Source of the DNA: Sabellastarte sp. h YS-2021
Taxonomy: Eukaryota > Annelida > Polychaeta > Sabellida > Sabellidae
Assembly (NCBI GenBank): GCA_964017235.1
Contig: OZ024930.1
Location: 154,628,221-154,692,220 of the forward strand
Direction: 5' to 3'
DNA: 64,000 nt
Of the stretch, positions 1 through 64,000 are shown piece by piece (within the stretch, counting starts at the first letter, position 1; each line of letters begins with the position of its first letter). The position numbers and the translations under genes were made by a program. The notes beneath the pieces were generated by a model. The model did no database searches, was not told where the DNA came from, and worked only from the letters and a program-made list of their open reading frames with translations.

Positions 1-2
1 CT

Positions 3-83
3 TTTTTGCAAACAGAAAAAAATATAGCTTATGATATTGCAGAAGAGGAATTACCCAAACCAAATAATGAGTTAAGTGACCAA
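3..83 (+). CDS. Possible 5' portion of the ankyrin-repeat gene (uncertain exon)
   Basis: An open frame runs in from near the window edge through residues that include KNIAYDIAEEE, which resembles the end of an ankyrin repeat (the A-x-D-x-A pattern), followed by an acidic linker. It ends in a possible donor, CAA|gtagct, at codon phase 0. The next exon begins at 122 in phase 0 after TTTTGACAG, so joining them needs an intron of only 38 nt (84-121). Stop codons lie in that gap. An acceptor-like TTTTTTGCAAACAG ends at 15, so the exon could begin at 16. The alternative is that bases 1-121 are all intron and the frame is open by chance. The fit in phase and the ankyrin-like end make coding plausible but not secure. 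Confidence 0.35.
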
Positions 84-121
84 GTAGCTAGTCTTTGATA
101 GATATTTTGTTATTTTGACAG

Positions 122-319
122 TTAAGATCACCCACAGGAAAAGACATTCACATCAATTGCCAGAATGCAGAGGGTATATCTCCACTTCATGTAGCAGCCC
201 AGTGTGGTTATTTGGAAATATGCCGGGTGTTTGTGCAGAGGGGTGCATTGGTGAATTTAGCTACAAATACCCAAGGCTATACACCATTGCATTTGGCAGT
301 GAAGCATCAAAGACAAGAG
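122..319 (+). CDS. Ankyrin-repeat protein, internal exon (two repeats)
   Basis: This 198-nt exon encodes 66 residues, exactly two 33-residue ankyrin repeats. The clearest motifs are GISPLHVAAQCGYLEICRVF and GYTPLHLAVKHQRQE, with the TPLH and LAA/LAV helix signatures. It is bounded by a pyrimidine-rich acceptor (TTATTTTGACAG) and a donor at 320 (GAG|gttggt). Both ends are phase 0. The protein continues in exact ankyrin register into the exon at 27048, so I infer these two exons are adjacent. Ankyrin repeats are protein-protein binding modules; nothing here identifies the partner, the localisation or the orthologue, so no symbol is given. A second acceptor-like CCCACAG ends at 137, but it would change the phase. 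Confidence 0.88.
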
Positions 320-419
320 GTTGGTTATGGGAAGAACATCATGGCTCTATGTATAAACTTCTTTTTATTGCATTAAAATGCAGGGAGAGTGATTTTTTTT
401 TTATGCTAATCGAAAACTG

Positions 420-952
420 ACAAACTAGAAGAGTTATTTAATTTATTGTTAACTAATATAAAACAAGCAGTGTCTTAGGAAACCAAATATTGGCCAAAAA
501 GCACTAAAAAATCTGTAAGTCTTGAAACTTTACATCAAAAAGGGAAATCACACTTAATCATGTAATTGTATTGTATTGACATTTGCTAAAGTTAATTTGA
601 AGAAAATTAATTAAAATTATTTATGTATCAAATAAACATTGTTAAAACATTCAGGACTTTATATTTTTTTTGGAAAGGTTAGACAATGGTGCATGTTTAA
701 AAAAAAAAAAATATGGTGAAGGAACATAGAAAGTTGGAAACCAGTGAAATGTTTCTGGTGCTAATCCTGACACAACATGCCCTTAAATATGTTAAAAAGG
801 ACATTGGATGTCAACTTCGACTGTTAGCCTTTCATATATAATTGTGCTGGGTAAACACTGTGTTATCATTTATCAGAACAAGCATGAATTACGTTGAATA
901 TTTTATTCATATGTTCTTGGTTATTGGCAGCCTTATTAATCATTATATTATT
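420..952. other. Intron sequence, nothing recognised
   Basis: AT-rich DNA with short A and T runs and no open frame, hairpin or repeat that I could recognise. It lies at the start of the long intron of the ankyrin gene. Confidence 0.6.
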
Positions 953-1342
953 AAGCGCCCCGCAAGGGACGCTTGTTTGTGTATGGGAGACCTTCAGGCT
1001 CCGCCGGCTCCGCATTTTGTTTTCCTTATAACTCTGTAACCGTTAGGCAGATTCTTTTCAAATTTGGCAGGTTTAGGCAGTAGCCTTGGGGAATTTTTTT
1101 GAATATGCTGCAGTGATATTTCAACCAATCAGAAAGGTCACATGACCAAAAACATCTTTTTTCGATGGGGAAGCTTTTCCGGATGATAACTTGAAAGGAA
1201 TTTTATCAATTCACCTGAAACTTGGCAAATACATTCATTCTATTAAAATCTGGAAATCATTAGATTTTGGCATTGATTGGTTAAGAAATGGCCAAGTAAT
1301 TAATGATTAATTAATCATTATGAAATTTCCAAATAAGGAAAA

Positions 1343-1775
1343 CACAAAAATGCTTATATATCGAAAACCGTGCTAGATAGAGCGATTTCGACGAAATTTT
1401 TGACCCACAGGATATCTCTGCAGAGTAGTTATCCCAATTTTCAAAAAAAATTTTGTCTCGCTAAAAATGGCGGCCGTTTTGAATTTTCGAATTTTTCACG
1501 AAAATTGCAAAACACAAAAATGCTTATATCTCGAAAACCGTGCTCGATAGAGCGTTTTCGACGAAATTTTTTACCCAAAGGGTATCTCTGCATAGTAGTT
1601 ATCCCAATTGAGAAAAAATTTTTGTCTCGCCAAAAATGGCGGCCATTTTGAATTTTCGAATTTTTCGCAAAATTGCAAAACATAAAAATGCTTATATCTC
1701 GAAAACCGTGCTACATAGAGTGATTTCGACGAAATTTTTGATCTTCAGGGTATCTCTGCAGAGCAGCTAGCCCAA
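1343..1775 (+). repeat. Type-1 tandem repeat, ~167-bp unit, element A
   Basis: About 2.6 units, each containing ATATCTCGAAAACCGTGCTA, then a GATAGAGCGATTTCGACGAA stretch, GGTATCTCTGCAGAG and AAAAATGGCGGCC. The units stay open in several frames on both strands, which gives false open frames of up to 93 codons. I read these as a by-product of the repeat rather than as genes. Confidence 0.85.
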
Positions 1776-1776
1776 A

Positions 1777-2850
1777 GAGCTTTCACTCGGTGAAGTTTCA
1801 GACCCGTAGCTAATTATTCACCTACTCAAAATGAGTAAATGCTAATTATCTCTAAAACTATTGCGGATACCCAATTTTTATCAAATAACTCATTCATCTA
1901 CTTTTGGGAGAGCTTTCACATGGTGAAGTTTCAGACCCATAGCTAATTATTTACCTATTCAAAATGAGTAAATGCGAATTATCTCTAAAAGTATTGCAGA
2001 TAGCCAATTTTTCTCAAATAACTCATTCACCTACTTTTGGGAGAGCTTTCACTCCGTGAAGTTTCAGACCCATAGCTAATTATTCACCTACTCAAAATGA
2101 GTAAATGCTAATTATCTGTAAAAGTATTGCGGATACCCAATTTTTATCAAATAACTCATTCATCTACTTGTGGGAGAGCTTTCACATGGTGAAGTTTCAG
2201 CGCCATAGCTAATTACTCACCTACTCAAAATGAGTAAATGCGAATTATCTCTAAAAGTATTGCAGATAGCCAATTTTTCTCAAATAAATCATTCACCTAC
2301 TTTTGGGAGAGCTTTCACTTGGTGAAGTTTCAGACCCATAGCTAATTACTCACCTACTCAAAATGAGTAAATGCGAATTATCTCTAAAAGTATTGCAGAT
2401 AGCCAATTTTTCTCAAATAACTCATTCACCTACTTTTGGGAGAGCTTTCACTCCGTGAAGTTTCAGACCCATAGCTATTTATTCACCTACTCAAAATGAG
2501 TAAATGCTAATTATCTCTAAAAGTATTGCGGATACCCAGTTTTTATCAAATACTCCTTCATCTACTTGTGGGAGAGCTTTCACATGGTGAAGTTTCAGAC
2601 CCATAGCTAATTACTCACCTACTCAAAATGAGTAAATGCGAATTATCTCTAAAAGTATTGCAGATAGCCAATTTTTCTCAAATAACTCATTCACCTACTT
2701 TTGGGAGAGCTTTCACTTGGTGAAGTTTCAGACCCATAGCTAATTATTCACCTACTCAAAATGAGTAAATGTGAATTATCTCTTAATAGTATTGCAGATA
2801 GCCAATTTTTCTCAAATAACTCATTCACCTGCTTTTGGAAGAGCTTTCAC
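1777..2850 (+). repeat. Type-2 tandem repeat, ~133-bp unit, about 8 copies
   Basis: Unit starts (GAGCTTTCAC) recur near 1777, 1910, 2042, 2176, 2308, 2441, 2574, 2706 and 2839. The core carries GGTGAAGTTTCAGACCC, TACTCAAAATGAGTAAATGC and TAAAAGTATTGC. Units alternate between an ATGG variant and a TTGG/TCCG/TCGG variant after CTTTCAC. The same unit occurs in elements B and C. Confidence 0.9.
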
Positions 2851-3193
2851 ACACGAAAATGAAAAATTGTGAATATCTCGGAAAAGCTATTTCTTCTCCT
2901 TTAATGCTCGGCGGGAGATACACACCACGGCAGTGGTCTTGACAAAAAATTTTGTCTCCCCAAAAATGGTGGCCAGTTTGAATTTTCAAAGTTTTTGCAA
3001 AACACAAAAATGCTCATATCTTGAAAACCGTGCTAGATAGAGCAGACTGCGCGGACTTTGGTTGCCACAACAGTATAAGGCTAGAAACAAAGCATTTTCT
3101 TAATACTTTAGCACTCACCTTTATATCCTTTTCGGGATGCTTTGTTTTTGCTATGCAAAAACACTATCTTTTTTTTTGCGAGCGATCCTCTAG

Positions 3194-6100
3194 TTGATAA
3201 TTGTTATAGCCCACTTAATTGCAGAAGACTGAAAACTTACATGCTGGATAACTTTGCGCCGTGCCTGTGGATTTAGTATCCTTAATTTGAATGCTGTTTT
3301 GGCATTTAGAGTCTTTGGGACTGTACCCATGGAAGACTCTTGGGGAAGGCTTCATGAATTTAATGCATTTAAAGTGTTGGCAGTGTAACAAATAAATGCT
3401 TAATATGTAATTTCCTGTTTTAAAAAGTAGTAAATTCAAATTATAAGAGAAACTGGAGCTTTCCTGTGTTTACCAGTCAGCCTATGCCAATCATATTTAC
3501 ATATAGAGAGACAATTGTTGTTCTGCACACATTGTCTGATTCATAGTGCACCTTGTATTTTACCTGTTGAGAGTTCTAAATTTAATTTCAGGTCATAAGA
3601 GTCCCAGTGTAGTTACATAGCAAACAAATGATCATATTTATGTTTTGCTTACTTATGCTAACCCTGAACACTTCAGTTAAATTCCATATAATACTATTAA
3701 TTGTCACATTATTTCTAATTATAGAAATATTTAACAGTCTTTCACTAAAATACCAGTTGTTAAATATCAGGAGGAACACAACAAATGTATTATGAATCTT
3801 TATTGTCATCATAATTTGAGGTTAAAATCATTGACATCAGAATCCAGTTCATGTCTCTTGGAGCAGAGTTTGTCTTCAAACAATTGCATGTAATAGGCTT
3901 GTAAGGTCCAGTCTATGTTTACATTATTTTCCATTTCAGCAGGGAGAGAGACGGAATGATGTATAAGGGAGAATATCAAACAGTTAGAAAGCTCCATTGT
4001 TATTTATGGGACTTCACCCATGAGTCTCCCAAGGGTGAAGGCTTTGCTTAATTACACAGTGTTGGCCTTGCCTATTTGAATCAATTTGGTGTTCTAGACA
4101 GTGGTAAATTACTTGAGAAAATAGGTAAAAGAATAGCTTCTCATGAAACTAGGTGATGATCTAGTGCATTTATTTCAATAAAAAATGTATTTTACTGAAA
4201 TTCGAATGGAAGGTATATGATGGGAATTTGTCACATAGATGCTTGGGGATTTAAATAATTGGAGTGAATGGAATTTTAGGTCACTTCAGGACTGTAAAGA
4301 TGTTTTAAACCAAGGATGAGATGGATATAAATTTGAATCTTCTTGTCTTAATTGTTCCCAACTCCAAATTGGAGCCCCATTCTGTTTGGCCTGTTGAGTA
4401 TGTAAATCTTGAACATTCAATATTTAGTTTTGCGGTTACTGGTATAGCAAGGGCAGGGAGATATTAATTCTCATTCACCCATCTGGGTTTCTGTCTCTTT
4501 TAAAAACTTTGTTCTAATCCATAACTTTCAAATCCCTCAAAAGATTTTCACCAAGTTTGGAGGAGTGGTGTATTCTAGACTTCTAAAGTTGGTTATTGTT
4601 TTGAGCAGTAATGAATAAACTAATCAATAGACAATACACAAGTCATAATTTTATGTCCGAAGAAGGCATTTCTTGGTGGAATTTAACCAGTTATCTGAAA
4701 TGCCAGGCCAAGTTGACATATTCTTTAGGTCCCAGTATATTTTATTTGGGTTATTGGGTCCAGTTAGTTTGCTACCATGTTTCAACATCTGTATGGTAAT
4801 ATTATATTTGAAAGCTACATAAGGCACACAGTGTTTGGCAGGATCCAATGAAAATTATTGCCATGGCAACCTAATATGCCTTGGCATTTGATGTATTATA
4901 AAGTTAAGCACTTTAAAAGGTTGTAAATAATATAAATGATAATGAACAAAAAATGCATAATTTGATCCAGGTTTATCTTAATACCATCTCTTTTTTAAAA
5001 GTTTTGTGTCAACTGAAATCTTGACTTAGAAAAACTTTTAAATATTGCACAAAAGATGTTATACGTATTAGTGCTGCTATGATATTTTTAAAATTTTGAT
5101 AGCTTGCTCATTTACAGTTCAAACCTCTGAAATGTGGACTGTGTATATGTTTAGAAACCACCAATATGGTACAACATACATTTTATATATACAGTAAAAA
5201 GTAGCTTTGATGAGGTAGCCTGCATTTAACCTTGATGCAGGGAAGTTCAAAGTGCATTCCAGCTCATATTTAAAAAAAGTATGACAATTATGGGTTCATA
5301 TTTGATATTCCTTGTGAGATGTTGACTTCACTTTATGGATTTAAATTGGTCAAAATACAAGAAAGGAGGTTTTTTTCCTCCAATTCCTAGACTAGTGATA
5401 TCTAGCAAGGATGCTATATTTTCCACATTTAAATAACAAATCCTTCATTGAACAAGCCCTCTAAGAGGACATATTCATGTAGTTAAAAAAACTTGCTAAG
5501 ATAAAAAAATAACTATGAAAGCTAAAATTCTCCCAGCATATACGATCAAAAGTTATAATTTCTTTGGATTTATTAATATCCTTCCTAGCATTAAACTTAC
5601 CCAATGATTTGTGTGCTGACAATTGAGATGGCGGTTGTTAAATTCCATTAAATGGCCACAGTTCCATGATACTGGTGCTGTTGATCCAGGACAACATACA
5701 CGAGATTCGCAACACAAAAGAATAGCTTCAGCTTAAAAATACCCTCAAAGAATTATCTTTTTAAGTTTTTTGCATTCTGTCTTGTCTTGGTGAAATGTGA
5801 AGAAAATCAGTATTATATTACATCTGCCACGTAAAAATAAAACTACAGCTTATCTAGTATACAGTGTTATAACTTGGTAAGCCCAGTATATTGTAGGGCC
5901 AACACCTGATATCACCATTTCTTTAACTTGATGGGGGTCAGAGCATCATAAAATGCTCATATAAGTAGTGATGACAATGACAAAAGCTGTACGCAGGAAG
6001 TACTAGATCTTCTTCTAATAGGTTTTCTTCAGATTCTAATAAAAAAATCCTAACTTAAGATCACCTTTTGAAATTAAGTTTTTCTTAACTGTCTGAAATG

Positions 6101-7130
6101 TGTGACAGGTAATGGCCTTTAGTTTATAAATAAGGAATAACCTTTTATTTTAAGTGAAAATAATTAGTAACATTTACAAAGCAGTTTTAAATCAGCGGAA
6201 GAAATATAAGTTCTGTGTGAATAAAGTGGACAAGAAGTCTTGTTGATTCAGTCTTTTGGTACAGAAATATATCCAGTTCTCACAACACTTATGAGAGATT
6301 TAGGTTGTTGGTTGGATATTAAGTGTTGTAATCTATCCACTGTAGTAGACGATTATTACAAAAAACTGTCACCCCTTTTGTTATTAGAGTCCCACTGCTC
6401 ATAAAGACTTAAAACAATAACATGGAGCTTTGGCTCTGAAGTCTGTTATGTAACCATTATTCTTCCTAAGAACTTCTCACATAAAAGTATATTTAATGAT
6501 GCCTTAGAGAAAAATGTAGGGAATGATTTTTAATTAAGTCTTGTTTATATCCTGTTCATATTGCCTGCATTATGGCTCACAGAGAATACACCCCACGACC
6601 TTTCTCACCCCGCAATGACACCGCTGCTTTTTTATCATATTTTCATTTTGAGTGTTAATGACAGTGCTCATAGTAGTTTATGATCTAAGCAAGCCCATAA
6701 AAAGTCAAGCCAGCATTGTGCTTAATAGGTAAGAGGTATGGCATGGAACTACTGCATCAAAATATAACAACTACTGGGGAGAAACAGTCATAGTGAGAAA
6801 CAGGGAAAATTTGGGGGAGAGGGGGATCTCATTATCAGGGTTTGTCTTGAGAGGTTGAGGAAATGCATGGATTAAAGGCATTTAAATCATGCAAAGATGG
6901 ACTTCGCTGTCCCTATTCTGGGACATACTAAAAAGCCCACACACTGAGGGAGCAGAACCACCTACTAATAGAAACAAACTGCTTCCTTTTGTTATCTATA
7001 ACCTAAATATAGATCTGTGACTGTTTAATATTGACCTTTACTGAGTTTTTAGGCCAAGTCGCTGTTTGACAGTTTAAAACAACAAGCCATAAGTGTGTAT
7101 AATAATTATATGCGGAGCTATTTCATCTTG
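3194..7130. other. Intron sequence, nothing recognised
   Basis: Nearly 4 kb of AT-rich DNA. I saw no convincing exon, tandem repeat, terminal inverted repeat or element end. Open frames here are short and lack splice-flanked protein motifs. Confidence 0.5.
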
Positions 7131-7199
7131 GTGAGCTGATCGTAAGCCTACTTTAAGATTGAAAAAAAATTAAACATTTCACGATCCATGGATGTAGTT

Positions 7200-7445
7200 T
7201 GAGATAGGTTTAAGATCTCATCCCGACTGGAATGCAGAATATTGCCACACATGGGTTCTTGAAAAGTTTATGATAGGTTTACGACCGTTAAAAGATCAAC
7301 TTAAGATGAAAAAGATAGGTTTAAGATCTCCATAAGATGGAAATGATTGTTTTACGACTGTGAAGATAGGTTTAAGATCACTGTAAGATAAAAAAGATGA
7401 CTTTGTAAGCAAAAAGATTTACGAGAGGTTTAAAACGATAAAAAT
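7200..7445 (+). repeat. Decayed short tandem repeat with GATAGGTTTAAGATC motif
   Basis: The phrase GATAGGTTTAAGATC or a close variant recurs near 7203, 7272, 7314 and 7364, separated by AAGATGAAAAAG-like text. Spacing is irregular (about 40-70 bp), as expected of an old, mutated array. Confidence 0.5.
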
Positions 7446-8219
7446 CTGATAAGGATTGATAAGGGCTGCTTGCAGTTTGCGATAATTCGAAACAGTTTGA
7501 TAATGTTGTAAACCTTTGGTGATTGGCATGTGATCGCATCCAATTGGGAACATACACTTCGCGATATGTTCCCGATTCCCATTCTCTACACAATGGATTT
7601 ATGATGGCCTTAAGATTCTTGTGTTGGAAAAGATCTACCTCCCGATCTGACAATTTATAAGATTGCAAATCTATCACAAAGCATTATTGCCAAAATGGAA
7701 CAGGCCTCTTAATAAATTACCTTGTCATGATCTTTTACTGTAATGCTGTTATCAACTCACAAAACTACAACATGTACAAAGAAGCTAGTGGTTTTATTCT
7801 AATTAAAACCACTTACCATTCATTTTTATCTAAACCATAGACCCGTACTGTAAACTCAGCAATAAGGTCAGGACATTTCTTTTTGTTAAGTTGCTAAAGG
7901 AATTTTATCTGATGTGATATGTACTTTTATAGCGCTTAAACTCAGGCACAACTTTGTAAAACATGTTAAATAGTTGAGGTCCATTGAACATAGCCAGGTC
8001 ATACTAAAGAAGACACATGAATACTGGTACTGGAACTTTGGAAGTATTATTGTACACAATAGGTGTTCATCTTTTGCACGCATTTTAAAAAATACTTTGT
8101 CCACAGATATATGCTATGTATCATTGGAAAGGTATTTGAACAGTGTTTCTGCTCATTTTACTGCCCTAAAATCCATGCGAAAATAAGACCAAAAAGAAAC
8201 TGGAAGTTGAAGGTTGAAG
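7446..8219. other. Intron sequence, nothing recognised
   Basis: No coding or repeat signal that I could support between the decayed repeat and the DIRS remnant. Confidence 0.5.
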
Positions 8220-10027
8220 TTTTATTGGCGCGTTAATATATCTTACCTAACAGACTATTGCCATAGGTTCAGTGCAAGCCAGTCCCGTCAAATGTCAGAA
8301 AAACACCTCCTGAGTCTCCTCCAGCCGGACCAGCTCCCATTTCCCCCTTCACTAACCAGGTGGTAGCGCCTCCAATACTCGCCAGGTAGCTCTTACCTGA
8401 GTTCCTCTTTTTCATTTGGTGCATTCCAAAGATAAGAAAAAGGACAAGGCAGAGAAACAAGAGGAAGAGGATAAACTGGTTGGTCCATGGTCAATTACAG
8501 TCATTCGGCCCACTGACACTGACAATATGGAGACATTTAACATTTTTCCAGTCAAGGCTTCAAGTGAAGCAACTGATCTACCTTTAAGCAGTGATTTTGC
8601 AGAATTTAAAGACCAGCACTCTTCACGCTTCACCAGTGTCAAAATGGCTTTAGTTAGCCTCTGTTGGTGCTCTTACCCCTTTCTCATCAAAAGCCTGTTT
8701 TTTCTCCTGTCTGGGTCGGGAGTTTTTCACCCACCCCCAGTGGGGTGGTGTCTACTACTCCCCTTATATTGACCTCTTTTCAAGGTCGAGCAGCTGAGAT
8801 GTCAATACTTGGGCCACAGTTGATCAAGGATATTCTTCAACCCTGATTGAGCTGAACTCGGACTCAGACACAAGAGGTCTCAGCCTACCAGGAAAGTATC
8901 TGTTACCATGCCAACAGATGACTGGCTCTGCTCAAAGTTTGAACAAATGATCCTTCACCTCAGCCAGGGCCATGTCTGCAGGGCTGGTGAATGGAACTGG
9001 CTTCAAATAGATCAGTCTGTGAAGCCACCTAAACCTCAGGCCAGGTGGTACACCATGCATCCTGGACCGGACTCATCAGTTACTAGACCAGTGAAGCCAG
9101 TCAACAAATGGTCCAGTGATGCCTCCCACTTAATAGTGCCTTTACTAGGATCTCTAAACTTCTAGCAGATGTTTCTCCTACTTCAATACCTCTCTCACAG
9201 TAGACCCTGCACACATGTTATAAATATCTAAAGGAGTCAATAGTGGTATGCACCCAGGCTGCAGCTGTTAACAGGTGTGTTAATAAAGTCCAGGATGAAG
9301 TCCAAGACAACCTGAGGCTTTTAGTTTTTATCCTCACAGAAGGCAGAGAAAGCTCTCCATGATGTTAAAGACGTGACTGATTTCCAGCAGAATGTCAACT
9401 TTTGTGCTAGGAAAATCCATGCAGTACATGGTGGACACCATTTTTACCCCACAGCCCTTAAGTTTTGTGGTGTCTGGATGGGTGGGCGGGTGGTTGGGGG
9501 GGCATCGGGAAAAAGTTTGTCCGGGCTGTATCTCAGAAACCGTAAGGTGTAGGAAGTTGATTTGATGGAACAAGACAAACATTGTAAACTGCATACACTG
9601 TATATGTTGTAATTCATAATACTGTTTTTTCAAGGGCAAATGATAGCAAATGTGAAAAATAAGATTCTCAGCCACGACTGTCGGGGAATAATAGTGATAG
9701 CCCAAGGATGGCCAAGATGTGGTTTTGAGATCTAGTGAGCATGTCAACCCAGATACCCCGCTGCTGGCCCAAAAGTGCCAATCTTCTGATGTAGCCATTC
9801 AATGGAAGCCTGCACAGAGACCTTCTCAACCAGAATGTCCATGCTTGAATCCTCGGGCCATCAGAGTCCAGGGCTTCTCTGGTCAAGTGGAAGAAAAAAT
9901 TGAAGCTCCTCAAAGATGCTCAACCAGAGCAGTCTATGAAGCAAAGTGGTCCACTTTTGTTCGATGGTGCAAGTCTTATCAGGTGGATTTCCAGGCCCAA
10001 ACTATAAGCCAGATTGCTTGTTTTTAA
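8220..10027 (+). mobile_element. DIRS-like retrotransposon remnant (copy 1)
   Basis: The left tip matches the tip of the whole-looking DIRS copy at 49882. Recognisable parts follow in order: left ITR (8220-8440), portions of the gag-like region (about 8416-9440), a small piece related to family E near 9440-9560, and the region joining RNase H to the start of the tyrosine recombinase (about 9660-10020). Much of the interior and the right end are absent. It is broken in many places and looks old. It lies in the long intron of the ankyrin gene in the same orientation. Confidence 0.8.
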
Positions 10028-10327
10028 TCCAGTGTACACATATTAGACACAGCAATACAATGATGTGTACACACATCTTCCCACTTTTGATGGAAAAGCT
10101 GATTTCTTGTCAGGATATGTGATAAATAACTGAAATTATGACAGTTGAAATCTTAAAACGTGTGACTGTTTATTTTGAGTTCTAATGTTCCTTATAAACA
10201 GTCTACTTTGTAATATAAGAAAATGAATGGGAAGGATTGCAGAATTCCCCTCCCGGAAGTAGAAAGGCGTAGGAATATAAGGAAAGTTATTTTCTGCAAT
10301 AATATAGTTCCTGATTAAATGGAAAAT

Positions 10328-10437
10328 AAGGTAAGTAGACAGGTAGACATGTAGGCAGGTAGACATGTAGGCAGGTAGACAGGTCGGCTGGTAGGCAGGT
10401 CGGCTGGTGGGCAGGTCGGCTGGTCGGCAGGTCACCA
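10328..10437 (+). repeat. Minisatellite, left arm of an inverted pair
   Basis: Short units such as GGTAGACATGTAGGCA and GGTCGGCTGGTAGGCA are repeated about six times. The reverse complement of the same units appears at 10614-10665, so the two stretches can pair across a ~175-bp spacer. Confidence 0.8.
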
Positions 10438-10613
10438 GAACAAATATCCACAACTTTATGGTAATATAATGCATGTTTTTTTTGTCTGATTAACCAATCA
10501 GAAGCCATGTTACATTGTTGTTTGTTTTATAATCTCCAAATATAAAATATTCCAAAATGCTTCAATTTTTTTTTAAATTATTTTTATTATTTTCTTTTAT
10601 ATTTTTATTAATA

Positions 10614-10665
10614 TCTGTCTACCTGTCTACCAGCCGACCTGTCTACCTGCCTGCACGTCTACCTA
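10614..10665 (-). repeat. Minisatellite, right arm of an inverted pair
   Basis: It reads TCTACCTGTCTACCAGCCGA and continues with further units, which are reverse complements of those at 10328-10437. The arm is shorter than the left one, so pairing would be partial. Confidence 0.75.
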
Positions 10666-10723
10666 ATAATCCACATATTTATTAATTTGTACTATTTTAT
10701 TTCATTTTATTTATTTTTATTGA

Positions 10724-10750
10724 TTATATATATATATATATATATATATC
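10724..10750. repeat. (TA)n microsatellite
   Basis: About 13 TA dinucleotides in a row. Confidence 0.9.
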
Positions 10751-11094
10751 TAGATATATGACGGAACTACTTTCAGTTAGCTTTGGTTGTCAGTTTACCC
10801 AATTCAAGAATGAAGGGAAACATTCCAGTCTCATTTCAGCAAGTAATGCCATGGCAAAGTAATTACAGCTTCTGTGGGTCAGGAGCACATTACTATTATC
10901 TTAATAGAAAACTTGCTGTTTGTCACTTAGTGGTTTCTTTGAGGCAATTGCCCTTGTAGAAATGTATCTACTTGGGAAAAACATTTCACCATTTAAATAG
11001 CAATGTGGTAAACTTGGAACTTCTGCATTTGTTTACTCCAGCAGTATAAAGTTTGTATTCAAAAGTATCCGATGTCATGTTGCTAAATAGGTGG

Positions 11095-11335
11095 TAGAGT
11101 AAGAAATCTAAAATTCGCCACATATCCTAAATTCGCCACATGTGAAAATACTAATAAAATAAATGAATTGTGGTGAGATTTGTTAACTGCCATGGTTAAC
11201 TGTATAGTAAATTAAGACTTTTTGAACTGAAAAATACCAATTTTTAGACAATACATCATTTTCTTCATAAAATTAACTGAGGTTTTAGAGGTGGCGCATT
11301 TTAGATTCTTGGCGAATTTTAGATTTCTTACTCTA
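11095..11335. mobile_element. Tc1/mariner-like MITE with TA target duplication
   Basis: Perfect 24-bp TIRs at 11097-11120 and 11310-11333 begin GAGTAAGAAATCTAAAATTC and are flanked on both sides by TA (11095-11096 and 11334-11335). A second, inner inverted copy of the CTAAAATTCGCCAC-like motif follows on each side. The 237-bp body has no coding capacity. TIR length, size and TA duplication fit a MITE mobilised by a Tc1/mariner-type transposase; the superfamily is inferred. Confidence 0.85.
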
Positions 11336-12255
11336 ATTAAAAGGAGTTTTTTAAACTTTATTAATTTTTCCAGCATTTTTCTTGGGATTGCAGGAAGCAA
11401 GTGAAAATATGCCCAAAACAGAGCAGAAACTCACAGCAACTCTATATCAACAATCAGGATGGTGCATTTACAAAAATTCATAGAAGACTGTGCAGAATGA
11501 ATTAAGTTACTGTTAGAATATATTGTGATGCATAAGGTATGTCTTTAGATTTAGGGTATTTATATATTTCCATTCACCTATTCAGCAAGGTCCAACAGAC
11601 ATTTTTCTGTGTTTATTCCTTTGCTTATATGTCATAGTTGAGTGGTCTTTGTACACATAACTACCGTGACATTTTTGCAGGACAATCAAGGACATAATTA
11701 TGTCCGTAGGCACCAAATTGTGCCTGTAACTGGACCAGAAAGAATCAGAATGTAGCAGAGAAAAGTAAGCTGACTGGAATTAGTCTGCTCTGTTTCCTGA
11801 ATTCCCATTATTGTTGTTATTTGTTGTCTAGTAACAGTTGACAAGTGCTTTTAGTTTTAAGGTTGAAAGGGTTATTTACCATAGGAAGTTTAGCCCTAGC
11901 GTTACTGGCAAGCATCCACTCTCTTTGTCATTGACTTCTTCTTCTGAAACCACGCTAGCAGAGTTGCTGATTGATATGTCTGGTCCAATATTCCTGCCAC
12001 CTGAACAGGTATTCTTGACATCTGCATCTGTCTGTTCATCTGTTTGGTAAAGCTCTTCAGAGTGATGTATTTGACACTTTTTTTTTGAAAACTTGTACTT
12101 GTAAAGAACATGATTTATGAAAAGTAATCAGCAGCACCTCTTTTAGATGTAGGATTTGTCATAAAGATATAATAAAATATGTTTAAGCTTGTCAAGTCTC
12201 CATGTTAAAGTCACTTTGCAAGAAGAGCACTGTAGTCTGTCCCCTTTCCATCTAC
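11336..12255. other. Intron sequence, nothing recognised
   Basis: Includes an exon-like open frame near 11885-12009, which I rejected. Nothing else was seen. Confidence 0.45.
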
Positions 12256-12259
12256 TTTT

Positions 12260-12545
12260 TCCATGCTGGGCTTTAATACCTATGCCAAGTAAGTATTATT
12301 TTCATGACCATTTGTCTCTGTGTTAGAAGGATTGCATAAATACTACTAGTTGGATCTTTGTGTAAACCAGTCATAAGATTGGTCTTGGTCTAACTTAGAT
12401 CGTATTAAATTTTGATCTCAATCGCTGTCTTGATACAAAAAAAATAATCCGGACTTTCCCATTTACTTGTTATTATGGGCCCTGGTGGAAGTCTCAGTGC
12501 TGTCCGAGTGCTCTTGTCATCTAGAGGATTACACATTGTCAATTA
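12260..12545 (+). repeat. Dispersed repeat, partner of 15715-15957
   Basis: It shares GATACAAAAAAAA, TTTTCCCATTTACTT-like, GCTGTCC and AGTGCTCTTGTC phrases in the same order and spacing as 15715-15957. Divergence is considerable. I could not tell whether this is an old duplication or two copies of an unrecognised element. Confidence 0.55.
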
Positions 12546-14329
12546 CCTCTGATGTTTTGAGTTTGAACAACAGCCCTTTACTTAATTTCAACTGGGATTG
12601 TTGGTGCAGTTGTATGACAGGGCCTGATGATATTTATTAGACTATGTAGGATCTTGACCAGTGAGAACTTCACCGATTTCCCTCCATCAGCTACCCATTG
12701 TAATATTTGCTGTGTAATTTTGAAAACAACAAACACACAGAAATATATAAGACTCAACTACATTAGGTTAAAAATTAAGGTGTTAATAATTCCGATTTAT
12801 TATTTTTTTATTTATATTTATTGAAATATTGATGAACTGAATATTTCATATATGAAAAGATCTGATACCAGTGAGTCATCGTTTTTGACTTCATGCAGTG
12901 TACTTTGTTTAAGAAATTCTGCAAAAAGAATTAAATTGGTGGAGGCCCATATTTACTAAGTTAAACATACTTATTCTTCAAATTATTCTCATTGTTAGAA
13001 TTTTTAAGAATATAACCATTTTCGCTTAAAAATTCTGTAAATAGTTAAAAAGATAAGAGTTTTAAAGTCATTGGAATTTTTAGACTTCTAAAGGTAATAA
13101 AGACAAATTGGGTGCAATAGCCATGTAGAAAACAGGTTTACAATCCCAATTCAATATGTCAAAGAATGTTTCTATATGTTATGGATATGTTTAAAGTAAA
13201 TTATGTTAATTACATTCATCTAAACCTCCTTTATATGCATAATTTAAGTAATGCCAACTTGCCGGATATTTAAATTCAAGGAAGTTGACAGTAGCAGTGC
13301 TTGAAGATTTATGATTTCCCAGAATTCTCACTTTCTTGTCCCTATAGCCACAAATCTCATTTCAGTTTGACAATAGTGGTTATTTTGGCCAGTTAAATGG
13401 GTCCATATTATGTGACACAGGTAAATGTCAAACTGCATAGGTTGGCTGCTGTCATTGATGTCAGGTGTTTTACTCAGTATATTCCAGCAACTACCATTTT
13501 AAAATTCCATTTGAAGCCCTGTATTTCAGTCATTTTTGCCATCCATACTTGCTTTAAGAATCAGGCCATGTTGCCATGTATATGTCCAACATTAATACTG
13601 CAACTATGAGTGCAGTGCTAAAACACAAAGGTCAATGACTTAAATAAAGTTTAATCTTGTGAAGTCAGATTTCAAACAAAAAAAATGATCTGATACAATA
13701 ACCTTTTTATACCGAGCAAAACAACGAGGAATAGTCAGCATCTGTCTGTCTGAAATCAATGTGCCCCAACATACGCTATGGTTGGCGAATCTTTACTAAA
13801 TGACTGTATCTTATTGAAATCAATTTTACTAGAAATTTTTTGGCCAATATTCAGAAAAAGATTTTGCCATTGCAACTATTTTTCTTTGGCAGTTTTAGCA
13901 GTTTTTAGACTTGGAAGCTAATGCATGCACTTTATATCAACCATTAAGCTTCATTGCTCCAAAACTTTTCGAATATATTAAACATGACAGGTCAGTATCC
14001 TGCAGTTTAAAGGAAATATTGGCAAAAGCTGTTACCATAGTAACTATAATTTTACTTTAAAGTATTTTATGTTCTTTGTTCATTTTCAGTGTTTTATATT
14101 ACTAGAAAACTGAACTGTTTCATATATTCTCATGAACTTTTCACACTGTGTTGATTTCTATAAAACATCTTTCCTGGAATGCTTTGTTCCATCGTGGGTA
14201 CATGCAGGTACATTTTAGTTAAAAGGTCGTCCCTGTTCTACTTAAGCAAAGTTTACTTATCAGATTTCTACTGAACAGGTTGTAGTGTATAAAAAAATCC
14301 TCCAGCTGTCGTTATTTAAAGTCCTCAGG
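12546..14329. other. Intron sequence, nothing recognised
   Basis: AT-rich, without repeats or exons that I can support. Confidence 0.45.
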
Positions 14330-15650
14330 CTCTGTGTCCCCAGTCAAAAGTCAGGGATATATTGGCTTCATATCCATTGCGCCACCATACATTTTGACTT
14401 ATGTGCGGGATAACTCAAAAACACTTTCACGGATTCCATTCAAACTTGGCACGCACATGTATTTGGATCAGGAGAGGAATCCTATTTTAAGGTGACTTTA
14501 AACTCCCATTAATAAGAAGTTATGGCCACCTTAAGGTCAGAAATTTGACTTTTGGCCACTTAATGCCTGCTAGGTCATAAACTATGTGGCTCATATGGCT
14601 CAAATTTTACCTTGGAACACATTACTATATTTTCCTTATATATGCCAAAAGTCAAGACTTTATGTTAAGGGCAAAATTGTCTTTGAGGCCCATAAAGACC
14701 CTACTTAGACATTTTTTTGACATTTTTCACATATTTTGCCCACAACTTAAAAAATAGTAAGTCTGACAAGTCTCAAACAATAGTAGATATAACTTCTACA
14801 TGTAATCTTTGTCTGTGAAAAATTTTAAGTCTGTAACTTTAATTTTAAGGTCACCTTAAGGTGTCTAAAATGCTCAAAGAGACCCAATTTATGGACTTTG
14901 AACCTTTTTTAAGCCCTATAGCTGTCAAATGATGTGACTGATATACCTAAAATCTCATCTGGGAATACATGAGAGTGTTTACATGTGAGAAACATCAAGG
15001 CTTTAAATAGATGTTTAACCTGTGTATGAGGGCCATAAACACCCACCCGACTAACCCTTTTTCGACATATTCTGTATATTTGGTCCTGTATCCTGGAAAT
15101 GGTAAGTCTGACAAGTCTCTAACTGTAGTAGATATAATTCTACATGTAATCTTTGTCTGTGAAAAATTTTAAGTCTGTAACTTTAATTTTAAGGTCACCG
15201 TAAGGTCTCCAATGCCCACAGACACCCAATTTATTGAATTTGTACCACTTTTAAGCCCTGTAACTATCATACTAATAACTGATACAGCTGAAATCTTATC
15301 TGGGGAAAAAAATAAAATTATGTTCTTTTTCCATGTGCCAAAAAACCAAGGCTTTTTGTATACATTTAACACAATTTTCAATGACATTAAACTTGGGTTA
15401 CAAAATTATTCCAAAGACATGTGTATGATACATATAACATTTCAACACACATTAAGTAATTTTAATTATACAAATTCCAAAAAAACAAATACATTAATAT
15501 ATAACAAGAGAACTCAGAGAACTCAGTTCTGTTTTGAGTACAAAGATGAAAAATCCTTTAAAAAATTCCTGGGTCCAGACAGTCTAATGGACAAACACAC
15601 AAACGCATGTTGCCAAAAACTTAACCTCCTTGGCGGAAGTAATGATTATA
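14330..15650 (+). mobile_element. Element F: dispersed element with a ~344-bp tandem repeat
   Basis: The left part holds the phrase GATAACTCAAAAACACTTTC followed by ATTCAAACTTGGCACGC, which is also seen in variant form in elements A, C, G and K. About 2.5 units of a ~344-bp repeat follow (TAAGTCTGACAAGTCTC at about 14759 and 15101), with TTAATTTTAAGGTCACC in each unit. A distinct right end reads CCTGGGTCCAGACAGTCTAA through CTTGGCGGAAG. I could not fix the exact termini or a target duplication. Confidence 0.5.
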
Positions 15651-15714
15651 TCAAATTCACTGATGAAAGCAAAGTGTAAATCAAACTAATTTTGTTGTCT
15701 ATGATGTACTTTCC

Positions 15715-15957
15715 TCTTCCAAGAACGTATGATTTTCATGACTCTTTGTTAGCAAGATTACATATTAAATACTATTGGTTTACATTCCTGAAAAAAAAAT
15801 TTGAAAATAATCTTTAGTCCAGTGTAGATCCCTTTAAATTTCAAGAGTCATCCTGATAACAGTCTGGATACAAAAAAAAAAAAGAATCCAGATTTTCCCA
15901 TTTACTTATTATTACATGCCATGGCAGAGGTATGCGCTGTCCAAGTGCTCTTGTCTT
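15715..15957 (+). repeat. Dispersed repeat, partner of 12260-12545
   Basis: Same phrases and order as the partner, with an expanded A tract near 15871. Confidence 0.55.
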
Positions 15958-16823
15958 ATCTATTGTTTAAAAGTGTAATTACCCTTGAGAAAAAGACTTT
16001 CAGACTTCTGAACTATCTTGCAAGTACATGAATATTTAGCCATTATAATTTACTTACTAGTAGAACTACATTCTCTTAAAATTTACATACTCAGTTGGCA
16101 TTTTTATCTTCTTATATTTGGCAAGATTGATGTCAGTTAAGCCACGACTAAGGTTCAGAAACTGCTCAATCTAATAGATGGGTCTAATTGAAATCCATTT
16201 TATGACTTCAATATCTCTCAGGGGACTTCTGTAATGAGGTGTACTGGCCTTGTTCAGGGATCATAAAATAATTGACTTCACTCACTCCCTGCTAAGATGG
16301 GTTCCAGGATTTATTAAAATTGACCTCACCTGCATCACGTATTTCTTTTGAAGGAGAATGAAAAAAATGTTCCGCAAGATTTCCGATTGAATTTCATGGG
16401 TTTGCCTGTCCCTATTCTTTTTTTTTCCTTTCTTTGTCATTTGCCTAAACATTTTGGATGACATTATGTGTACTTAATAGTATTGGAAAAATGTGAGCAC
16501 CATTTGCTAAACTCAATTGCAGTAATTCTAGGATCTTATCCCAGTTGGTGATAGTGTAAGATGATTATGTTCTGTTAGTGGCCATGCACAGTGAGGTGGC
16601 AACAAAGTGTATCAGATTTAGACAATTATGAATCACATACCGTATATTGTTGGAACTTTTTTTACTCTCAAGAATAACTTTCCTTTTGAAATTGAACTGT
16701 TTTTGACTTCAGGGTATATCAATTAACTCCTAGAGTGACAAAGTGAGATAAAATGGAGACTGGAGCAGATAAGATATTTGTAAATATATTGTCAACTCAT
16801 GGACTAAAATTAATTACAGCAGG
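15958..16823. other. Intron sequence, nothing recognised
   Basis: No supported feature. Confidence 0.45.
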
Positions 16824-16986
16824 TTTAATTTACTACCGAACACCGGACCGCCTCCCTGGCAACGACTCGGAACATGTCTAATGTCTCATGATTTATGCCT
16901 TACGGATTGGATGGTGTGCCTTAGAATCCGTTGATACGGAGATTAAGCACCTGGACAACTGATTGATTGATTGATTGATTTAATTT
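16824..16986 (+). mobile_element. Short retroposed fragment (SINE or LINE 3' end) with (TGAT)n tail
   Basis: A GC-richer block, about 147 bp, ends in a run of TGAT repeats. It is flanked by TTTAATTT at 16824-16831 and 16979-16986, consistent with a short target duplication. A tetranucleotide tail plus a duplication is typical of non-LTR retroposition. The parent family is not recognised. Confidence 0.6.
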
Positions 16987-18288
16987 GAATTAAGCAGATA
17001 AAAAATGCAAAAATAATATCATAGATGAAATATAAAACATCCATATTTACGCAAAATTTTTAATAAAATGAAACATCTACAATCTAAACTACTTGTAAAA
17101 TAAAATCTTGTTTGTATAATAGCAGATGCATGAAATAGTGAAAGTATTTAAGTGTAAATCAATAGGGTGATGTATCATTACATTAGAGAGAATGACAAGG
17201 AGTTTGTATAATTGAATATTTGGACAATAGAGTGACAGATAATAGAGGGTTCTGTTGTGTTTATAATGAAAACAATTGCAATAAAATTAGTATTATTGAT
17301 ATTGATAATCAAAATTATGTTACAAGAATTATGAGAAAATAGACTTTCATGACAGTTATAACTGATAGCATAGGAAATTAAAAAGTCAAAGGCAAACAAA
17401 AGTCAGACATTAAGGAAAAGGACATGACTAGCACAACTCACTAATAGATCAAATTGTCACATACTTAAAGACAGACCATTTCTCCTTACACGTGAGATTT
17501 TACCACTTTAGGACACCGCTTCTGGCTTCATTTTATTGTGTCTATTAAGTAAGTGCTTAAAGTCCCAGTTATTTGACAACTGTTGCCTCCTTCTCAGTGC
17601 TTTTATGTAAAGAATGGTTCCCGTGTTCCGGATTTAGCTGCCAATGATATTGTGTGTTCTGGCCTTGTAAACCTTGAACCAATCAGGCGGAGTGATACAT
17701 TTCACTGAGGACCATCAATCAGTTATTCAATTAAACTGCCGGGGCCCCCCGTCTCTCAGTTTTTTTTTTGGTCCATTTTATTGAAATTTCAACGAATTTT
17801 TTTTGAGTGGTTTCTGTTGAAACAAGCGTTAAGGATGTTATGGCTTCCTTATTCATGAACTGGGTTATCTTTGTTTTGTATTCTGGTTTTCTGGTCAACT
17901 CTGTAACTTGATGTGCCAGAAATATGTTAGTTTTCAGAAAACTTTATTAATTTTTGGGGGGGAAAACCTGTTGAAAGTTACTTAACAGCGTCATGCAGAA
18001 GAACCTCCATTATCTGACCATGTTGGGAAAATGAGATTTTCGAAGAGTCATAAAATAGAAAAATTAGTTTAGTCTACAGCAGCAGGGATATAATTATAAA
18101 TTTGGGAAAGTTGGAAATGAGTTCTTATAGTTTAATTGTAGAATAGTATAGGTGTTCTTCTGTTACAGGAAGAAGTTTTTGACCTAAGCCATTGAGGTAT
18201 CTATAAAAGACTTGTGTGTCATATATTATGTACAACACATGACCTACCAAACTGACAGATATTACATAATCAAAAAGGCTACTTTAGC
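16987..18288. other. Intron sequence, nothing recognised
   Basis: No supported feature. Confidence 0.45.
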
Positions 18289-18886
18289 TAGAGGGGTGTG
18301 GCATGATAACATGACCCATTTGTACCTACCCTCAAAAAATTGAGTCAAGCTTGCCAACCAAAGCATATAAAATGAAATGGTTCACATTAAAATATATCTT
18401 AATGATGGGCAGTTGTGGAGAGACAACTTCAGGTCAACTGGATTAGCCGTTTTTTATGAGAAAGGAATATGTTACCAAAATTCACCATTTTTTCACAAAA
18501 ATTTGTTCACTCTGAAAAAAGCAAAGTTTTAAAATGTGTATATTGCATATAAATCTCTTAATAAATGCTAAAAAACAATATTTTTATGAAAGCATATTAT
18601 CTCACGTTTGATTTGGTATATAAAACTCGAACCTACCTTCAATACTTTTTAAACTACAAGCTCTTGAGTATGTGCTGGTGGATATGCAAATTTAGGTTTG
18701 AAAATTGGGTGACTTTGTTGGAGCACCCACTACTATAACATTTTTTTGTCTTTTACTGACATTTTTAGTCAAATGATAGCCTAAAGTCTTTATTGGTTAA
18801 ATGTGATCAAGATTTAAAGTCATTATCCTAATGCATCTCTGAGTATATTTGAATTAAAATATTAAATTCTGTTGTCCGAAACGCCC

Positions 18887-18902
18887 TGTCACATCTGAAG
18901 AG
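18887..18902 (+). repeat. 16-bp motif TGTCACATCTGAAGAG, left outer copy
   Basis: Exact copy. The others are at 19195-19252 (three, minus strand), 19384, 22210, 22348, 22367 and 22680. Confidence 0.9.
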
Positions 18903-19194
18903 GCCACCTTTAAAAAAAAAACAGGAGCTGCAGAATCAAATAAATAAAATATAAAACTGTGTACAGACATGAAAGTTTATTGGAAAAAGTCCCTAATATA
19001 CAAATGAGGATGCCTACTTTTAAAAATTTACACTTTCTTCACAAAATGTAGATTTTACTTCCAGTGACATGGATAGATGGAATCAATGATCATTATTATG
19101 ACTTACCATGAAAGTCAAATGCACTTAGTTGTAATCCAGTTCAGAAAAAAGGCTATTGGAAGATCGCTTCTGGAATAGTTTGACACCAATGGAA

Positions 19195-19252
19195 CTCTTC
19201 AGATGTGACCAAATGCTCTTCAGATGTGACATATTGCTCTTCAGATGTGACA
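19195..19252 (-). repeat. Three minus-strand copies of the 16-bp motif at exact 21-bp spacing
   Basis: CTCTTCAGATGTGAC begins at 19195, 19216 and 19237. The 21-bp period is about two turns of B-DNA, so bound proteins would lie on the same face. Confidence 0.95.
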
Positions 19253-19383
19253 TTAAATAGTTTTGTCTCAACGTTTTCCCCATTCTTTACCTTGTGCAAA
19301 TCCTTTATACAAAGGTCCGCAATTTCCAATATGTTGTCACATATTAGAATAAAAGGACTCTGAAATGTTAACCTTATTTAACA

Positions 19384-19399
19384 TGTCACATCTGAAGAG
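19384..19399 (+). repeat. 16-bp motif copy at the edge of the DIRS remnant
   Basis: Exact TGTCACATCTGAAGAG, immediately left of the recognisable DIRS sequence. Confidence 0.9.
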
Positions 19400-22205
19400 C
19401 TCTAACCAATTGGACAATTGCTAATGCAGTTGGCAACACTGGCCCACCAAACAAAGTCATTCTGTGTTTCCACCAACAGGATGTTCCAGGAGGGGATGCC
19501 TCTCCGACCCCTAAGTCTGTCTCTGTGGAAACTAACCAAGAGACAAGTGAGATTCTCATCTTTGCTACTATAGATGGGTGCATTTCCAAGTTTGTCTGCA
19601 ATGGCTGACCTGTAGCCATCAACTGTACTTGGCCGCAACTTCCTGTGCTGGAATAGATTCAACAGGAAGTCACCAACCTTTGCCCTGAAGTTCACCTGAT
19701 TACTGTGGCACCACTTTGTAAAAATGGTTCACTTAGCCTCATAGACTGATTTGGTTGAGACTCTGAGGAGCTTCAATTCGTGCTGCCACTACCTCAGACA
19801 AACCTCGCTCATTGATAACTGAGGCTCCAGGAGCCAGACATTGAGATTTAGGTTTGGTAGAATCCTGTGAGGGAAGTGACTGAATGGCTGGGTTAGCAGA
19901 TTGGGCAGGTACAGTGGAATTTGACCTGACATGGTCACTAGGTCCCAAAACCAGGGCATGGTGGGCCACCCTGGAGCAATCAGAATAATTCTGTTGCACA
20001 GAGAGTCCTGAAACTTCTCCAGCACTTTGCCCAAGATGGCTACTGGTGGGAAGGCATGAGGGTCCAGATCCTTCCACAGCAGACCAGTGCAACCTGCTTT
20101 CTGGGAGGGAGCAGGTTCCCCTTATAGTGTGCTCTCCTAAGTTAGTGCCCCACCCTTCTTTTGAAGATTGGCAGAGCACACCTGAGTGTAGTGGTAGACC
20201 TTGAAGAACATTTTCTTCATATGGTCATCACTTTAGCTGAGGAGGGAGTGACCTGGGGATAGGGACCACCTTTTCTAGCGATTCTGGAATCTTCCAATTC
20301 CTTTTCAGGTGCCACTGTATAGGTCTCATATGTAGCCATCACAGGTGGACCTGTTTTTCTGTAGCTTTCAGTAGCCCTTATCAGGGACATCAGCTGCTTG
20401 ACCTGACATGTTGGTTTTTAGAGCAGTTTCTGAATCTTTGCATTCAGGGTTTTCCAGCACTGTGGGCGACAGGGTCTGACCTTGCCCTCCTTGAGGTTTA
20501 ACTGGTAACGTATGAGGTTGAACACTTGTTTAAGTGGTTTGGGGTCCAGTTCTGATTTTTTCCTGTTTACCAACCTAGCTCCTGACACAGAGCTGCTAGA
20601 GTATGTTTATGCTGGAGACAGGTTTGGTGGGATCTGGCTCTGACCAACCAGTCATCTAAGTACTGGTAGATTCTTATACCCTGTGTAAAACCATCAATTT
20701 GACCTTCATCACTACTGTAAATTCCATGGGTGTTGTGAACTGCTGGGACTGACCCTGGATGTGAAAATGTTCAGTCTGGCAGATTTATAATACCAATAGG
20801 AAATTGAACTGGAATCCTTGTCTTTGCTGGTGTGTAAACTATATCCAATCCTGAGACTTGGCAGTCCCGGTGTACTGGTTACATTGCAAATCAGTAGCCT
20901 CCAAACTCCTAGAAGGGTAGCCTTCAACTAGTGTGAGGTTCAGTTTATCCAACTTCTTACATAACCAGTCATCTGTCGGTATGTTGACTGAATTTAGATT
21001 TATTTTTTATTTTACATCATGTTCAACAGCCAGGGTCATGCTAGTTGGTCAAGATTATGCTCTGTAAACCACCGGGCATTGGTAAGTAACTATCAACTTT
21101 CCAACATGAAGTACCTGGGCTGAGATTCGAACCGATGACCTCAGAGGTTAAAGGTGAGCATTCTAACCACTACACCACTGAGCCCCCTGCATGTTGACTG
21201 AAATCTTTCCAACTGGTTGCAGTTTTGGCCCTGCAAAGGGGAGGTCATCAGCCTCTGAAGTGGCTGTATCCAGGTCGGGGATATGCTTTCAACCCATGAA
21301 GGAGTCTAATGCCTCTCTCATTGTCTAGGTTTGCTCCTCTGAAAGAGCTTGGTCAATGTCGGCTGAAGTCGGACCCTGATCTAGGTCAGACAGCTCCATT
21401 TCCTCTGCTGGGCAAACAGTATGAGGTCGGTCAGTGGGGTTGACATTCGAATCAGTGTCCATCTAGGTAAGCTGCCTTGCTGCCTCTGTAATCAGTGTAC
21501 TGGACACCTGTCGCTGCATAGCAGTGGATGGGTCAGTCAACAGGCTGAGGTCTGTCAAAAAGCTGAGTTGGTGTAATAAAAGGGTCAGCTGCCTTCACTG
21601 CACCAGCTGGTGGAGCCCTTGTTGGTGTCACTTTCACAGTCTGGAAGGTCAGTTACGGTAGAAAGCTTCTGGCCAACAGCATTGCCTCCAGCCCTGAGAA
21701 ATGTTCTGACCATTTCTGATCTAGAGCTTCTAATTTATTGTTAGTTGACAGCTTGGAAGACTTACAAGGCCTTGAATGCTTTTTGGTCTTATCCTTGTCT
21801 TTGGCCAATGTATTCTGAGACTACAGTTGAATATATTAGGGTCTAACTTAGTATCAGCAGCAGCAGCAGACGTGTCAGACTTGCCATCTTGTTTTTCTTT
21901 CTTCAGTTTGTAAGAACAGTTATGCTCGCTGATCAGTGGTTAGGATATTACTGCGAGAACAGTCTTCTTTCAAAACACAATGGTTGCTGCCCTTACCCTT
22001 GTCACGATAACATACACAGTGGGTTGTTACTATTAAAGGTTGGCATTGTGATCTCATGTTCCTCTTTTCTGTCCCGGTGATACCATGTTAAGAAGTAACA
22101 ATCACAATACGTAGAAAATATGAAATTAAAGTTCAAATCCGCAAACCAGTACACGTACAACATGGAAAAGATGATGTGACGTCACACTGACTAGACAGGA
22201 AGGGA
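19400..22205 (-). mobile_element. DIRS-like retrotransposon remnant (copy 3), inserted in the TIR transposon
   Basis: On the minus strand the recognisable parts run from gag-like (about 22090 down to 20930) through reverse transcriptase (about 20900-20160) and RNase H to the following conserved region (about 20200-19790), then the first part of the tyrosine recombinase (about 19830-19400). Clear matches to the 49.9-kb copy include STVDGYRSAIADKLG and IAPGWPTMPWFWDLVT. It is broken in many places and older than the copy at 49882. A SINE with its own target duplication sits inside the gag-like part. I did not identify either ITR. Confidence 0.8.
20981..21202 (-). mobile_element. tRNA-derived SINE with 12-bp target duplication, inside the DIRS remnant
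   Basis: Read on the minus strand, the head has an RNA polymerase III A box (TAGTGGTTAGAATGCTC, 21156-21172) and B box (GGTTCGAATCT, 21123-21133), as in a tRNA gene. A core follows, shared with the SINEs at 24526 and 49614, then an A-rich tail (AAAATAAAAAATAAAT). ATGTTGACTGAA flanks it at 20981-20992 and 21191-21202. It is not a functional tRNA gene: the tRNA-like part is fused to a SINE core and tail. Confidence 0.88.
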
Positions 22206-22209
22206 AGTA

Positions 22210-22225
22210 TGTCACATCTGAAGAG
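22210..22225 (+). repeat. 16-bp motif copy right of the DIRS remnant
   Basis: Exact TGTCACATCTGAAGAG. Confidence 0.9.
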
Positions 22226-22347
22226 CCACTTTTATTTCATCTAAAAATGACACCCATGTTGCAAGTTATAATTATTTATTACTTTCTTGGTGCAATATAA
22301 ACCTTTCTAAGTTTTGACAAGAAAATAAACACTAAAATTGTTAAAAA

Positions 22348-22382
22348 GTCACATCTGAAGAGCATGTGTCACATCTGAAGAG
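22348..22382 (+). repeat. Two 16-bp motif copies 20 bp apart
   Basis: GTCACATCTGAAGAG at 22348 and at 22368. The first copy has A in place of the leading T. Confidence 0.9.
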
Positions 22383-22679
22383 TTTGCTTTACAATCATCC
22401 TAACATTGGTTCTTTTAGAGGTAGACCACCTTTAGGTTAACACCTGCAAAAAGTTTCAACTTTTTGGATATAGTACTTTTCTTTTTACAAGAAACGAAAT
22501 GTGTTTTTTCAATAGGTGCTAAATATGCAAAAATAGAAAGCTGTCAAAAATTAAACCAAGTTTCCATACATAGTTAACTTCATTCATATATGTTAGGGTG
22601 CTCAGTATAGTATTGGCAAAACACAAAATATGCTTTGTTATTAAGTCTTAAAATTATTAAAAATGAGAATTTCATGATG

Positions 22680-22695
22680 TGTCACATCTGAAGAG
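22680..22695 (+). repeat. 16-bp motif, right outer copy
   Basis: Exact copy about 160 bp inside the right TIR. Confidence 0.9.
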
Positions 22696-22887
22696 TTTCC
22701 AGACACACCTTTATATTCTTCAAGTTAAAATATACAGAACGACAAAAAGTTATCTTTTCATTATTGGAAGTAGATACTAGGGTCATAGTAGTATCTAAAT
22801 AAACAGTTAGGTTTAATCTCCCAAAGACTTTAAAATTTCACCTCCAGTGAACACTTTTGGGTCATGTTATCGTGCCACACCCCTAGA

Positions 22888-24525
22888 GCTTTACTTCTTC
22901 TTTACTTATTTACCGCCAGAATACACAGACGATTGTGAGCATTCCCAGATGAACTTCTTACAATGGTAACTGAAGGTGTAGTCCACAGTGTACATAATGT
23001 TGTGACTCAGATGGTGTAATACGGTGACATAAGGCGAGTTGAGGTACATGGATGTTTCCCCACTGTGTCACAAGCTTGCATTTAAACCTCCGACGGTAGT
23101 TGAAGGACAGGGGCATTTCGCCCAGTGCCTATAACTGCAGAATTGTACTGCTTGCAGTTTGAATGATACACCGAATCTCAGAAGGTATGTGACATCCTTG
23201 GAGACTGTGTCACACCGCAGAGTAGAACCTCTGACTGCATCATGTATTTATTATTTGCTGCATCGGCAGTGTGAATGGGGAATTAGATTTCTCCAAATCT
23301 CAATGTTATTGTTCATTTAATTGTACCTGTGGGCTGGGGTTCCTGGCTGCCATGGCTGGCAATTTTCATTTAACTACATGTTTTCTGAACTCTTTCACAG
23401 ACTATTAGTGTTTTATTCAATATCAAGATAATTTCTTATGCAGATACAGTAAAAGTGCAATTCTAAATCAGTGCTGATCTGGTAAAACGAGGGCTAACAG
23501 CTAGCAAAAGCGATAAATTATGTTGGTCAACTAGATATCATATCAGTTTCTATTTTGAAGAAACCGTCCAGGTTTTGCATTAAAGTATGATTTCTGTTGC
23601 AGAATCACGAACTTTTTAGACTTTTTAGGATGAATTTCAAAATGATAACTGGGTACTTTATCAGTTATTTAACATGAGCTGTCTCTGAGCTTCTCACTTC
23701 CAGAGATCACTTGTTGTCTCAGGACTTTGGTAAGTGTGCACTACTCATGTTTCTGATTGCTTTGCAGCCCATGCAAGTAGACTAAAACACATTTCAGCTT
23801 TGTTTATTTTGAATTCAAGTAATAAGTATTTCAATTAAATAGCCAAGATTTCCTGATACCATTTTCCATGTTAAAGTCCCGGACTGAACTCAGACTTTAA
23901 ACTTTCAAAGAAGGATGATTAATATGATGGCTATTCTCTATATATTACACTAAATTGAGTAATTCTTTTTTCACAGAGGAAGTAAATGTGAAGCTACAAG
24001 AACATTGAATATGTCTCTCTCCGTCTGATAGGATTTTGTACTGGATATTTTTATTAAAGGGGAGGAGGAGAGGGAGTTGTGAAATAATTTGGGGAAAAGT
24101 GGCATTGTATTGCATTATATGGTTTGTGGAGAAGACAAGTGGTGGTAATCAGTCAGTGAAAAAAACATCTGCACCATGACATAGCAATCTAGATATCCCC
24201 CTTCTTTCTTTCTTCTCCTATGCCAGCGACCCTACAGATAAATGACCAGCCAAATTATAGCTGAAAATTGGAATTGTCAGTCGGCACTGTGAAGCTAAAG
24301 TGAGAGGGATCTCTTCATATAACGGCAGGCAAGGGCATATGGATGACAGTCACATGTTCACACACTCTACGAGTCTACGTTATTAGCTTCAGGCTTTAAT
24401 CTTCTGACTTAGGGGTCTTTGAATTGTTACAATCATTGTAACATAAATTGGCTTTCTATTATTTGATTCCTATTTTTGTCATATGTAGCCAACTAATTTC
24501 AAATATACAAAAGACTTTAAACGTA
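22888..24525. other. Intron sequence, nothing recognised
   Basis: No supported feature. Confidence 0.45.
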
Positions 24526-24745
24526 GAGGACCACAGTGGCATAGTTGCAAAACACTCGCCTCCCACGTATGAGATCGGAGTTCAAAACATGGCCCAACCT
24601 CAAGTGGGAAAGCTGGTAGTTGCTTGCCATTGGTTAGCAGTTTACAGCACAGAACCTTGACTGACTGTATGTACTGATTTCCTCCGCCCTTTTATCCATC
24701 ATAGAATAACCAATATATAGGTATTAGGTGTGACACTTACTGAAT
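24526..24745 (+). mobile_element. SINE, degraded copy
   Basis: Same core as the SINE at 49614-49839 (CTCAAGTGGGAAAGCTGGTA, then GCAGTTTACAG). The tRNA-like head is recognisable but diverged, with A-box-like CAGTGGCATAGTTGC and a B-box-like GGAGTTCAAAAC. The 3' tail is worn and no target duplication was found. Confidence 0.7.
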
Positions 24746-25419
24746 TAATACTTTTAATGGTGTCAATCAGAAATGGGTTAATAAGTAAATAAATTACCAG
24801 TGGTTAAATGGTGGGAAACACAGATTTGTCTAGAAAATTTTATTGTAGCCAATTAGTTCTGGGGAGTCCCATATATTGGAAGCCTTATCTGATATTGCTT
24901 GTGCTTTGATCAATTTCTTGTCCTGCATAAAATATTCAAAATTTGGGTTGGAGTTTTGAAACACAGTAAATGTTCTAACACTTCTTGATATATTTTGTGG
25001 TTTCTGTAAAAATTTCACTTACCACACTGTAGACAACCAGATTAAGGATTCCTTGAAACAGAATTTTTTTTTAGGTGATATTGTTTGTTATCTTAACGTC
25101 CTTTTCTGTGATTGCTCATTTTATTACAAATAGCTCCATTTCAGATGTCCCTGTATAAAAATATCTCCGTGTTTTGTTTTAGAAATAGTCAAAAAGATAT
25201 ACATTTCTAGAGGAGTTGTGAAGCCATAGTGAGATATATTTATGAAGAAAAACCTATTCAGAAAAACCTATATACAGTTTAATTATATTATTGTAAAATG
25301 GTCATTGGCCTTGTTTTACATGTAATAGCCATAAATGATAACTTATAATCTACTGTGACACATATGCATATTTTTGCTGTGGCTGAGAATTGGGGTTATT
25401 TTATTTCAAGGCAGTAACA

Positions 25420-26343
25420 ACCGTAAGGTGTAGGAAGTTGATACTAGGGACATTGGTTAGGGGGGTGTAGGTGTGCAGCATCATGGTGTGACCTTGATTT
25501 GACCATTGACCTTGTTGAAGTGGCCTTGACCTTTTAAATCTTGTTACACCCTTTGGTCTTTCTTTTGATGCAGATTAAGCACTGTTAAATTCATATTAGA
25601 ATTCATTAAGAATTTTACTTTTACAACTTCCCATTGTAACAGATGGAATTTCATCAAGTGAGCCACAGATTTTGCTCCAACACCACACCTATAAAATATT
25701 GTCCGGGCTATATCTCGGAAACCGTAAGGTGTACGAAGTTGTTACTTGGTAGGGACATTGGTTAGGGGGTGTAGGTGTGCAACGTCATGGTGTGACCTTG
25801 ATTTGACCTTCGACATTGCCATAGTGACCTTGACTTATAAAATATTGTCCGGGCTATATCTCGGAAACCGTAAGGTGCAGGAAGTTGATACTTGGTAGGG
25901 ACATTGGTTAGGGGGTGTAGGTGTGCAGCATCATGGTGTGACCTTGATTTGACCTTTGACCTTGTTGTAGTGACCTTGACCTTTAAAATCTTGTTGCACC
26001 TTTTGGTCTTTCTTTTGATGCAGATTAAGCACTGTTAAAGTGATATTAGAATTCATTAAGAATTTTACTTTTACATATTCCCATTGTAACAGATTGAATT
26101 TCATCAAGTGAGCCACAGATTTTGCTCCAACACCACACATAAGCATTCATTGAATGTATTACTACTTCTGTATGCATGGTAATATTCAAAACATCTAAAC
26201 CATAATTCATTGTTTGGACCTTTATATAACTGACAGTGCTCTGAAAGTAACCTGAACTTTGTACTGATGCAGTACTTCTATATCTCGTGGTATTAAAAAT
26301 ATTTCCCTAGGCTGTGGGGTACGGGCATCTCTGGTGCTATTTT
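25420..26343 (+). mobile_element. Family E element, long copy with a tandemly repeated module
   Basis: Contains three successive modules starting at or near CGGAAACCGTAAGGTG (25420, 25690 and 25838), each with GGTGTAGGTGTGCA and a repeated GACCTTGA phrase. The right part matches 63540-63938 closely and ends GGGCATCTCTGGTGCTATTTT, where GCATC-TCT-GGTGC is the 3' hairpin with one changed base. The left hairpin is missing. It is probably non-autonomous and has no coding capacity. The boundary at 26343 agrees with the filled-site boundary at 63938. Confidence 0.75.
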
Positions 26344-27047
26344 AAGTTTTGGTAACTCGGATAAACAGTTTATAATTGGAGAGAAAGATGGAATGATGTA
26401 AGTCAATCCTGGTACTACTTTTACTAATTTTCGAGAGGAAAGCATGCTGCAATGCGCCTGAAAAAAATATAGGTCACAGGTAATTTGTCAGAATGGACAT
26501 ATCTTGGGGGGTTTCTGTTGCAGTGCTTTTCTGCAAATTTCTTGCTATATAGACATCCCAATGTCTTTCTGAACATTTGGAAAGTTTTTGGTTTGTGATC
26601 CCATTACCTTAGGAGCCCATTAATTACATTATTTTGGTGAAAAAGCCATAAATGGCAGAGATAGGCTATAGGTGCAATGGCATTGGCCTTCGTATTCTTA
26701 TAGTATTTTTATAGCGCATAATCTTCATCTAAAGACAGACTCTAGGCTAATCAAGAAAGTGACACTCTTTTGTAAGGTGGTAAATTGGGTGATGAACCTG
26801 CCAACTATGTGACATCTCTGCTCCAATTTTAAGTATGGAAGCTGTTTCATTGCTGACCAGTACTCTTTGGTTTACATTTTAAAATATTGACCATCTACTA
26901 AGCACTCCTTTTCTGCTATCCCTGCAACTGCCTGCCATGTATTGACACATGTGTGACATATATGCATTATGCCTGGTGGTGGTTGTTTTTTAGTAATAGA
27001 CTTTTTTATCAGACCATTATAACCCATGATTATACTTTGTTTCATAG

Positions 27048-27167
27048 GTGGTGGCATTTCTGCTACGTCACAAATGTGAATTGGACCTAACCGATGCCCG
27101 CGGCAACACTGCTTTACACCATGCTGCCATCTGTGGGACAGATAATATACTAACCACACTGCTGGAT
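27048..27167 (+). CDS. Ankyrin-repeat protein, internal exon
   Basis: A 120-nt, 40-codon exon bounded by acceptor TTTCATAG and a consensus donor, GAT|gtaagt. Its first residues, VVAFLLRHKCELDLTDARG, complete the ankyrin repeat begun at the end of the 122-319 exon, and NTALHHAAICG starts the next. Both junctions are phase 0. The intron between the two exons is 26,728 bp and holds elements A and F, two DIRS remnants, the TIR transposon, SINEs and a family E element. The gene must continue downstream, since the repeat LTTLLD is followed directly by the donor. I could not find the next exon. The orthologue is unknown. Confidence 0.9.
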
Positions 27168-27472
27168 GTAAGTGACTTCTACTATTATTCCACCAAAAAT
27201 GTTTTGTCTTATGCTGACTTGTTTGTCCAGTTAAAATAACTTTTGAAAATTTATGGCATGTAAGGAATTTCACTCTCTGCTGAATGAGAGCTATTTTTCT
27301 CTTTTGTCATAAAATCTGAAGTAAAAGAAGTCACCCGTTTTCTCTGCTGATCCTGTAAATGAAATGGTCTGAGTTTGCATATGCTTATATGCCACTAAAG
27401 ATGCAGTGAAGTATGTGACTGTGTACATTCTAATGCAGTACTATTCTTTTGCTAATTAAGAATCTTAATTAG
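27168..27472. other. Intron sequence downstream of the ankyrin exon
   Basis: Nothing recognised beyond the donor site. Confidence 0.5.
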
Positions 27473-27649
27473 GTGGGTTGCGTGTAACCAACCCGCATTT
27501 TAGATTGATGTGTCCGACGTCCGCCTGTCTGTCCGTCCGTCACCATTTTGGTTTCCGGACTCTAACTCGAAAACGCTTTGTCCAATCGAATTCAAACTTG
27601 CATTGGAGGTAGATCACCATCATAGCTAAGTTGCTTTCAAAATTAGTGT
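27473..27649 (+). mobile_element. Element G: left end of a hairpin-ended element, cut by the DIRS insertion
   Basis: Begins with a hairpin (GGGTTG 27475-27480, CAACCC 27489-27494). A (CCGTC)-rich stretch follows, then CTCTAACTCGAAAACGCTTT and GAATTCAAACTTGCATTGG, the same pair of phrases seen in the left modules of other elements here. It is interrupted at 27650 by the tip of DIRS copy 2. I did not find its right part beyond the DIRS remnant. Confidence 0.5.
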
Positions 27650-30490
27650 TTTTATTGCGTTAATACATCCTATCCAATGGACAATTGCTTTACCGGTTGG
27701 CGCGACCGGTCCCGCCAAATGTCAGAAAAAGACGTCCTGTATATAATACCGGCAGGACCGACCAGGAGAGTGCATTCACCGGATTCTTCATATTTTCATC
27801 AGTGTTTCCTGGTGTGCTCATTCAACTTTAGTGATATGGCCTTACCAGGACTGTGGGCTTATTTTGGCGATTTTTGTCCAATGCTGTGCTAGATGCAGGG
27901 AGAAGGGTCAAGGTAAAGATCTGTGTGTATTAAAACAAGATAACTAAGTTTTGTCAAGCCCTTACACCGGATCAGGTTGCACAGATTTCTACACCAGCCT
28001 GTAAAGTTAACCCAGAAAAGTAAACTTAAGGAAAAAAGATGCTCTTGTTGACTCTTCTGCCGTAACGGTTGTTGCTTCTGTCACTGAGAATGGCCTGATT
28101 GAAGGCACTTATTACGAGCCTACTTTCTCACTGGTGAAGGCACCAGTTGTGCATCCACTTCCTACAGGTGCTCTTAGGAAGAACCCAGTTTTGCAAAATT
28201 CTCTATATTCTGGCCAAGCCGGCCTGGCTGCTGGCCCAGATGGTATTGAAACACTTCAAGGTACTCAGTTTATGGACATGTTGTCTCCTATCGAAAACCT
28301 TAACTTTGACACTGGGCCAGAACCAGTTTTCTCTCAACTGTTCAAGCACTGTTCAAGCTTCTGATCTTCTATCCTTTTCTCAATCTGCCTGGGATGTTTT
28401 GCTACTTGACAAACAGGAAGACAGTGAAGTTTGCGAACAAGAAGATCAACCAGATCCAGACTCTTTGGACTCTGATAACATAATAGTGAGGATCAAAATT
28501 ACAGGGAGACTGTCCAGGGTATGATAGCTATCATGGGGTGGAGTCACATCTCGGACCTGGAATATTCATCTACTTCAGGGGCTGACAACCCTTGGGTGGG
28601 TCACAAGACACAAATTGGCAAGGTATCCATACTTTTGCCACCAGAAGACTGGTTATATTAAAAAACTTGAAAATTTGAACTTTGTACTTAATAAAGGATA
28701 CCCATCCAAGTCCAGTGAGCAAGGAGGTCTTCACATGGATGAATATTTGCATCTACCAAAGTTCCAGTGGTACAGTATCCACCTGGCTGAGCCAAAAGAT
28801 CCAACTAGACCGTGGAAATATGCCAACAATTGACCAAAGGATGCTGCTAAGCTTAACAGTGCTTTTTGACGGGTTGCATAACCCTGTGTTACTTCAACGT
28901 CTCAAGCCCCTTCGCATCCACTATTTCAGGATACCTGTGGGAGAAAACTGCCAGAGAAACCAGCTACATAATTATGTACCCATTTTATTGCGTTAATACA
29001 TCTTACCTTGTGGACAAATGCATTTGTCCGGCACCCAGTCGGTCCCGCCAAACGTCCTGAGCTGGGCTCGGACTGGGACATGCATGCAGTGGAGCAGCGA
29101 GAGACATGGGCCATGCCAAAGGAAGTGTCTGCTGCTCTTATGGACTTGAAGAACTACATGGCTTTTCACCAAAATGTTTCTGTGAATATGGGCTCTACAG
29201 CATTTAGCTGACAGGCTCTTTGTGCATCTCACCAATCTTATCTTGATCTGCATGGACTCTTATCTGGGCCATGTTGAACCTGGGATAAAACAGGACACTT
29301 GGCACCAATTACGTAATGCCCCTTTATTTGGATATGGACTTTTTCATGACACAGTAATTTGCACAGCAGAGTAGGATATTCCCAAACATGAATCTGCCAG
29401 TGTTGCTCCAGGACCCGGTCCGGGTGCCTCCTAGCACACCGGCTGGTGCTCTGCTCATAGATACAGCCCTTATGAAATAAAGGAAAACAAACCCGCCCGC
29501 ACAGGAGATCAACAACAGCAACCTTGGATGCAGTTCGGTAGGAACCGGGGCAGTCGCCGCAGTAGAGGCCGAGGGTCTAACCCTTGTTTCTCTAAGTCCA
29601 GAGGCCAAAAAGGTTATAAATGACAATTATTGTGCTCAGTGATTTTACAGAGGGACAGTCAAAATATAAATTTACCGTGTCACATCCCTGGATTTCAGCG
29701 ACGCTTAGTTCCACAACCCCATCAATCACAGGTCCAGGAAGTATCTAAGGTTCTTTCTCAACAGGCAAACATACCAGTTTACAGCCCTTCCCTTTGGTGT
29801 GGCCACAGCTCCATTAGAGTTTACCAAGATATTCAAGGAGGAAAAACTTGTGGCACAAGCCAGGGGTATAAGAATAGGCCAGTACCTAGATGACTGGTTG
29901 CTCAGAGCCCCATGCCAGGAAACTTGCCGACAACATACCCAGATCCTCTTGGCCTTGTGGTGCAAGTTGGATTGGGTGATAAACATCAAGAAATCAGAAC
30001 TGACTCCTCAGCAATATTTAAATTTCAGCAGTTACTGGTTTGACCCCTTGACCAGTCGAGTGACGCCTACTCAGGAGAGATTGGTGGCCATCCAGTAGAA
30101 ACTCCAGTTTCTCAAAGGGAGAGACACCTGCTCAGTCAAGTAGTTCATGTCCCTGATAGGGATGCCCAAAGCAACAGAAAAACAGGTCTGGTCAGGTTGT
30201 CTTCATGTGAGGCCCATCCAGTGGCATCTGAAATGACACTGGTGTGTCCTGGAGGTGTTGGAAATGATAATCCCTGTACCGTGCCAGTATCCCTTTTCAC
30301 CCAGGTTAGTTATTAGAGTTCTTGAATATTCTCCTTGGTGAACTGCCCTTCATCCACTGGGTAGTTATTTTGCATTTGTCCACTAGGTAAAATGTATTAA
30401 TGCAATAAAATGGGAAAATTTTATAAAATTAAATTTTTGTAAGTTACTACCTTACCTAGTGGACAAGGGAATTCCACCTGTACAGGGGTT
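27650..30490 (+). mobile_element. DIRS-like retrotransposon remnant (copy 2)
   Basis: Left ITR from 27650, gag-like parts about 28000-28970 and 29085-29620, reverse transcriptase parts about 29640-30290, and an internal complementary region at 30371-30465 like that of the whole-looking copy. A ~95-bp piece of DIRS ITR (28981-29075) sits inside the gag-like part. RNase H, the recombinase and the right ITR are not seen. It is broken in many places and clearly older than the copy at 49882. Confidence 0.85.
28981..29075 (+). repeat. DIRS ITR fragment embedded in the gag-like part of copy 2
   Basis: It starts TTTATTGCGTTAATACATCT and runs through the GGACAAATGCATTTGTCCGG and GAGCTGGGCTC blocks of the left ITR, then returns to gag-like sequence. 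Confidence 0.8.
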
Positions 30491-31480
30491 ATTACAATGT
30501 CAGGCAAGCCACCAACCGACCTCTGATGACCTGAAGACGCTTGATGACGAGTGATCTCAGAGGTTTGCACGTTTAAGAGGCAAGATAATGGTAAAGACAT
30601 TTGCAGTACCAGTGGAACTGGTTTAGAAGACAGGCAGTGAAGTACTGACCAGAAGAGGCTTTCTGGAAGAAGGAAGTGAAGCCTGATTCGTAACAATGGA
30701 ACAGCGCCTTTAATTTTGTTAGAAGACAAAATAGATATTGGCCAGATAATGGCTTCTTGGAATGCCAATTAGAACCGAAACACTTAAAACTTCATTTTTG
30801 GTTTATTCTGACTTAACATATGCATGTCTTGCATGCTGAAACACAACATCAGTCAAAGGACTGCAATAAAACAACACTAGAAAGGTTATTAAACACAATT
30901 ATAGCTGTTCTTGAAAAATGTCAGAATTTAGTGCATCAATTAAGAAGTTTTATATGAAAGAGCTAGTGTCAGATGATTAAGCAATAATGTTTTCCAGGAA
31001 GAGTTTAATTAAACAGAAGTATAATAGAGCTAAACCAAAAGTGTATAAATGCAAAATATCCTTTGACAAAAATTAAATAAAAATGAAATACTATAAAAAG
31101 TAAAGTCTGTTGATTGGTAAAGTCTGTCCACTGTCACTACCTATCCCCAGAAGTTAATTATACTCACTATTTTACACATTTTACTGAATACGGTTTTAGC
31201 AAACATCGTTAATTAGTTCCACTTTTATCATGGAGTAATATTAAACAAGGTCTCATTCTTAAGTTTGTCATTTTAAAGTAAACTTAGTTTGTGATTTTGA
31301 TCGCACACTTGAACACTTTGGACAAATTTCTACTGTCCCAATCAAATATTCCCACTTAACAGGTCAAAGTGGAGTCAATGAAAAAAGAGCAATCTCATCA
31401 AAGTTGCGAAAAAGTTTATTATATATATTGATGGGTGTAGGCCCAGTGTTTCAGTATTGAATGCATTTTACTGAAAGTAT
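30491..31480. other. Non-coding, nothing recognised
   Basis: No supported feature between the DIRS remnant and the tandem array. Confidence 0.45.
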
Positions 31481-32170
31481 GGTGCCTCTAAAAATGTTGA
31501 ATTTTCCTGAATTTCTGCTGCCTTCTTGGGGGAAATGGCAAATGTTGTTGAGCTCAAAAACTGGTAGAGATAGAGCTATTTCGAGCACATTTTGGACCCT
31601 TTAGGTATAAGAAACCATAAGCATTGTGCCTCTGAAAAATGTCGAATTTCCCGAATTTCAGCTGCCAACTTGAATTTTAGCGGAAATCGAAAATGTCGTT
31701 TATTTCGGAAACTGTTGTCGATAGAGTGATTTCTAGTAAATTTTAGACCCCTTGGATGTAAGAGACCTTAGGTATGGTACCTCTGAAAAATGTCAAATTA
31801 ATCCCAATTTCGGCTGCCATCTTGAATTTTAGCAGAAATCAAAAATGTCACTTATCTCGAAAACCATTAGAGATAAAGTGATTTCGAGCAAATTTTAGAC
31901 CGTTTTTGTATAAGGGACTTTAGGTATGGTACCTCTGAAAAATGTAAACTTTTGGCTGCCATCTTGAATTTTGGCAGGCATTGAAAATATTGTTTCCGTG
32001 AAAACTGTTAGAGATAGAGCGATTTTGAGCAAATTTTGGACCCTTTGACTATAAGGGACCTTAGGTATAGAGCCTCTGAAAGGTGTCAAATTTCCCGAAT
32101 TTTGGTTGCCATCTTGAATTTTAGAAGAATTTGAAAAAAATGTTGTTTACCTCGAAAAGTGTTAGAGATA
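31480..32170 (+). repeat. Tandem array, ~147-bp unit, about five copies
   Basis: The phrase CCTCTGAAAAATGT or a variant begins units near 31483, 31627, 31779, 31930 and 32071. Each unit includes a CTCGAAAACCATTAGAGATA-like stretch and a GATTTCGAGCAAATTTTAGA-like stretch. These match the type-1 repeat of elements A and B at many positions, so I infer common ancestry. Units are well diverged, suggesting age. Confidence 0.75.
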
Positions 32171-32609
32171 GTCTTTAAAGATTAGGTACAAGATCAGTTA
32201 CTGTTGACAAAGCATCATAGGGTGAACATCACACATGATAAGGTGTTTTCTTTTATGCTATCCTGCTTCTTTTCATATGTTGCAACTACTCTTAACAGGG
32301 CAACCTATTTCTAGGTCATCATTGTTTTCTCTTCCTATTAGTTACTAATCATTGACGATTTACAATGATTAATATATTGTAATTGTTTCCAGCCTTAATG
32401 GCCGATGTATTGGTATCTATCTTTATTTCAATGCATAATTGACATGAACAGGAATTCCCATTACCAGCACAGTGCAGGTCTAGAGTTAATAATCTCCTCA
32501 CATTTTGGTATTTAAATGCCTTTCATTATTACTTTGACAGAACAGTTCTGGATTAATCAGATTTATTTCTGAGAGTAAGGTATTTTGTCTTCATTTCTGA
32601 TAGAGAGTT
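32171..32609. other. Non-coding, nothing recognised
   Basis: No supported feature. Confidence 0.5.
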
Positions 32610-35600
32610 AAGCGTCCCTTATGGGACGCTTGTTTGTGTATGGGAGACCTTCAGGCTCCGGCGGCTCCACATTTTGTTTTCCTTATAACTCTGTAACCGT
32701 GAGGCGGATTCTTTTCAAATTTGGCAGGTTTATGCAGTAGCCTTGGGGAATGTTTTTGAATATGCTGCAGTGACATTTCAACCAATCAGAGAGGTCACAT
32801 GACCAAAAATGTCTTTTTTCGATGGGGAAGCTTGTCCGAATGATAACTTGAAGGGGATTTTATCAATTCCCCTGAAACTTGGCAAATACATTCATTCTGT
32901 TAAAATCTGGAAATCATTAGATTTTGGCATTGATTGGTTAGGAAATGGCCGAGTAATTAATGATTAATTAATCTTTATGAATTTTCCAAATAAGGAAAAC
33001 ACAAAAATGCTTATAACTCGAAAACCGTGCTAGATAGAGCGATTTCAACAAAAGTTTTGACCCACAGGGTATCTCTGCAGAGTAGCTATCCCAATTTTGA
33101 AAAAAATTTTGTCTCGCCAAAAATGGCGGCCATTTTGAGTTTTCGAATTTTTCGCAAAAATTGCAAAACATAAAAATGCTTATATCTCGAAAACTGTGCT
33201 AGATAGAGCGTTTTTGACGAAATTTTTGACCCGCAGGGTATCTCTGCAGAGTAGCCATGCCAATTTTCAAAAAAAAATTGACTCTCCAACAATGGCGGCC
33301 ATTTTGAATTTTGCGCAAAAATTGCAAAACACAAAAATGCTAATATCTCGAAAACTGTGCTAGATGGCGAATTATCTCTTAAAAGTATTGCAGATAGCCA
33401 ATTTTTCTCAAATAATTCATTCACCTACTTTTGGAAGAGCTTTCACATGGTGAAGTTTCAGACCCATAGCTAATTACTCACCTACTCAAAATGAGTAAAT
33501 GCGAATTATCTCTAAAAGTATTGCAGATACCCAATTTTTCTCAAATAACTCATTCATCTACTTTTGGGAGAGCTTTCACTTGGTGAAGTTTCAGACCTGT
33601 AGCTAATTATTCACCTACTCAAAATGAGTAAATGCTAATTATCTGTAAAAGTATTGCGGATACCCAATTTTTATCAAATAACTGATTCATCTACTTTTGG
33701 GAGAGCTTTCACATGGTGAAGTTTCAGACCCGTTGGTAATTACTCACCTAGTAGTACTCAAAATGAGTAAATGCGAATTATCTCTGAAAGTATTGCAGAT
33801 AGCCAATTTTTCTCAAATAACTCATTCATCTACTTTTGGGAGAGCTTTCACTTGGTGAAGTTTCAGACCCGTAGCTAATTATTCACGTACTCAAAATGAG
33901 TAAATGCTAATTACTTCTAAAAGTATTGCAGATACCCAATTTTTATCAAATAACTTATTCATCTACTTTTGGGAGAGCTTTCACATGGTGAAGTTTCAGA
34001 CCCATAGCTAATTACTCACCTACTCAAAATGAGTAAATGCAAATTATCTCTAAAAGTATTGCAGATACCCAAATTTTCTCAAATAACTCATTCATCTACT
34101 TTTGGGAGAGCTTTCACTTGGTGAAGTTTCAGACCTATAGCTAATTATTCACCTACTCAAAATGAGTAAATGCTAATTATCCGTAAAAGTATTGCGGATA
34201 CCCAATTTTTATCAAGTAACTGATTCATCTACTTTTGGGAGAGCTTTCACATGGTGAAGTTTCAGACCCGTTGGTAATTACTCACCTAGTACTCAAAATG
34301 AGTAAATGAGAATTATCTCTGAAAGTATTGCAGATAGCCAATTTTTCTCAAATAACTCATTCATCTACTTTTGGGAGAGCTTTCACTTGGTGAAGTTTCA
34401 GACCCGTAGCTAATTATTCACGTACTCAAAATGAGTAAATGCTAATTACTTCTAAAAGTATTGCAGATACCCAATTTTTATCAAATAACTTATTCATCTA
34501 CTTTTGGGAGAGTTTTCACATGGTGAAGTTCCAGACCCGTAGGTAATTATTCACCTACTCAAAATGAGTAAATGCTAATTATCTCTAGAAGTATTGCAGA
34601 TAGCCAATTTCTCTCAAATAACTCATTCATTTACTTTTGGGAGAGCTTTCACATGGTGAAGTTTCAGACCCATAGCTAATTACTCACTTACTCAAAATGA
34701 GTAAATGTGAATTACCTCTAAAAGTATAGCAGATAGCCAATTTTTCTCAAATAACTCATTCACCTACTTTTGGGAGAGCTTTCACTCGGTGAAGTTTCAG
34801 ACCTGTAGCTAATTATTCACCTATTCAAAATGAATAAATGCTAATTATCTCTAAAACTATTGCGGATACCCAATTTTAATCAAATAACTCATTCATCTAC
34901 TTTTTGAAGAGCTTTCACATGGTGAAGTTTCAGACCCGTAGATAATTACTCACCTACTCAAAATGAGTAAATGCTAATTATCTCTAAAAGTATTGCAGAT
35001 AGCCAATTTTTCTCAAATAACTCAATCACCTACATTTGGGAGAGCTTTCACTCGGTGAAGTTTCAGACCTGTAGCTAATTACTCACTTACTCAAAATGAG
35101 TAAATGCTAGTTATCTGTAAAAGTATTGCGGATACCCAATTTTTCTCAAATTACTCATTCATCTACTTGTGGGAGAGCTTTCACATGGTGAAGTTTCAGA
35201 CCTGTAGCTAATTATTCACCCACTCAAAATGAGTAAATGCTAATTATCTCTAAAAGTATTGCAGATACCCATTTTTTATCAAATAACTCATTCATCTACT
35301 TTTGGGAGTACATGCGAATTATCTCTTAAAAGTATTGCAGATAGCCAATTTTTCTCAAATAACTCCTTCACCTGCGTTTGAAAGAGCTTTCACACACGAA
35401 TATGAAAAATTGTGAATATCTCGGAAAAGCTATTTCTTCTTCTTTAATGCTCAGCGGGAGATACACACCGCGGCAGTGGTCTTGTTTTTTTTTTGTCTCA
35501 CCAAAAATGGCGGCCATTTTGAATTTTCGAAGCTTTTGCAAACACAAAAATGCTTGTATCTCGAAAACTGTGCTAGATGGAGCGAATTCAACAAAATTTT

Positions 35601-35899
35601 TGACCTGCTGGATATCTCTGCAGAGTACCCATGCCAATTTTCAAAATATTTTTGTCTCGCCAAATATAGCGGCCATTTTGAATTTTTTTTGCAAAAATTG
35701 CAAAACACAAAAATGCTTATATCTTGAAAACCGTGCTAGATAGAGCAGACTGCGCAGACTTTGGTTGCCACAACAGTATAAGGCTAGAAACTGAATGTTT
35801 TCTTAATACTTTAGCACTCACCTTTATATCCTTTTCGGGATGCTTTGTTTTTGCTATGCAAAAACATTATCTTTTTTTTTTTTGCGAGCGATCCTCTAG
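32610..35899 (+). mobile_element. Element B: second copy of the element A family
   Basis: The left hairpin is perfect: AAGCGTCCC (32610-32618), loop TTAT, GGGACGCTT (32623-32631). The leader, type-1 repeats (32995-33365), type-2 array (33366-35385), returning type-1 repeat (35480-35745), right hairpin GTTTTTGCTATGCAAAAAC (35847-35865) and CCTCTAG end (35899) lie in the same order as in element A. It is about 1.05 kb longer than A, mostly because its type-2 array has about 15 units against 8. No TIRs, no target duplication, no coding capacity. Helitron/Helentron-like by structure (inference). Confidence 0.8.
33366..35385 (+). repeat. Type-2 tandem repeat, ~133-bp unit, about 15 copies, element B
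   Basis: Same unit as in elements A and C. A four-unit block of about 534 bp is duplicated: the rare variant GACCCGTTGGTAATTACTCA occurs at about 33727 and 34264 with near-identical neighbours on both sides. Confidence 0.88.
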
Positions 35900-37646
35900 T
35901 TTTTGTTGTTTATGAAATAAGCTTTGCCTGCAGTGAATGACTTTTGATAATTGCCAAATAGGAAAGTGGTTACTATTGAAAGATTTTTGTTTCCCTGAAA
36001 GCTAGACTAAGTGTTCCAGTTCATACTTATGCTCACTGGGTTTAATCAATTGTCTATTAGTGGCTTTATCATAGCATCATTGTATCAATTCTGTCACCTG
36101 TCACCAATATGGCCAAATATTTTGAGCCATTGGGGATAAGCAGTTAGTAGAATGAAACTGAGCCAGGTACTCTGAAAAAAAATGTGATATTGTCTCTGAA
36201 ATTTCATTAAAGACCAACTGGAATCAAAAAGACATTCGATGTAAGCAAATATATCTAACATGAAAATAATTAATGTGAAATAAGTGATACAATAAGCAAA
36301 TACTTTCTAATAGGTCGAAAGGTGTTTCTGCCTACATGCATCAGCTGCAAAGTCATCAGAGACATGAGTAGTGCACTAGAAGTCAACTAGTCTGGTGACA
36401 AAAACAAATTCCGACTCAGCTACACCCAAGTACAAACATAACTCATTTGTGCTTTACTTCAATGATGAGACAGGTACTCGTCACACGACGCCACAATTCT
36501 TGAAAGTCCAGTGAAAAAAAAATAAATAAAAAAGTGATCTGTAAAAGTGCAAGCCTCGCTAGAGCTCACACTTAAAAATATGTTAAAATTAAGGCAGTCA
36601 AATGTTATCTTATATTGGGTTTTAATGAAGTTAATTCACCTTGGAATGACATAATAGCAATTCATGGGTGGTAACCCCAAGACACATAAAGAAATCCACA
36701 AAGATGATTTAAGATGTTGTTGTTGAAAACATACCGGCTTCAGCTTTCTGGCTGATGGCTGATACTGTATCAAAACAATAAAAGAGCAATAATTTTAGTT
36801 AAAGGTCTCACGTTTTTACCGGATTTTGAGCAAAAATGGAGTTTGGTAACTTAATATCTTGCGAAGACTTTTTGTTGAATTATGGCTGACATAGCATCAC
36901 AGTTCATCTTTTCAATATTAGTGACAAGCGTTTGTTTCTAAGTCCCCTAAACAGACTTTTGATTTCTGTCAATTGTTGAACTGCCACATGTTTAGTTGTC
37001 TTCTGCTAAACTTATAATATTAATGAATATGTACCGGTAGCTCTGAAATGATTCATTTTATAGTGTGAAAAGATATGTTAAATGTTGAGTGACGTGCAAA
37101 ATGAAAATGTGAGTTTGATATCAATATTGAAATTACATTTCAATCCCTGTTACATTGTATTTGCATATTTAAGTAAAACTTCTTTCTCCATTTTATTTTA
37201 AACACAATGATAAAATGACCATACTTTGTTTGGTAATTTAGGGGTTGTTCTGTCTGTGAAATAATGGATGAAGACATTTAGGTCTGTTTACTTAAAAAAC
37301 ACCGAGTCCACCCTTGCCTTAACATTGAGCATAATCATGATAATTATACAGGGTCCTCTGTCAGATTGTGTTATTTTCTCACATGGAGACTTCATGTTTA
37401 TTTGCAATTGCATGAGATCCTTCAGTGAGCTAGTCATTGTGTTTTATTACTATATTCCTTTGCAAGGAAGAAGATAAATAAGGGTATTGTTATGTTGATT
37501 AAAACACTGTTCCAGTGCACAGTGCAAGAAATGTGAAATTCTCCACAGTATGGGAAATCTGCCTATGTGGAAAACAACCTTCTATTTCTTTGATGTATAT
37601 TTTCTTGTTTTGTACGTTTGTGATTTTTGTGATGACATCAGTCACC
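35900..37646. other. Non-coding, nothing recognised
   Basis: No supported feature. Confidence 0.45.
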
Positions 37647-38370
37647 TCAGGGGCCGGTTTCATGAACAGACTTAAGCCTTGAGTCAGACTCAAAAGTTGA
37701 GACTTTGTCTCAAATTTTGGAAATAGTTTGCTGAGTCTGTGAACTCAGACTCAATGCATTTCACAAACAAGCTCAACTTGAGACCTGGCTCAGTCACAGG
37801 CTCAAATTTGAGCCCATGAAGGAGGTGTCTCAAATTTGAGTCCAAGCTTTGATGCCAAAAAACACATACATAAAGCGATACAATTTGTTCCAAAATGAAA
37901 TTGATAAATCTTGAAATCTTCTATTTTCATTTTATTTTGTAATTACAGCCACATAATCAATATTTACTAATAACAAAAGTCAATAGAATTGACATGCTTT
38001 ATAGGATATTATCAAGTGACAGACCTCAAGGGTGGACTCAAAGCCAGACTCAACCTCAGTTGAGTCTCAATCTTATGGATCACTTAGAATAATATATTAT
38101 CATATAATTTCTTTGTATTAAGAGTATTAAAGATATTTAAAATGATAATAATCATGAAATATAACTTTTTAAACTAAAAATAAGCCCACTAAATATATGA
38201 AATGAGATTAAAAAGTTGAGACCATAACTTGAGACTGGTCTCAGCTGATCCACCCTTTGTGAAATCCATTTGAGCCAAAAACTCAGTCGAGACAAAAGTC
38301 TCAGATTTGAGACCCTGACTCAGCCTTGAGTCTGGCTCAGTTTGAGACTTTTCATGAAACCGGCCCCTGA
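37647..38370. mobile_element. MITE with perfect 20-bp TIRs and GAGTC-rich body
   Basis: TCAGGGGCCGGTTTCATGAA at 37647-37666 is repeated exactly in inverted form at 38351-38370. The 724-bp body is full of short palindromic phrases such as CTCAAATTTGAG and TTGAGTCAGACTC near both ends, which makes much of it self-complementary. No coding capacity and no clear target duplication. The GGGGCCG start resembles TIRs of several cut-and-paste families, so the superfamily is left open. Confidence 0.85.
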
Positions 38371-38799
38371 TCTTACCTGATGCAATATTGCCACCTGTTT
38401 TGATTATTGTATCCCCGACGCGAAGCGGGGATACTATGGATTCATCATCGTCCGCGTCCGCGCCCTCGTCCGCGTCCGCGTCCGCAGAGATTTCTTGTTA
38501 GCGACCTACAGTCCACATTTCTTTCCGGATTTCTTTCATATTTGGCAGGTGACTTGATATGGTAGAGGACTCGCCACCCTATCTTTTTGGTAGGCTTTAT
38601 GTCTAAATTAGGCCTGTGGTAGACAAAAATGTCTAAAATGTGGAATATTGCTTGTTAGCGACCTACAGTCCACATTTCTTTCCAGATTTCTTTCATATTT
38701 GGCAGGTGGCTTGGTATGCTAGAGGACTCGCCACCCTATCTTTTTGGTAGGCTTTATGTCTAAATTAGGCCTGTGGCAGACAAAAATGTCTAAAATGCA

Positions 38800-39930
38800 T
38801 TAAAAGTCATGAAATCATGCACTAAATCACTTATAACTTAAAAAGTGTTGCATTTAGAGCATTTTGTTAAAATATGTTATTCAGATACTTTTTTCATAGC
38901 TACAACATGGTGAGTAACTTGGGTGTCTGTCTCAATAGCTAAGTGAGTAATAGCTACTTTTGGGCTTTTCAGTAACTTCCATCATGAGTAAAATCAATTG
39001 TAACTTGAAAACTATTGCATTTACAGAATTTTGTATAAATATGTTATTCAGCTACTTTTATGTCAGCTATAACATAGTAAAATTTCAGACCTGTAGCTCA
39101 TGGCATAGCTGAGTAATAGCTACTTTTAGGTTATCACTGTTGAGTAAATTACTTATAACTTCAAAAGTATTACATTTAGAGTATTTTGTTTCAATATGTT
39201 ATTCACCTATTTCGGAGTCAGCTATAACATAGTGAAGTTCCAGACCTGTGGCTCATTGCATAGCTGAGTAATAGCTACTTTGAAGTTCACACTGTTGAGT
39301 AAATCAGTTGTAATTGGAAAAGTATTGCATTTACAGAAATTTGTGTAAATATGTTATTCAGCTACTTTTGGGTCAGCTATAACATAGTGAAATTACAGAC
39401 CTGTAGCTCATGGCACAACTGAGCAATAGCTATTTTCAGGTACTGACTGTTGAGTAAATGACTTGTAACTTGAAAAATAGTGCATTTGGAGTATTTTGTT
39501 AAAATATGTTGTTCGCCTACTTTTGGGTCAGCTATAACGTCGTGAAATTACAGACTTATAGCTCATGGCATAGCTGAGCAATAGCTATTTTCAGGTTGTC
39601 ACTATTGAGTAAATCACTTGTAACTTGAAAACTATTGCATTTACAGTATTTTGCTTAAATATGTTGTTCACCTAATTTTGGGTCAGCTATAACATAGAAA
39701 AAATTCAGACATGTAGCTCATTGCATAGCTGAGTAATAGCTACTTTGACGTTATCACTGTTGAGTAAATCAGTTATAACGTGAAAACTATTACATTTACA
39801 GTATTTTGTTTAAATATGTTATTCACATAATTTTTGGTCAGCTATAACAGAGTGAAATTGCAGACCTCTATGTCATGGCATAGCTTACCAATATCTACTT
39901 TCAGGTTCTCACTGTTGAGTAAATCATTGT
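38800..39930 (+). repeat. Type-3 tandem repeat, ~155-bp unit, about 7.5 copies
   Basis: Units contain GTCAGCTATAACATAGTGAA, TTGCATAGCTGAGTAATAGC and ATTGCATTTACAG phrases. The first unit, with TCATAGCTACAACATGGTGA, is distinctive and is the same first unit as in element D. Confidence 0.88.
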
Positions 39931-40084
39931 ATCCACTGGATAGCCGTAGTGTGTAGAGAGATTTCACCATTACCGCTCTAACAAAAAAAAATATTATAGC
40001 TAGCCTTCTCGAGTTTGCAAAGTATATTACAGGGTGCACCACAGTACTCTATTGGTAGGCTTTATGTCTAAATTAGGCCTGTGG

Positions 40085-41100
40085 CTAAATTACTTACCTA
40101 CTAAAAATGAGTAATTCTGCATTTTGTCTAAAAGTATTGCAGATAGCAAATTTTTCTTAAATAACTCATTCACCTACTTTTGGGAGAGCTTTCACATGCT
40201 GAAGTTCCAGACCTGTAGGTAATTACTCACCTACTCAAAATGAGTAAATGCGAATTATCTCTAAAAGTATTGCAGATAGCCAATTTTTGTCAAATAACTC
40301 CTTCACCTACTTTTGGGAGAGCTTTCACTTGGTGAAGTTTCACACCCGTAGGTAATTACTCACCTACTCAAAATGAGTAAATGCAAATTATCTCTAAAAG
40401 TATTGCAGATAGCGAATTTTTGTCAAATAACTCCTTCACCTACTTTTGGGAGAGCTTTCACTTGGTGAAGTTTCAGACCTGTAGGTAATTACTCACCTAC
40501 TCAAAATGAGTAAATGCAAATTATCTCTAAAAGTATTGCAGATAGCCAATTTTTGTCAAATAACTCCTTCACCTACTTTTGGGAGAGCTTTCACTTGGTG
40601 AAGTTTCAGACCCGTAGGTAATTACTCACCTACTGAAAATGAGTTAATGCAAATTATCTCTAAAAGTATTCCAGATAGCCAATTTTTGTCAAATAACTCC
40701 TTCACCTACTTTTGGGAGACCTTTCACTTGGTGAAGTTTCAGACCTGTAGCTAATTATTCACCTACCCAAAATGAGTAAATGCTAATTATCTATAAAAGT
40801 ATTGCAGATATCCAATTTTTTATCAAATAACTCATTCATCTACTTTTGGGAGAGCTTTCACATGGTGAAGTTCCAGACCCGTAGGTAATTACTCGCCTAC
40901 TGAAAATGAGTAAATTCGAATTATCTCTAAAAGTATTGTAGATAGCCAATTTTTCTCAAATAACTCATTCGCCTACTTTTGAGAGAGCTTTCACTTGGTG
41001 AAGTTTCAGACCCGTAGCTAATTATTCACCTACTCAAAATGAGTAAATGCGAATTATCTCTACAAGTATTGCAGATAGCCAGTATTTCACAAATAACTCA
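40085..41100 (+). repeat. Type-2 tandem repeat, ~133-bp unit, element C
   Basis: About 7.5 units of the element A/B repeat. Units at about 40190-40750 are nearly identical to one another and share a CCTTCACCTAC variant, suggesting recent amplification. Confidence 0.88.
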
Positions 41101-41370
41101 TTAATATGAAAACAACTTAGAGGAAGTCATGGGCTGCAAATCTTTTCATGTGGTCAGATTTCACCTTGGGCCCCTCCTGCTTATTATTGGTCCTAGAGGT
41201 TTGCAATGTGAAAACGACTTATACGAAATCATGGACTGCGAATCTTTTGATGTGGTCAGACTTCACCTTGGGCCCCTGCTACAGGGTCAAATAAGGGTAG
41301 CCAAACTTAAAAGTGCTTTCACCTTGCTTATTAACGAAAAATGCTTTTTATCTTCTAAACTATGTTAGTT

Positions 41371-42339
41371 GGCCTTTGTCGGTGGATACATCCAGCATCT
41401 GGCCACAGATGCGTCCTATTTCTAGTTTTGTCTTGCTTTTAGGGGTACCCTCCCAGTAGTAAATTTCACCAACTGTGGTAAATTTCATATTTTTGACTAT
41501 TTCCCATTGGATAGTGTTTGATAGGTTCTTTATGTGAGAATGGTATATTTCCTGATAATCGCTGGCAGGTGCTTAGGTATTTCATAGGTGGGAAAATCAA
41601 TGAGATGGCCATTTTATGATAAAGTATCATTTACACCCAAGTTCCCAAAAATATGTAATAACTTGCACACCTTTAAAAGAAAGAATGGCAGGATAGTTCA
41701 ATAATTGGAATATTTTGTACAAAGTTATTTTACTTGTAAATGTTGACCAGTTGTACATAATAAACCTAAACCGATTGCCATTTTTATCTTGGTACAAACT
41801 GAATGTGCTTCATTCAAGCCAGATCTTAGATCATGTTTTTACCTGCAATAGTTGTGTGCATTTGAGTGTTAGCAATTACCGTGTATTTTCCTTCAATTTA
41901 GCTAAAAATTATCAAGATTTTGGTACTTGCTTTTCCAAATAGTATGGGGATGATCATATACATCCACACTCGAGTTAAAGAGCTAAATTATATTGAACTT
42001 ATTTCAGGTAGCAAGGCTTTACCCCAGTTATATTCTAGAATAAACCCTGTAGCCCCTGCTTACAGCATCAGTGGGTACTCTAAACAGAAACACTGACTTA
42101 CTCATTATTGTACAGTTCAGCCCTCAGTCTGTGGTATTTGACCCCTTGTCTCCAACCTCTCTTTGCTTGTGGGTTCTAATCCAGCTTCAAACAATTCTTT
42201 GAATATGCTAAGGCCTTAGGGCCTCTACACAAAAAGGTAAGTAAGAAGCATTTTATAAAGTGTCGAAATTGATGAAAACATCTTCTAACATGCTAATGTC
42301 CAAAAAGGGATAGTCCAGTTCCAAAAAGGAGGTCAGTAT
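41371..42339. other. Non-coding, nothing recognised
   Basis: No supported feature. Confidence 0.45.
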
Positions 42340-43100
42340 CTATATTAGTGTCTGACGGGGAGATGGCTATGGTGGAGGATAGTGCAGTAACGACGCGGCT
42401 CGACTTGGTCATAGTCGGTCGTGAGTGTTGACTTACAGCACTAGTGGAAGATAGGCTAATCTGAAAAGATACGTTTCCAACTGTTTTCTGAATCCAGAGA
42501 TACTTTCCACAGTTCTAATAGGTTGAGGAAGTTTGTTCCACTCTGTGGGAACAGCTACTGTGAAGCTGCTCAACCCTGAGCGTTTATTCAGTTTAGATGA
42601 GGAATTTGATAGGCGATTGCCCCATGTGAGATCACTCTGCTTAATTATAGAGGACAGATATGGAGGTTGGCCAAAATGTATTGCTTTAATAGTAAGAAGG
42701 TTGTATTTAAGCAATATACAGTTATGAATTGGGAGTCAGTGTAGTTGGTACAGGAAGAGTGTAACATGACTAAATTTATTTAGTTTGCACACAGTATGAC
42801 ATAAGGCATTTTGAACTTGTAGTCTGACAGTATATACCTCTTTTGTGTGATAAAGCAGTGAGTTACAGTAATCCAGGCGACTGCTTACCAAGGCATTTGC
42901 CACCTTGACAGCTGTTTCATCATTTAATTACCTGCGGACCCTTCGTAGTTCCCAGAGATGGTAGTAACATATACAACATAGATTACCCACACATCTTTGC
43001 ATTGAATTGTCAGCATCCAGGATGACACCAAGAAAACTTACTGGGAATAATGACTTCATAGAGCTTCTGATTTGATCACCAATCACTATGAATTATGTCA
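42340..43100 (-). mobile_element. LINE fragment (CR1/L2-like), C-terminal end of reverse transcriptase plus 3' UTR
   Basis: On the minus strand the translation runs VSFLGVILDADNSMQ (about 43042), SSRLDYCNSLL, QVQNALCHTV, LLTIKAIHFGQPPYLSS, and FTVAVPTEWNKLPQPIR to GFRKQLETYLFRLAY, stopping at 42433. These are the hallmark phrases at the end of CR1/L2-type reverse transcriptases (the usual forms are LGV-LD, SRLDYCNSLL, LHWLPV, WN-LP--IR and LKTYLF). The frame carries two in-frame stops, one of them replacing the W of LHWLP, so this is a dead 5'-truncated copy. The roughly 90 bases below 42433 look like its 3' UTR. Confidence 0.85.
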
Positions 43101-44756
43101 TGAGCTTATATGTTGAAACAGACTTATTATATAAATGTCAATTTGACTAATTAATCATTGACAAGTGATAATATAGAGAAGCCACCTTCAAGTAGCAGTA
43201 TATTGAGTTTGTGGTTAAGTGAAAGTGTCTTTCTGATCCTTTGAGATTCTCTTGAGTAAGATACGGCTACATGCTTAACCAGCGTGAACTTGCAGGACCA
43301 TACACGTGACCAATGAATTCTACTAAAGGAGAGGGGTGTCCCTGAGCCTGCTGTAGATCCATTTCATTATATAAGAAACCCAAACAAAACCCCTTTCTCA
43401 GTGTGTTGTTCGAGCACCCCTGATACAACCCCATTATAATACAATTTACTTGATACTCTGTACAAAGTCAGCAATTGTGGTAGATCCAGATTTGATGTCA
43501 GAGCTGCTATACTTGTCAAATCAATTGAAATCAATGGACATTGAACCAAAAAAAGGATGGTTTTTGTCAAGCATATGGACATTGATCATGAGTCACTTTT
43601 TGTGCTCCATTTATCCAGAGAGTTGTGAAAGCCCCTTTCTGAAGGTACATATCTCATTATTTCCACTGTTTCATGCCATTTTCACTGGCCAAACAAAATG
43701 TCCAAATATGAGGAGAGATGCAACCTGTCATTGGTGCTTGATTTACTGAATCATTCCTTGTCCTAGTCATCTCATTTCAGCACATCATTACTCAAGGGTC
43801 AAGGTTGAATGGAGGTCAAGCATTTGCTCATTACGTAGTCATGATAAGGGATATGTTATTTACAGTCCAGGAATATTTTCTCTAAGCCTAAAATGATTGC
43901 TAATGCCTGAACTCAAACTCAAAAAAAAAAAAAAAAATTTCAAATTTTTTAGAGCATTTAGAAAATATATAAAATTATAAACTCATTTCAGTGATTCTTT
44001 CCTTATTACAGGTGTCTAAAATTTTGTAGAATGTGTAACCAGCATTTTCCATTTACTGATTTGTATATATATATATATTTTTTTTTCTGTTTATTGACAA
44101 GAGTAAACATTCTTAACAGAATATTAAAAGTCATTTGGAGAAAGGATGGGCCATAAATTTCCAATGCTATTTTGACAGATACATTCAAAACTTATTTTTT
44201 ATTTTTTGGTCACCAGTTCAATTAAATAATTATAAAGTCTGAATTTTATTGTAAATTGGGAAAAATTTTAAGAAGCCACATGGCATGTCATTTAGATTGT
44301 CTCATTGATTTTGCAATGCTTGAGGCAAAAGTTTCCAGGCAGTTTTTCAAACAAAGTTGAACTTATTGGACATAATTTTTCCAGTAAGTTCTCTGAATTA
44401 TGACAGTTTCAACAGTATTTTGACTCCTGGAAATAATAAATGTCTCGTAAAGGGAACTGAAATTTTGATTTACTGATTGCAGGAACTAAACTTTGGTCCA
44501 TGTAATGATGATCATGTGCAGCCCCCATATTTTTGGCAACTTTTGGATTTATGGTCACTGGCTTAATTCTAATTCTGAGATTCTCTCTTCCCCCCCCCCC
44601 TCTGGAAAATAGCATGAAAAGAAAGTTTGCAAAGAAGAAAACAACAGTTAAGGGACAGAAAGTGTAAGTGTCACATATAGCTGTATGTTGTTAAGTGTCA
44701 AGTGGTCAAGATTCAGGATGTACCTTACCAGGAATTCCGGAAAATATGATAAACAT
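43101..44756. other. Non-coding, nothing recognised
   Basis: Contains homopolymer runs (A near 43921, T near 44078, C10 near 44592) and a short TA run near 44064. An open frame near 43450 was considered and rejected. Confidence 0.45.
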
Positions 44757-45110
44757 AGAAGGGAAAAATGTGTGCAGTGTTATAGTACCCTAATTTGACC
44801 TTTGACCTAGTTGTAGTTATCCTGAACTTCAAAAGCTTGTCTGGGCTGTATCTTGGAAACCCTTAGGTTTGGGAAGTAGATGGACAGGGATATGGGTTGA
44901 GTGCAGGTGTGCAATGTCATTGTGCGACCTTTGACCTTGCCATAGTGATCTTGTCCTTTAAAATCTCGACCAGACTATATGTTGGAATATGTAAGTTGTA
45001 GGAAATTGTTACATTGTAGATATATTGGTTGAAGGGTGTAGGTGTGCAAGGTCATGGTGTGACCTTGGCGTGACCTTTAATCTTTGCTCTGCCAAAATAT
45101 TTTCGACTGA
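44757..45110 (+). mobile_element. Family E fragment
   Basis: Diverged modules with TTGTCTGGGCTGTATCT, TGCAGGTGTGCAATGTCAT and repeated GACCTTG phrases. The family E 3' hairpin is absent. Confidence 0.6.
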
Positions 45111-46795
45111 CACGTTTGAGACGTATTTCTCAGATCACAAAGCTGTATATGCCTTCCTAAGGGTCTTGACAAGTTTTTCTAATATTCACATAAAACTTAA
45201 AAATGCCCAGTGTTAGTTATATCTCAAAGGAAAAAGGTCCTATTTTCTCAACATTATTGACAATAATTTCTAGTTAGAGAGTAGGGTAGTGGCTACAAAG
45301 TACTATTAGTATATGAATTACTACTGGCGTTACACTACTGTTTACCTGATATTTAATTATTGAAAGGGAAATATTTACTTAGCTGGACTGAACGAATAAG
45401 GAGGTCACTTCCCTTAAAAGAGATAGGTTTGATCCATGATAATTTATCTATCATAGAAATAGAAAAATGTATATATACAAGCCACATCTGCAAGATCGAT
45501 ACCCATGCAATGGAAAGGTACCGTATATTGAGGGTATAATATGTGGGAGATCATGAGTGACATGTCTCCTTAAGAATGTATCCTTCATTACAAAAAGAAA
45601 AAAAAATGATATCCCACGGCAAAGCAGAAAAATGTTTTTCTTTAAGCATTGTGCATTCCAATTAACTTTTTGAAATGCTTTATGAAAAACCAATAGGTGA
45701 AAAGGTTAAACAGCTTTCATTTTTGTGGTGTGCCGTGAGCGAGTTATCTTGAAAATTTGCAACAAGTGATGAAAGAGAATGAAGACTGTATATTAGAAAA
45801 CGTGACAGGATTAATAGAGGGATGGAGAAATAATTGCAACAAAGCTCATTTTGAAGTACTCTAGAGACGTACTCTTTTTCATTTATCTCTCAAATGAAAC
45901 CCAAATTAGCTTTGTTGCTTTTCTCCTTCTTCTTTTGTCATGGTGCTGTGTGTATTGTATTAAACTTCCTTTTATCTGTATGGTGTCAACATTTTTTCTT
46001 TCTTTTTTTCTTTTTTTTTTTTTTTTTTGGAGAAAATTTATAATGAATGGAAAATTCTATAATTGGAATCCAATGCTTTGTATGTAATAAAACTTTGTGA
46101 AAAGTATCACCAAACAGGATTTTGTCTGTGCATTAGAATTATTTGATATTTAATGACATTTTTTTGAAGATTTTATCTAAATTAATGTTATTATAAATTC
46201 TTAAACATCAGCCATATTTTTGAATGCCAGGTTTGTGTGTCTTTTTTTGTTTTTTGTTTACAGTTTGTAAGAACTTATGGTGTCTTATATTATAAAGTTT
46301 ACATTTTTCAGTAGAGAGTTTAAGATGGAAGTATACATTATAGCATGTATGGCAAATCAAACGGATGATATCATCTGTCATCTTATGGCTATAAGTACAG
46401 AATGTGAAGAAGCCACTCTTGACGGCAATAGAAAATTTGTATGTCTAGCTTCTATTTTCACAACTAAAACTCACATGTAAACGCGAGACCTTCAAACAGT
46501 TACTGATTAAAATATTTAAATAATACAGAGTTAATAATTTTATGTAAAATTATTGATTTTATTCACCATTTATACCATTTCCTACCTTTTGTCATGTAAT
46601 ACCTTAAGCAGAAAATGAGTACTTTTAGGTTTAATTTTACAGTGCACATACTTTCCACAATGTGAATCTTAAACTCTCAAGTATTAAGATCTGAACATAC
46701 TGAGGCATTAAGAGCCAATGTGATAATAATGTTGAAACTGATATGACATAGCTAGTATTTGGCCACCGACTACAATACGATTTTTAGTCAAAGTT
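45111..46795. other. Non-coding, nothing secure
   Basis: T-rich stretch near 46001-46028. A possible but unsupported exon at 46313-46438 is discussed under rejected items. Confidence 0.45.
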
Positions 46796-46960
46796 AAAGT
46801 TAGGGTTTTACGTCTCATTCAGCCATTGGGACGGGTCCTCAGCATTGTCACTTGTGGGAGTCCAACCCCGACTGAGGAAACAGCCTTTGATTAGATGCCA
46901 AACCCACATAATAATTTTCAGAAAGGTATGTCTGTTACTTTTGAAGCTAGCACACAGACA
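46796..46960 (-). mobile_element. SINE- or LINE-like 3' fragment
   Basis: On the minus strand it reads TTTCCTCAGTCGGGGTTGGA, CTGAGGACCCGTCCCAATGG and GAGACGTAAAACCCTAACTT. The final ACGTAAAACCC tail resembles that of the SINE at 49614, and the rest looks like a retroposon 3' region. Ends and target duplication were not found. Confidence 0.45.
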
Positions 46961-47214
46961 GACAAATAAACACATCCAAAAACATAGTCTCATGGTGCAG
47001 GTAATTGTAGTAAGTATACATATTTTAAAAGCCACCGTTCTGAGGATTGAGAGGTTGTATAATATCACAATGAAAACATTCAGGATCACTTTACCAAAAG
47101 ATATCTGTGGCATGTTGATCATGCACGGAATGAAACGTATCCTAAACTATTGAGCTAATTTCAGTTAAATTGAGTTTTTGGTTCTTACATAAAATTTTCA
47201 GAAAGTATCAACAA

Positions 47215-47800
47215 TGGTACATTGGTTGGGGGCTGTATGTGTGCATCATCATGGTGTGCACCTCATGTAGGAAGTTGAAACTTGGTAGGGACATTGGGGT
47301 GTAAGAGTGCAATGTCATTATGTGTCTTTGATTTGACCTTGCTGTAGTGACTTTGATCCTTAAAATCTTGCCCAGGCTATATCTCAGAAACCACAAGCTT
47401 GTGTAGGAAGTTGATACTTGGTACCAGAGATAATTGTTAGCGGGTTTGGTATGCACTGTCATGGTGTGAACTTGATTTGACCACTGGCCTTGCTGTCGAG
47501 ACATTGACCATTAAAATATTGTCCAGACTGTATCTCGGAATCTGTAAGGTGTGGGTGGTTTACATTTGGTGTGAACATTAGTTGGGGGTGTAGATATACA
47601 ACATCATGGTGTGACCTTTGACCTTTCCATAGTGACTTTGAATTCAAAAATCTTGTCTGGACCATATCTCGGAAACTGTAAGGTGTGGGAAGTTAATTCT
47701 TGGATGGGTCATTGATTGGGGAGTGCAGATATGCTAAATCATGGTGTGAGCTGTAACCTTGGCTCTGCCAAAGTGTGTTCACCTGTCATAATTGAGACAT
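47215..47800 (+). mobile_element. Family E element, module region
   Basis: About four diverged modules with TATCTCGGAA, GTAAGGTGTGG and CATGGTGTGACCTT phrases. Its right part may be the piece at 48515-48675, with unrelated sequence in between. Confidence 0.65.
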
Positions 47801-48514
47801 ATTAATTTCTCTTGTGACAAAGATATATGGATTGCTCTCACTGATTATTATGCATACTTTTACTTAGTGCTGGGACGATGTTCGCAAACTTCGGTATTAT
47901 CGCTCGCTGGCTCATTGCCAATCAATGATCAGTAAAATTTAAGTACAACCGATATTCGCTAAATCCATTTCTTTGCAGCCTTTTGGTAACAATAAAATGC
48001 TAACCTTAATAATATTTTGTAAAAATCTGAAATATCCATCAGTTAAAATCACAAAACTAGCCATGAATGCAATAAAAATAACGTAAATAGAAACACCTTG
48101 GGATTTTCCAACTGTTGTCAAGGTAATCAAAATCAGCCAATCACAAGTGAGGATACATCAAGCATAGTCTGTTAGTGAGGGAGACGTCTGTGAATGGCTT
48201 TTAGATTATATTTTGGTCATATTTGTGGTAATTTGTGTGTATTTTACTTCATATAATTTAATATTAATATTTTATCTGTCTTTTTTACACTTCGACTCCA
48301 TAATCGGAAAAGTTCGAAGTTTGGTTACAAATGTCCGATATGAACATTAAGTTTTACTTAATTGTGCTATTTTTATTGGCAGCTATACTTCAATTAATAG
48401 ATTTTACAGCTTCATAATTTTTAGTTTACTGACTAATGCTGTCACCTTGCTGTTGAATTGTCCTGTTTTAATACTGCATCTTGGTATACATTTTCTCTCC
48501 CTTAAACATTATTT

Positions 48515-48675
48515 TCTCTACTTGAACATTATTTGGACCTTTACATAACTGACACTGTTTGCTCTGAAGGTCTCCTGATCTTTGTACTGTTTTACTTCTT
48601 CTGTATCTCATGGTGTCAAAAATTATTTCCCTGAGCCATGGGTTATAGGTATTTCTGATGCTATTTTTTTGTTTT
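48515..48675 (+). mobile_element. Family E right end
   Basis: Matches the last 150 bp of the 63290-63938 element (TTTGGACCTTTACATAACTG, then TTCTGATGCTATTTTTTTG). It is probably the right end of the element at 47215, displaced by sequence at 47801-48514. Confidence 0.6.
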
Positions 48676-49597
48676 ATACTGAACCTCCTGTTTTACAAAC
48701 CCACTGCAATCTGACCACAGTTGTATTCTCCCTGCTTGGTCTGATGGATAAGCGAGTCTGTTCCTTTACTATTTGTGTTCAATTTGACAGTCTCTTTGAA
48801 AGCTAACCAGAAGTATTACGGGTTTCTGGTAATCAGGCCAGTCAGTCCTTGCCTGTACTTACTGTCTTGTGGCTCTATTACTCAAAACTTTATTATAACA
48901 CAGGTCAAATTTATGGAGGAGTTAAACCCACTGACTTTTTTCATTTGTAAAGCTTTTGGATGGCAAAGCTAAGATTATCTAGACACTTTTCATAATCAAA
49001 ACTGCACATGAAACTTTGCAAGACATAAATTGTAAATTTCAAATTATGATTACATCTGTGTGCATAATCATTGAAGTAACAGAGAAACAATTATGTACTA
49101 CATTGTACAGATAATATAAATGTATAAAATATAAATGGAAGTAAGATCACAGTTTTTGCAGGAAAGCTAAGAACATGAAATTGTACAGAACTCCAGTACT
49201 GGGAATGCAATCTGGCTCCAACATTGACATGCTTATTGGCTATTTGCCTTAGATTAAGTCATAAAAACTGGGCGCAATGGGTATTTCTTCACAGATGTTT
49301 ACCAGTATGATATCACTGCAACCCTCTGAAGATTGTTCACAGAATGTTCCATGTTAGTGAAATTGTCTTTTGTAAAGATAATTTGAGTCTTTGTGTTATT
49401 CCTTTTGTCCACACAAACCTTAGCTTCCATTTAAGTATACAGAGGTTAACATCATTCCCAGTTTGTGTATCTGTTGCCAGAAAACATTTGTCCAGATTTT
49501 GTCACAATTTTCGGACACTCTTTCCCACAGTAGTTAAGGTGCCTTGGTATTATGTTAATTTAGGATTACCTTACCTTCACTAATACCTCAAAGTTGG
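48676..49597. other. Non-coding, nothing recognised
   Basis: No supported feature. Confidence 0.45.
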
Positions 49598-49855
49598 TAT
49601 ATAGCTTTAAAATATTTATTTATTTATTTGGGGTTTTACGTCGCTTTCAGCACTGTACAGGTCATATCACGACGGGTAGTTTGAAGGGCAGAGGAAACCA
49701 GTACATACAGTTGGTTAAGGTTTTGTACTGTAAACTGCTGACCAACGCCAAGCAACTACCAGCTTTCCCACTTGAGGTAGAGCCATGAACCAAACCCCAG
49801 CCTCAGAGGTGGGTGTTACCACTCTGCCACCGTGGCCCCTATATAGCTTTAAAAT
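49598..49855 (-). mobile_element. Full-length tRNA-derived SINE with perfect 16-bp target duplication
   Basis: TATATAGCTTTAAAAT flanks the element exactly at 49598-49613 and 49840-49855. On the minus strand the 226-bp body starts AGGGGCCACGGTGGCAGAGT (tRNA-like A-box region). Next comes the core AAGTGGGAAAGCTGGTAG, then CACTGTAC- and CGACGTAAAACCCC-type sequence on the way to a tail of AAATAAATAAATA. Its core matches the SINEs at 20993 and 24526. The B box is changed from the standard form (GGTTTGGTTC in place of GGTTCGAATC). Confidence 0.92.
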
Positions 49856-49900
49856 AATGAAGCATGCCTTGAAAAGGGGACTTTTATTGCGTTAATACAT

Positions 49901-50082
49901 CTTACCTAGTGGACAGATGCATTTGTCCGGCGCCTTGCCGGTCTCGCCAAACGTTAGAAAAAAACGTCCTGAGCTGGGCTCTGGCCGGGACCGGTAGTGT
50001 CCTGTTCATTCGCCAGGTGGCTGTGTAGCCAACCTGCCGGTGTACTGCGCATGCTCGCGCATGCGCTCTTCCTCTTTTTGTT
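49901..50082 (+). repeat. DIRS left inverted terminal repeat
   Basis: From CTTACCTAGTGGACAGATGC to CTTCCTCTTTTTGTT. It is the inverted copy of 56031-56212 with no differences that I could see. Confidence 0.92.
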
Positions 50083-50195
50083 TGGCGCGTCCATTTTGAA
50101 AACGCTTGAAGTTTAAGAGAAACTTTTTGTAATTTTACTAGTGTTATACTGGATATTTAGTTGAATTTATTTAGTGGTAGTTATCTTCATATATC

Positions 50196-52238
50196 ATGGA
50201 TTCACCAGGAGAAAAGAAAGGACAAAGGCGGGGGTCATGTGGCCACGTAATGGCCGCCTTTGATCTACATAAGAAATGCGCGCGCTGTCGCGATAAAGGC
50301 ATTGGGGATGACTCTTGTGTTAAAGACAAACAGTGTAGTGTGTGTGATTCATTTTCGGATGAACAGAAAGAACTGATCTCTACCCCTTCTTATAGGATCA
50401 GAAAGGAAAAGAAAGCAGGTATTCTAGTTTCCCCTAAAGACGTGGAGGTTATTGCTCCAGTGGATTCTGCCACTGCTGAACCTACTTTCTCTGCTCCATC
50501 TCAGTCTTCTTCTAATTTTGTTACTGCAGAACAATTCTCATTAATGAACGATAAGTGGACTGAGCACTTTGCACGCTTTGAGGCCTTGTTGAGCAGAGGC
50601 AATGTCTTTTCTACCCCCAAAGCGGCGGTGAATCCTGTCAGTTCTAAAGTTATGGTGTCAGATTCTCCATTTATCGCTCCGGCTGCCCGGCCCACCGGTC
50701 CGGTGGAGACCCCGGCAGTGCAGGAAGCTGTTACTAAAGTTAAAAAGTCCAAAGACAAGAAGCAGAAAAAACCGGTCAAGTCTGATAAACCGGTTCATGT
50801 TGATAAACCGGCCCCTACTGGGAACGCCTCCGGTCCGGAGGCTGTAGGGCAGTTTCCGGTACCCAGGAAAGTTGTGCCACCGGCCTCTTCCGTCTCTGTT
50901 CCACCGGAAGATCTTCAAGCCGGTCCCCCAGATGATACTGTAGTGACTAAACCTTCATCTTCAGTTATTGCAGATTCCTTCACCGGTAGTTTCACCCTAC
51001 CACCGGAACCGGATGAAGTAGACTTTGATGACCCTCTTGCCGGTTCAGATGTCTCATCCGACCACTCTGACTATGATGAAGGTGAAATATCTTCAGATAC
51101 TGTAGAACGCTCTGATCAGACAGAAGAAATGAACTATCGTGAAACTGTGAGATCCGTCCGGTCGTTCATGGGCTGGACACACATACCTGATTTTGAGAGT
51201 GATTTGAATGAGCCTGATAAATCAAATAACCCATGGAAGGGTAAGAACCCCAAAAGGCCAACTCGTATCTCCGTCGACATGCCTCCGGACGACTGGCTTT
51301 GCCAAAAATTGGAGAGACTGAACACTGTTGTTGCTGAAGGATACCCGTCCAGGGCGCAAGATTCCGCAGGACTAAAAAGGGATCAATTCCTTAAAGTACC
51401 GAAGTCACAGGCCAGGTGGTATCAAATGTATACCATCAAACAGGATGGTCCTCACCGGCCCGGGAAGAAACTTTTCAGTTGGCATAACACGGAAGCAAAG
51501 TTAAACTCACAATTTCCCAGGATTACTAAGGCTTCGGCCTATCCTGCTGCTGGACCGCCTTCTAGGCCAATTTCACAAGAATATCTCAGGAGGTGGGAAA
51601 AGTGTGCTAGGGAGAACTCTTACATAATCAATAGCGCAGCTGGCTTCAATAGGTGTACTAGCGAGCTACAGGAGAAAATGTCTGGGAATGTGTCCATGCT
51701 ATACTCCCGCTTCAATAAGGGCAAGGCCCCTAAGGAAGTTACCAGTGCCCTGACTGATTTAAAGGACTTGATGGCCTTTCATCAAAACGTTTCTGTCGCT
51801 ATGGGAACAGCATTGCAACATTTAGCAGACAGCTTATTTGTTCAATTGTCCAACCTTATTCTGATTCGCCGTGATGCTTATCTTGAGCATGCTAAGCCGG
51901 GCATCAAACAAGACACATGGTTACACCTCAGGAACGCCCCTCTGTTTGGATACGGCCTCTTCCCGGACTCAGTCATTGCGACTGCAGAGCAGGACATCAT
52001 TAAACATGAGGCTACCGGCACTGCTCTGAGACCCGGACCGGGTGCTTCACAGCAGGCCGGTTGGAGAACAGCCAACAGGTATCGTCCTTATGAAAGGAAG
52101 GATAACAGGTCTACTGCTCCGGACCAAGAGCACCAGCCATGGCGTCAGTTTAGCAGGTCTAGAGGCAGGGGACGTGGACGGGGTAGAGGGGTGAATCCTC
52201 GTTTCTCTCGTTCAAAAGGTTTTAAGTCCTATAAATGA
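50196..52238 (+). CDS. DIRS gag-like protein (ORF1)
   Basis: 680 residues. The N-terminal ~50 residues form a Cys/His cluster (CGH, then HKKCARCR, then KDKQCSVC), probably metal-binding. An acidic and Ser/Pro-rich middle follows, then a folded-looking domain (about 380-640) containing DLKDLMAFHQNVSVAMG. The tail is basic and Arg/Gly-rich (RSRGRGRGRGRG), as expected for nucleic-acid binding. DIRS ORF1 products are taken to be gag-like particle proteins, on the basis of family knowledge rather than a strong motif. The start at 50196 is the first ATG of the frame after the ITR. Confidence 0.85.
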   Translation: MDSPGEKKGQRRGSCGHVMAAFDLHKKCARCRDKGIGDDSCVKDKQCSVCDSFSDEQKELISTPSYRIRKEKKAGILVSPKDVEVIAPVDSATAEPTFSAPSQSSSNFVTAEQFSLMNDKWTEHFARFEALLSRGNVFSTPKAAVNPVSSKVMVSDSPFIAPAARPTGPVETPAVQEAVTKVKKSKDKKQKKPVKSDKPVHVDKPAPTGNASGPEAVGQFPVPRKVVPPASSVSVPPEDLQAGPPDDTVVTKPSSSVIADSFTGSFTLPPEPDEVDFDDPLAGSDVSSDHSDYDEGEISSDTVERSDQTEEMNYRETVRSVRSFMGWTHIPDFESDLNEPDKSNNPWKGKNPKRPTRISVDMPPDDWLCQKLERLNTVVAEGYPSRAQDSAGLKRDQFLKVPKSQARWYQMYTIKQDGPHRPGKKLFSWHNTEAKLNSQFPRITKASAYPAAGPPSRPISQEYLRRWEKCARENSYIINSAAGFNRCTSELQEKMSGNVSMLYSRFNKGKAPKEVTSALTDLKDLMAFHQNVSVAMGTALQHLADSLFVQLSNLILIRRDAYLEHAKPGIKQDTWLHLRNAPLFGYGLFPDSVIATAEQDIIKHEATGTALRPGPGASQQAGWRTANRYRPYERKDNRSTAPDQEHQPWRQFSRSRGRGRGRGRGVNPRFSRSKGFKSYK

Positions 52239-52272
52239 CAATTATCGCATAGCTCCTCCACCTCTTTACCAA

Positions 52273-54606
52273 ATGTTAGTGGAGGAAAAGCCAGAGCAAA
52301 CTGTGCAACATCTAGTTCAAGACAGTTTAAGTTGCCAAAAGATAGTCAAGTTGCCAAGTGTAGATCTTACTCAGAAACATTCAAACCAGACTGTATTTTG
52401 TCATGTTGTAAATCCTGTTCAGTATGCAATTTCACAAGGGCTTCCACAAAAGAAAGGTGTAAGACCCGATGTAGAGAAAACAGAAATAAAGTATGTCAAA
52501 GGTGTTTCTTTTGTAGATCATTGTCTTTCTGCCAAATCTGTTCCAAATGTCCCCAATGTTGTCACAGAGTTGGGTGTAGGGGGCAGACTTCAAAAGTTCT
52601 GGCCGAAATGGGAAACACTGGGAGCGAATCCAAGGGTGGTCTCCATCTTGCGGGAAGGCTACACACTTCCGTTCAAGATGAGACCCCCACTGTCCAGATT
52701 TCCTCTCATCAAAAGTGGTTATGCAAATCCGGCAAGAAGTCTAGCTCTCTCACAGGCTCTAGGTGCCTTGATAGAAAAGGTGGTGGTAGAAAAGGTAGTG
52801 GTGCGGACCTCCCTATCCTTTTACAACCGCCTGTTCCTGGTCCCAAAACCCGACAACAAGTGGCGGCCAATCTTGGATCTCAGTCAACTCAATCTTTTTC
52901 TCAAAACAAACACATTCAAGATGGAAACACCGGAGACCATCCGGGTCTCATTGCAAAAAGGGGAATGGGTCACGTCTCTGGATTTCAGCGACGCTTACTT
53001 TCACATCCCCATCCATCCCAGATCCAGAAAATACCTCAGGTTCTTTTTGAACAGCAAGGCATATCAGTTCACAGCCCTTCCTTTCGGACTGGCCACTGCT
53101 CCACTGGAGTTTACCAAGGTGGTCAAAGAGGTGAAATTGATGGCTCAGGCCAGGGGTATACGAATCCACCAGTACCTAGACGACTGGTTGCTCAGAGCCC
53201 CGGACCCGGGAACTTGCCAACAAAATACCCAGACCCTCTTGGACCTGTGCCGCGAGTTGGGTTGGGTGGTAAACATGAAGAAATCCGAGCTGGTACCTCA
53301 ACAAATTTTCAATTTCGTAGGTTACCGGTTCGATCTCCTAACCGGACGAGTGTTACCCACCTTGGAGCGTTGGGAGACGCTGAGGGCAAAACTGCTCTTT
53401 ATCAAGAACAAGGACAGTTGCACCGTCAGACAATTAATGTCGCTCATAGGTCTCTTGACAGCGACAGAGAAACAAGTATGGTTAGGTCGCCTACACATGC
53501 GGCCAATCCAATGGCACCTCAAGAAGCACTGGCATGTACCGGAGATTTTGGACAAGGAGATTCCGGTCCCCCCTACCCTCCACCCTCATCTGGATTGGTG
53601 GTTGGAGGAAAGGAATGTACTCCGCGGCCAACCACTACATCCAATGCGTCACGCTCTTCAAGTTTTTACAGACGCATCAAACGAAGGTTGGGGCGCTCAC
53701 TTAGGGGACTACATAGCAAGAGGCGTTTGGTCAGAACCGGAAAGTCGCCTCCATATAAACTTCTTGGAACTAAAAGCAGTCTTCCTGGCGCTCAAGAGTT
53801 TCGAGCATCTCTGCAGGGATCAGATTGTCCTAGTAGCCACAGACAACACAACTGTGGTCTCCTACATCAACAAGGAAGGAGGTATGAGATCAGGCTCTCT
53901 TTGTGCCCTCCTTTGGAGACTTCTGTCGTGGTGCCACCCCAAGGGGATAATCCTCCGAGCGAGGCACATCCCGGGTCGCCTAAATGTGATAGCGGACAAA
54001 CTGTCCAGGCACAACCAGGTGATCCAGACAGAATGGTCTCTGTCTCAACAGGTGTTTCGTCTCTTGTTCTCCAAATGGGCTCTCCCACAACTCGACCTCT
54101 TTGCCACCCGGTTCAATCACAAACTTCCCAGTTTTGTGTCACCGGTTCCGGATCAGACAGCGTGGGCTGTCGACGCCCTCAGCATATCATGGGAAAATCT
54201 GGATGTGTACGCCTTTCCCCCAGTTGCATTGCTCAATCAAGTAGTTTCAAAAGTCATGGACCAGGGGTGTCACAGAATGGTGCTAATTGCACCAGGTTGG
54301 CCCAACATGGCTTGGTTTTGGGATCTGGTGACTCTGTCCACACAAATCCCTTTCCAGCTCCCACTTCTCAGGGATCTGGTAACTCAACCTGTCAATGGCC
54401 TCCTGCACAGGAATCTCACCAATCTAAACCTACATGCATGGCTCCTCGAGCCTCCACCATTCAGGAACAAGGATTCGCTGATGAAGTGGCAGCACGAATT
54501 GAGGCTCCTCAGAGAAGTTCAACCAGAGCCGTTTATAAATCGAAGTGGACCATTTTTGTTAAATGGTGCGACTCACATAAGGTGGACTTCCGGTCGCCCT
54601 CTGTGA
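52273..54606 (+). CDS. DIRS reverse transcriptase / RNase H (ORF2)
   Basis: 777 residues. The RT domain spans about 180-350, with SLDFSDAYFHIPIHP (about 236) and the catalytic YLDD box (about 301). RNase H follows from about 464 (FTDASNEGWGAHLG, then LELKAVFLAL and ATDNTTVVSYIN). The C-terminal part (about 670-700, APGWPNMAWFWDLV) is a region conserved among the DIRS copies in this window. It copies element RNA into DNA. It overlaps the recombinase frame over most of its length, a layout known from DIRS-1. Confidence 0.9.
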   Translation: MLVEEKPEQTVQHLVQDSLSCQKIVKLPSVDLTQKHSNQTVFCHVVNPVQYAISQGLPQKKGVRPDVEKTEIKYVKGVSFVDHCLSAKSVPNVPNVVTELGVGGRLQKFWPKWETLGANPRVVSILREGYTLPFKMRPPLSRFPLIKSGYANPARSLALSQALGALIEKVVVEKVVVRTSLSFYNRLFLVPKPDNKWRPILDLSQLNLFLKTNTFKMETPETIRVSLQKGEWVTSLDFSDAYFHIPIHPRSRKYLRFFLNSKAYQFTALPFGLATAPLEFTKVVKEVKLMAQARGIRIHQYLDDWLLRAPDPGTCQQNTQTLLDLCRELGWVVNMKKSELVPQQIFNFVGYRFDLLTGRVLPTLERWETLRAKLLFIKNKDSCTVRQLMSLIGLLTATEKQVWLGRLHMRPIQWHLKKHWHVPEILDKEIPVPPTLHPHLDWWLEERNVLRGQPLHPMRHALQVFTDASNEGWGAHLGDYIARGVWSEPESRLHINFLELKAVFLALKSFEHLCRDQIVLVATDNTTVVSYINKEGGMRSGSLCALLWRLLSWCHPKGIILRARHIPGRLNVIADKLSRHNQVIQTEWSLSQQVFRLLFSKWALPQLDLFATRFNHKLPSFVSPVPDQTAWAVDALSISWENLDVYAFPPVALLNQVVSKVMDQGCHRMVLIAPGWPNMAWFWDLVTLSTQIPFQLPLLRDLVTQPVNGLLHRNLTNLNLHAWLLEPPPFRNKDSLMKWQHELRLLREVQPEPFINRSGPFLLNGATHIRWTSGRPL

Positions 54607-55517
54607 ACCAGATTGCAGATTTTCTCCTCTATCTCTTCAAGGATAGGAAACTGCAACCTAGCACCATTGATGGATATAGGACAGCTATTGCTGACATGGT
54701 GGGAAACCAGGAGGTGAACATCAGTAAGGATGAAAATCTGACCCGTCTGCTAGACAGTTTTCATAGAGATAAACCTAAGGGCAGGCGTGGTCTCCCGTCC
54801 TGGAACCTCTCCCTGGTCCTTCACCAATTGACTAAGGCTCCCTTTGAACCTATGCGAAAGGCTTCACTTAAACATCTGACCTTTAAGACGGTTTTTCTGT
54901 TGGCCCTGGGATCAGGCAAGCGGAGAAGTGAGATTCATGCTTGGCTGTTCAGAAATATTCGTCATCAGGAAAGCTGGAGTCAGGTTTCCTTATACCCCTC
55001 TCCCATGTTCATTTCCAAAAACCAGTTGGCTAGGGAGGGTCCGACTTCAGTGGCTCCGGTAGTGATCCCGGCCTTGGCCCCTTCTTTGGACAGAGACCTT
55101 AAAGAGGATCGATCTCTGTGCCCGGTCAGGGCTTTGCGTTACTATCTGGATAGAACCAAGGATCTGCGCAAAGGGAAAGAACTAGTATTTGTATCCTTTC
55201 GGAAGAGTTTCCAGAAAGACATAGTCCCTGCCACTATCTCTTCGTGGATTAAACAGACAGTTCTCCTGTGTTATCAACTGTCGGATGAGGATACGCAGAA
55301 TTTGCTTCAGGTCAAGGCACATGATGTCAGGGCCTTTGCGGCTTCCAAGGCTTTTCAAGGAGGAGTATCCTTGGATCAAATTCTCTCAGCCTGTCATTGG
55401 AAGGCCCATAATACTTTTACACAGTTCTATCTGAAGGACCTAGCTTGGGCAGATTCTGAACTGTACCATTTGGGACCCATCGTGGCTGCTCAGCAGGTCC
55501 AGGATGATTGTAAATAG
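54480..55517 (+). CDS. DIRS tyrosine recombinase (C-terminal part of the third frame)
   Basis: The frame is open from 52332 and ends at 55517. The recognisable recombinase lies in its last ~345 residues. An N-terminal core-binding domain (STRAVYKSKWTIFVKWC; PSTIDGYRTAIAD) precedes the catalytic domain with GSGKRRSEIHA (first Arg), HDVRAFAAS (His-x-x-Arg) and CHWKAHNTFTQFYL (His/Trp and the nucleophile Tyr). It would integrate the circular DNA copy. The upstream part, overlapping ORF2, is Ser/Gly/Pro-rich and shows no domain. I give the recombinase region as coordinates because the true translation start is unknown. Confidence 0.88.
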   Translation, partial: DEVAARIEAPQRSSTRAVYKSKWTIFVKWCDSHKVDFRSPSVNQIADFLLYLFKDRKLQPSTIDGYRTAIADMVGNQEVNISKDENLTRLLDSFHRDKPKGRRGLPSWNLSLVLHQLTKAPFEPMRKASLKHLTFKTVFLLALGSGKRRSEIHAWLFRNIRHQESWSQVSLYPSPMFISKNQLAREGPTSVAPVVIPALAPSLDRDLKEDRSLCPVRALRYYLDRTKDLRKGKELVFVSFRKSFQKDIVPATISSWIKQTVLLCYQLSDEDTQNLLQVKAHDVRAFAASKAFQGGVSLDQILSACHWKAHNTFTQFYLKDLAWADSELYHLGPIVAAQQVQDDCK

Positions 55518-55548
55518 GTCCAATTCTATGTACATGCTGTAGATAGTG

Positions 55549-55554
<6 letters not shown>

Positions 55555-55593
<39 letters not shown>
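55555..55593 (+). repeat. A39 homopolymer inside the DIRS element
   Basis: Thirty-nine A in a row between the recombinase stop and the internal complementary region. Confidence 0.95.
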
Positions 55594-55594
<1 letters not shown>

Positions 55595-55874
55595 CATTTA
55601 CCCCGGGATTGCCGTGATCCAAAGTGGTTCCCGGGGTAGTTAGGTTTCTTCGGTTCCTGTTCTTCTTCCTCACTAGGTGACGAGCTCAGCCCTCTCTTTC
55701 CCTCTGTACCCTCGCCTTGAGTTGGTACAAGGAATTTTCAAAAACAAAGGGGGGGGGGGGTGTTTTTTCCTATGGGCTGGTTTATTTAACCATTGCCGGA
55801 ATCACCCTATATGTTTTAGAGCTCTCTGGAATTCCCCTGTTCTAAGCTACCCTCCATCCATTGGGTAGTGATTC

Positions 55875-55970
55875 TGCATCTGTCCACTAGGTAAGATGTA
55901 TTAACGCAATAAAATGGAAAATTTAATAGTAAATTAAATTTTTATAAGTTAATACCTTACCTAGTGGACA
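55875..55970 (-). repeat. DIRS internal complementary region
   Basis: The part at 55875-55914 is the reverse complement of the left tip of the element. The part at 55915-55970 is the reverse complement of its right tip. Together they equal the joined ends read on the other strand, as in DIRS-1. Confidence 0.92.
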
Positions 55971-56030
55971 AGGGGATTCCCACCCTACCTTCCCCGCTAA
56001 TCTAAGCTCTAGGGGAATTCTAAGGTAGAC

Positions 56031-56212
56031 AACAAAAAGAGGAAGAGCGCATGCGCGAGCATGCGCAGTACACCGGCAGGTTGGCTACACAGCCACCTGG
56101 CGAATGAACAGGACACTACCGGTCCCGGCCAGAGCCCAGCTCAGGACGTTTTTTTCTAACGTTTGGCGAGACCGGCAAGGCGCCGGACAAATGCATCTGT
56201 CCACTAGGTAAG
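56031..56212 (-). repeat. DIRS right inverted terminal repeat
   Basis: Inverted copy of the left ITR. It is followed by the unique right tip 56213-56253 (ends AAATTTTCCA). Confidence 0.92.
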
Positions 56213-56417
56213 GTATTAACTTATAAAAATTTAATTTACTATTAAATTTTCCAACTTATTGGTTTCACCCACGGTTTCCAGATAGCCTTCCCTGCTGCCA
56301 CAGTATTTCCTAATTATTGGTTTTCACCGAAGTTCGACTGATCACCGCCGCAGGATTATGGTCTCCCTTGAATAACTTCTTGGGATTTCAATTTTTTCTT
56401 TCTTCTTATCTTTCTTT

Positions 56418-56630
56418 AAATTTTTGGGATACTTTCGCAGACCTTAAGCTTTACTTAAGGTAACCATAAGCATTTCTCAAAAACACCCCGTCATCGCGTT
56501 TCGGAAAAACCACACATACCTGTGCTATAAAATTTATCAGGTACATTCTAGACCAAATTTCGAAGGTCGGAAAGGATTTTCTCATCAATCGGACCATAGA
56601 TGCCTGAATGGGAGGCGTTTTATTTTGAAT
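56418..56630 (+). repeat. Direct repeat, copy 1 (partner 62725-62935)
   Basis: Runs from AAATTTTTGGGATACTTT to CCTGAATGGGAGGCGTTT. It differs from the partner at only a few percent of positions, mostly substitutions plus small indels. Confidence 0.85.
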
Positions 56631-57007
56631 TCGTAAATTTTTATGTCAGCTGACATTATGTCGTCACTCTGCGGCGTGGGCGTACGCGTGAACAACTTCT
56701 CCTCCAAAACTACAAGGCCTAGAGACGTGCTGTTTTTTTTTAAAGATACCTTATCTATCGAGGATGAAAAATTGTTCAAGGCATGCAAATCTGTCTGTTC
56801 GTCTGTTTGCTAGAGACATTACAAGGGGGGTACCCCCACCAAAAGTGTGAAAATTTCAACACTTAATCACAATTTTCTCAGTGACTATTGCAGGGATTTC
56901 TCTCATATCTTGCATATATGTACTAGGCCACAGGTAGATTCTCTTGTGTGAGTATGAGACCTGGATCTGTCTTACTTTTTTTTTAATAAATTTTTTTAAT
57001 AATTTTT

Positions 57008-60005
57008 AATGCATTAAAATTCATGAAATCATGCACAAAATCATTTATAACTTGAAAAGTGTTGCATTTAGAGCATTTTGTTAAAATATGTTATTCAGCT
57101 ACTTTTTTCATAGCTACAATATGGTGAGTAAGTTGGGTGCCTGTCTCAATAGCTAAGTGAGTAATAGCTACTTTTGGGCTTTTCAGTAACTTCCATTATG
57201 AGTAAAATCACTTGTAACTTAAAAACTATTGCATTTAGAGAATTTCGTATAAATATGTTATTCAGCTACTTTTGGGTCAGCTATAACATAGTAAAATTTT
57301 AGACCTGTAGCTCATGGCATAGCTGAGTAATAGCTACTTTTAGGTTATCACTGTTGAGTAAATCGCTTATAACTTCAAAACTATTGCATTTAGAGAATTT
57401 CGTATAAATATGTTATTCAGCTACTTTTGGGTCAGCTATAACATAGTAAAATTTCAGACCTGTAGCTCATGGCATAGCTGAGTAATAGCTACTTTTAGGT
57501 TATCACTGTTGAGTAAATCGCTTATAGACTTGGAAACTATTGCATTTACAGTATTTTGTTTCAATATGTTATTCACCTATTTTGGGATCAGCTATAACAT
57601 AGTGAAGTTTCAGATCTGTGGCTCATTGCATAGCTGAGTAATAGCTACTTTGAAGTTCTCACTATTGAGTAAATCACTTGTAACTTAAAACCTATTGCAT
57701 TTAGACAATTTCGTATAAATATGTTATTCAGCTACTTTTGGGCCAGCTATAACATAGTGAAATTTCAGATCTGTAGGTCATGGCATAGCTGAGTAATAGC
57801 TACTTTAAAGTTCTCACTATTGAGTAAATCAGTTGTAATTGGAAAACTATTGCATTTAGAGTATTTCGTATAAATATGTTATTCAGCTACTTTTGGGTCA
57901 GCTATAACATAGTAAAATTTCAGACCTGTAGCTCATGGCATAGCTGAGTAATAGCTACCTTTAGGTCATCACTATTGAGTAAATCAGTTGTAACTTGAAA
58001 ACTATTGCATTTACAGTATTTTGCTTAAATATGTTGTTCACCTACTTTGGGGTCAGCTATAACATAGTAAAATTTCAGACCTGTAGCTCATTGCATAGCT
58101 GAGTAATAACTACTTTGAGGTTCTCACTATTGAGTAAATCAGTTGTAATTGCAAAACTATTGCATTTAGAGAATTTCGTATAAATATGTTATTCAGCTAC
58201 TTTTGGGCCAGCTATAACATAGTGAAATTTCAGATCTGTAGGTCATGGCACAGCTGAGTAATAGCTACTTTGAAGTTCTCACTATTGAGTAAATCAGTTG
58301 TAATTGGAAAACTATTGCATTTACAGAATTTCGTATAAATATGTTATTCAGCTACTTTTGGGTCAGCTATAACATAGTAAAATTTCAGACCTGTAGCTCA
58401 TGGCATAGCTGAGTAATAGCTACTTTTAGGTCATCACTATTGAGTAAATTAGTTGTAACTTCAAAACTATTGCATTTACAGTATTTTGCTTAAATATGTT
58501 GTTCACCTACTTTTGGGTCAGCTATAACATAGTAAAATTTCAGACCTGTAGTTCATTGCATAGCTGAGTAATAACTACTTTGAGGTTCTCTCTATTGAGT
58601 AAATCAGTTGTAATTGCAAAACTATTGCATTTAGAGAATTTAGTATAAATATATTATTCAGCTACTTTTGGGTCAGCTATAACATAGTAAAATTTCAGAC
58701 CTGTAGCTCATGGCATAGCTGAGTAATAGCTACTTTTAGGTCATCACTATTGAGTAAATCAGTTGTAACTTGCAAACTATTGCTTGTACAGTATTTTGCT
58801 TAAATATGTTGTTCACCTACTTTTGGGTCAGCTATAACATAGTAAAATTTCAGACCTGTAGCTCATGGCATAGCTGAGTAATAGCTACTTTGAGGTTATC
58901 ACTGTTGAGTAAATCGCTTATAACTTGGAAATTATTGCATTTAGAGTATTTTGTTTCAATATGTTATTCACCTATTTTGGGGTCAGCTGTAACATAGTGA
59001 AGTTCCAGACCTGTGACTCATTGCATAGCTGAGTAATAGCTACTTTGAAGTTCTCAATGTTGAGCAAATCACTTATAATTTGAAAACTATTGCATTTAGA
59101 GAATTTAGTATAAATATGTTATTCAGCTACTTTTGGGTCAGCTATAACATAGTAAAATTTCAGACCTGTAGCTCATGGCATAGCTGAGTAATAGCTACTT
59201 TTAGGTTATCACTGTTGAGTAAATCGCTTATAACTTGGAAACTATTGCATTTAGAGTATTTTGTTTCAATATGTTATTCACCTATTTTGGGGTCAGCTAT
59301 AACATAGTGAAGTTCCAGACCTGTGGCTCATTGCATAGCTGAGTAATAGCTACTTTGAAGTTCTCACTGTTGAGTAAATCAGTTGTAATTGGAAAACTAT
59401 TGCCTTTACAGAAATTTGTGCAAATGTGTTATTCAGCTACTTTTGGGTCAGCTATAACATAGTGAAATTACAGACCTGTAGCTCATGGCACAACTGAGCA
59501 ATAGCTATTCTCAGGCACTGACTGTTGAGTAAATCGGCTATAACTTGAAAAATATTGCATTTGGAGTATTTTGTTAAAATATATTGTTCACCTACTTTTG
59601 GGTTAGCTATAACATAGTGAAATTATAGACCTATAGCTCATGGCATAGCGGAGCAATAGCTATTTTCAGGTTCTCACTATTGAGTAAATCAGTTGTAACT
59701 TGAAAACTATTGCATTTACAGTATTTTGCTTAAATATGTTGTTCACCTACTTTTAGGTCAGCTATAACAGAGCAAAAATTCAGACATGTAGCTCATTGCA
59801 TAGCTGAGTAATAGTTACTTTGAGGTTCTCACTCTTGAGGAAATCAGTAGTAACTTGAAAACTATTACATTTAGAGTATTTTGTTAAATATGTTTTTCAC
59901 AGACGTTTTGGTCAGCTATAACATAGTGAAATTGCAGACCTCTATGTCATGGCATAGCTGAGCAATAGCTTCTTTCAGGTTCTCACTGTTGAGTAAATCA
60001 TTGTA
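57008..60005 (+). repeat. Type-3 satellite array, ~155-bp unit, about 19-20 copies, with higher-order structure
   Basis: Positions of the TTCAGCTACT/TTCACCTA phrase (57261, 57416, 57572, 57727, 57882, 58037) give a period of 155 bp. Variant units recur in the order A-B-C-A-B-C-B-C from about 57690 to 58900, a 465-bp higher-order repeat. Variant A has GGGCCAGCT and AGATCTGTAGGTCATGG. Variant C has TTTTGCTTAAATATGTTGTTC. Confidence 0.9.
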
Positions 60006-60007
60006 TC

Positions 60008-60835
60008 CAACCTGTAGGAAATCATGGGCTGGGAATCTGTTAATATGGTCCGATTTGACCTTGGAACCCTCCTTCAAGGTCAAATGAGGATAGCCAAACA
60101 TAAAAGTGCTTATAACTCGCTTATTATTGGTCCTAGAGGTTTGGAATGAAAACCAACCTATAGAAAATCGTGAGCTGGGAATTTTTTGGTGTGTTCGGAT
60201 TTAACCTTGGACCCCTTCTTCAAGGTCAAATGAGGATAGCCAAACTTAAAAGTGCTTATAACTCGCTTATTATTGGTCCTAGAGGTTTGGAATGGAAAAC
60301 CAACCTATAGAAAATCATGGGCTGGGAATCTTTTGGTGTGGTCAGATTTCACCTTAGACCCCTCCTTCCAGGTCAAACGAAGATAGCCAAACTTAAAGTG
60401 CTTATAACTCGCGTATTATTGGTCTTGGAGGTTTGGGATGGTAAACCAACATATAGGAAATCATGGGCTGGGATTCTTTTGGTGTGATCAGATTTGACCT
60501 GGGACCCCTCCTTCAAGGTCAATTGAGGATAGCCAAACTTACAATTGCTTAGAACTCGCTTATTATTGGTCCTACAGGTTTGGGATGGTAAACAAGCTAC
60601 AGGAAATCATGGGCTGGGAATTTTTTTGTGTGGTCGGATTTGACCTTGGACCCCTCCGTCAAGGTCAAACAAGGATAGCCAAACTTAAAAAGTGCCTATG
60701 ACTCACTTATTATTGGTCCGAGAGGTTTGGGATGGTAAACCATCCTAAATTCTTTGGCTGGGAATCTTTTGGTATGGTCAGATTTGACCTTTGGACCCCT
60801 TCTTCATGGTCGAACGAGGATATTGCATTTATAGT
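60008..60835 (+). repeat. Type-4 tandem repeat, ~137-bp unit, about six copies
   Basis: Units contain CTCGCTTATTATTGGTCCTA, AATCATGGGCTGGGAATCTT and AAGGTCAAATGAGGATAGCC. Two units of the same repeat end element C (41100-41345). Confidence 0.88.
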
Positions 60836-61074
60836 ATTTCTTTAAATATTTTTAACCTACTTTTTACACTTAAACAATTACCTTGTTACTTTATTTCATA
60901 ATACCATTTGCAGGGCACAACTTTTTTGTCCTTTTTTTCTGTCAGCTTCGGAATATCTTTCGAACATGCTGTTCAGTTACCATTTACTGTATTTCTGTAC
61001 AGCCCTTTCCCTGATAATTATGCTTTCCTCTCATTATCACCATCACAAATCAAAAACATTCAGTCAGCTGACAC

Positions 61075-61550
61075 AGTGCCCGTTCACGGGCACTCTCCTC
61101 TTGTTTTAAAATGGTACTGGGTCTGTATCTCAAAAACAGTCAGGATTTCGGCATTTTGTTGGAATAACTTATTCAGTTACTTTTTGATAATCTTTCACAT
61201 GCCGAAGTTTTAGCCCTGTATCTGCAATCTTAAGGTAACCTTAATGTCAAAAAAGGGGGTTTCAGCCCTCCAGTTCAATTAGTTTTTCACTTTTTCCAAC
61301 CAAACTTGGCACATTTATTAAGACTTGCCAAAGGAATATCCTGACTTTATGGTGACCTTAAACTCAAAATATTAATGGACCTATGGCCTGCTTAAAGTCA
61401 TCAAATTGGAATAAAATCCTCTGCCTCCTTTCTTTTTCCATTTTTTGTATCTAAATTATCACTGATATTAAAATAGATAAAAATAATACTTATGGTCATC
61501 TTAAACTCTCAATATGAATGGAGTGGTAGCCACCTTAAAGTGAAATAAGG
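61075..61550 (+). mobile_element. Element K, copy 1: hairpin-started segment
   Basis: Starts with a perfect hairpin AGTGCCCGTTCACGGGCACT (61075-61094). CTGTATCTCAAAAACAGTCA follows, then ACCAAACTTGGCACATTTAT and CATCAAATTGGAATAAAATC. The stretch from about 61125 is repeated at 62951-64000. This copy lacks the family E insertion present in the other. Confidence 0.6.
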
Positions 61551-61559
61551 GGGTTTTCA

Positions 61560-62724
61560 GCCTCCAACTATCTTATTGTTCAGAGTTGCTTCTAGGATGC
61601 GTTTTCCGCGGGATCGCGCATTAATTCGCCTACAAATGCGGATTTTCTTGGAGTCTGCAGTAACCAAATTATATGAGAACGCGTAGTACACAAGGTGATG
61701 CGGGAAATATATGAAGCGAAAAGACGAGAGATCTAGAAAATTGAAACACTGCACGGATCGAGAGTTTGTCGAGGTTTTGATTTTTCCGTCGAAACGTTCT
61801 TCGAATAATGCCTGTAGACGATTGTGGTTTCGTGATCGTTTACAAACTCAAATATATTATGAGGTACAGACAGTATTTGGACATATTATACCCAAAAATA
61901 TAAAATTAAGCTGAAAGTGGATGATTATATAAAAATGGCTGCAAGAAAAACGAAACTTACAGTAGACTGGATAATGTTAGCACAACAGGCCATGGCAGTG
62001 AAGCCGGTGCTGACCCTACGGGCATGCGTATCTGTCGGAATTCCCTAGAAAAATATTTTACTGGATCAAAATTCACGGACAACTCATTAATATTAATGAG
62101 GTCACAGATTTTCATGGTGGTTTTAATTCTTAATATTTTCTGATATAAGATCAAATACTAGATGGACTACAGAGCTCATGTATGTGTAAAAAATATTTGA
62201 CGATTCCATTGGATTTTTTAGCAATATTTTACTTGGAAGAATTTGTGGACTACTCATTAATATTCATGAGGTCACATTATTCTGTGCGGTTTTCCAACAT
62301 ATTTGTACGAATTGATGGTGTAATGACTGAATTTGTGATGCCATGACTTCAGATGAAAACTTAAAACCACGATGCTGTGACAGGAGCCACTTTGGTGTAA
62401 ATAACCATTTTCAGTATTTTTTTTAAATTCTATCACTAGCCTTGAAGTTTATTTTTATTGGGCAAGACAATAAAAATTGACCACTAATTAATAGAAGTCG
62501 ATCCACTGTTAAAAATGTCTAAATAAACTGAAAATGTATTTTTTATTAGTTTAAAGTTTAAACTTATCATAAAGTCGTCCCCCAGAATTTTTAGCCCCTC
62601 CCCCACATTTTGTGTAGTGGTGGGGGATCGCCCCCACTTTTTGAAATTTCTAGAATCAACACTGTTGTTCAACTGACCTCGGTTAAACTTTGCACACCTA
62701 AAGGGAAAAAAAAAGGGGCAGGAG
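61560..62724. other. Non-coding, mostly unrecognised, with one short repeat pair
   Basis: The phrase ACTCATTAATATTNATGAGG occurs at about 62081 and 62254 with similar flanks (TATTTTACT-like before, TGGTTTT or GCGGTTTT after), spaced about 175 bp. A more GC-rich stretch at 61590-61810 has no exon or domain I recognise. Confidence 0.5.
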
Positions 62725-62935
62725 AAATTTTTGGGATACTTTGCACAGACCTTAAGCTTTACTTAAGGTAACCTTAAGCATTTTTCAAAACACCCCGTCA
62801 TCGTGTTTCGGAAAAAACCACACACACCTGTGCTATAAAATTTATCGGGTACATTCTAGACCAAATTTCGAAGGTTGGAAAGCATTTTCTGATCAATCAG
62901 ACCATAGATGCCTGAATGGGAGGCGTTTCATTTTC
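62725..62935 (+). repeat. Direct repeat, copy 2 (partner 56418-56630)
   Basis: Near-identical to copy 1 over ~205 bp. Here it lies directly left of element K copy 2. Confidence 0.85.
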
Positions 62936-62950
62936 ATAAATTTTTAAAAA

Positions 62951-64000
62951 ATGGATACTTGGTCTGTATCTCAAAAACGGTCAGGATTTCGGCGTTTTGT
63001 TGGATAACATATTCAGCTACTTTTTGATAATCTTTCACATGCCAAAGTTTTAGCCCTGTATCGGCAATTTTAAGGTCACTTTAATGTAAAAAAAACGGGG
63101 TTTTAGCCCTCCAGTTCACTTACTTTTTCACTTTTTTCAACCAAACTTGGCACATATATTAAGGTTTGCCAAAGGAATATGCTGACTTTATGGTGACCTT
63201 AAACTCAAAATGTTAATGGACCTATGGCCTGCTTAAAGTCATCAAATTGGAATAAAATCCTCTGCCTCCTTTCTTTTTCCATATTTTATCCCACAGCCCT
63301 TAAGGGCTGTCGGGGTATTGTTTTCACCCATGGTGTCCAGATGGGCGGGTGGGCGGCGGGAAAAAGTTTGTCCGGGCCGTATCTCAGAAACCATAAGGTG
63401 TAGGAAGTTGATACTTACTAGGGACATTGGTTAGGTGGTGTAGGTGTGCAACGTCATGGTGTGACCTTGATTTGACCTTTGACCTTGTTGTAGTGACCTT
63501 GACCTTTAAAATCTTGTTGCACCTTTGGGTCTGTCTTTTGATGCAAATTAAGCACTGTTAAAATCATATTAGAATTCATTAAAAATTTTACTTTAACAAC
63601 TTCCAATTGTAACAGATGGTATTTCATCAAGTGAGCCACAAATTTTGCTCCAACACCACACATAAGCATTTATTGAATGTATTAGTACAACTTCTGTATG
63701 CATGGTAATATTCAAAACATCTAAACCATAATTCGGCCATGCCAGATGTAGATAAAGTACATGCATTATCTTTCTCTTAGACAGTATTTTCTCTATTTAA
63801 ACATTGTTTGGACCTTTATATAACTGACAGTGCTCTGAAAGTATCCTGAACTTTGTACTGATACAGTACTTCCATATCTCATGGTGTTAAAAATATTTCC
63901 CTAAACTGTGGGGTACGGGCATCTCTGATGCTATTTTTTATATCTAAGTTATCACTAGTATTAAAATAGATAAAAATAATACTTATGGTCACCTTAAAGT
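62951..64000 (+). mobile_element. Element K, copy 2, interrupted by a family E insertion
   Basis: 62951-63284 matches 61128-61442. After the insertion, 63941-64000 resumes the match with 61445-61510 (TATCTAA-TTATCACT, then TAGATAAAAATAATACTTAT). It runs off the window. Its own left hairpin is not present. Confidence 0.75.
63290..63938 (+). mobile_element. Family E element, complete copy defined by an empty site
   Basis: The left end is the 18-nt palindrome ACAGCCCTTAAGGGCTGT (63293-63310). The right end has a hairpin GCATC-TCT-GATGC (63919-63931) about 8 nt from the T-rich terminus. The 649-bp body holds one GGGCCGTATCTCAGAAACCA module and a CATCAAGTGAGCCACA region. The uninterrupted copy at 61430-61460 shows the target lay in a run of T, with no duplication beyond T residues. 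Insertion into a T run with a hairpin near each end and no TIRs is what Helentron-like elements do; this classification is inference. Confidence 0.8.

Follow-up and report, generated by a model that had tools for sequence, protein, structure and literature searches.

Hairpin-ended repeats in a Sabellastarte contig are very probably Helentron-moved HINEs, one family of which carries its hairpin loop in both orientations

Helentrons are endonuclease-encoding relatives of Helitrons. The plan of Helentrons and of the non-autonomous HINEs has been published for mite, Culex and Drosophila, and the available sections of that report describe several features that recur in the elements studied here, namely palindromic subterminal repeats lying 2-4 nt inside the 5' end, a palindrome 8-35 nt away from the 3' end, no fewer than 2 T on each side, and a subterminal repeat of its own that defines each family; they also describe a partner with Rep, helicase and endonuclease, for which candidates with G-type ends are given below (PMC4067079). 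The HINE plan is also published for bivalves, whose Cg_HINEs contain GTCC microsatellites as well as satellite-like arrays. According to the available sections, Cg_HINE of Crassostrea gigas resembles our elements in its 5' subterminal repeat with a complementary arm 1-12 bp away, its GTCY/GTCC microsatellite leader, its satellite-like array in fixed orientation, its 3' subterminal repeat and palindrome, and its TT preference with no target duplication found (PMC7492417). A similar unit length is known from the bivalve satellites BIV160/Cg170, which lie partly within Helitron-superfamily elements (PMC5139131, available sections).

The window analysed here comprises 64,000 nucleotides of Sabellastarte sp. 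h YS-2021 (GCA_964017235.1, contig OZ024930.1, positions 154,628,221 to 154,692,220). A sequence-only reading had proposed at least seven separate Helitron/Helentron-like elements (A, G, B, C, D, K and E), each beginning at a hairpin and mostly sharing a module of two phrases. The Helentron-like part of this proposal was right, given the HINE plan, the empty sites and coding elements with G-type ends. We consider it highly probable that the elements are non-autonomous HINEs moved by Helentrons through the mechanism outlined below, its likely template-switch loop inversion included. The following features were found, all on the forward strand:

953 to 3193, forward strand: element A (A/B family); hairpin at the left end, 953-974, with one mismatch; 168-bp array 1339-1775 and 133-bp array 1776-2850; 3' subterminal repeat GGGATGCTT 3134-3142, palindrome 3143-3163, CTCTAG end, then TT.
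27469 to 27648, forward strand: element G, 5' end only, with hairpin, GTCC-type leader and one module; similarity to the coding element ends at 27648, the start of a DIRS-like stretch.
32610 to 35899, forward strand: element B (A/B family); hairpin without mismatch at 32610-32631; two arrays, at 32996-33365 and 33370-35370; 3' repeat 35837-35845, palindrome 35846-35866, CTCTAG end, then TT.
38409 to 41425, forward strand: element C; hairpin 38409-38434; CGTCCG microsatellite 38449-38485; arrays with units of 157, 155 and 133 bp; 3' repeat CGGTGGATAC 41380-41389, palindrome 41395-41412, TTTCTAG end, then TT.
56418 to 56643, forward strand: left flank of D, the left part of an interrupted host repeat (91.2% to 62725-62946).
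56643 to 61100, forward strand: element D, K hairpin included; left palindrome ATGTCAGCTGACAT 56643-56656; arrays of 155-bp units 57199-60005 and 146-bp units 60007-60822; 3' repeat GTCAGCTGACA 61063-61073, 3' palindrome 61075-61094, CTCCTC end, then TT.
61101 to 61505, forward strand: right flank of D, the right-hand remainder of the host repeat that D interrupts (earlier the body of K); 61108-61446 is 92.7% to 62948-63287, and 61440-61505 matches 63933-63998.
62725 to 63287, forward strand: D-free copy of the host repeat, an empty site for D, resuming at 63933 past E.
63288 to 63932, forward strand: element E; hairpin 63293-63310, the outer arms starting at 63288; a GC-rich leader and the module; CTGTGGGGTA as 3' repeat at 63906-63915, with the palindrome GCATC-TCT-GATGC; the precise ends fall within T runs.

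Left ends were located for each family from the start positions of the best 40 scored matches in the genome, the window's own copy being counted unless other copies are specified. All 40 matches to B start at query positions 1-9 (hairpin at 11) and all 40 to C at positions 1-7 (hairpin at 10). For E, 29 of the 40 start at 1-7, one at 16 and ten at 83 inside the element, and for G 30 of the 40 start at 1-6 and ten at 62-76. For B, C, E and G, a left end at the hairpin is thereby borne out. D was placed wrongly: all 39 other copies among its best 40 matches start at window positions 56628-56645, 33 of them at 56645 and none near 56826, so that the true start lies near 56643. The supposed left hairpin of K (61075-61094) sits where the 3' palindrome of D is expected, and 34 of the 39 other copies among the best 40 matches start downstream of it (61101-61108), the remaining five crossing the hairpin. 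These starts rule out 56826 as the start of D and 61075 as the start of K. Because of the host-repeat flanks, the copy starts and the position of the palindrome, D and K are one element. Furthermore, A belongs to the B family, its stem carrying one mismatch, and the seven proposed elements are accordingly not all separate. The five copies that cross the hairpin pass unbroken through the D/K junction, a point against this reading, though they would be accounted for if the host repeat had been copied with D in it.

A/B, C, D and E follow a common plan: the 5' end bears a hairpin or palindrome, whose arm returns close to the 3' end along with a palindrome there, and the flanks are rich in T. This second copy of the arm lies 17-54 nt from the right end and is exact in D, whereas it has one mismatch in A and B and a one-base indel in C and E; comparable matches occurred in 41-205 of 20,000 random 90-nt windows each. 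The statement that the elements have no terminal inverted repeats was therefore wrong, since the arm is present again near the 3' end, in subterminal position, in A, B, C, D and E. These five have a palindrome near the 3' end, too. In the coding G-type element no such palindrome was evident by eye; it carries CAACCCGCC at both ends, and G of the window is without a 3' end here.

The longest perfect stem within the first 30 nt measures 9 bp in B, C and E, 7 in D, 6 in G and 4 in A, where it is imperfect. Among 5,000 random 30-nt windows, stems of at least 6 bp occurred in 7.2%, of at least 7 bp in 2.3% and of at least 9 bp in 0.4%. Single-strand folding compared with shuffles agrees with the stem result for B, C and E; a palindromic subterminal repeat close to the 5' end is present in D and G as well, where folding is weak (11 and 8 of 200 shuffles as good, respectively). 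The hairpins had been thought to be under purely structural constraint. Their sequence matters, however, because the arm doubles as the 3' subterminal repeat, and in 38 A/B copies selected by similarity to the window we detected a one-sided stem mismatch in 5 and a paired change in none.

The search for an autonomous Rep/helicase element with the same ends, suggested by the earlier reading, covered the G-type ends and did yield an element of autonomous type for them. These ends occur in two elements that resemble each other, about 12.3 and 12.5 kb long, with Rep-, PIF1- and endonuclease-like coding stretches; they were read except for 1.1 kb (C2 element) and 3.4 kb (C3 element). Within the C2 element there are matches to Helitron_like_N, DUF6570, PIF1 and Exo_endo_phos; its endonuclease-like stretch lies in a different frame from the helicase-like one, so that a fusion of the two would be putative. 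The genome holds 24 PF14214 matches. Judged by sequence, this candidate coding partner is tied to the G-type ends, the end type covered. Compared with Cg_HINE as described in the available sections (PMC7492417), sequences and genome are different here, there is a coding element whose ends match the G type, and recurrent loop inversion was counted. Tandem arrays are common to families with different ends: arrays are swapped across end types here, whereas group 2 of Cg_HINE has similar ends and unrelated arrays. In contrast to the mite, Culex and Drosophila HINEs, as far as described there (PMC4067079), A/B, C and D have long arrays whose units measure 133-168 bp. With the nature of the repeats settled and one end type tied to module-bearing, coding Helentron-like elements, such arrays become open to study as components of transposons.

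The left flank ends with TT in 40/40 A/B and 30/30 C copies, and TT follows the right end in 19/20 A/B copies. T at position -5 (39/40 A/B and 30/30 C left flanks) extends the target preference described for the mite, Culex and Drosophila HINEs in the available sections (PMC4067079). Empty sites for D and E are present within the window; for A/B they were detected in 2 of 20 left/right end pairs, matched by position only, with a single TT there. The elements insert at TT within T-rich sequence, with no target duplication beyond this length, and the flanking TT can be read as duplicated target or as element letters. Canonical Helitrons insert between A and T, begin with TC and end with CTRR. 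Such an element was rejected: A/B and C have CTAG at the 3' end, but the left ends are AAGCG/GTATC and the targets are TT. By analogy with Helentrons, a Rep/helicase would nick at the 5' end and one strand would be peeled off, stopping at the 3' palindrome, to be joined into T-rich targets. The arms would differ between families because every family has its own subterminal repeat. Finally, the A/B loop would be inverted by a template switch across the hairpin as resident copies replicate.

The shared module stood in part. Scored against shuffles in 12 sets picked by eye, with one random sequence per set, it was clearly above chance in 5 (A/B left region, E, G-type coding element, 168-bp and 155-bp array units), marginal in 3 and at chance in 4 (C left region, D left region, 146-bp unit and the second phrase of the A/B left region). 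It always lies on the same strand, and several copies are present in the 5' region of the G-type coding element. Outside this genome its 17-base core was found in one viral stretch and in 17 prokaryote stretches, the prokaryote scan being without a control; read backwards it matched 6 viral stretches, and there is no viral excess of the core.

Alternatively it might be that the repeats are cut-and-paste MITEs with degenerate terminal inverted repeats, as short inverted repeats lie near both ends and the TT on both sides, single at two empty sites, is readable as a 2-bp duplication. We regard this as very improbable, because the repeats are subterminal and asymmetric, a separate 3' palindrome is present and coding elements with G-type ends have Rep/helicase stretches. 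The module, for its part, may be a putative conserved replication or protein-binding signal, as yet undescribed and selected in unrelated elements; the clear sets, the constant strand and the copies in the coding element point in this direction. Yet four by-eye sets at shuffle level and three marginal ones argue against it, array sharing across end types makes exchange and common descent sufficient, and the available sections of the BIV160/Cg170 report already describe two motifs conserved despite divergence, which are likened to the two-phrase module by description, as a lead only (PMC5139131). A selected signal is therefore unlikely in our view, and no result here requires the module to be one.

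The anatomy of the elements is largely already known, and the less expected detail is the loop of the A/B 5' hairpin, which occurs in both orientations. It is inverted in 626 of 6,343 copies with perfect arms, which the counts need, the 5,717 matches outside TTRY forming one undivided group. On a tree of 40 copies (20 inverted and 20 non-inverted, hand-picked from contig C1) orientation requires 15 changes, and on a 60-copy tree with 20 further inverted copies only it requires 18, compared with shuffled means of 13.7 and 17.0. With copies selected in this way, the ratios do not reflect natural frequencies; the two groups were drawn in part from different C1 stretches, and outliers with up to 116 private differences were retained. 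As 423 of 500 shuffles were as low, orientation scatters like shuffled labels, and 11 informative columns need 1-6 changes compared with 15-18 for orientation. Most likely, the loop was inverted many times independently by replication template switching across the hairpin in resident copies. The loop may instead invert while the element transposes, if the mobile single strand has its 5' hairpin processed and rejoined either way. Inversion is common in the 5' hairpin and rarer in the 3' palindrome (2 among about 100 listed of 8,523 matches), and 5 of 40 inverted copies are free of private substitutions, as this reading would have it. Inverted copies tend to have more private substitutions, however (median 2 compared with 1; p 0.035 one-sided, 0.07 two-sided), as if inversion accumulated after insertion, and the C 5' hairpin showed no inversion among about 100 listed of 2,125 matches. 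Moreover, template switching that inverts the loop and keeps the stem is described for ordinary hairpins (PMC8794818, available sections). Inversion during transposition is hence unlikely, and slightly less likely still is the view that physical inversion of the 5' hairpin, resembling the flip-flop of hairpin ends in some single-strand replicators, is part of Helentron transposition, with loop orientation recording rounds of movement. If true, it would expose a hairpin-processing step undescribed for these transposons. Among the literature matches listed, titles and abstract openings made no mention of loop inversion in Helitrons. Template switching, our preferred explanation, can invert loops and can also copy arm onto arm, so that paired stem changes in such hairpins would alone be no proof of structural selection. 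The template-switch mutations described in the available sections of PMC8794818 concern RNA genes, whereas here thousands of perfect-arm copies of one transposon end in a single genome make the process directly countable.

The Helitron_like_N domain (PF14214) is matched 24 times in the genome and not once across 14 control genomes. Two of these matches, on contigs C3 and C2, belong to coding elements of about 12.3 and 12.5 kb, which were examined piecewise except for 3.4 kb and 1.1 kb inside, respectively, and whose sequence is common from the left hairpin to the right end. The left end is a hairpin like that of dispersed repeat G, GGTGGGTTG or GGCGGGTTG, followed by CGTGTAACCAACCCGCC, and the right end includes GCAACCCGCC. 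Thus, a Rep/helicase-type element with matching ends, which the sequence-only reading had proposed to seek, was found for G-type ends. Within the parts examined of the C2 element there are matches to Helitron_like_N with DUF6570, to PIF1 and to Exo_endo_phos, and a 236-aa frame is without any match. Because the endonuclease-like and helicase-like stretches lie in different frames, a fusion protein is at most putative. In the left region of the coding element, six stretches match G at 27469-27648 at 77-85%, two of them including the hairpin, so the module, a two-phrase motif noticed after the left hairpins, is present there as a loose array. The left hairpin is doubled in both coding elements, about 600-770 bp apart:

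L135, 3094 and 3694, doubled left hairpin
L136, reverse, 2464 and 3232, doubled left hairpin

From sequence reading, a putative DIRS-like retrotransposon stretch at 27650-30465 interrupts or truncates G; similar ends lie upstream of the C2 Helentron.

All seven dispersed repeats, of which A and B form one family (A/B), had been taken to begin at their hairpins. Left ends were judged by genomic copies, using the best 40 scored places per search of the 1.786 Gb searchable genome, in which the window is part of contig C4. Among these, B and C start at the hairpin in 40/40 copies each. This applies only partly to E (29/40, 1 slightly inside, 10 mid-element) and G (30/40, the other 10 at query positions 62-76). 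D and K had to be corrected: among the best scored places, 39/39 other D copies start at 56628-56645 and none near 56826, while 34 of the 39 other K copies start at 61101-61108, right of the hairpin, which 5 of 39 cross. D and K are a single element. The repeat 62725-63287 is unbroken across both D-flanking stretches:

56418-56643, left flank of D, 91.2% to repeat 62725-63287
61108-61446, right flank of D, 92.7% to repeat 62725-63287

As it matches both flanks, D extends from about 56643 to 61100 and this repeat is its empty site. D has TGTCAGCTGACA at its left end and GTCAGCTGACA plus AGTGCCCGTTCACGGGCACT at its right end. The same kind of repeat is the host of E, ending at 63287 and restarting at 63933. 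Ends could thereby be checked by empty sites for D and E, as well as for 2 of 20 A/B insertions with an empty copy among the sequences examined. Both A/B empty sites have one TT, compared to TT on either side of the filled site; the extra TT may be a duplication or the element's own letters.

A, B, C, D and E each have a second copy of the hairpin arm 17-54 nt ahead of their right end (one mismatch in A and B, exact in D, one base extra or missing in C and E), and this region also has a palindrome. The chance level of arm matches is 41 to 205 per 20,000 random 90-nt windows drawn from the same sequence, elements themselves included. A/B right ends read CTCTAG in 20/20, then TT (19) or CT (1). 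TT precedes 40/40 A/B left ends; position -5 is T in 39 of them and position -3 is A in 30. All 30 C left flanks have T first, then T (16), A (13) or C (1), and finally ATT. Single-strand folding backs the hairpins of B, C, E and the coding element, those of D and G weakly. This anatomy is that published for HINEs, non-autonomous elements moved by Helentrons, and for Helentrons themselves (PMC4067079), and for the satellite-bearing oyster Cg_HINE elements (PMC7492417). Arm recurrence, right palindrome and TT flanks agree with the Helentron-like plan suggested earlier.

At L036:1440-1520 an A/B copy is inserted immediately after a different element that ends in CTCTAG and has the same GGGACGCTT repeat and another 3' palindrome. 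E-family relatives occupy 25419-26343, where two 146-bp units stand in tandem and an E-type 3' end lies at 26313, and another E-like left end with decayed stem lies at 9438-9561.

The hairpins had been supposed to be under structural rather than sequence constraint. Among 38 A/B copies taken by similarity, 33 have perfect arms; in the other 5 a mismatch affects one side only, and paired changes are absent, so that inserted copies decay like neutral sequence, contrary to this view. That hairpins differ from family to family is better explained by each having another subterminal repeat than by structure-only conservation.

With perfect arms required, the A/B hairpin pattern (22 nt and 13 nt more) matches the genome 6,343 times and, when read backwards, not at all. 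Its commonest loop is GCAA; the reverse complement TTGC is also present, as are the pairs ACAA/TTGT, GTAA/TTAC and ATAA/TTAT, and TTRY loops make up 626 of the 6,343 matches. On trees from the 378 bp following the hairpin, orientation took 15 changes with 40 copies, against a mean of 13.7 in shuffles, and 18 with 60 copies, against 17.0 (423/500 shuffles as low); on the 60-copy tree the 11 informative columns took 1-6 changes each. No branch is strongly supported in either tree, which leaves single inversion events unplaceable; the result is that orientation is unclustered, not a set of placed events. Private substitutions in 360 columns have a median of 2 in inverted copies and 1 in the others; p is 0.035 one-sided and 0.07 two-sided, and 0.23 two-sided when only the first 40 copies are used. 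The 3' palindrome loop is inverted from TAT to ATA in 2 of about 100 listed among 8,523 matches.

A general assembly error might produce such loops, but no inverted loop occurs in the C hairpin among about 100 listed of 2,125 matches, which argues against it. Template switching within hairpins, described in PMC8794818 as inverting loops and restoring stems, would account for the recurrence, the hairpin dependence and the slight excess of age; inversion during transposition is less likely.

The common module was confirmed only in part. Twelve sets of 62-bp stretches, picked by eye, were each scored with a profile from the other sets against one randomised 64 kb. Five were clearly above random (168-bp units 4/5, 155-bp units 6/6, E type 3/3, coding G type 6/6, A/B left 2/2), three marginal (133-bp 2/6, 152-bp 1/3, K 1/2) and four not above it (146-bp, second A/B phrase, C and D left regions). 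The module may correspond to the two conserved motifs that PMC5139131 reports for BIV160/Cg170. C and D have 155-bp units and, by eye, 146-bp units in common, A/B and C 133-bp units; as the same arrays occur in families with different ends, arrays were likely exchanged between families. A 152-bp-unit array with the module lies at 31553-32171, with no adjoining element ends recognised. By eye, 130-320 and 27047-27170 resemble ankyrin-repeat exons of a host gene.
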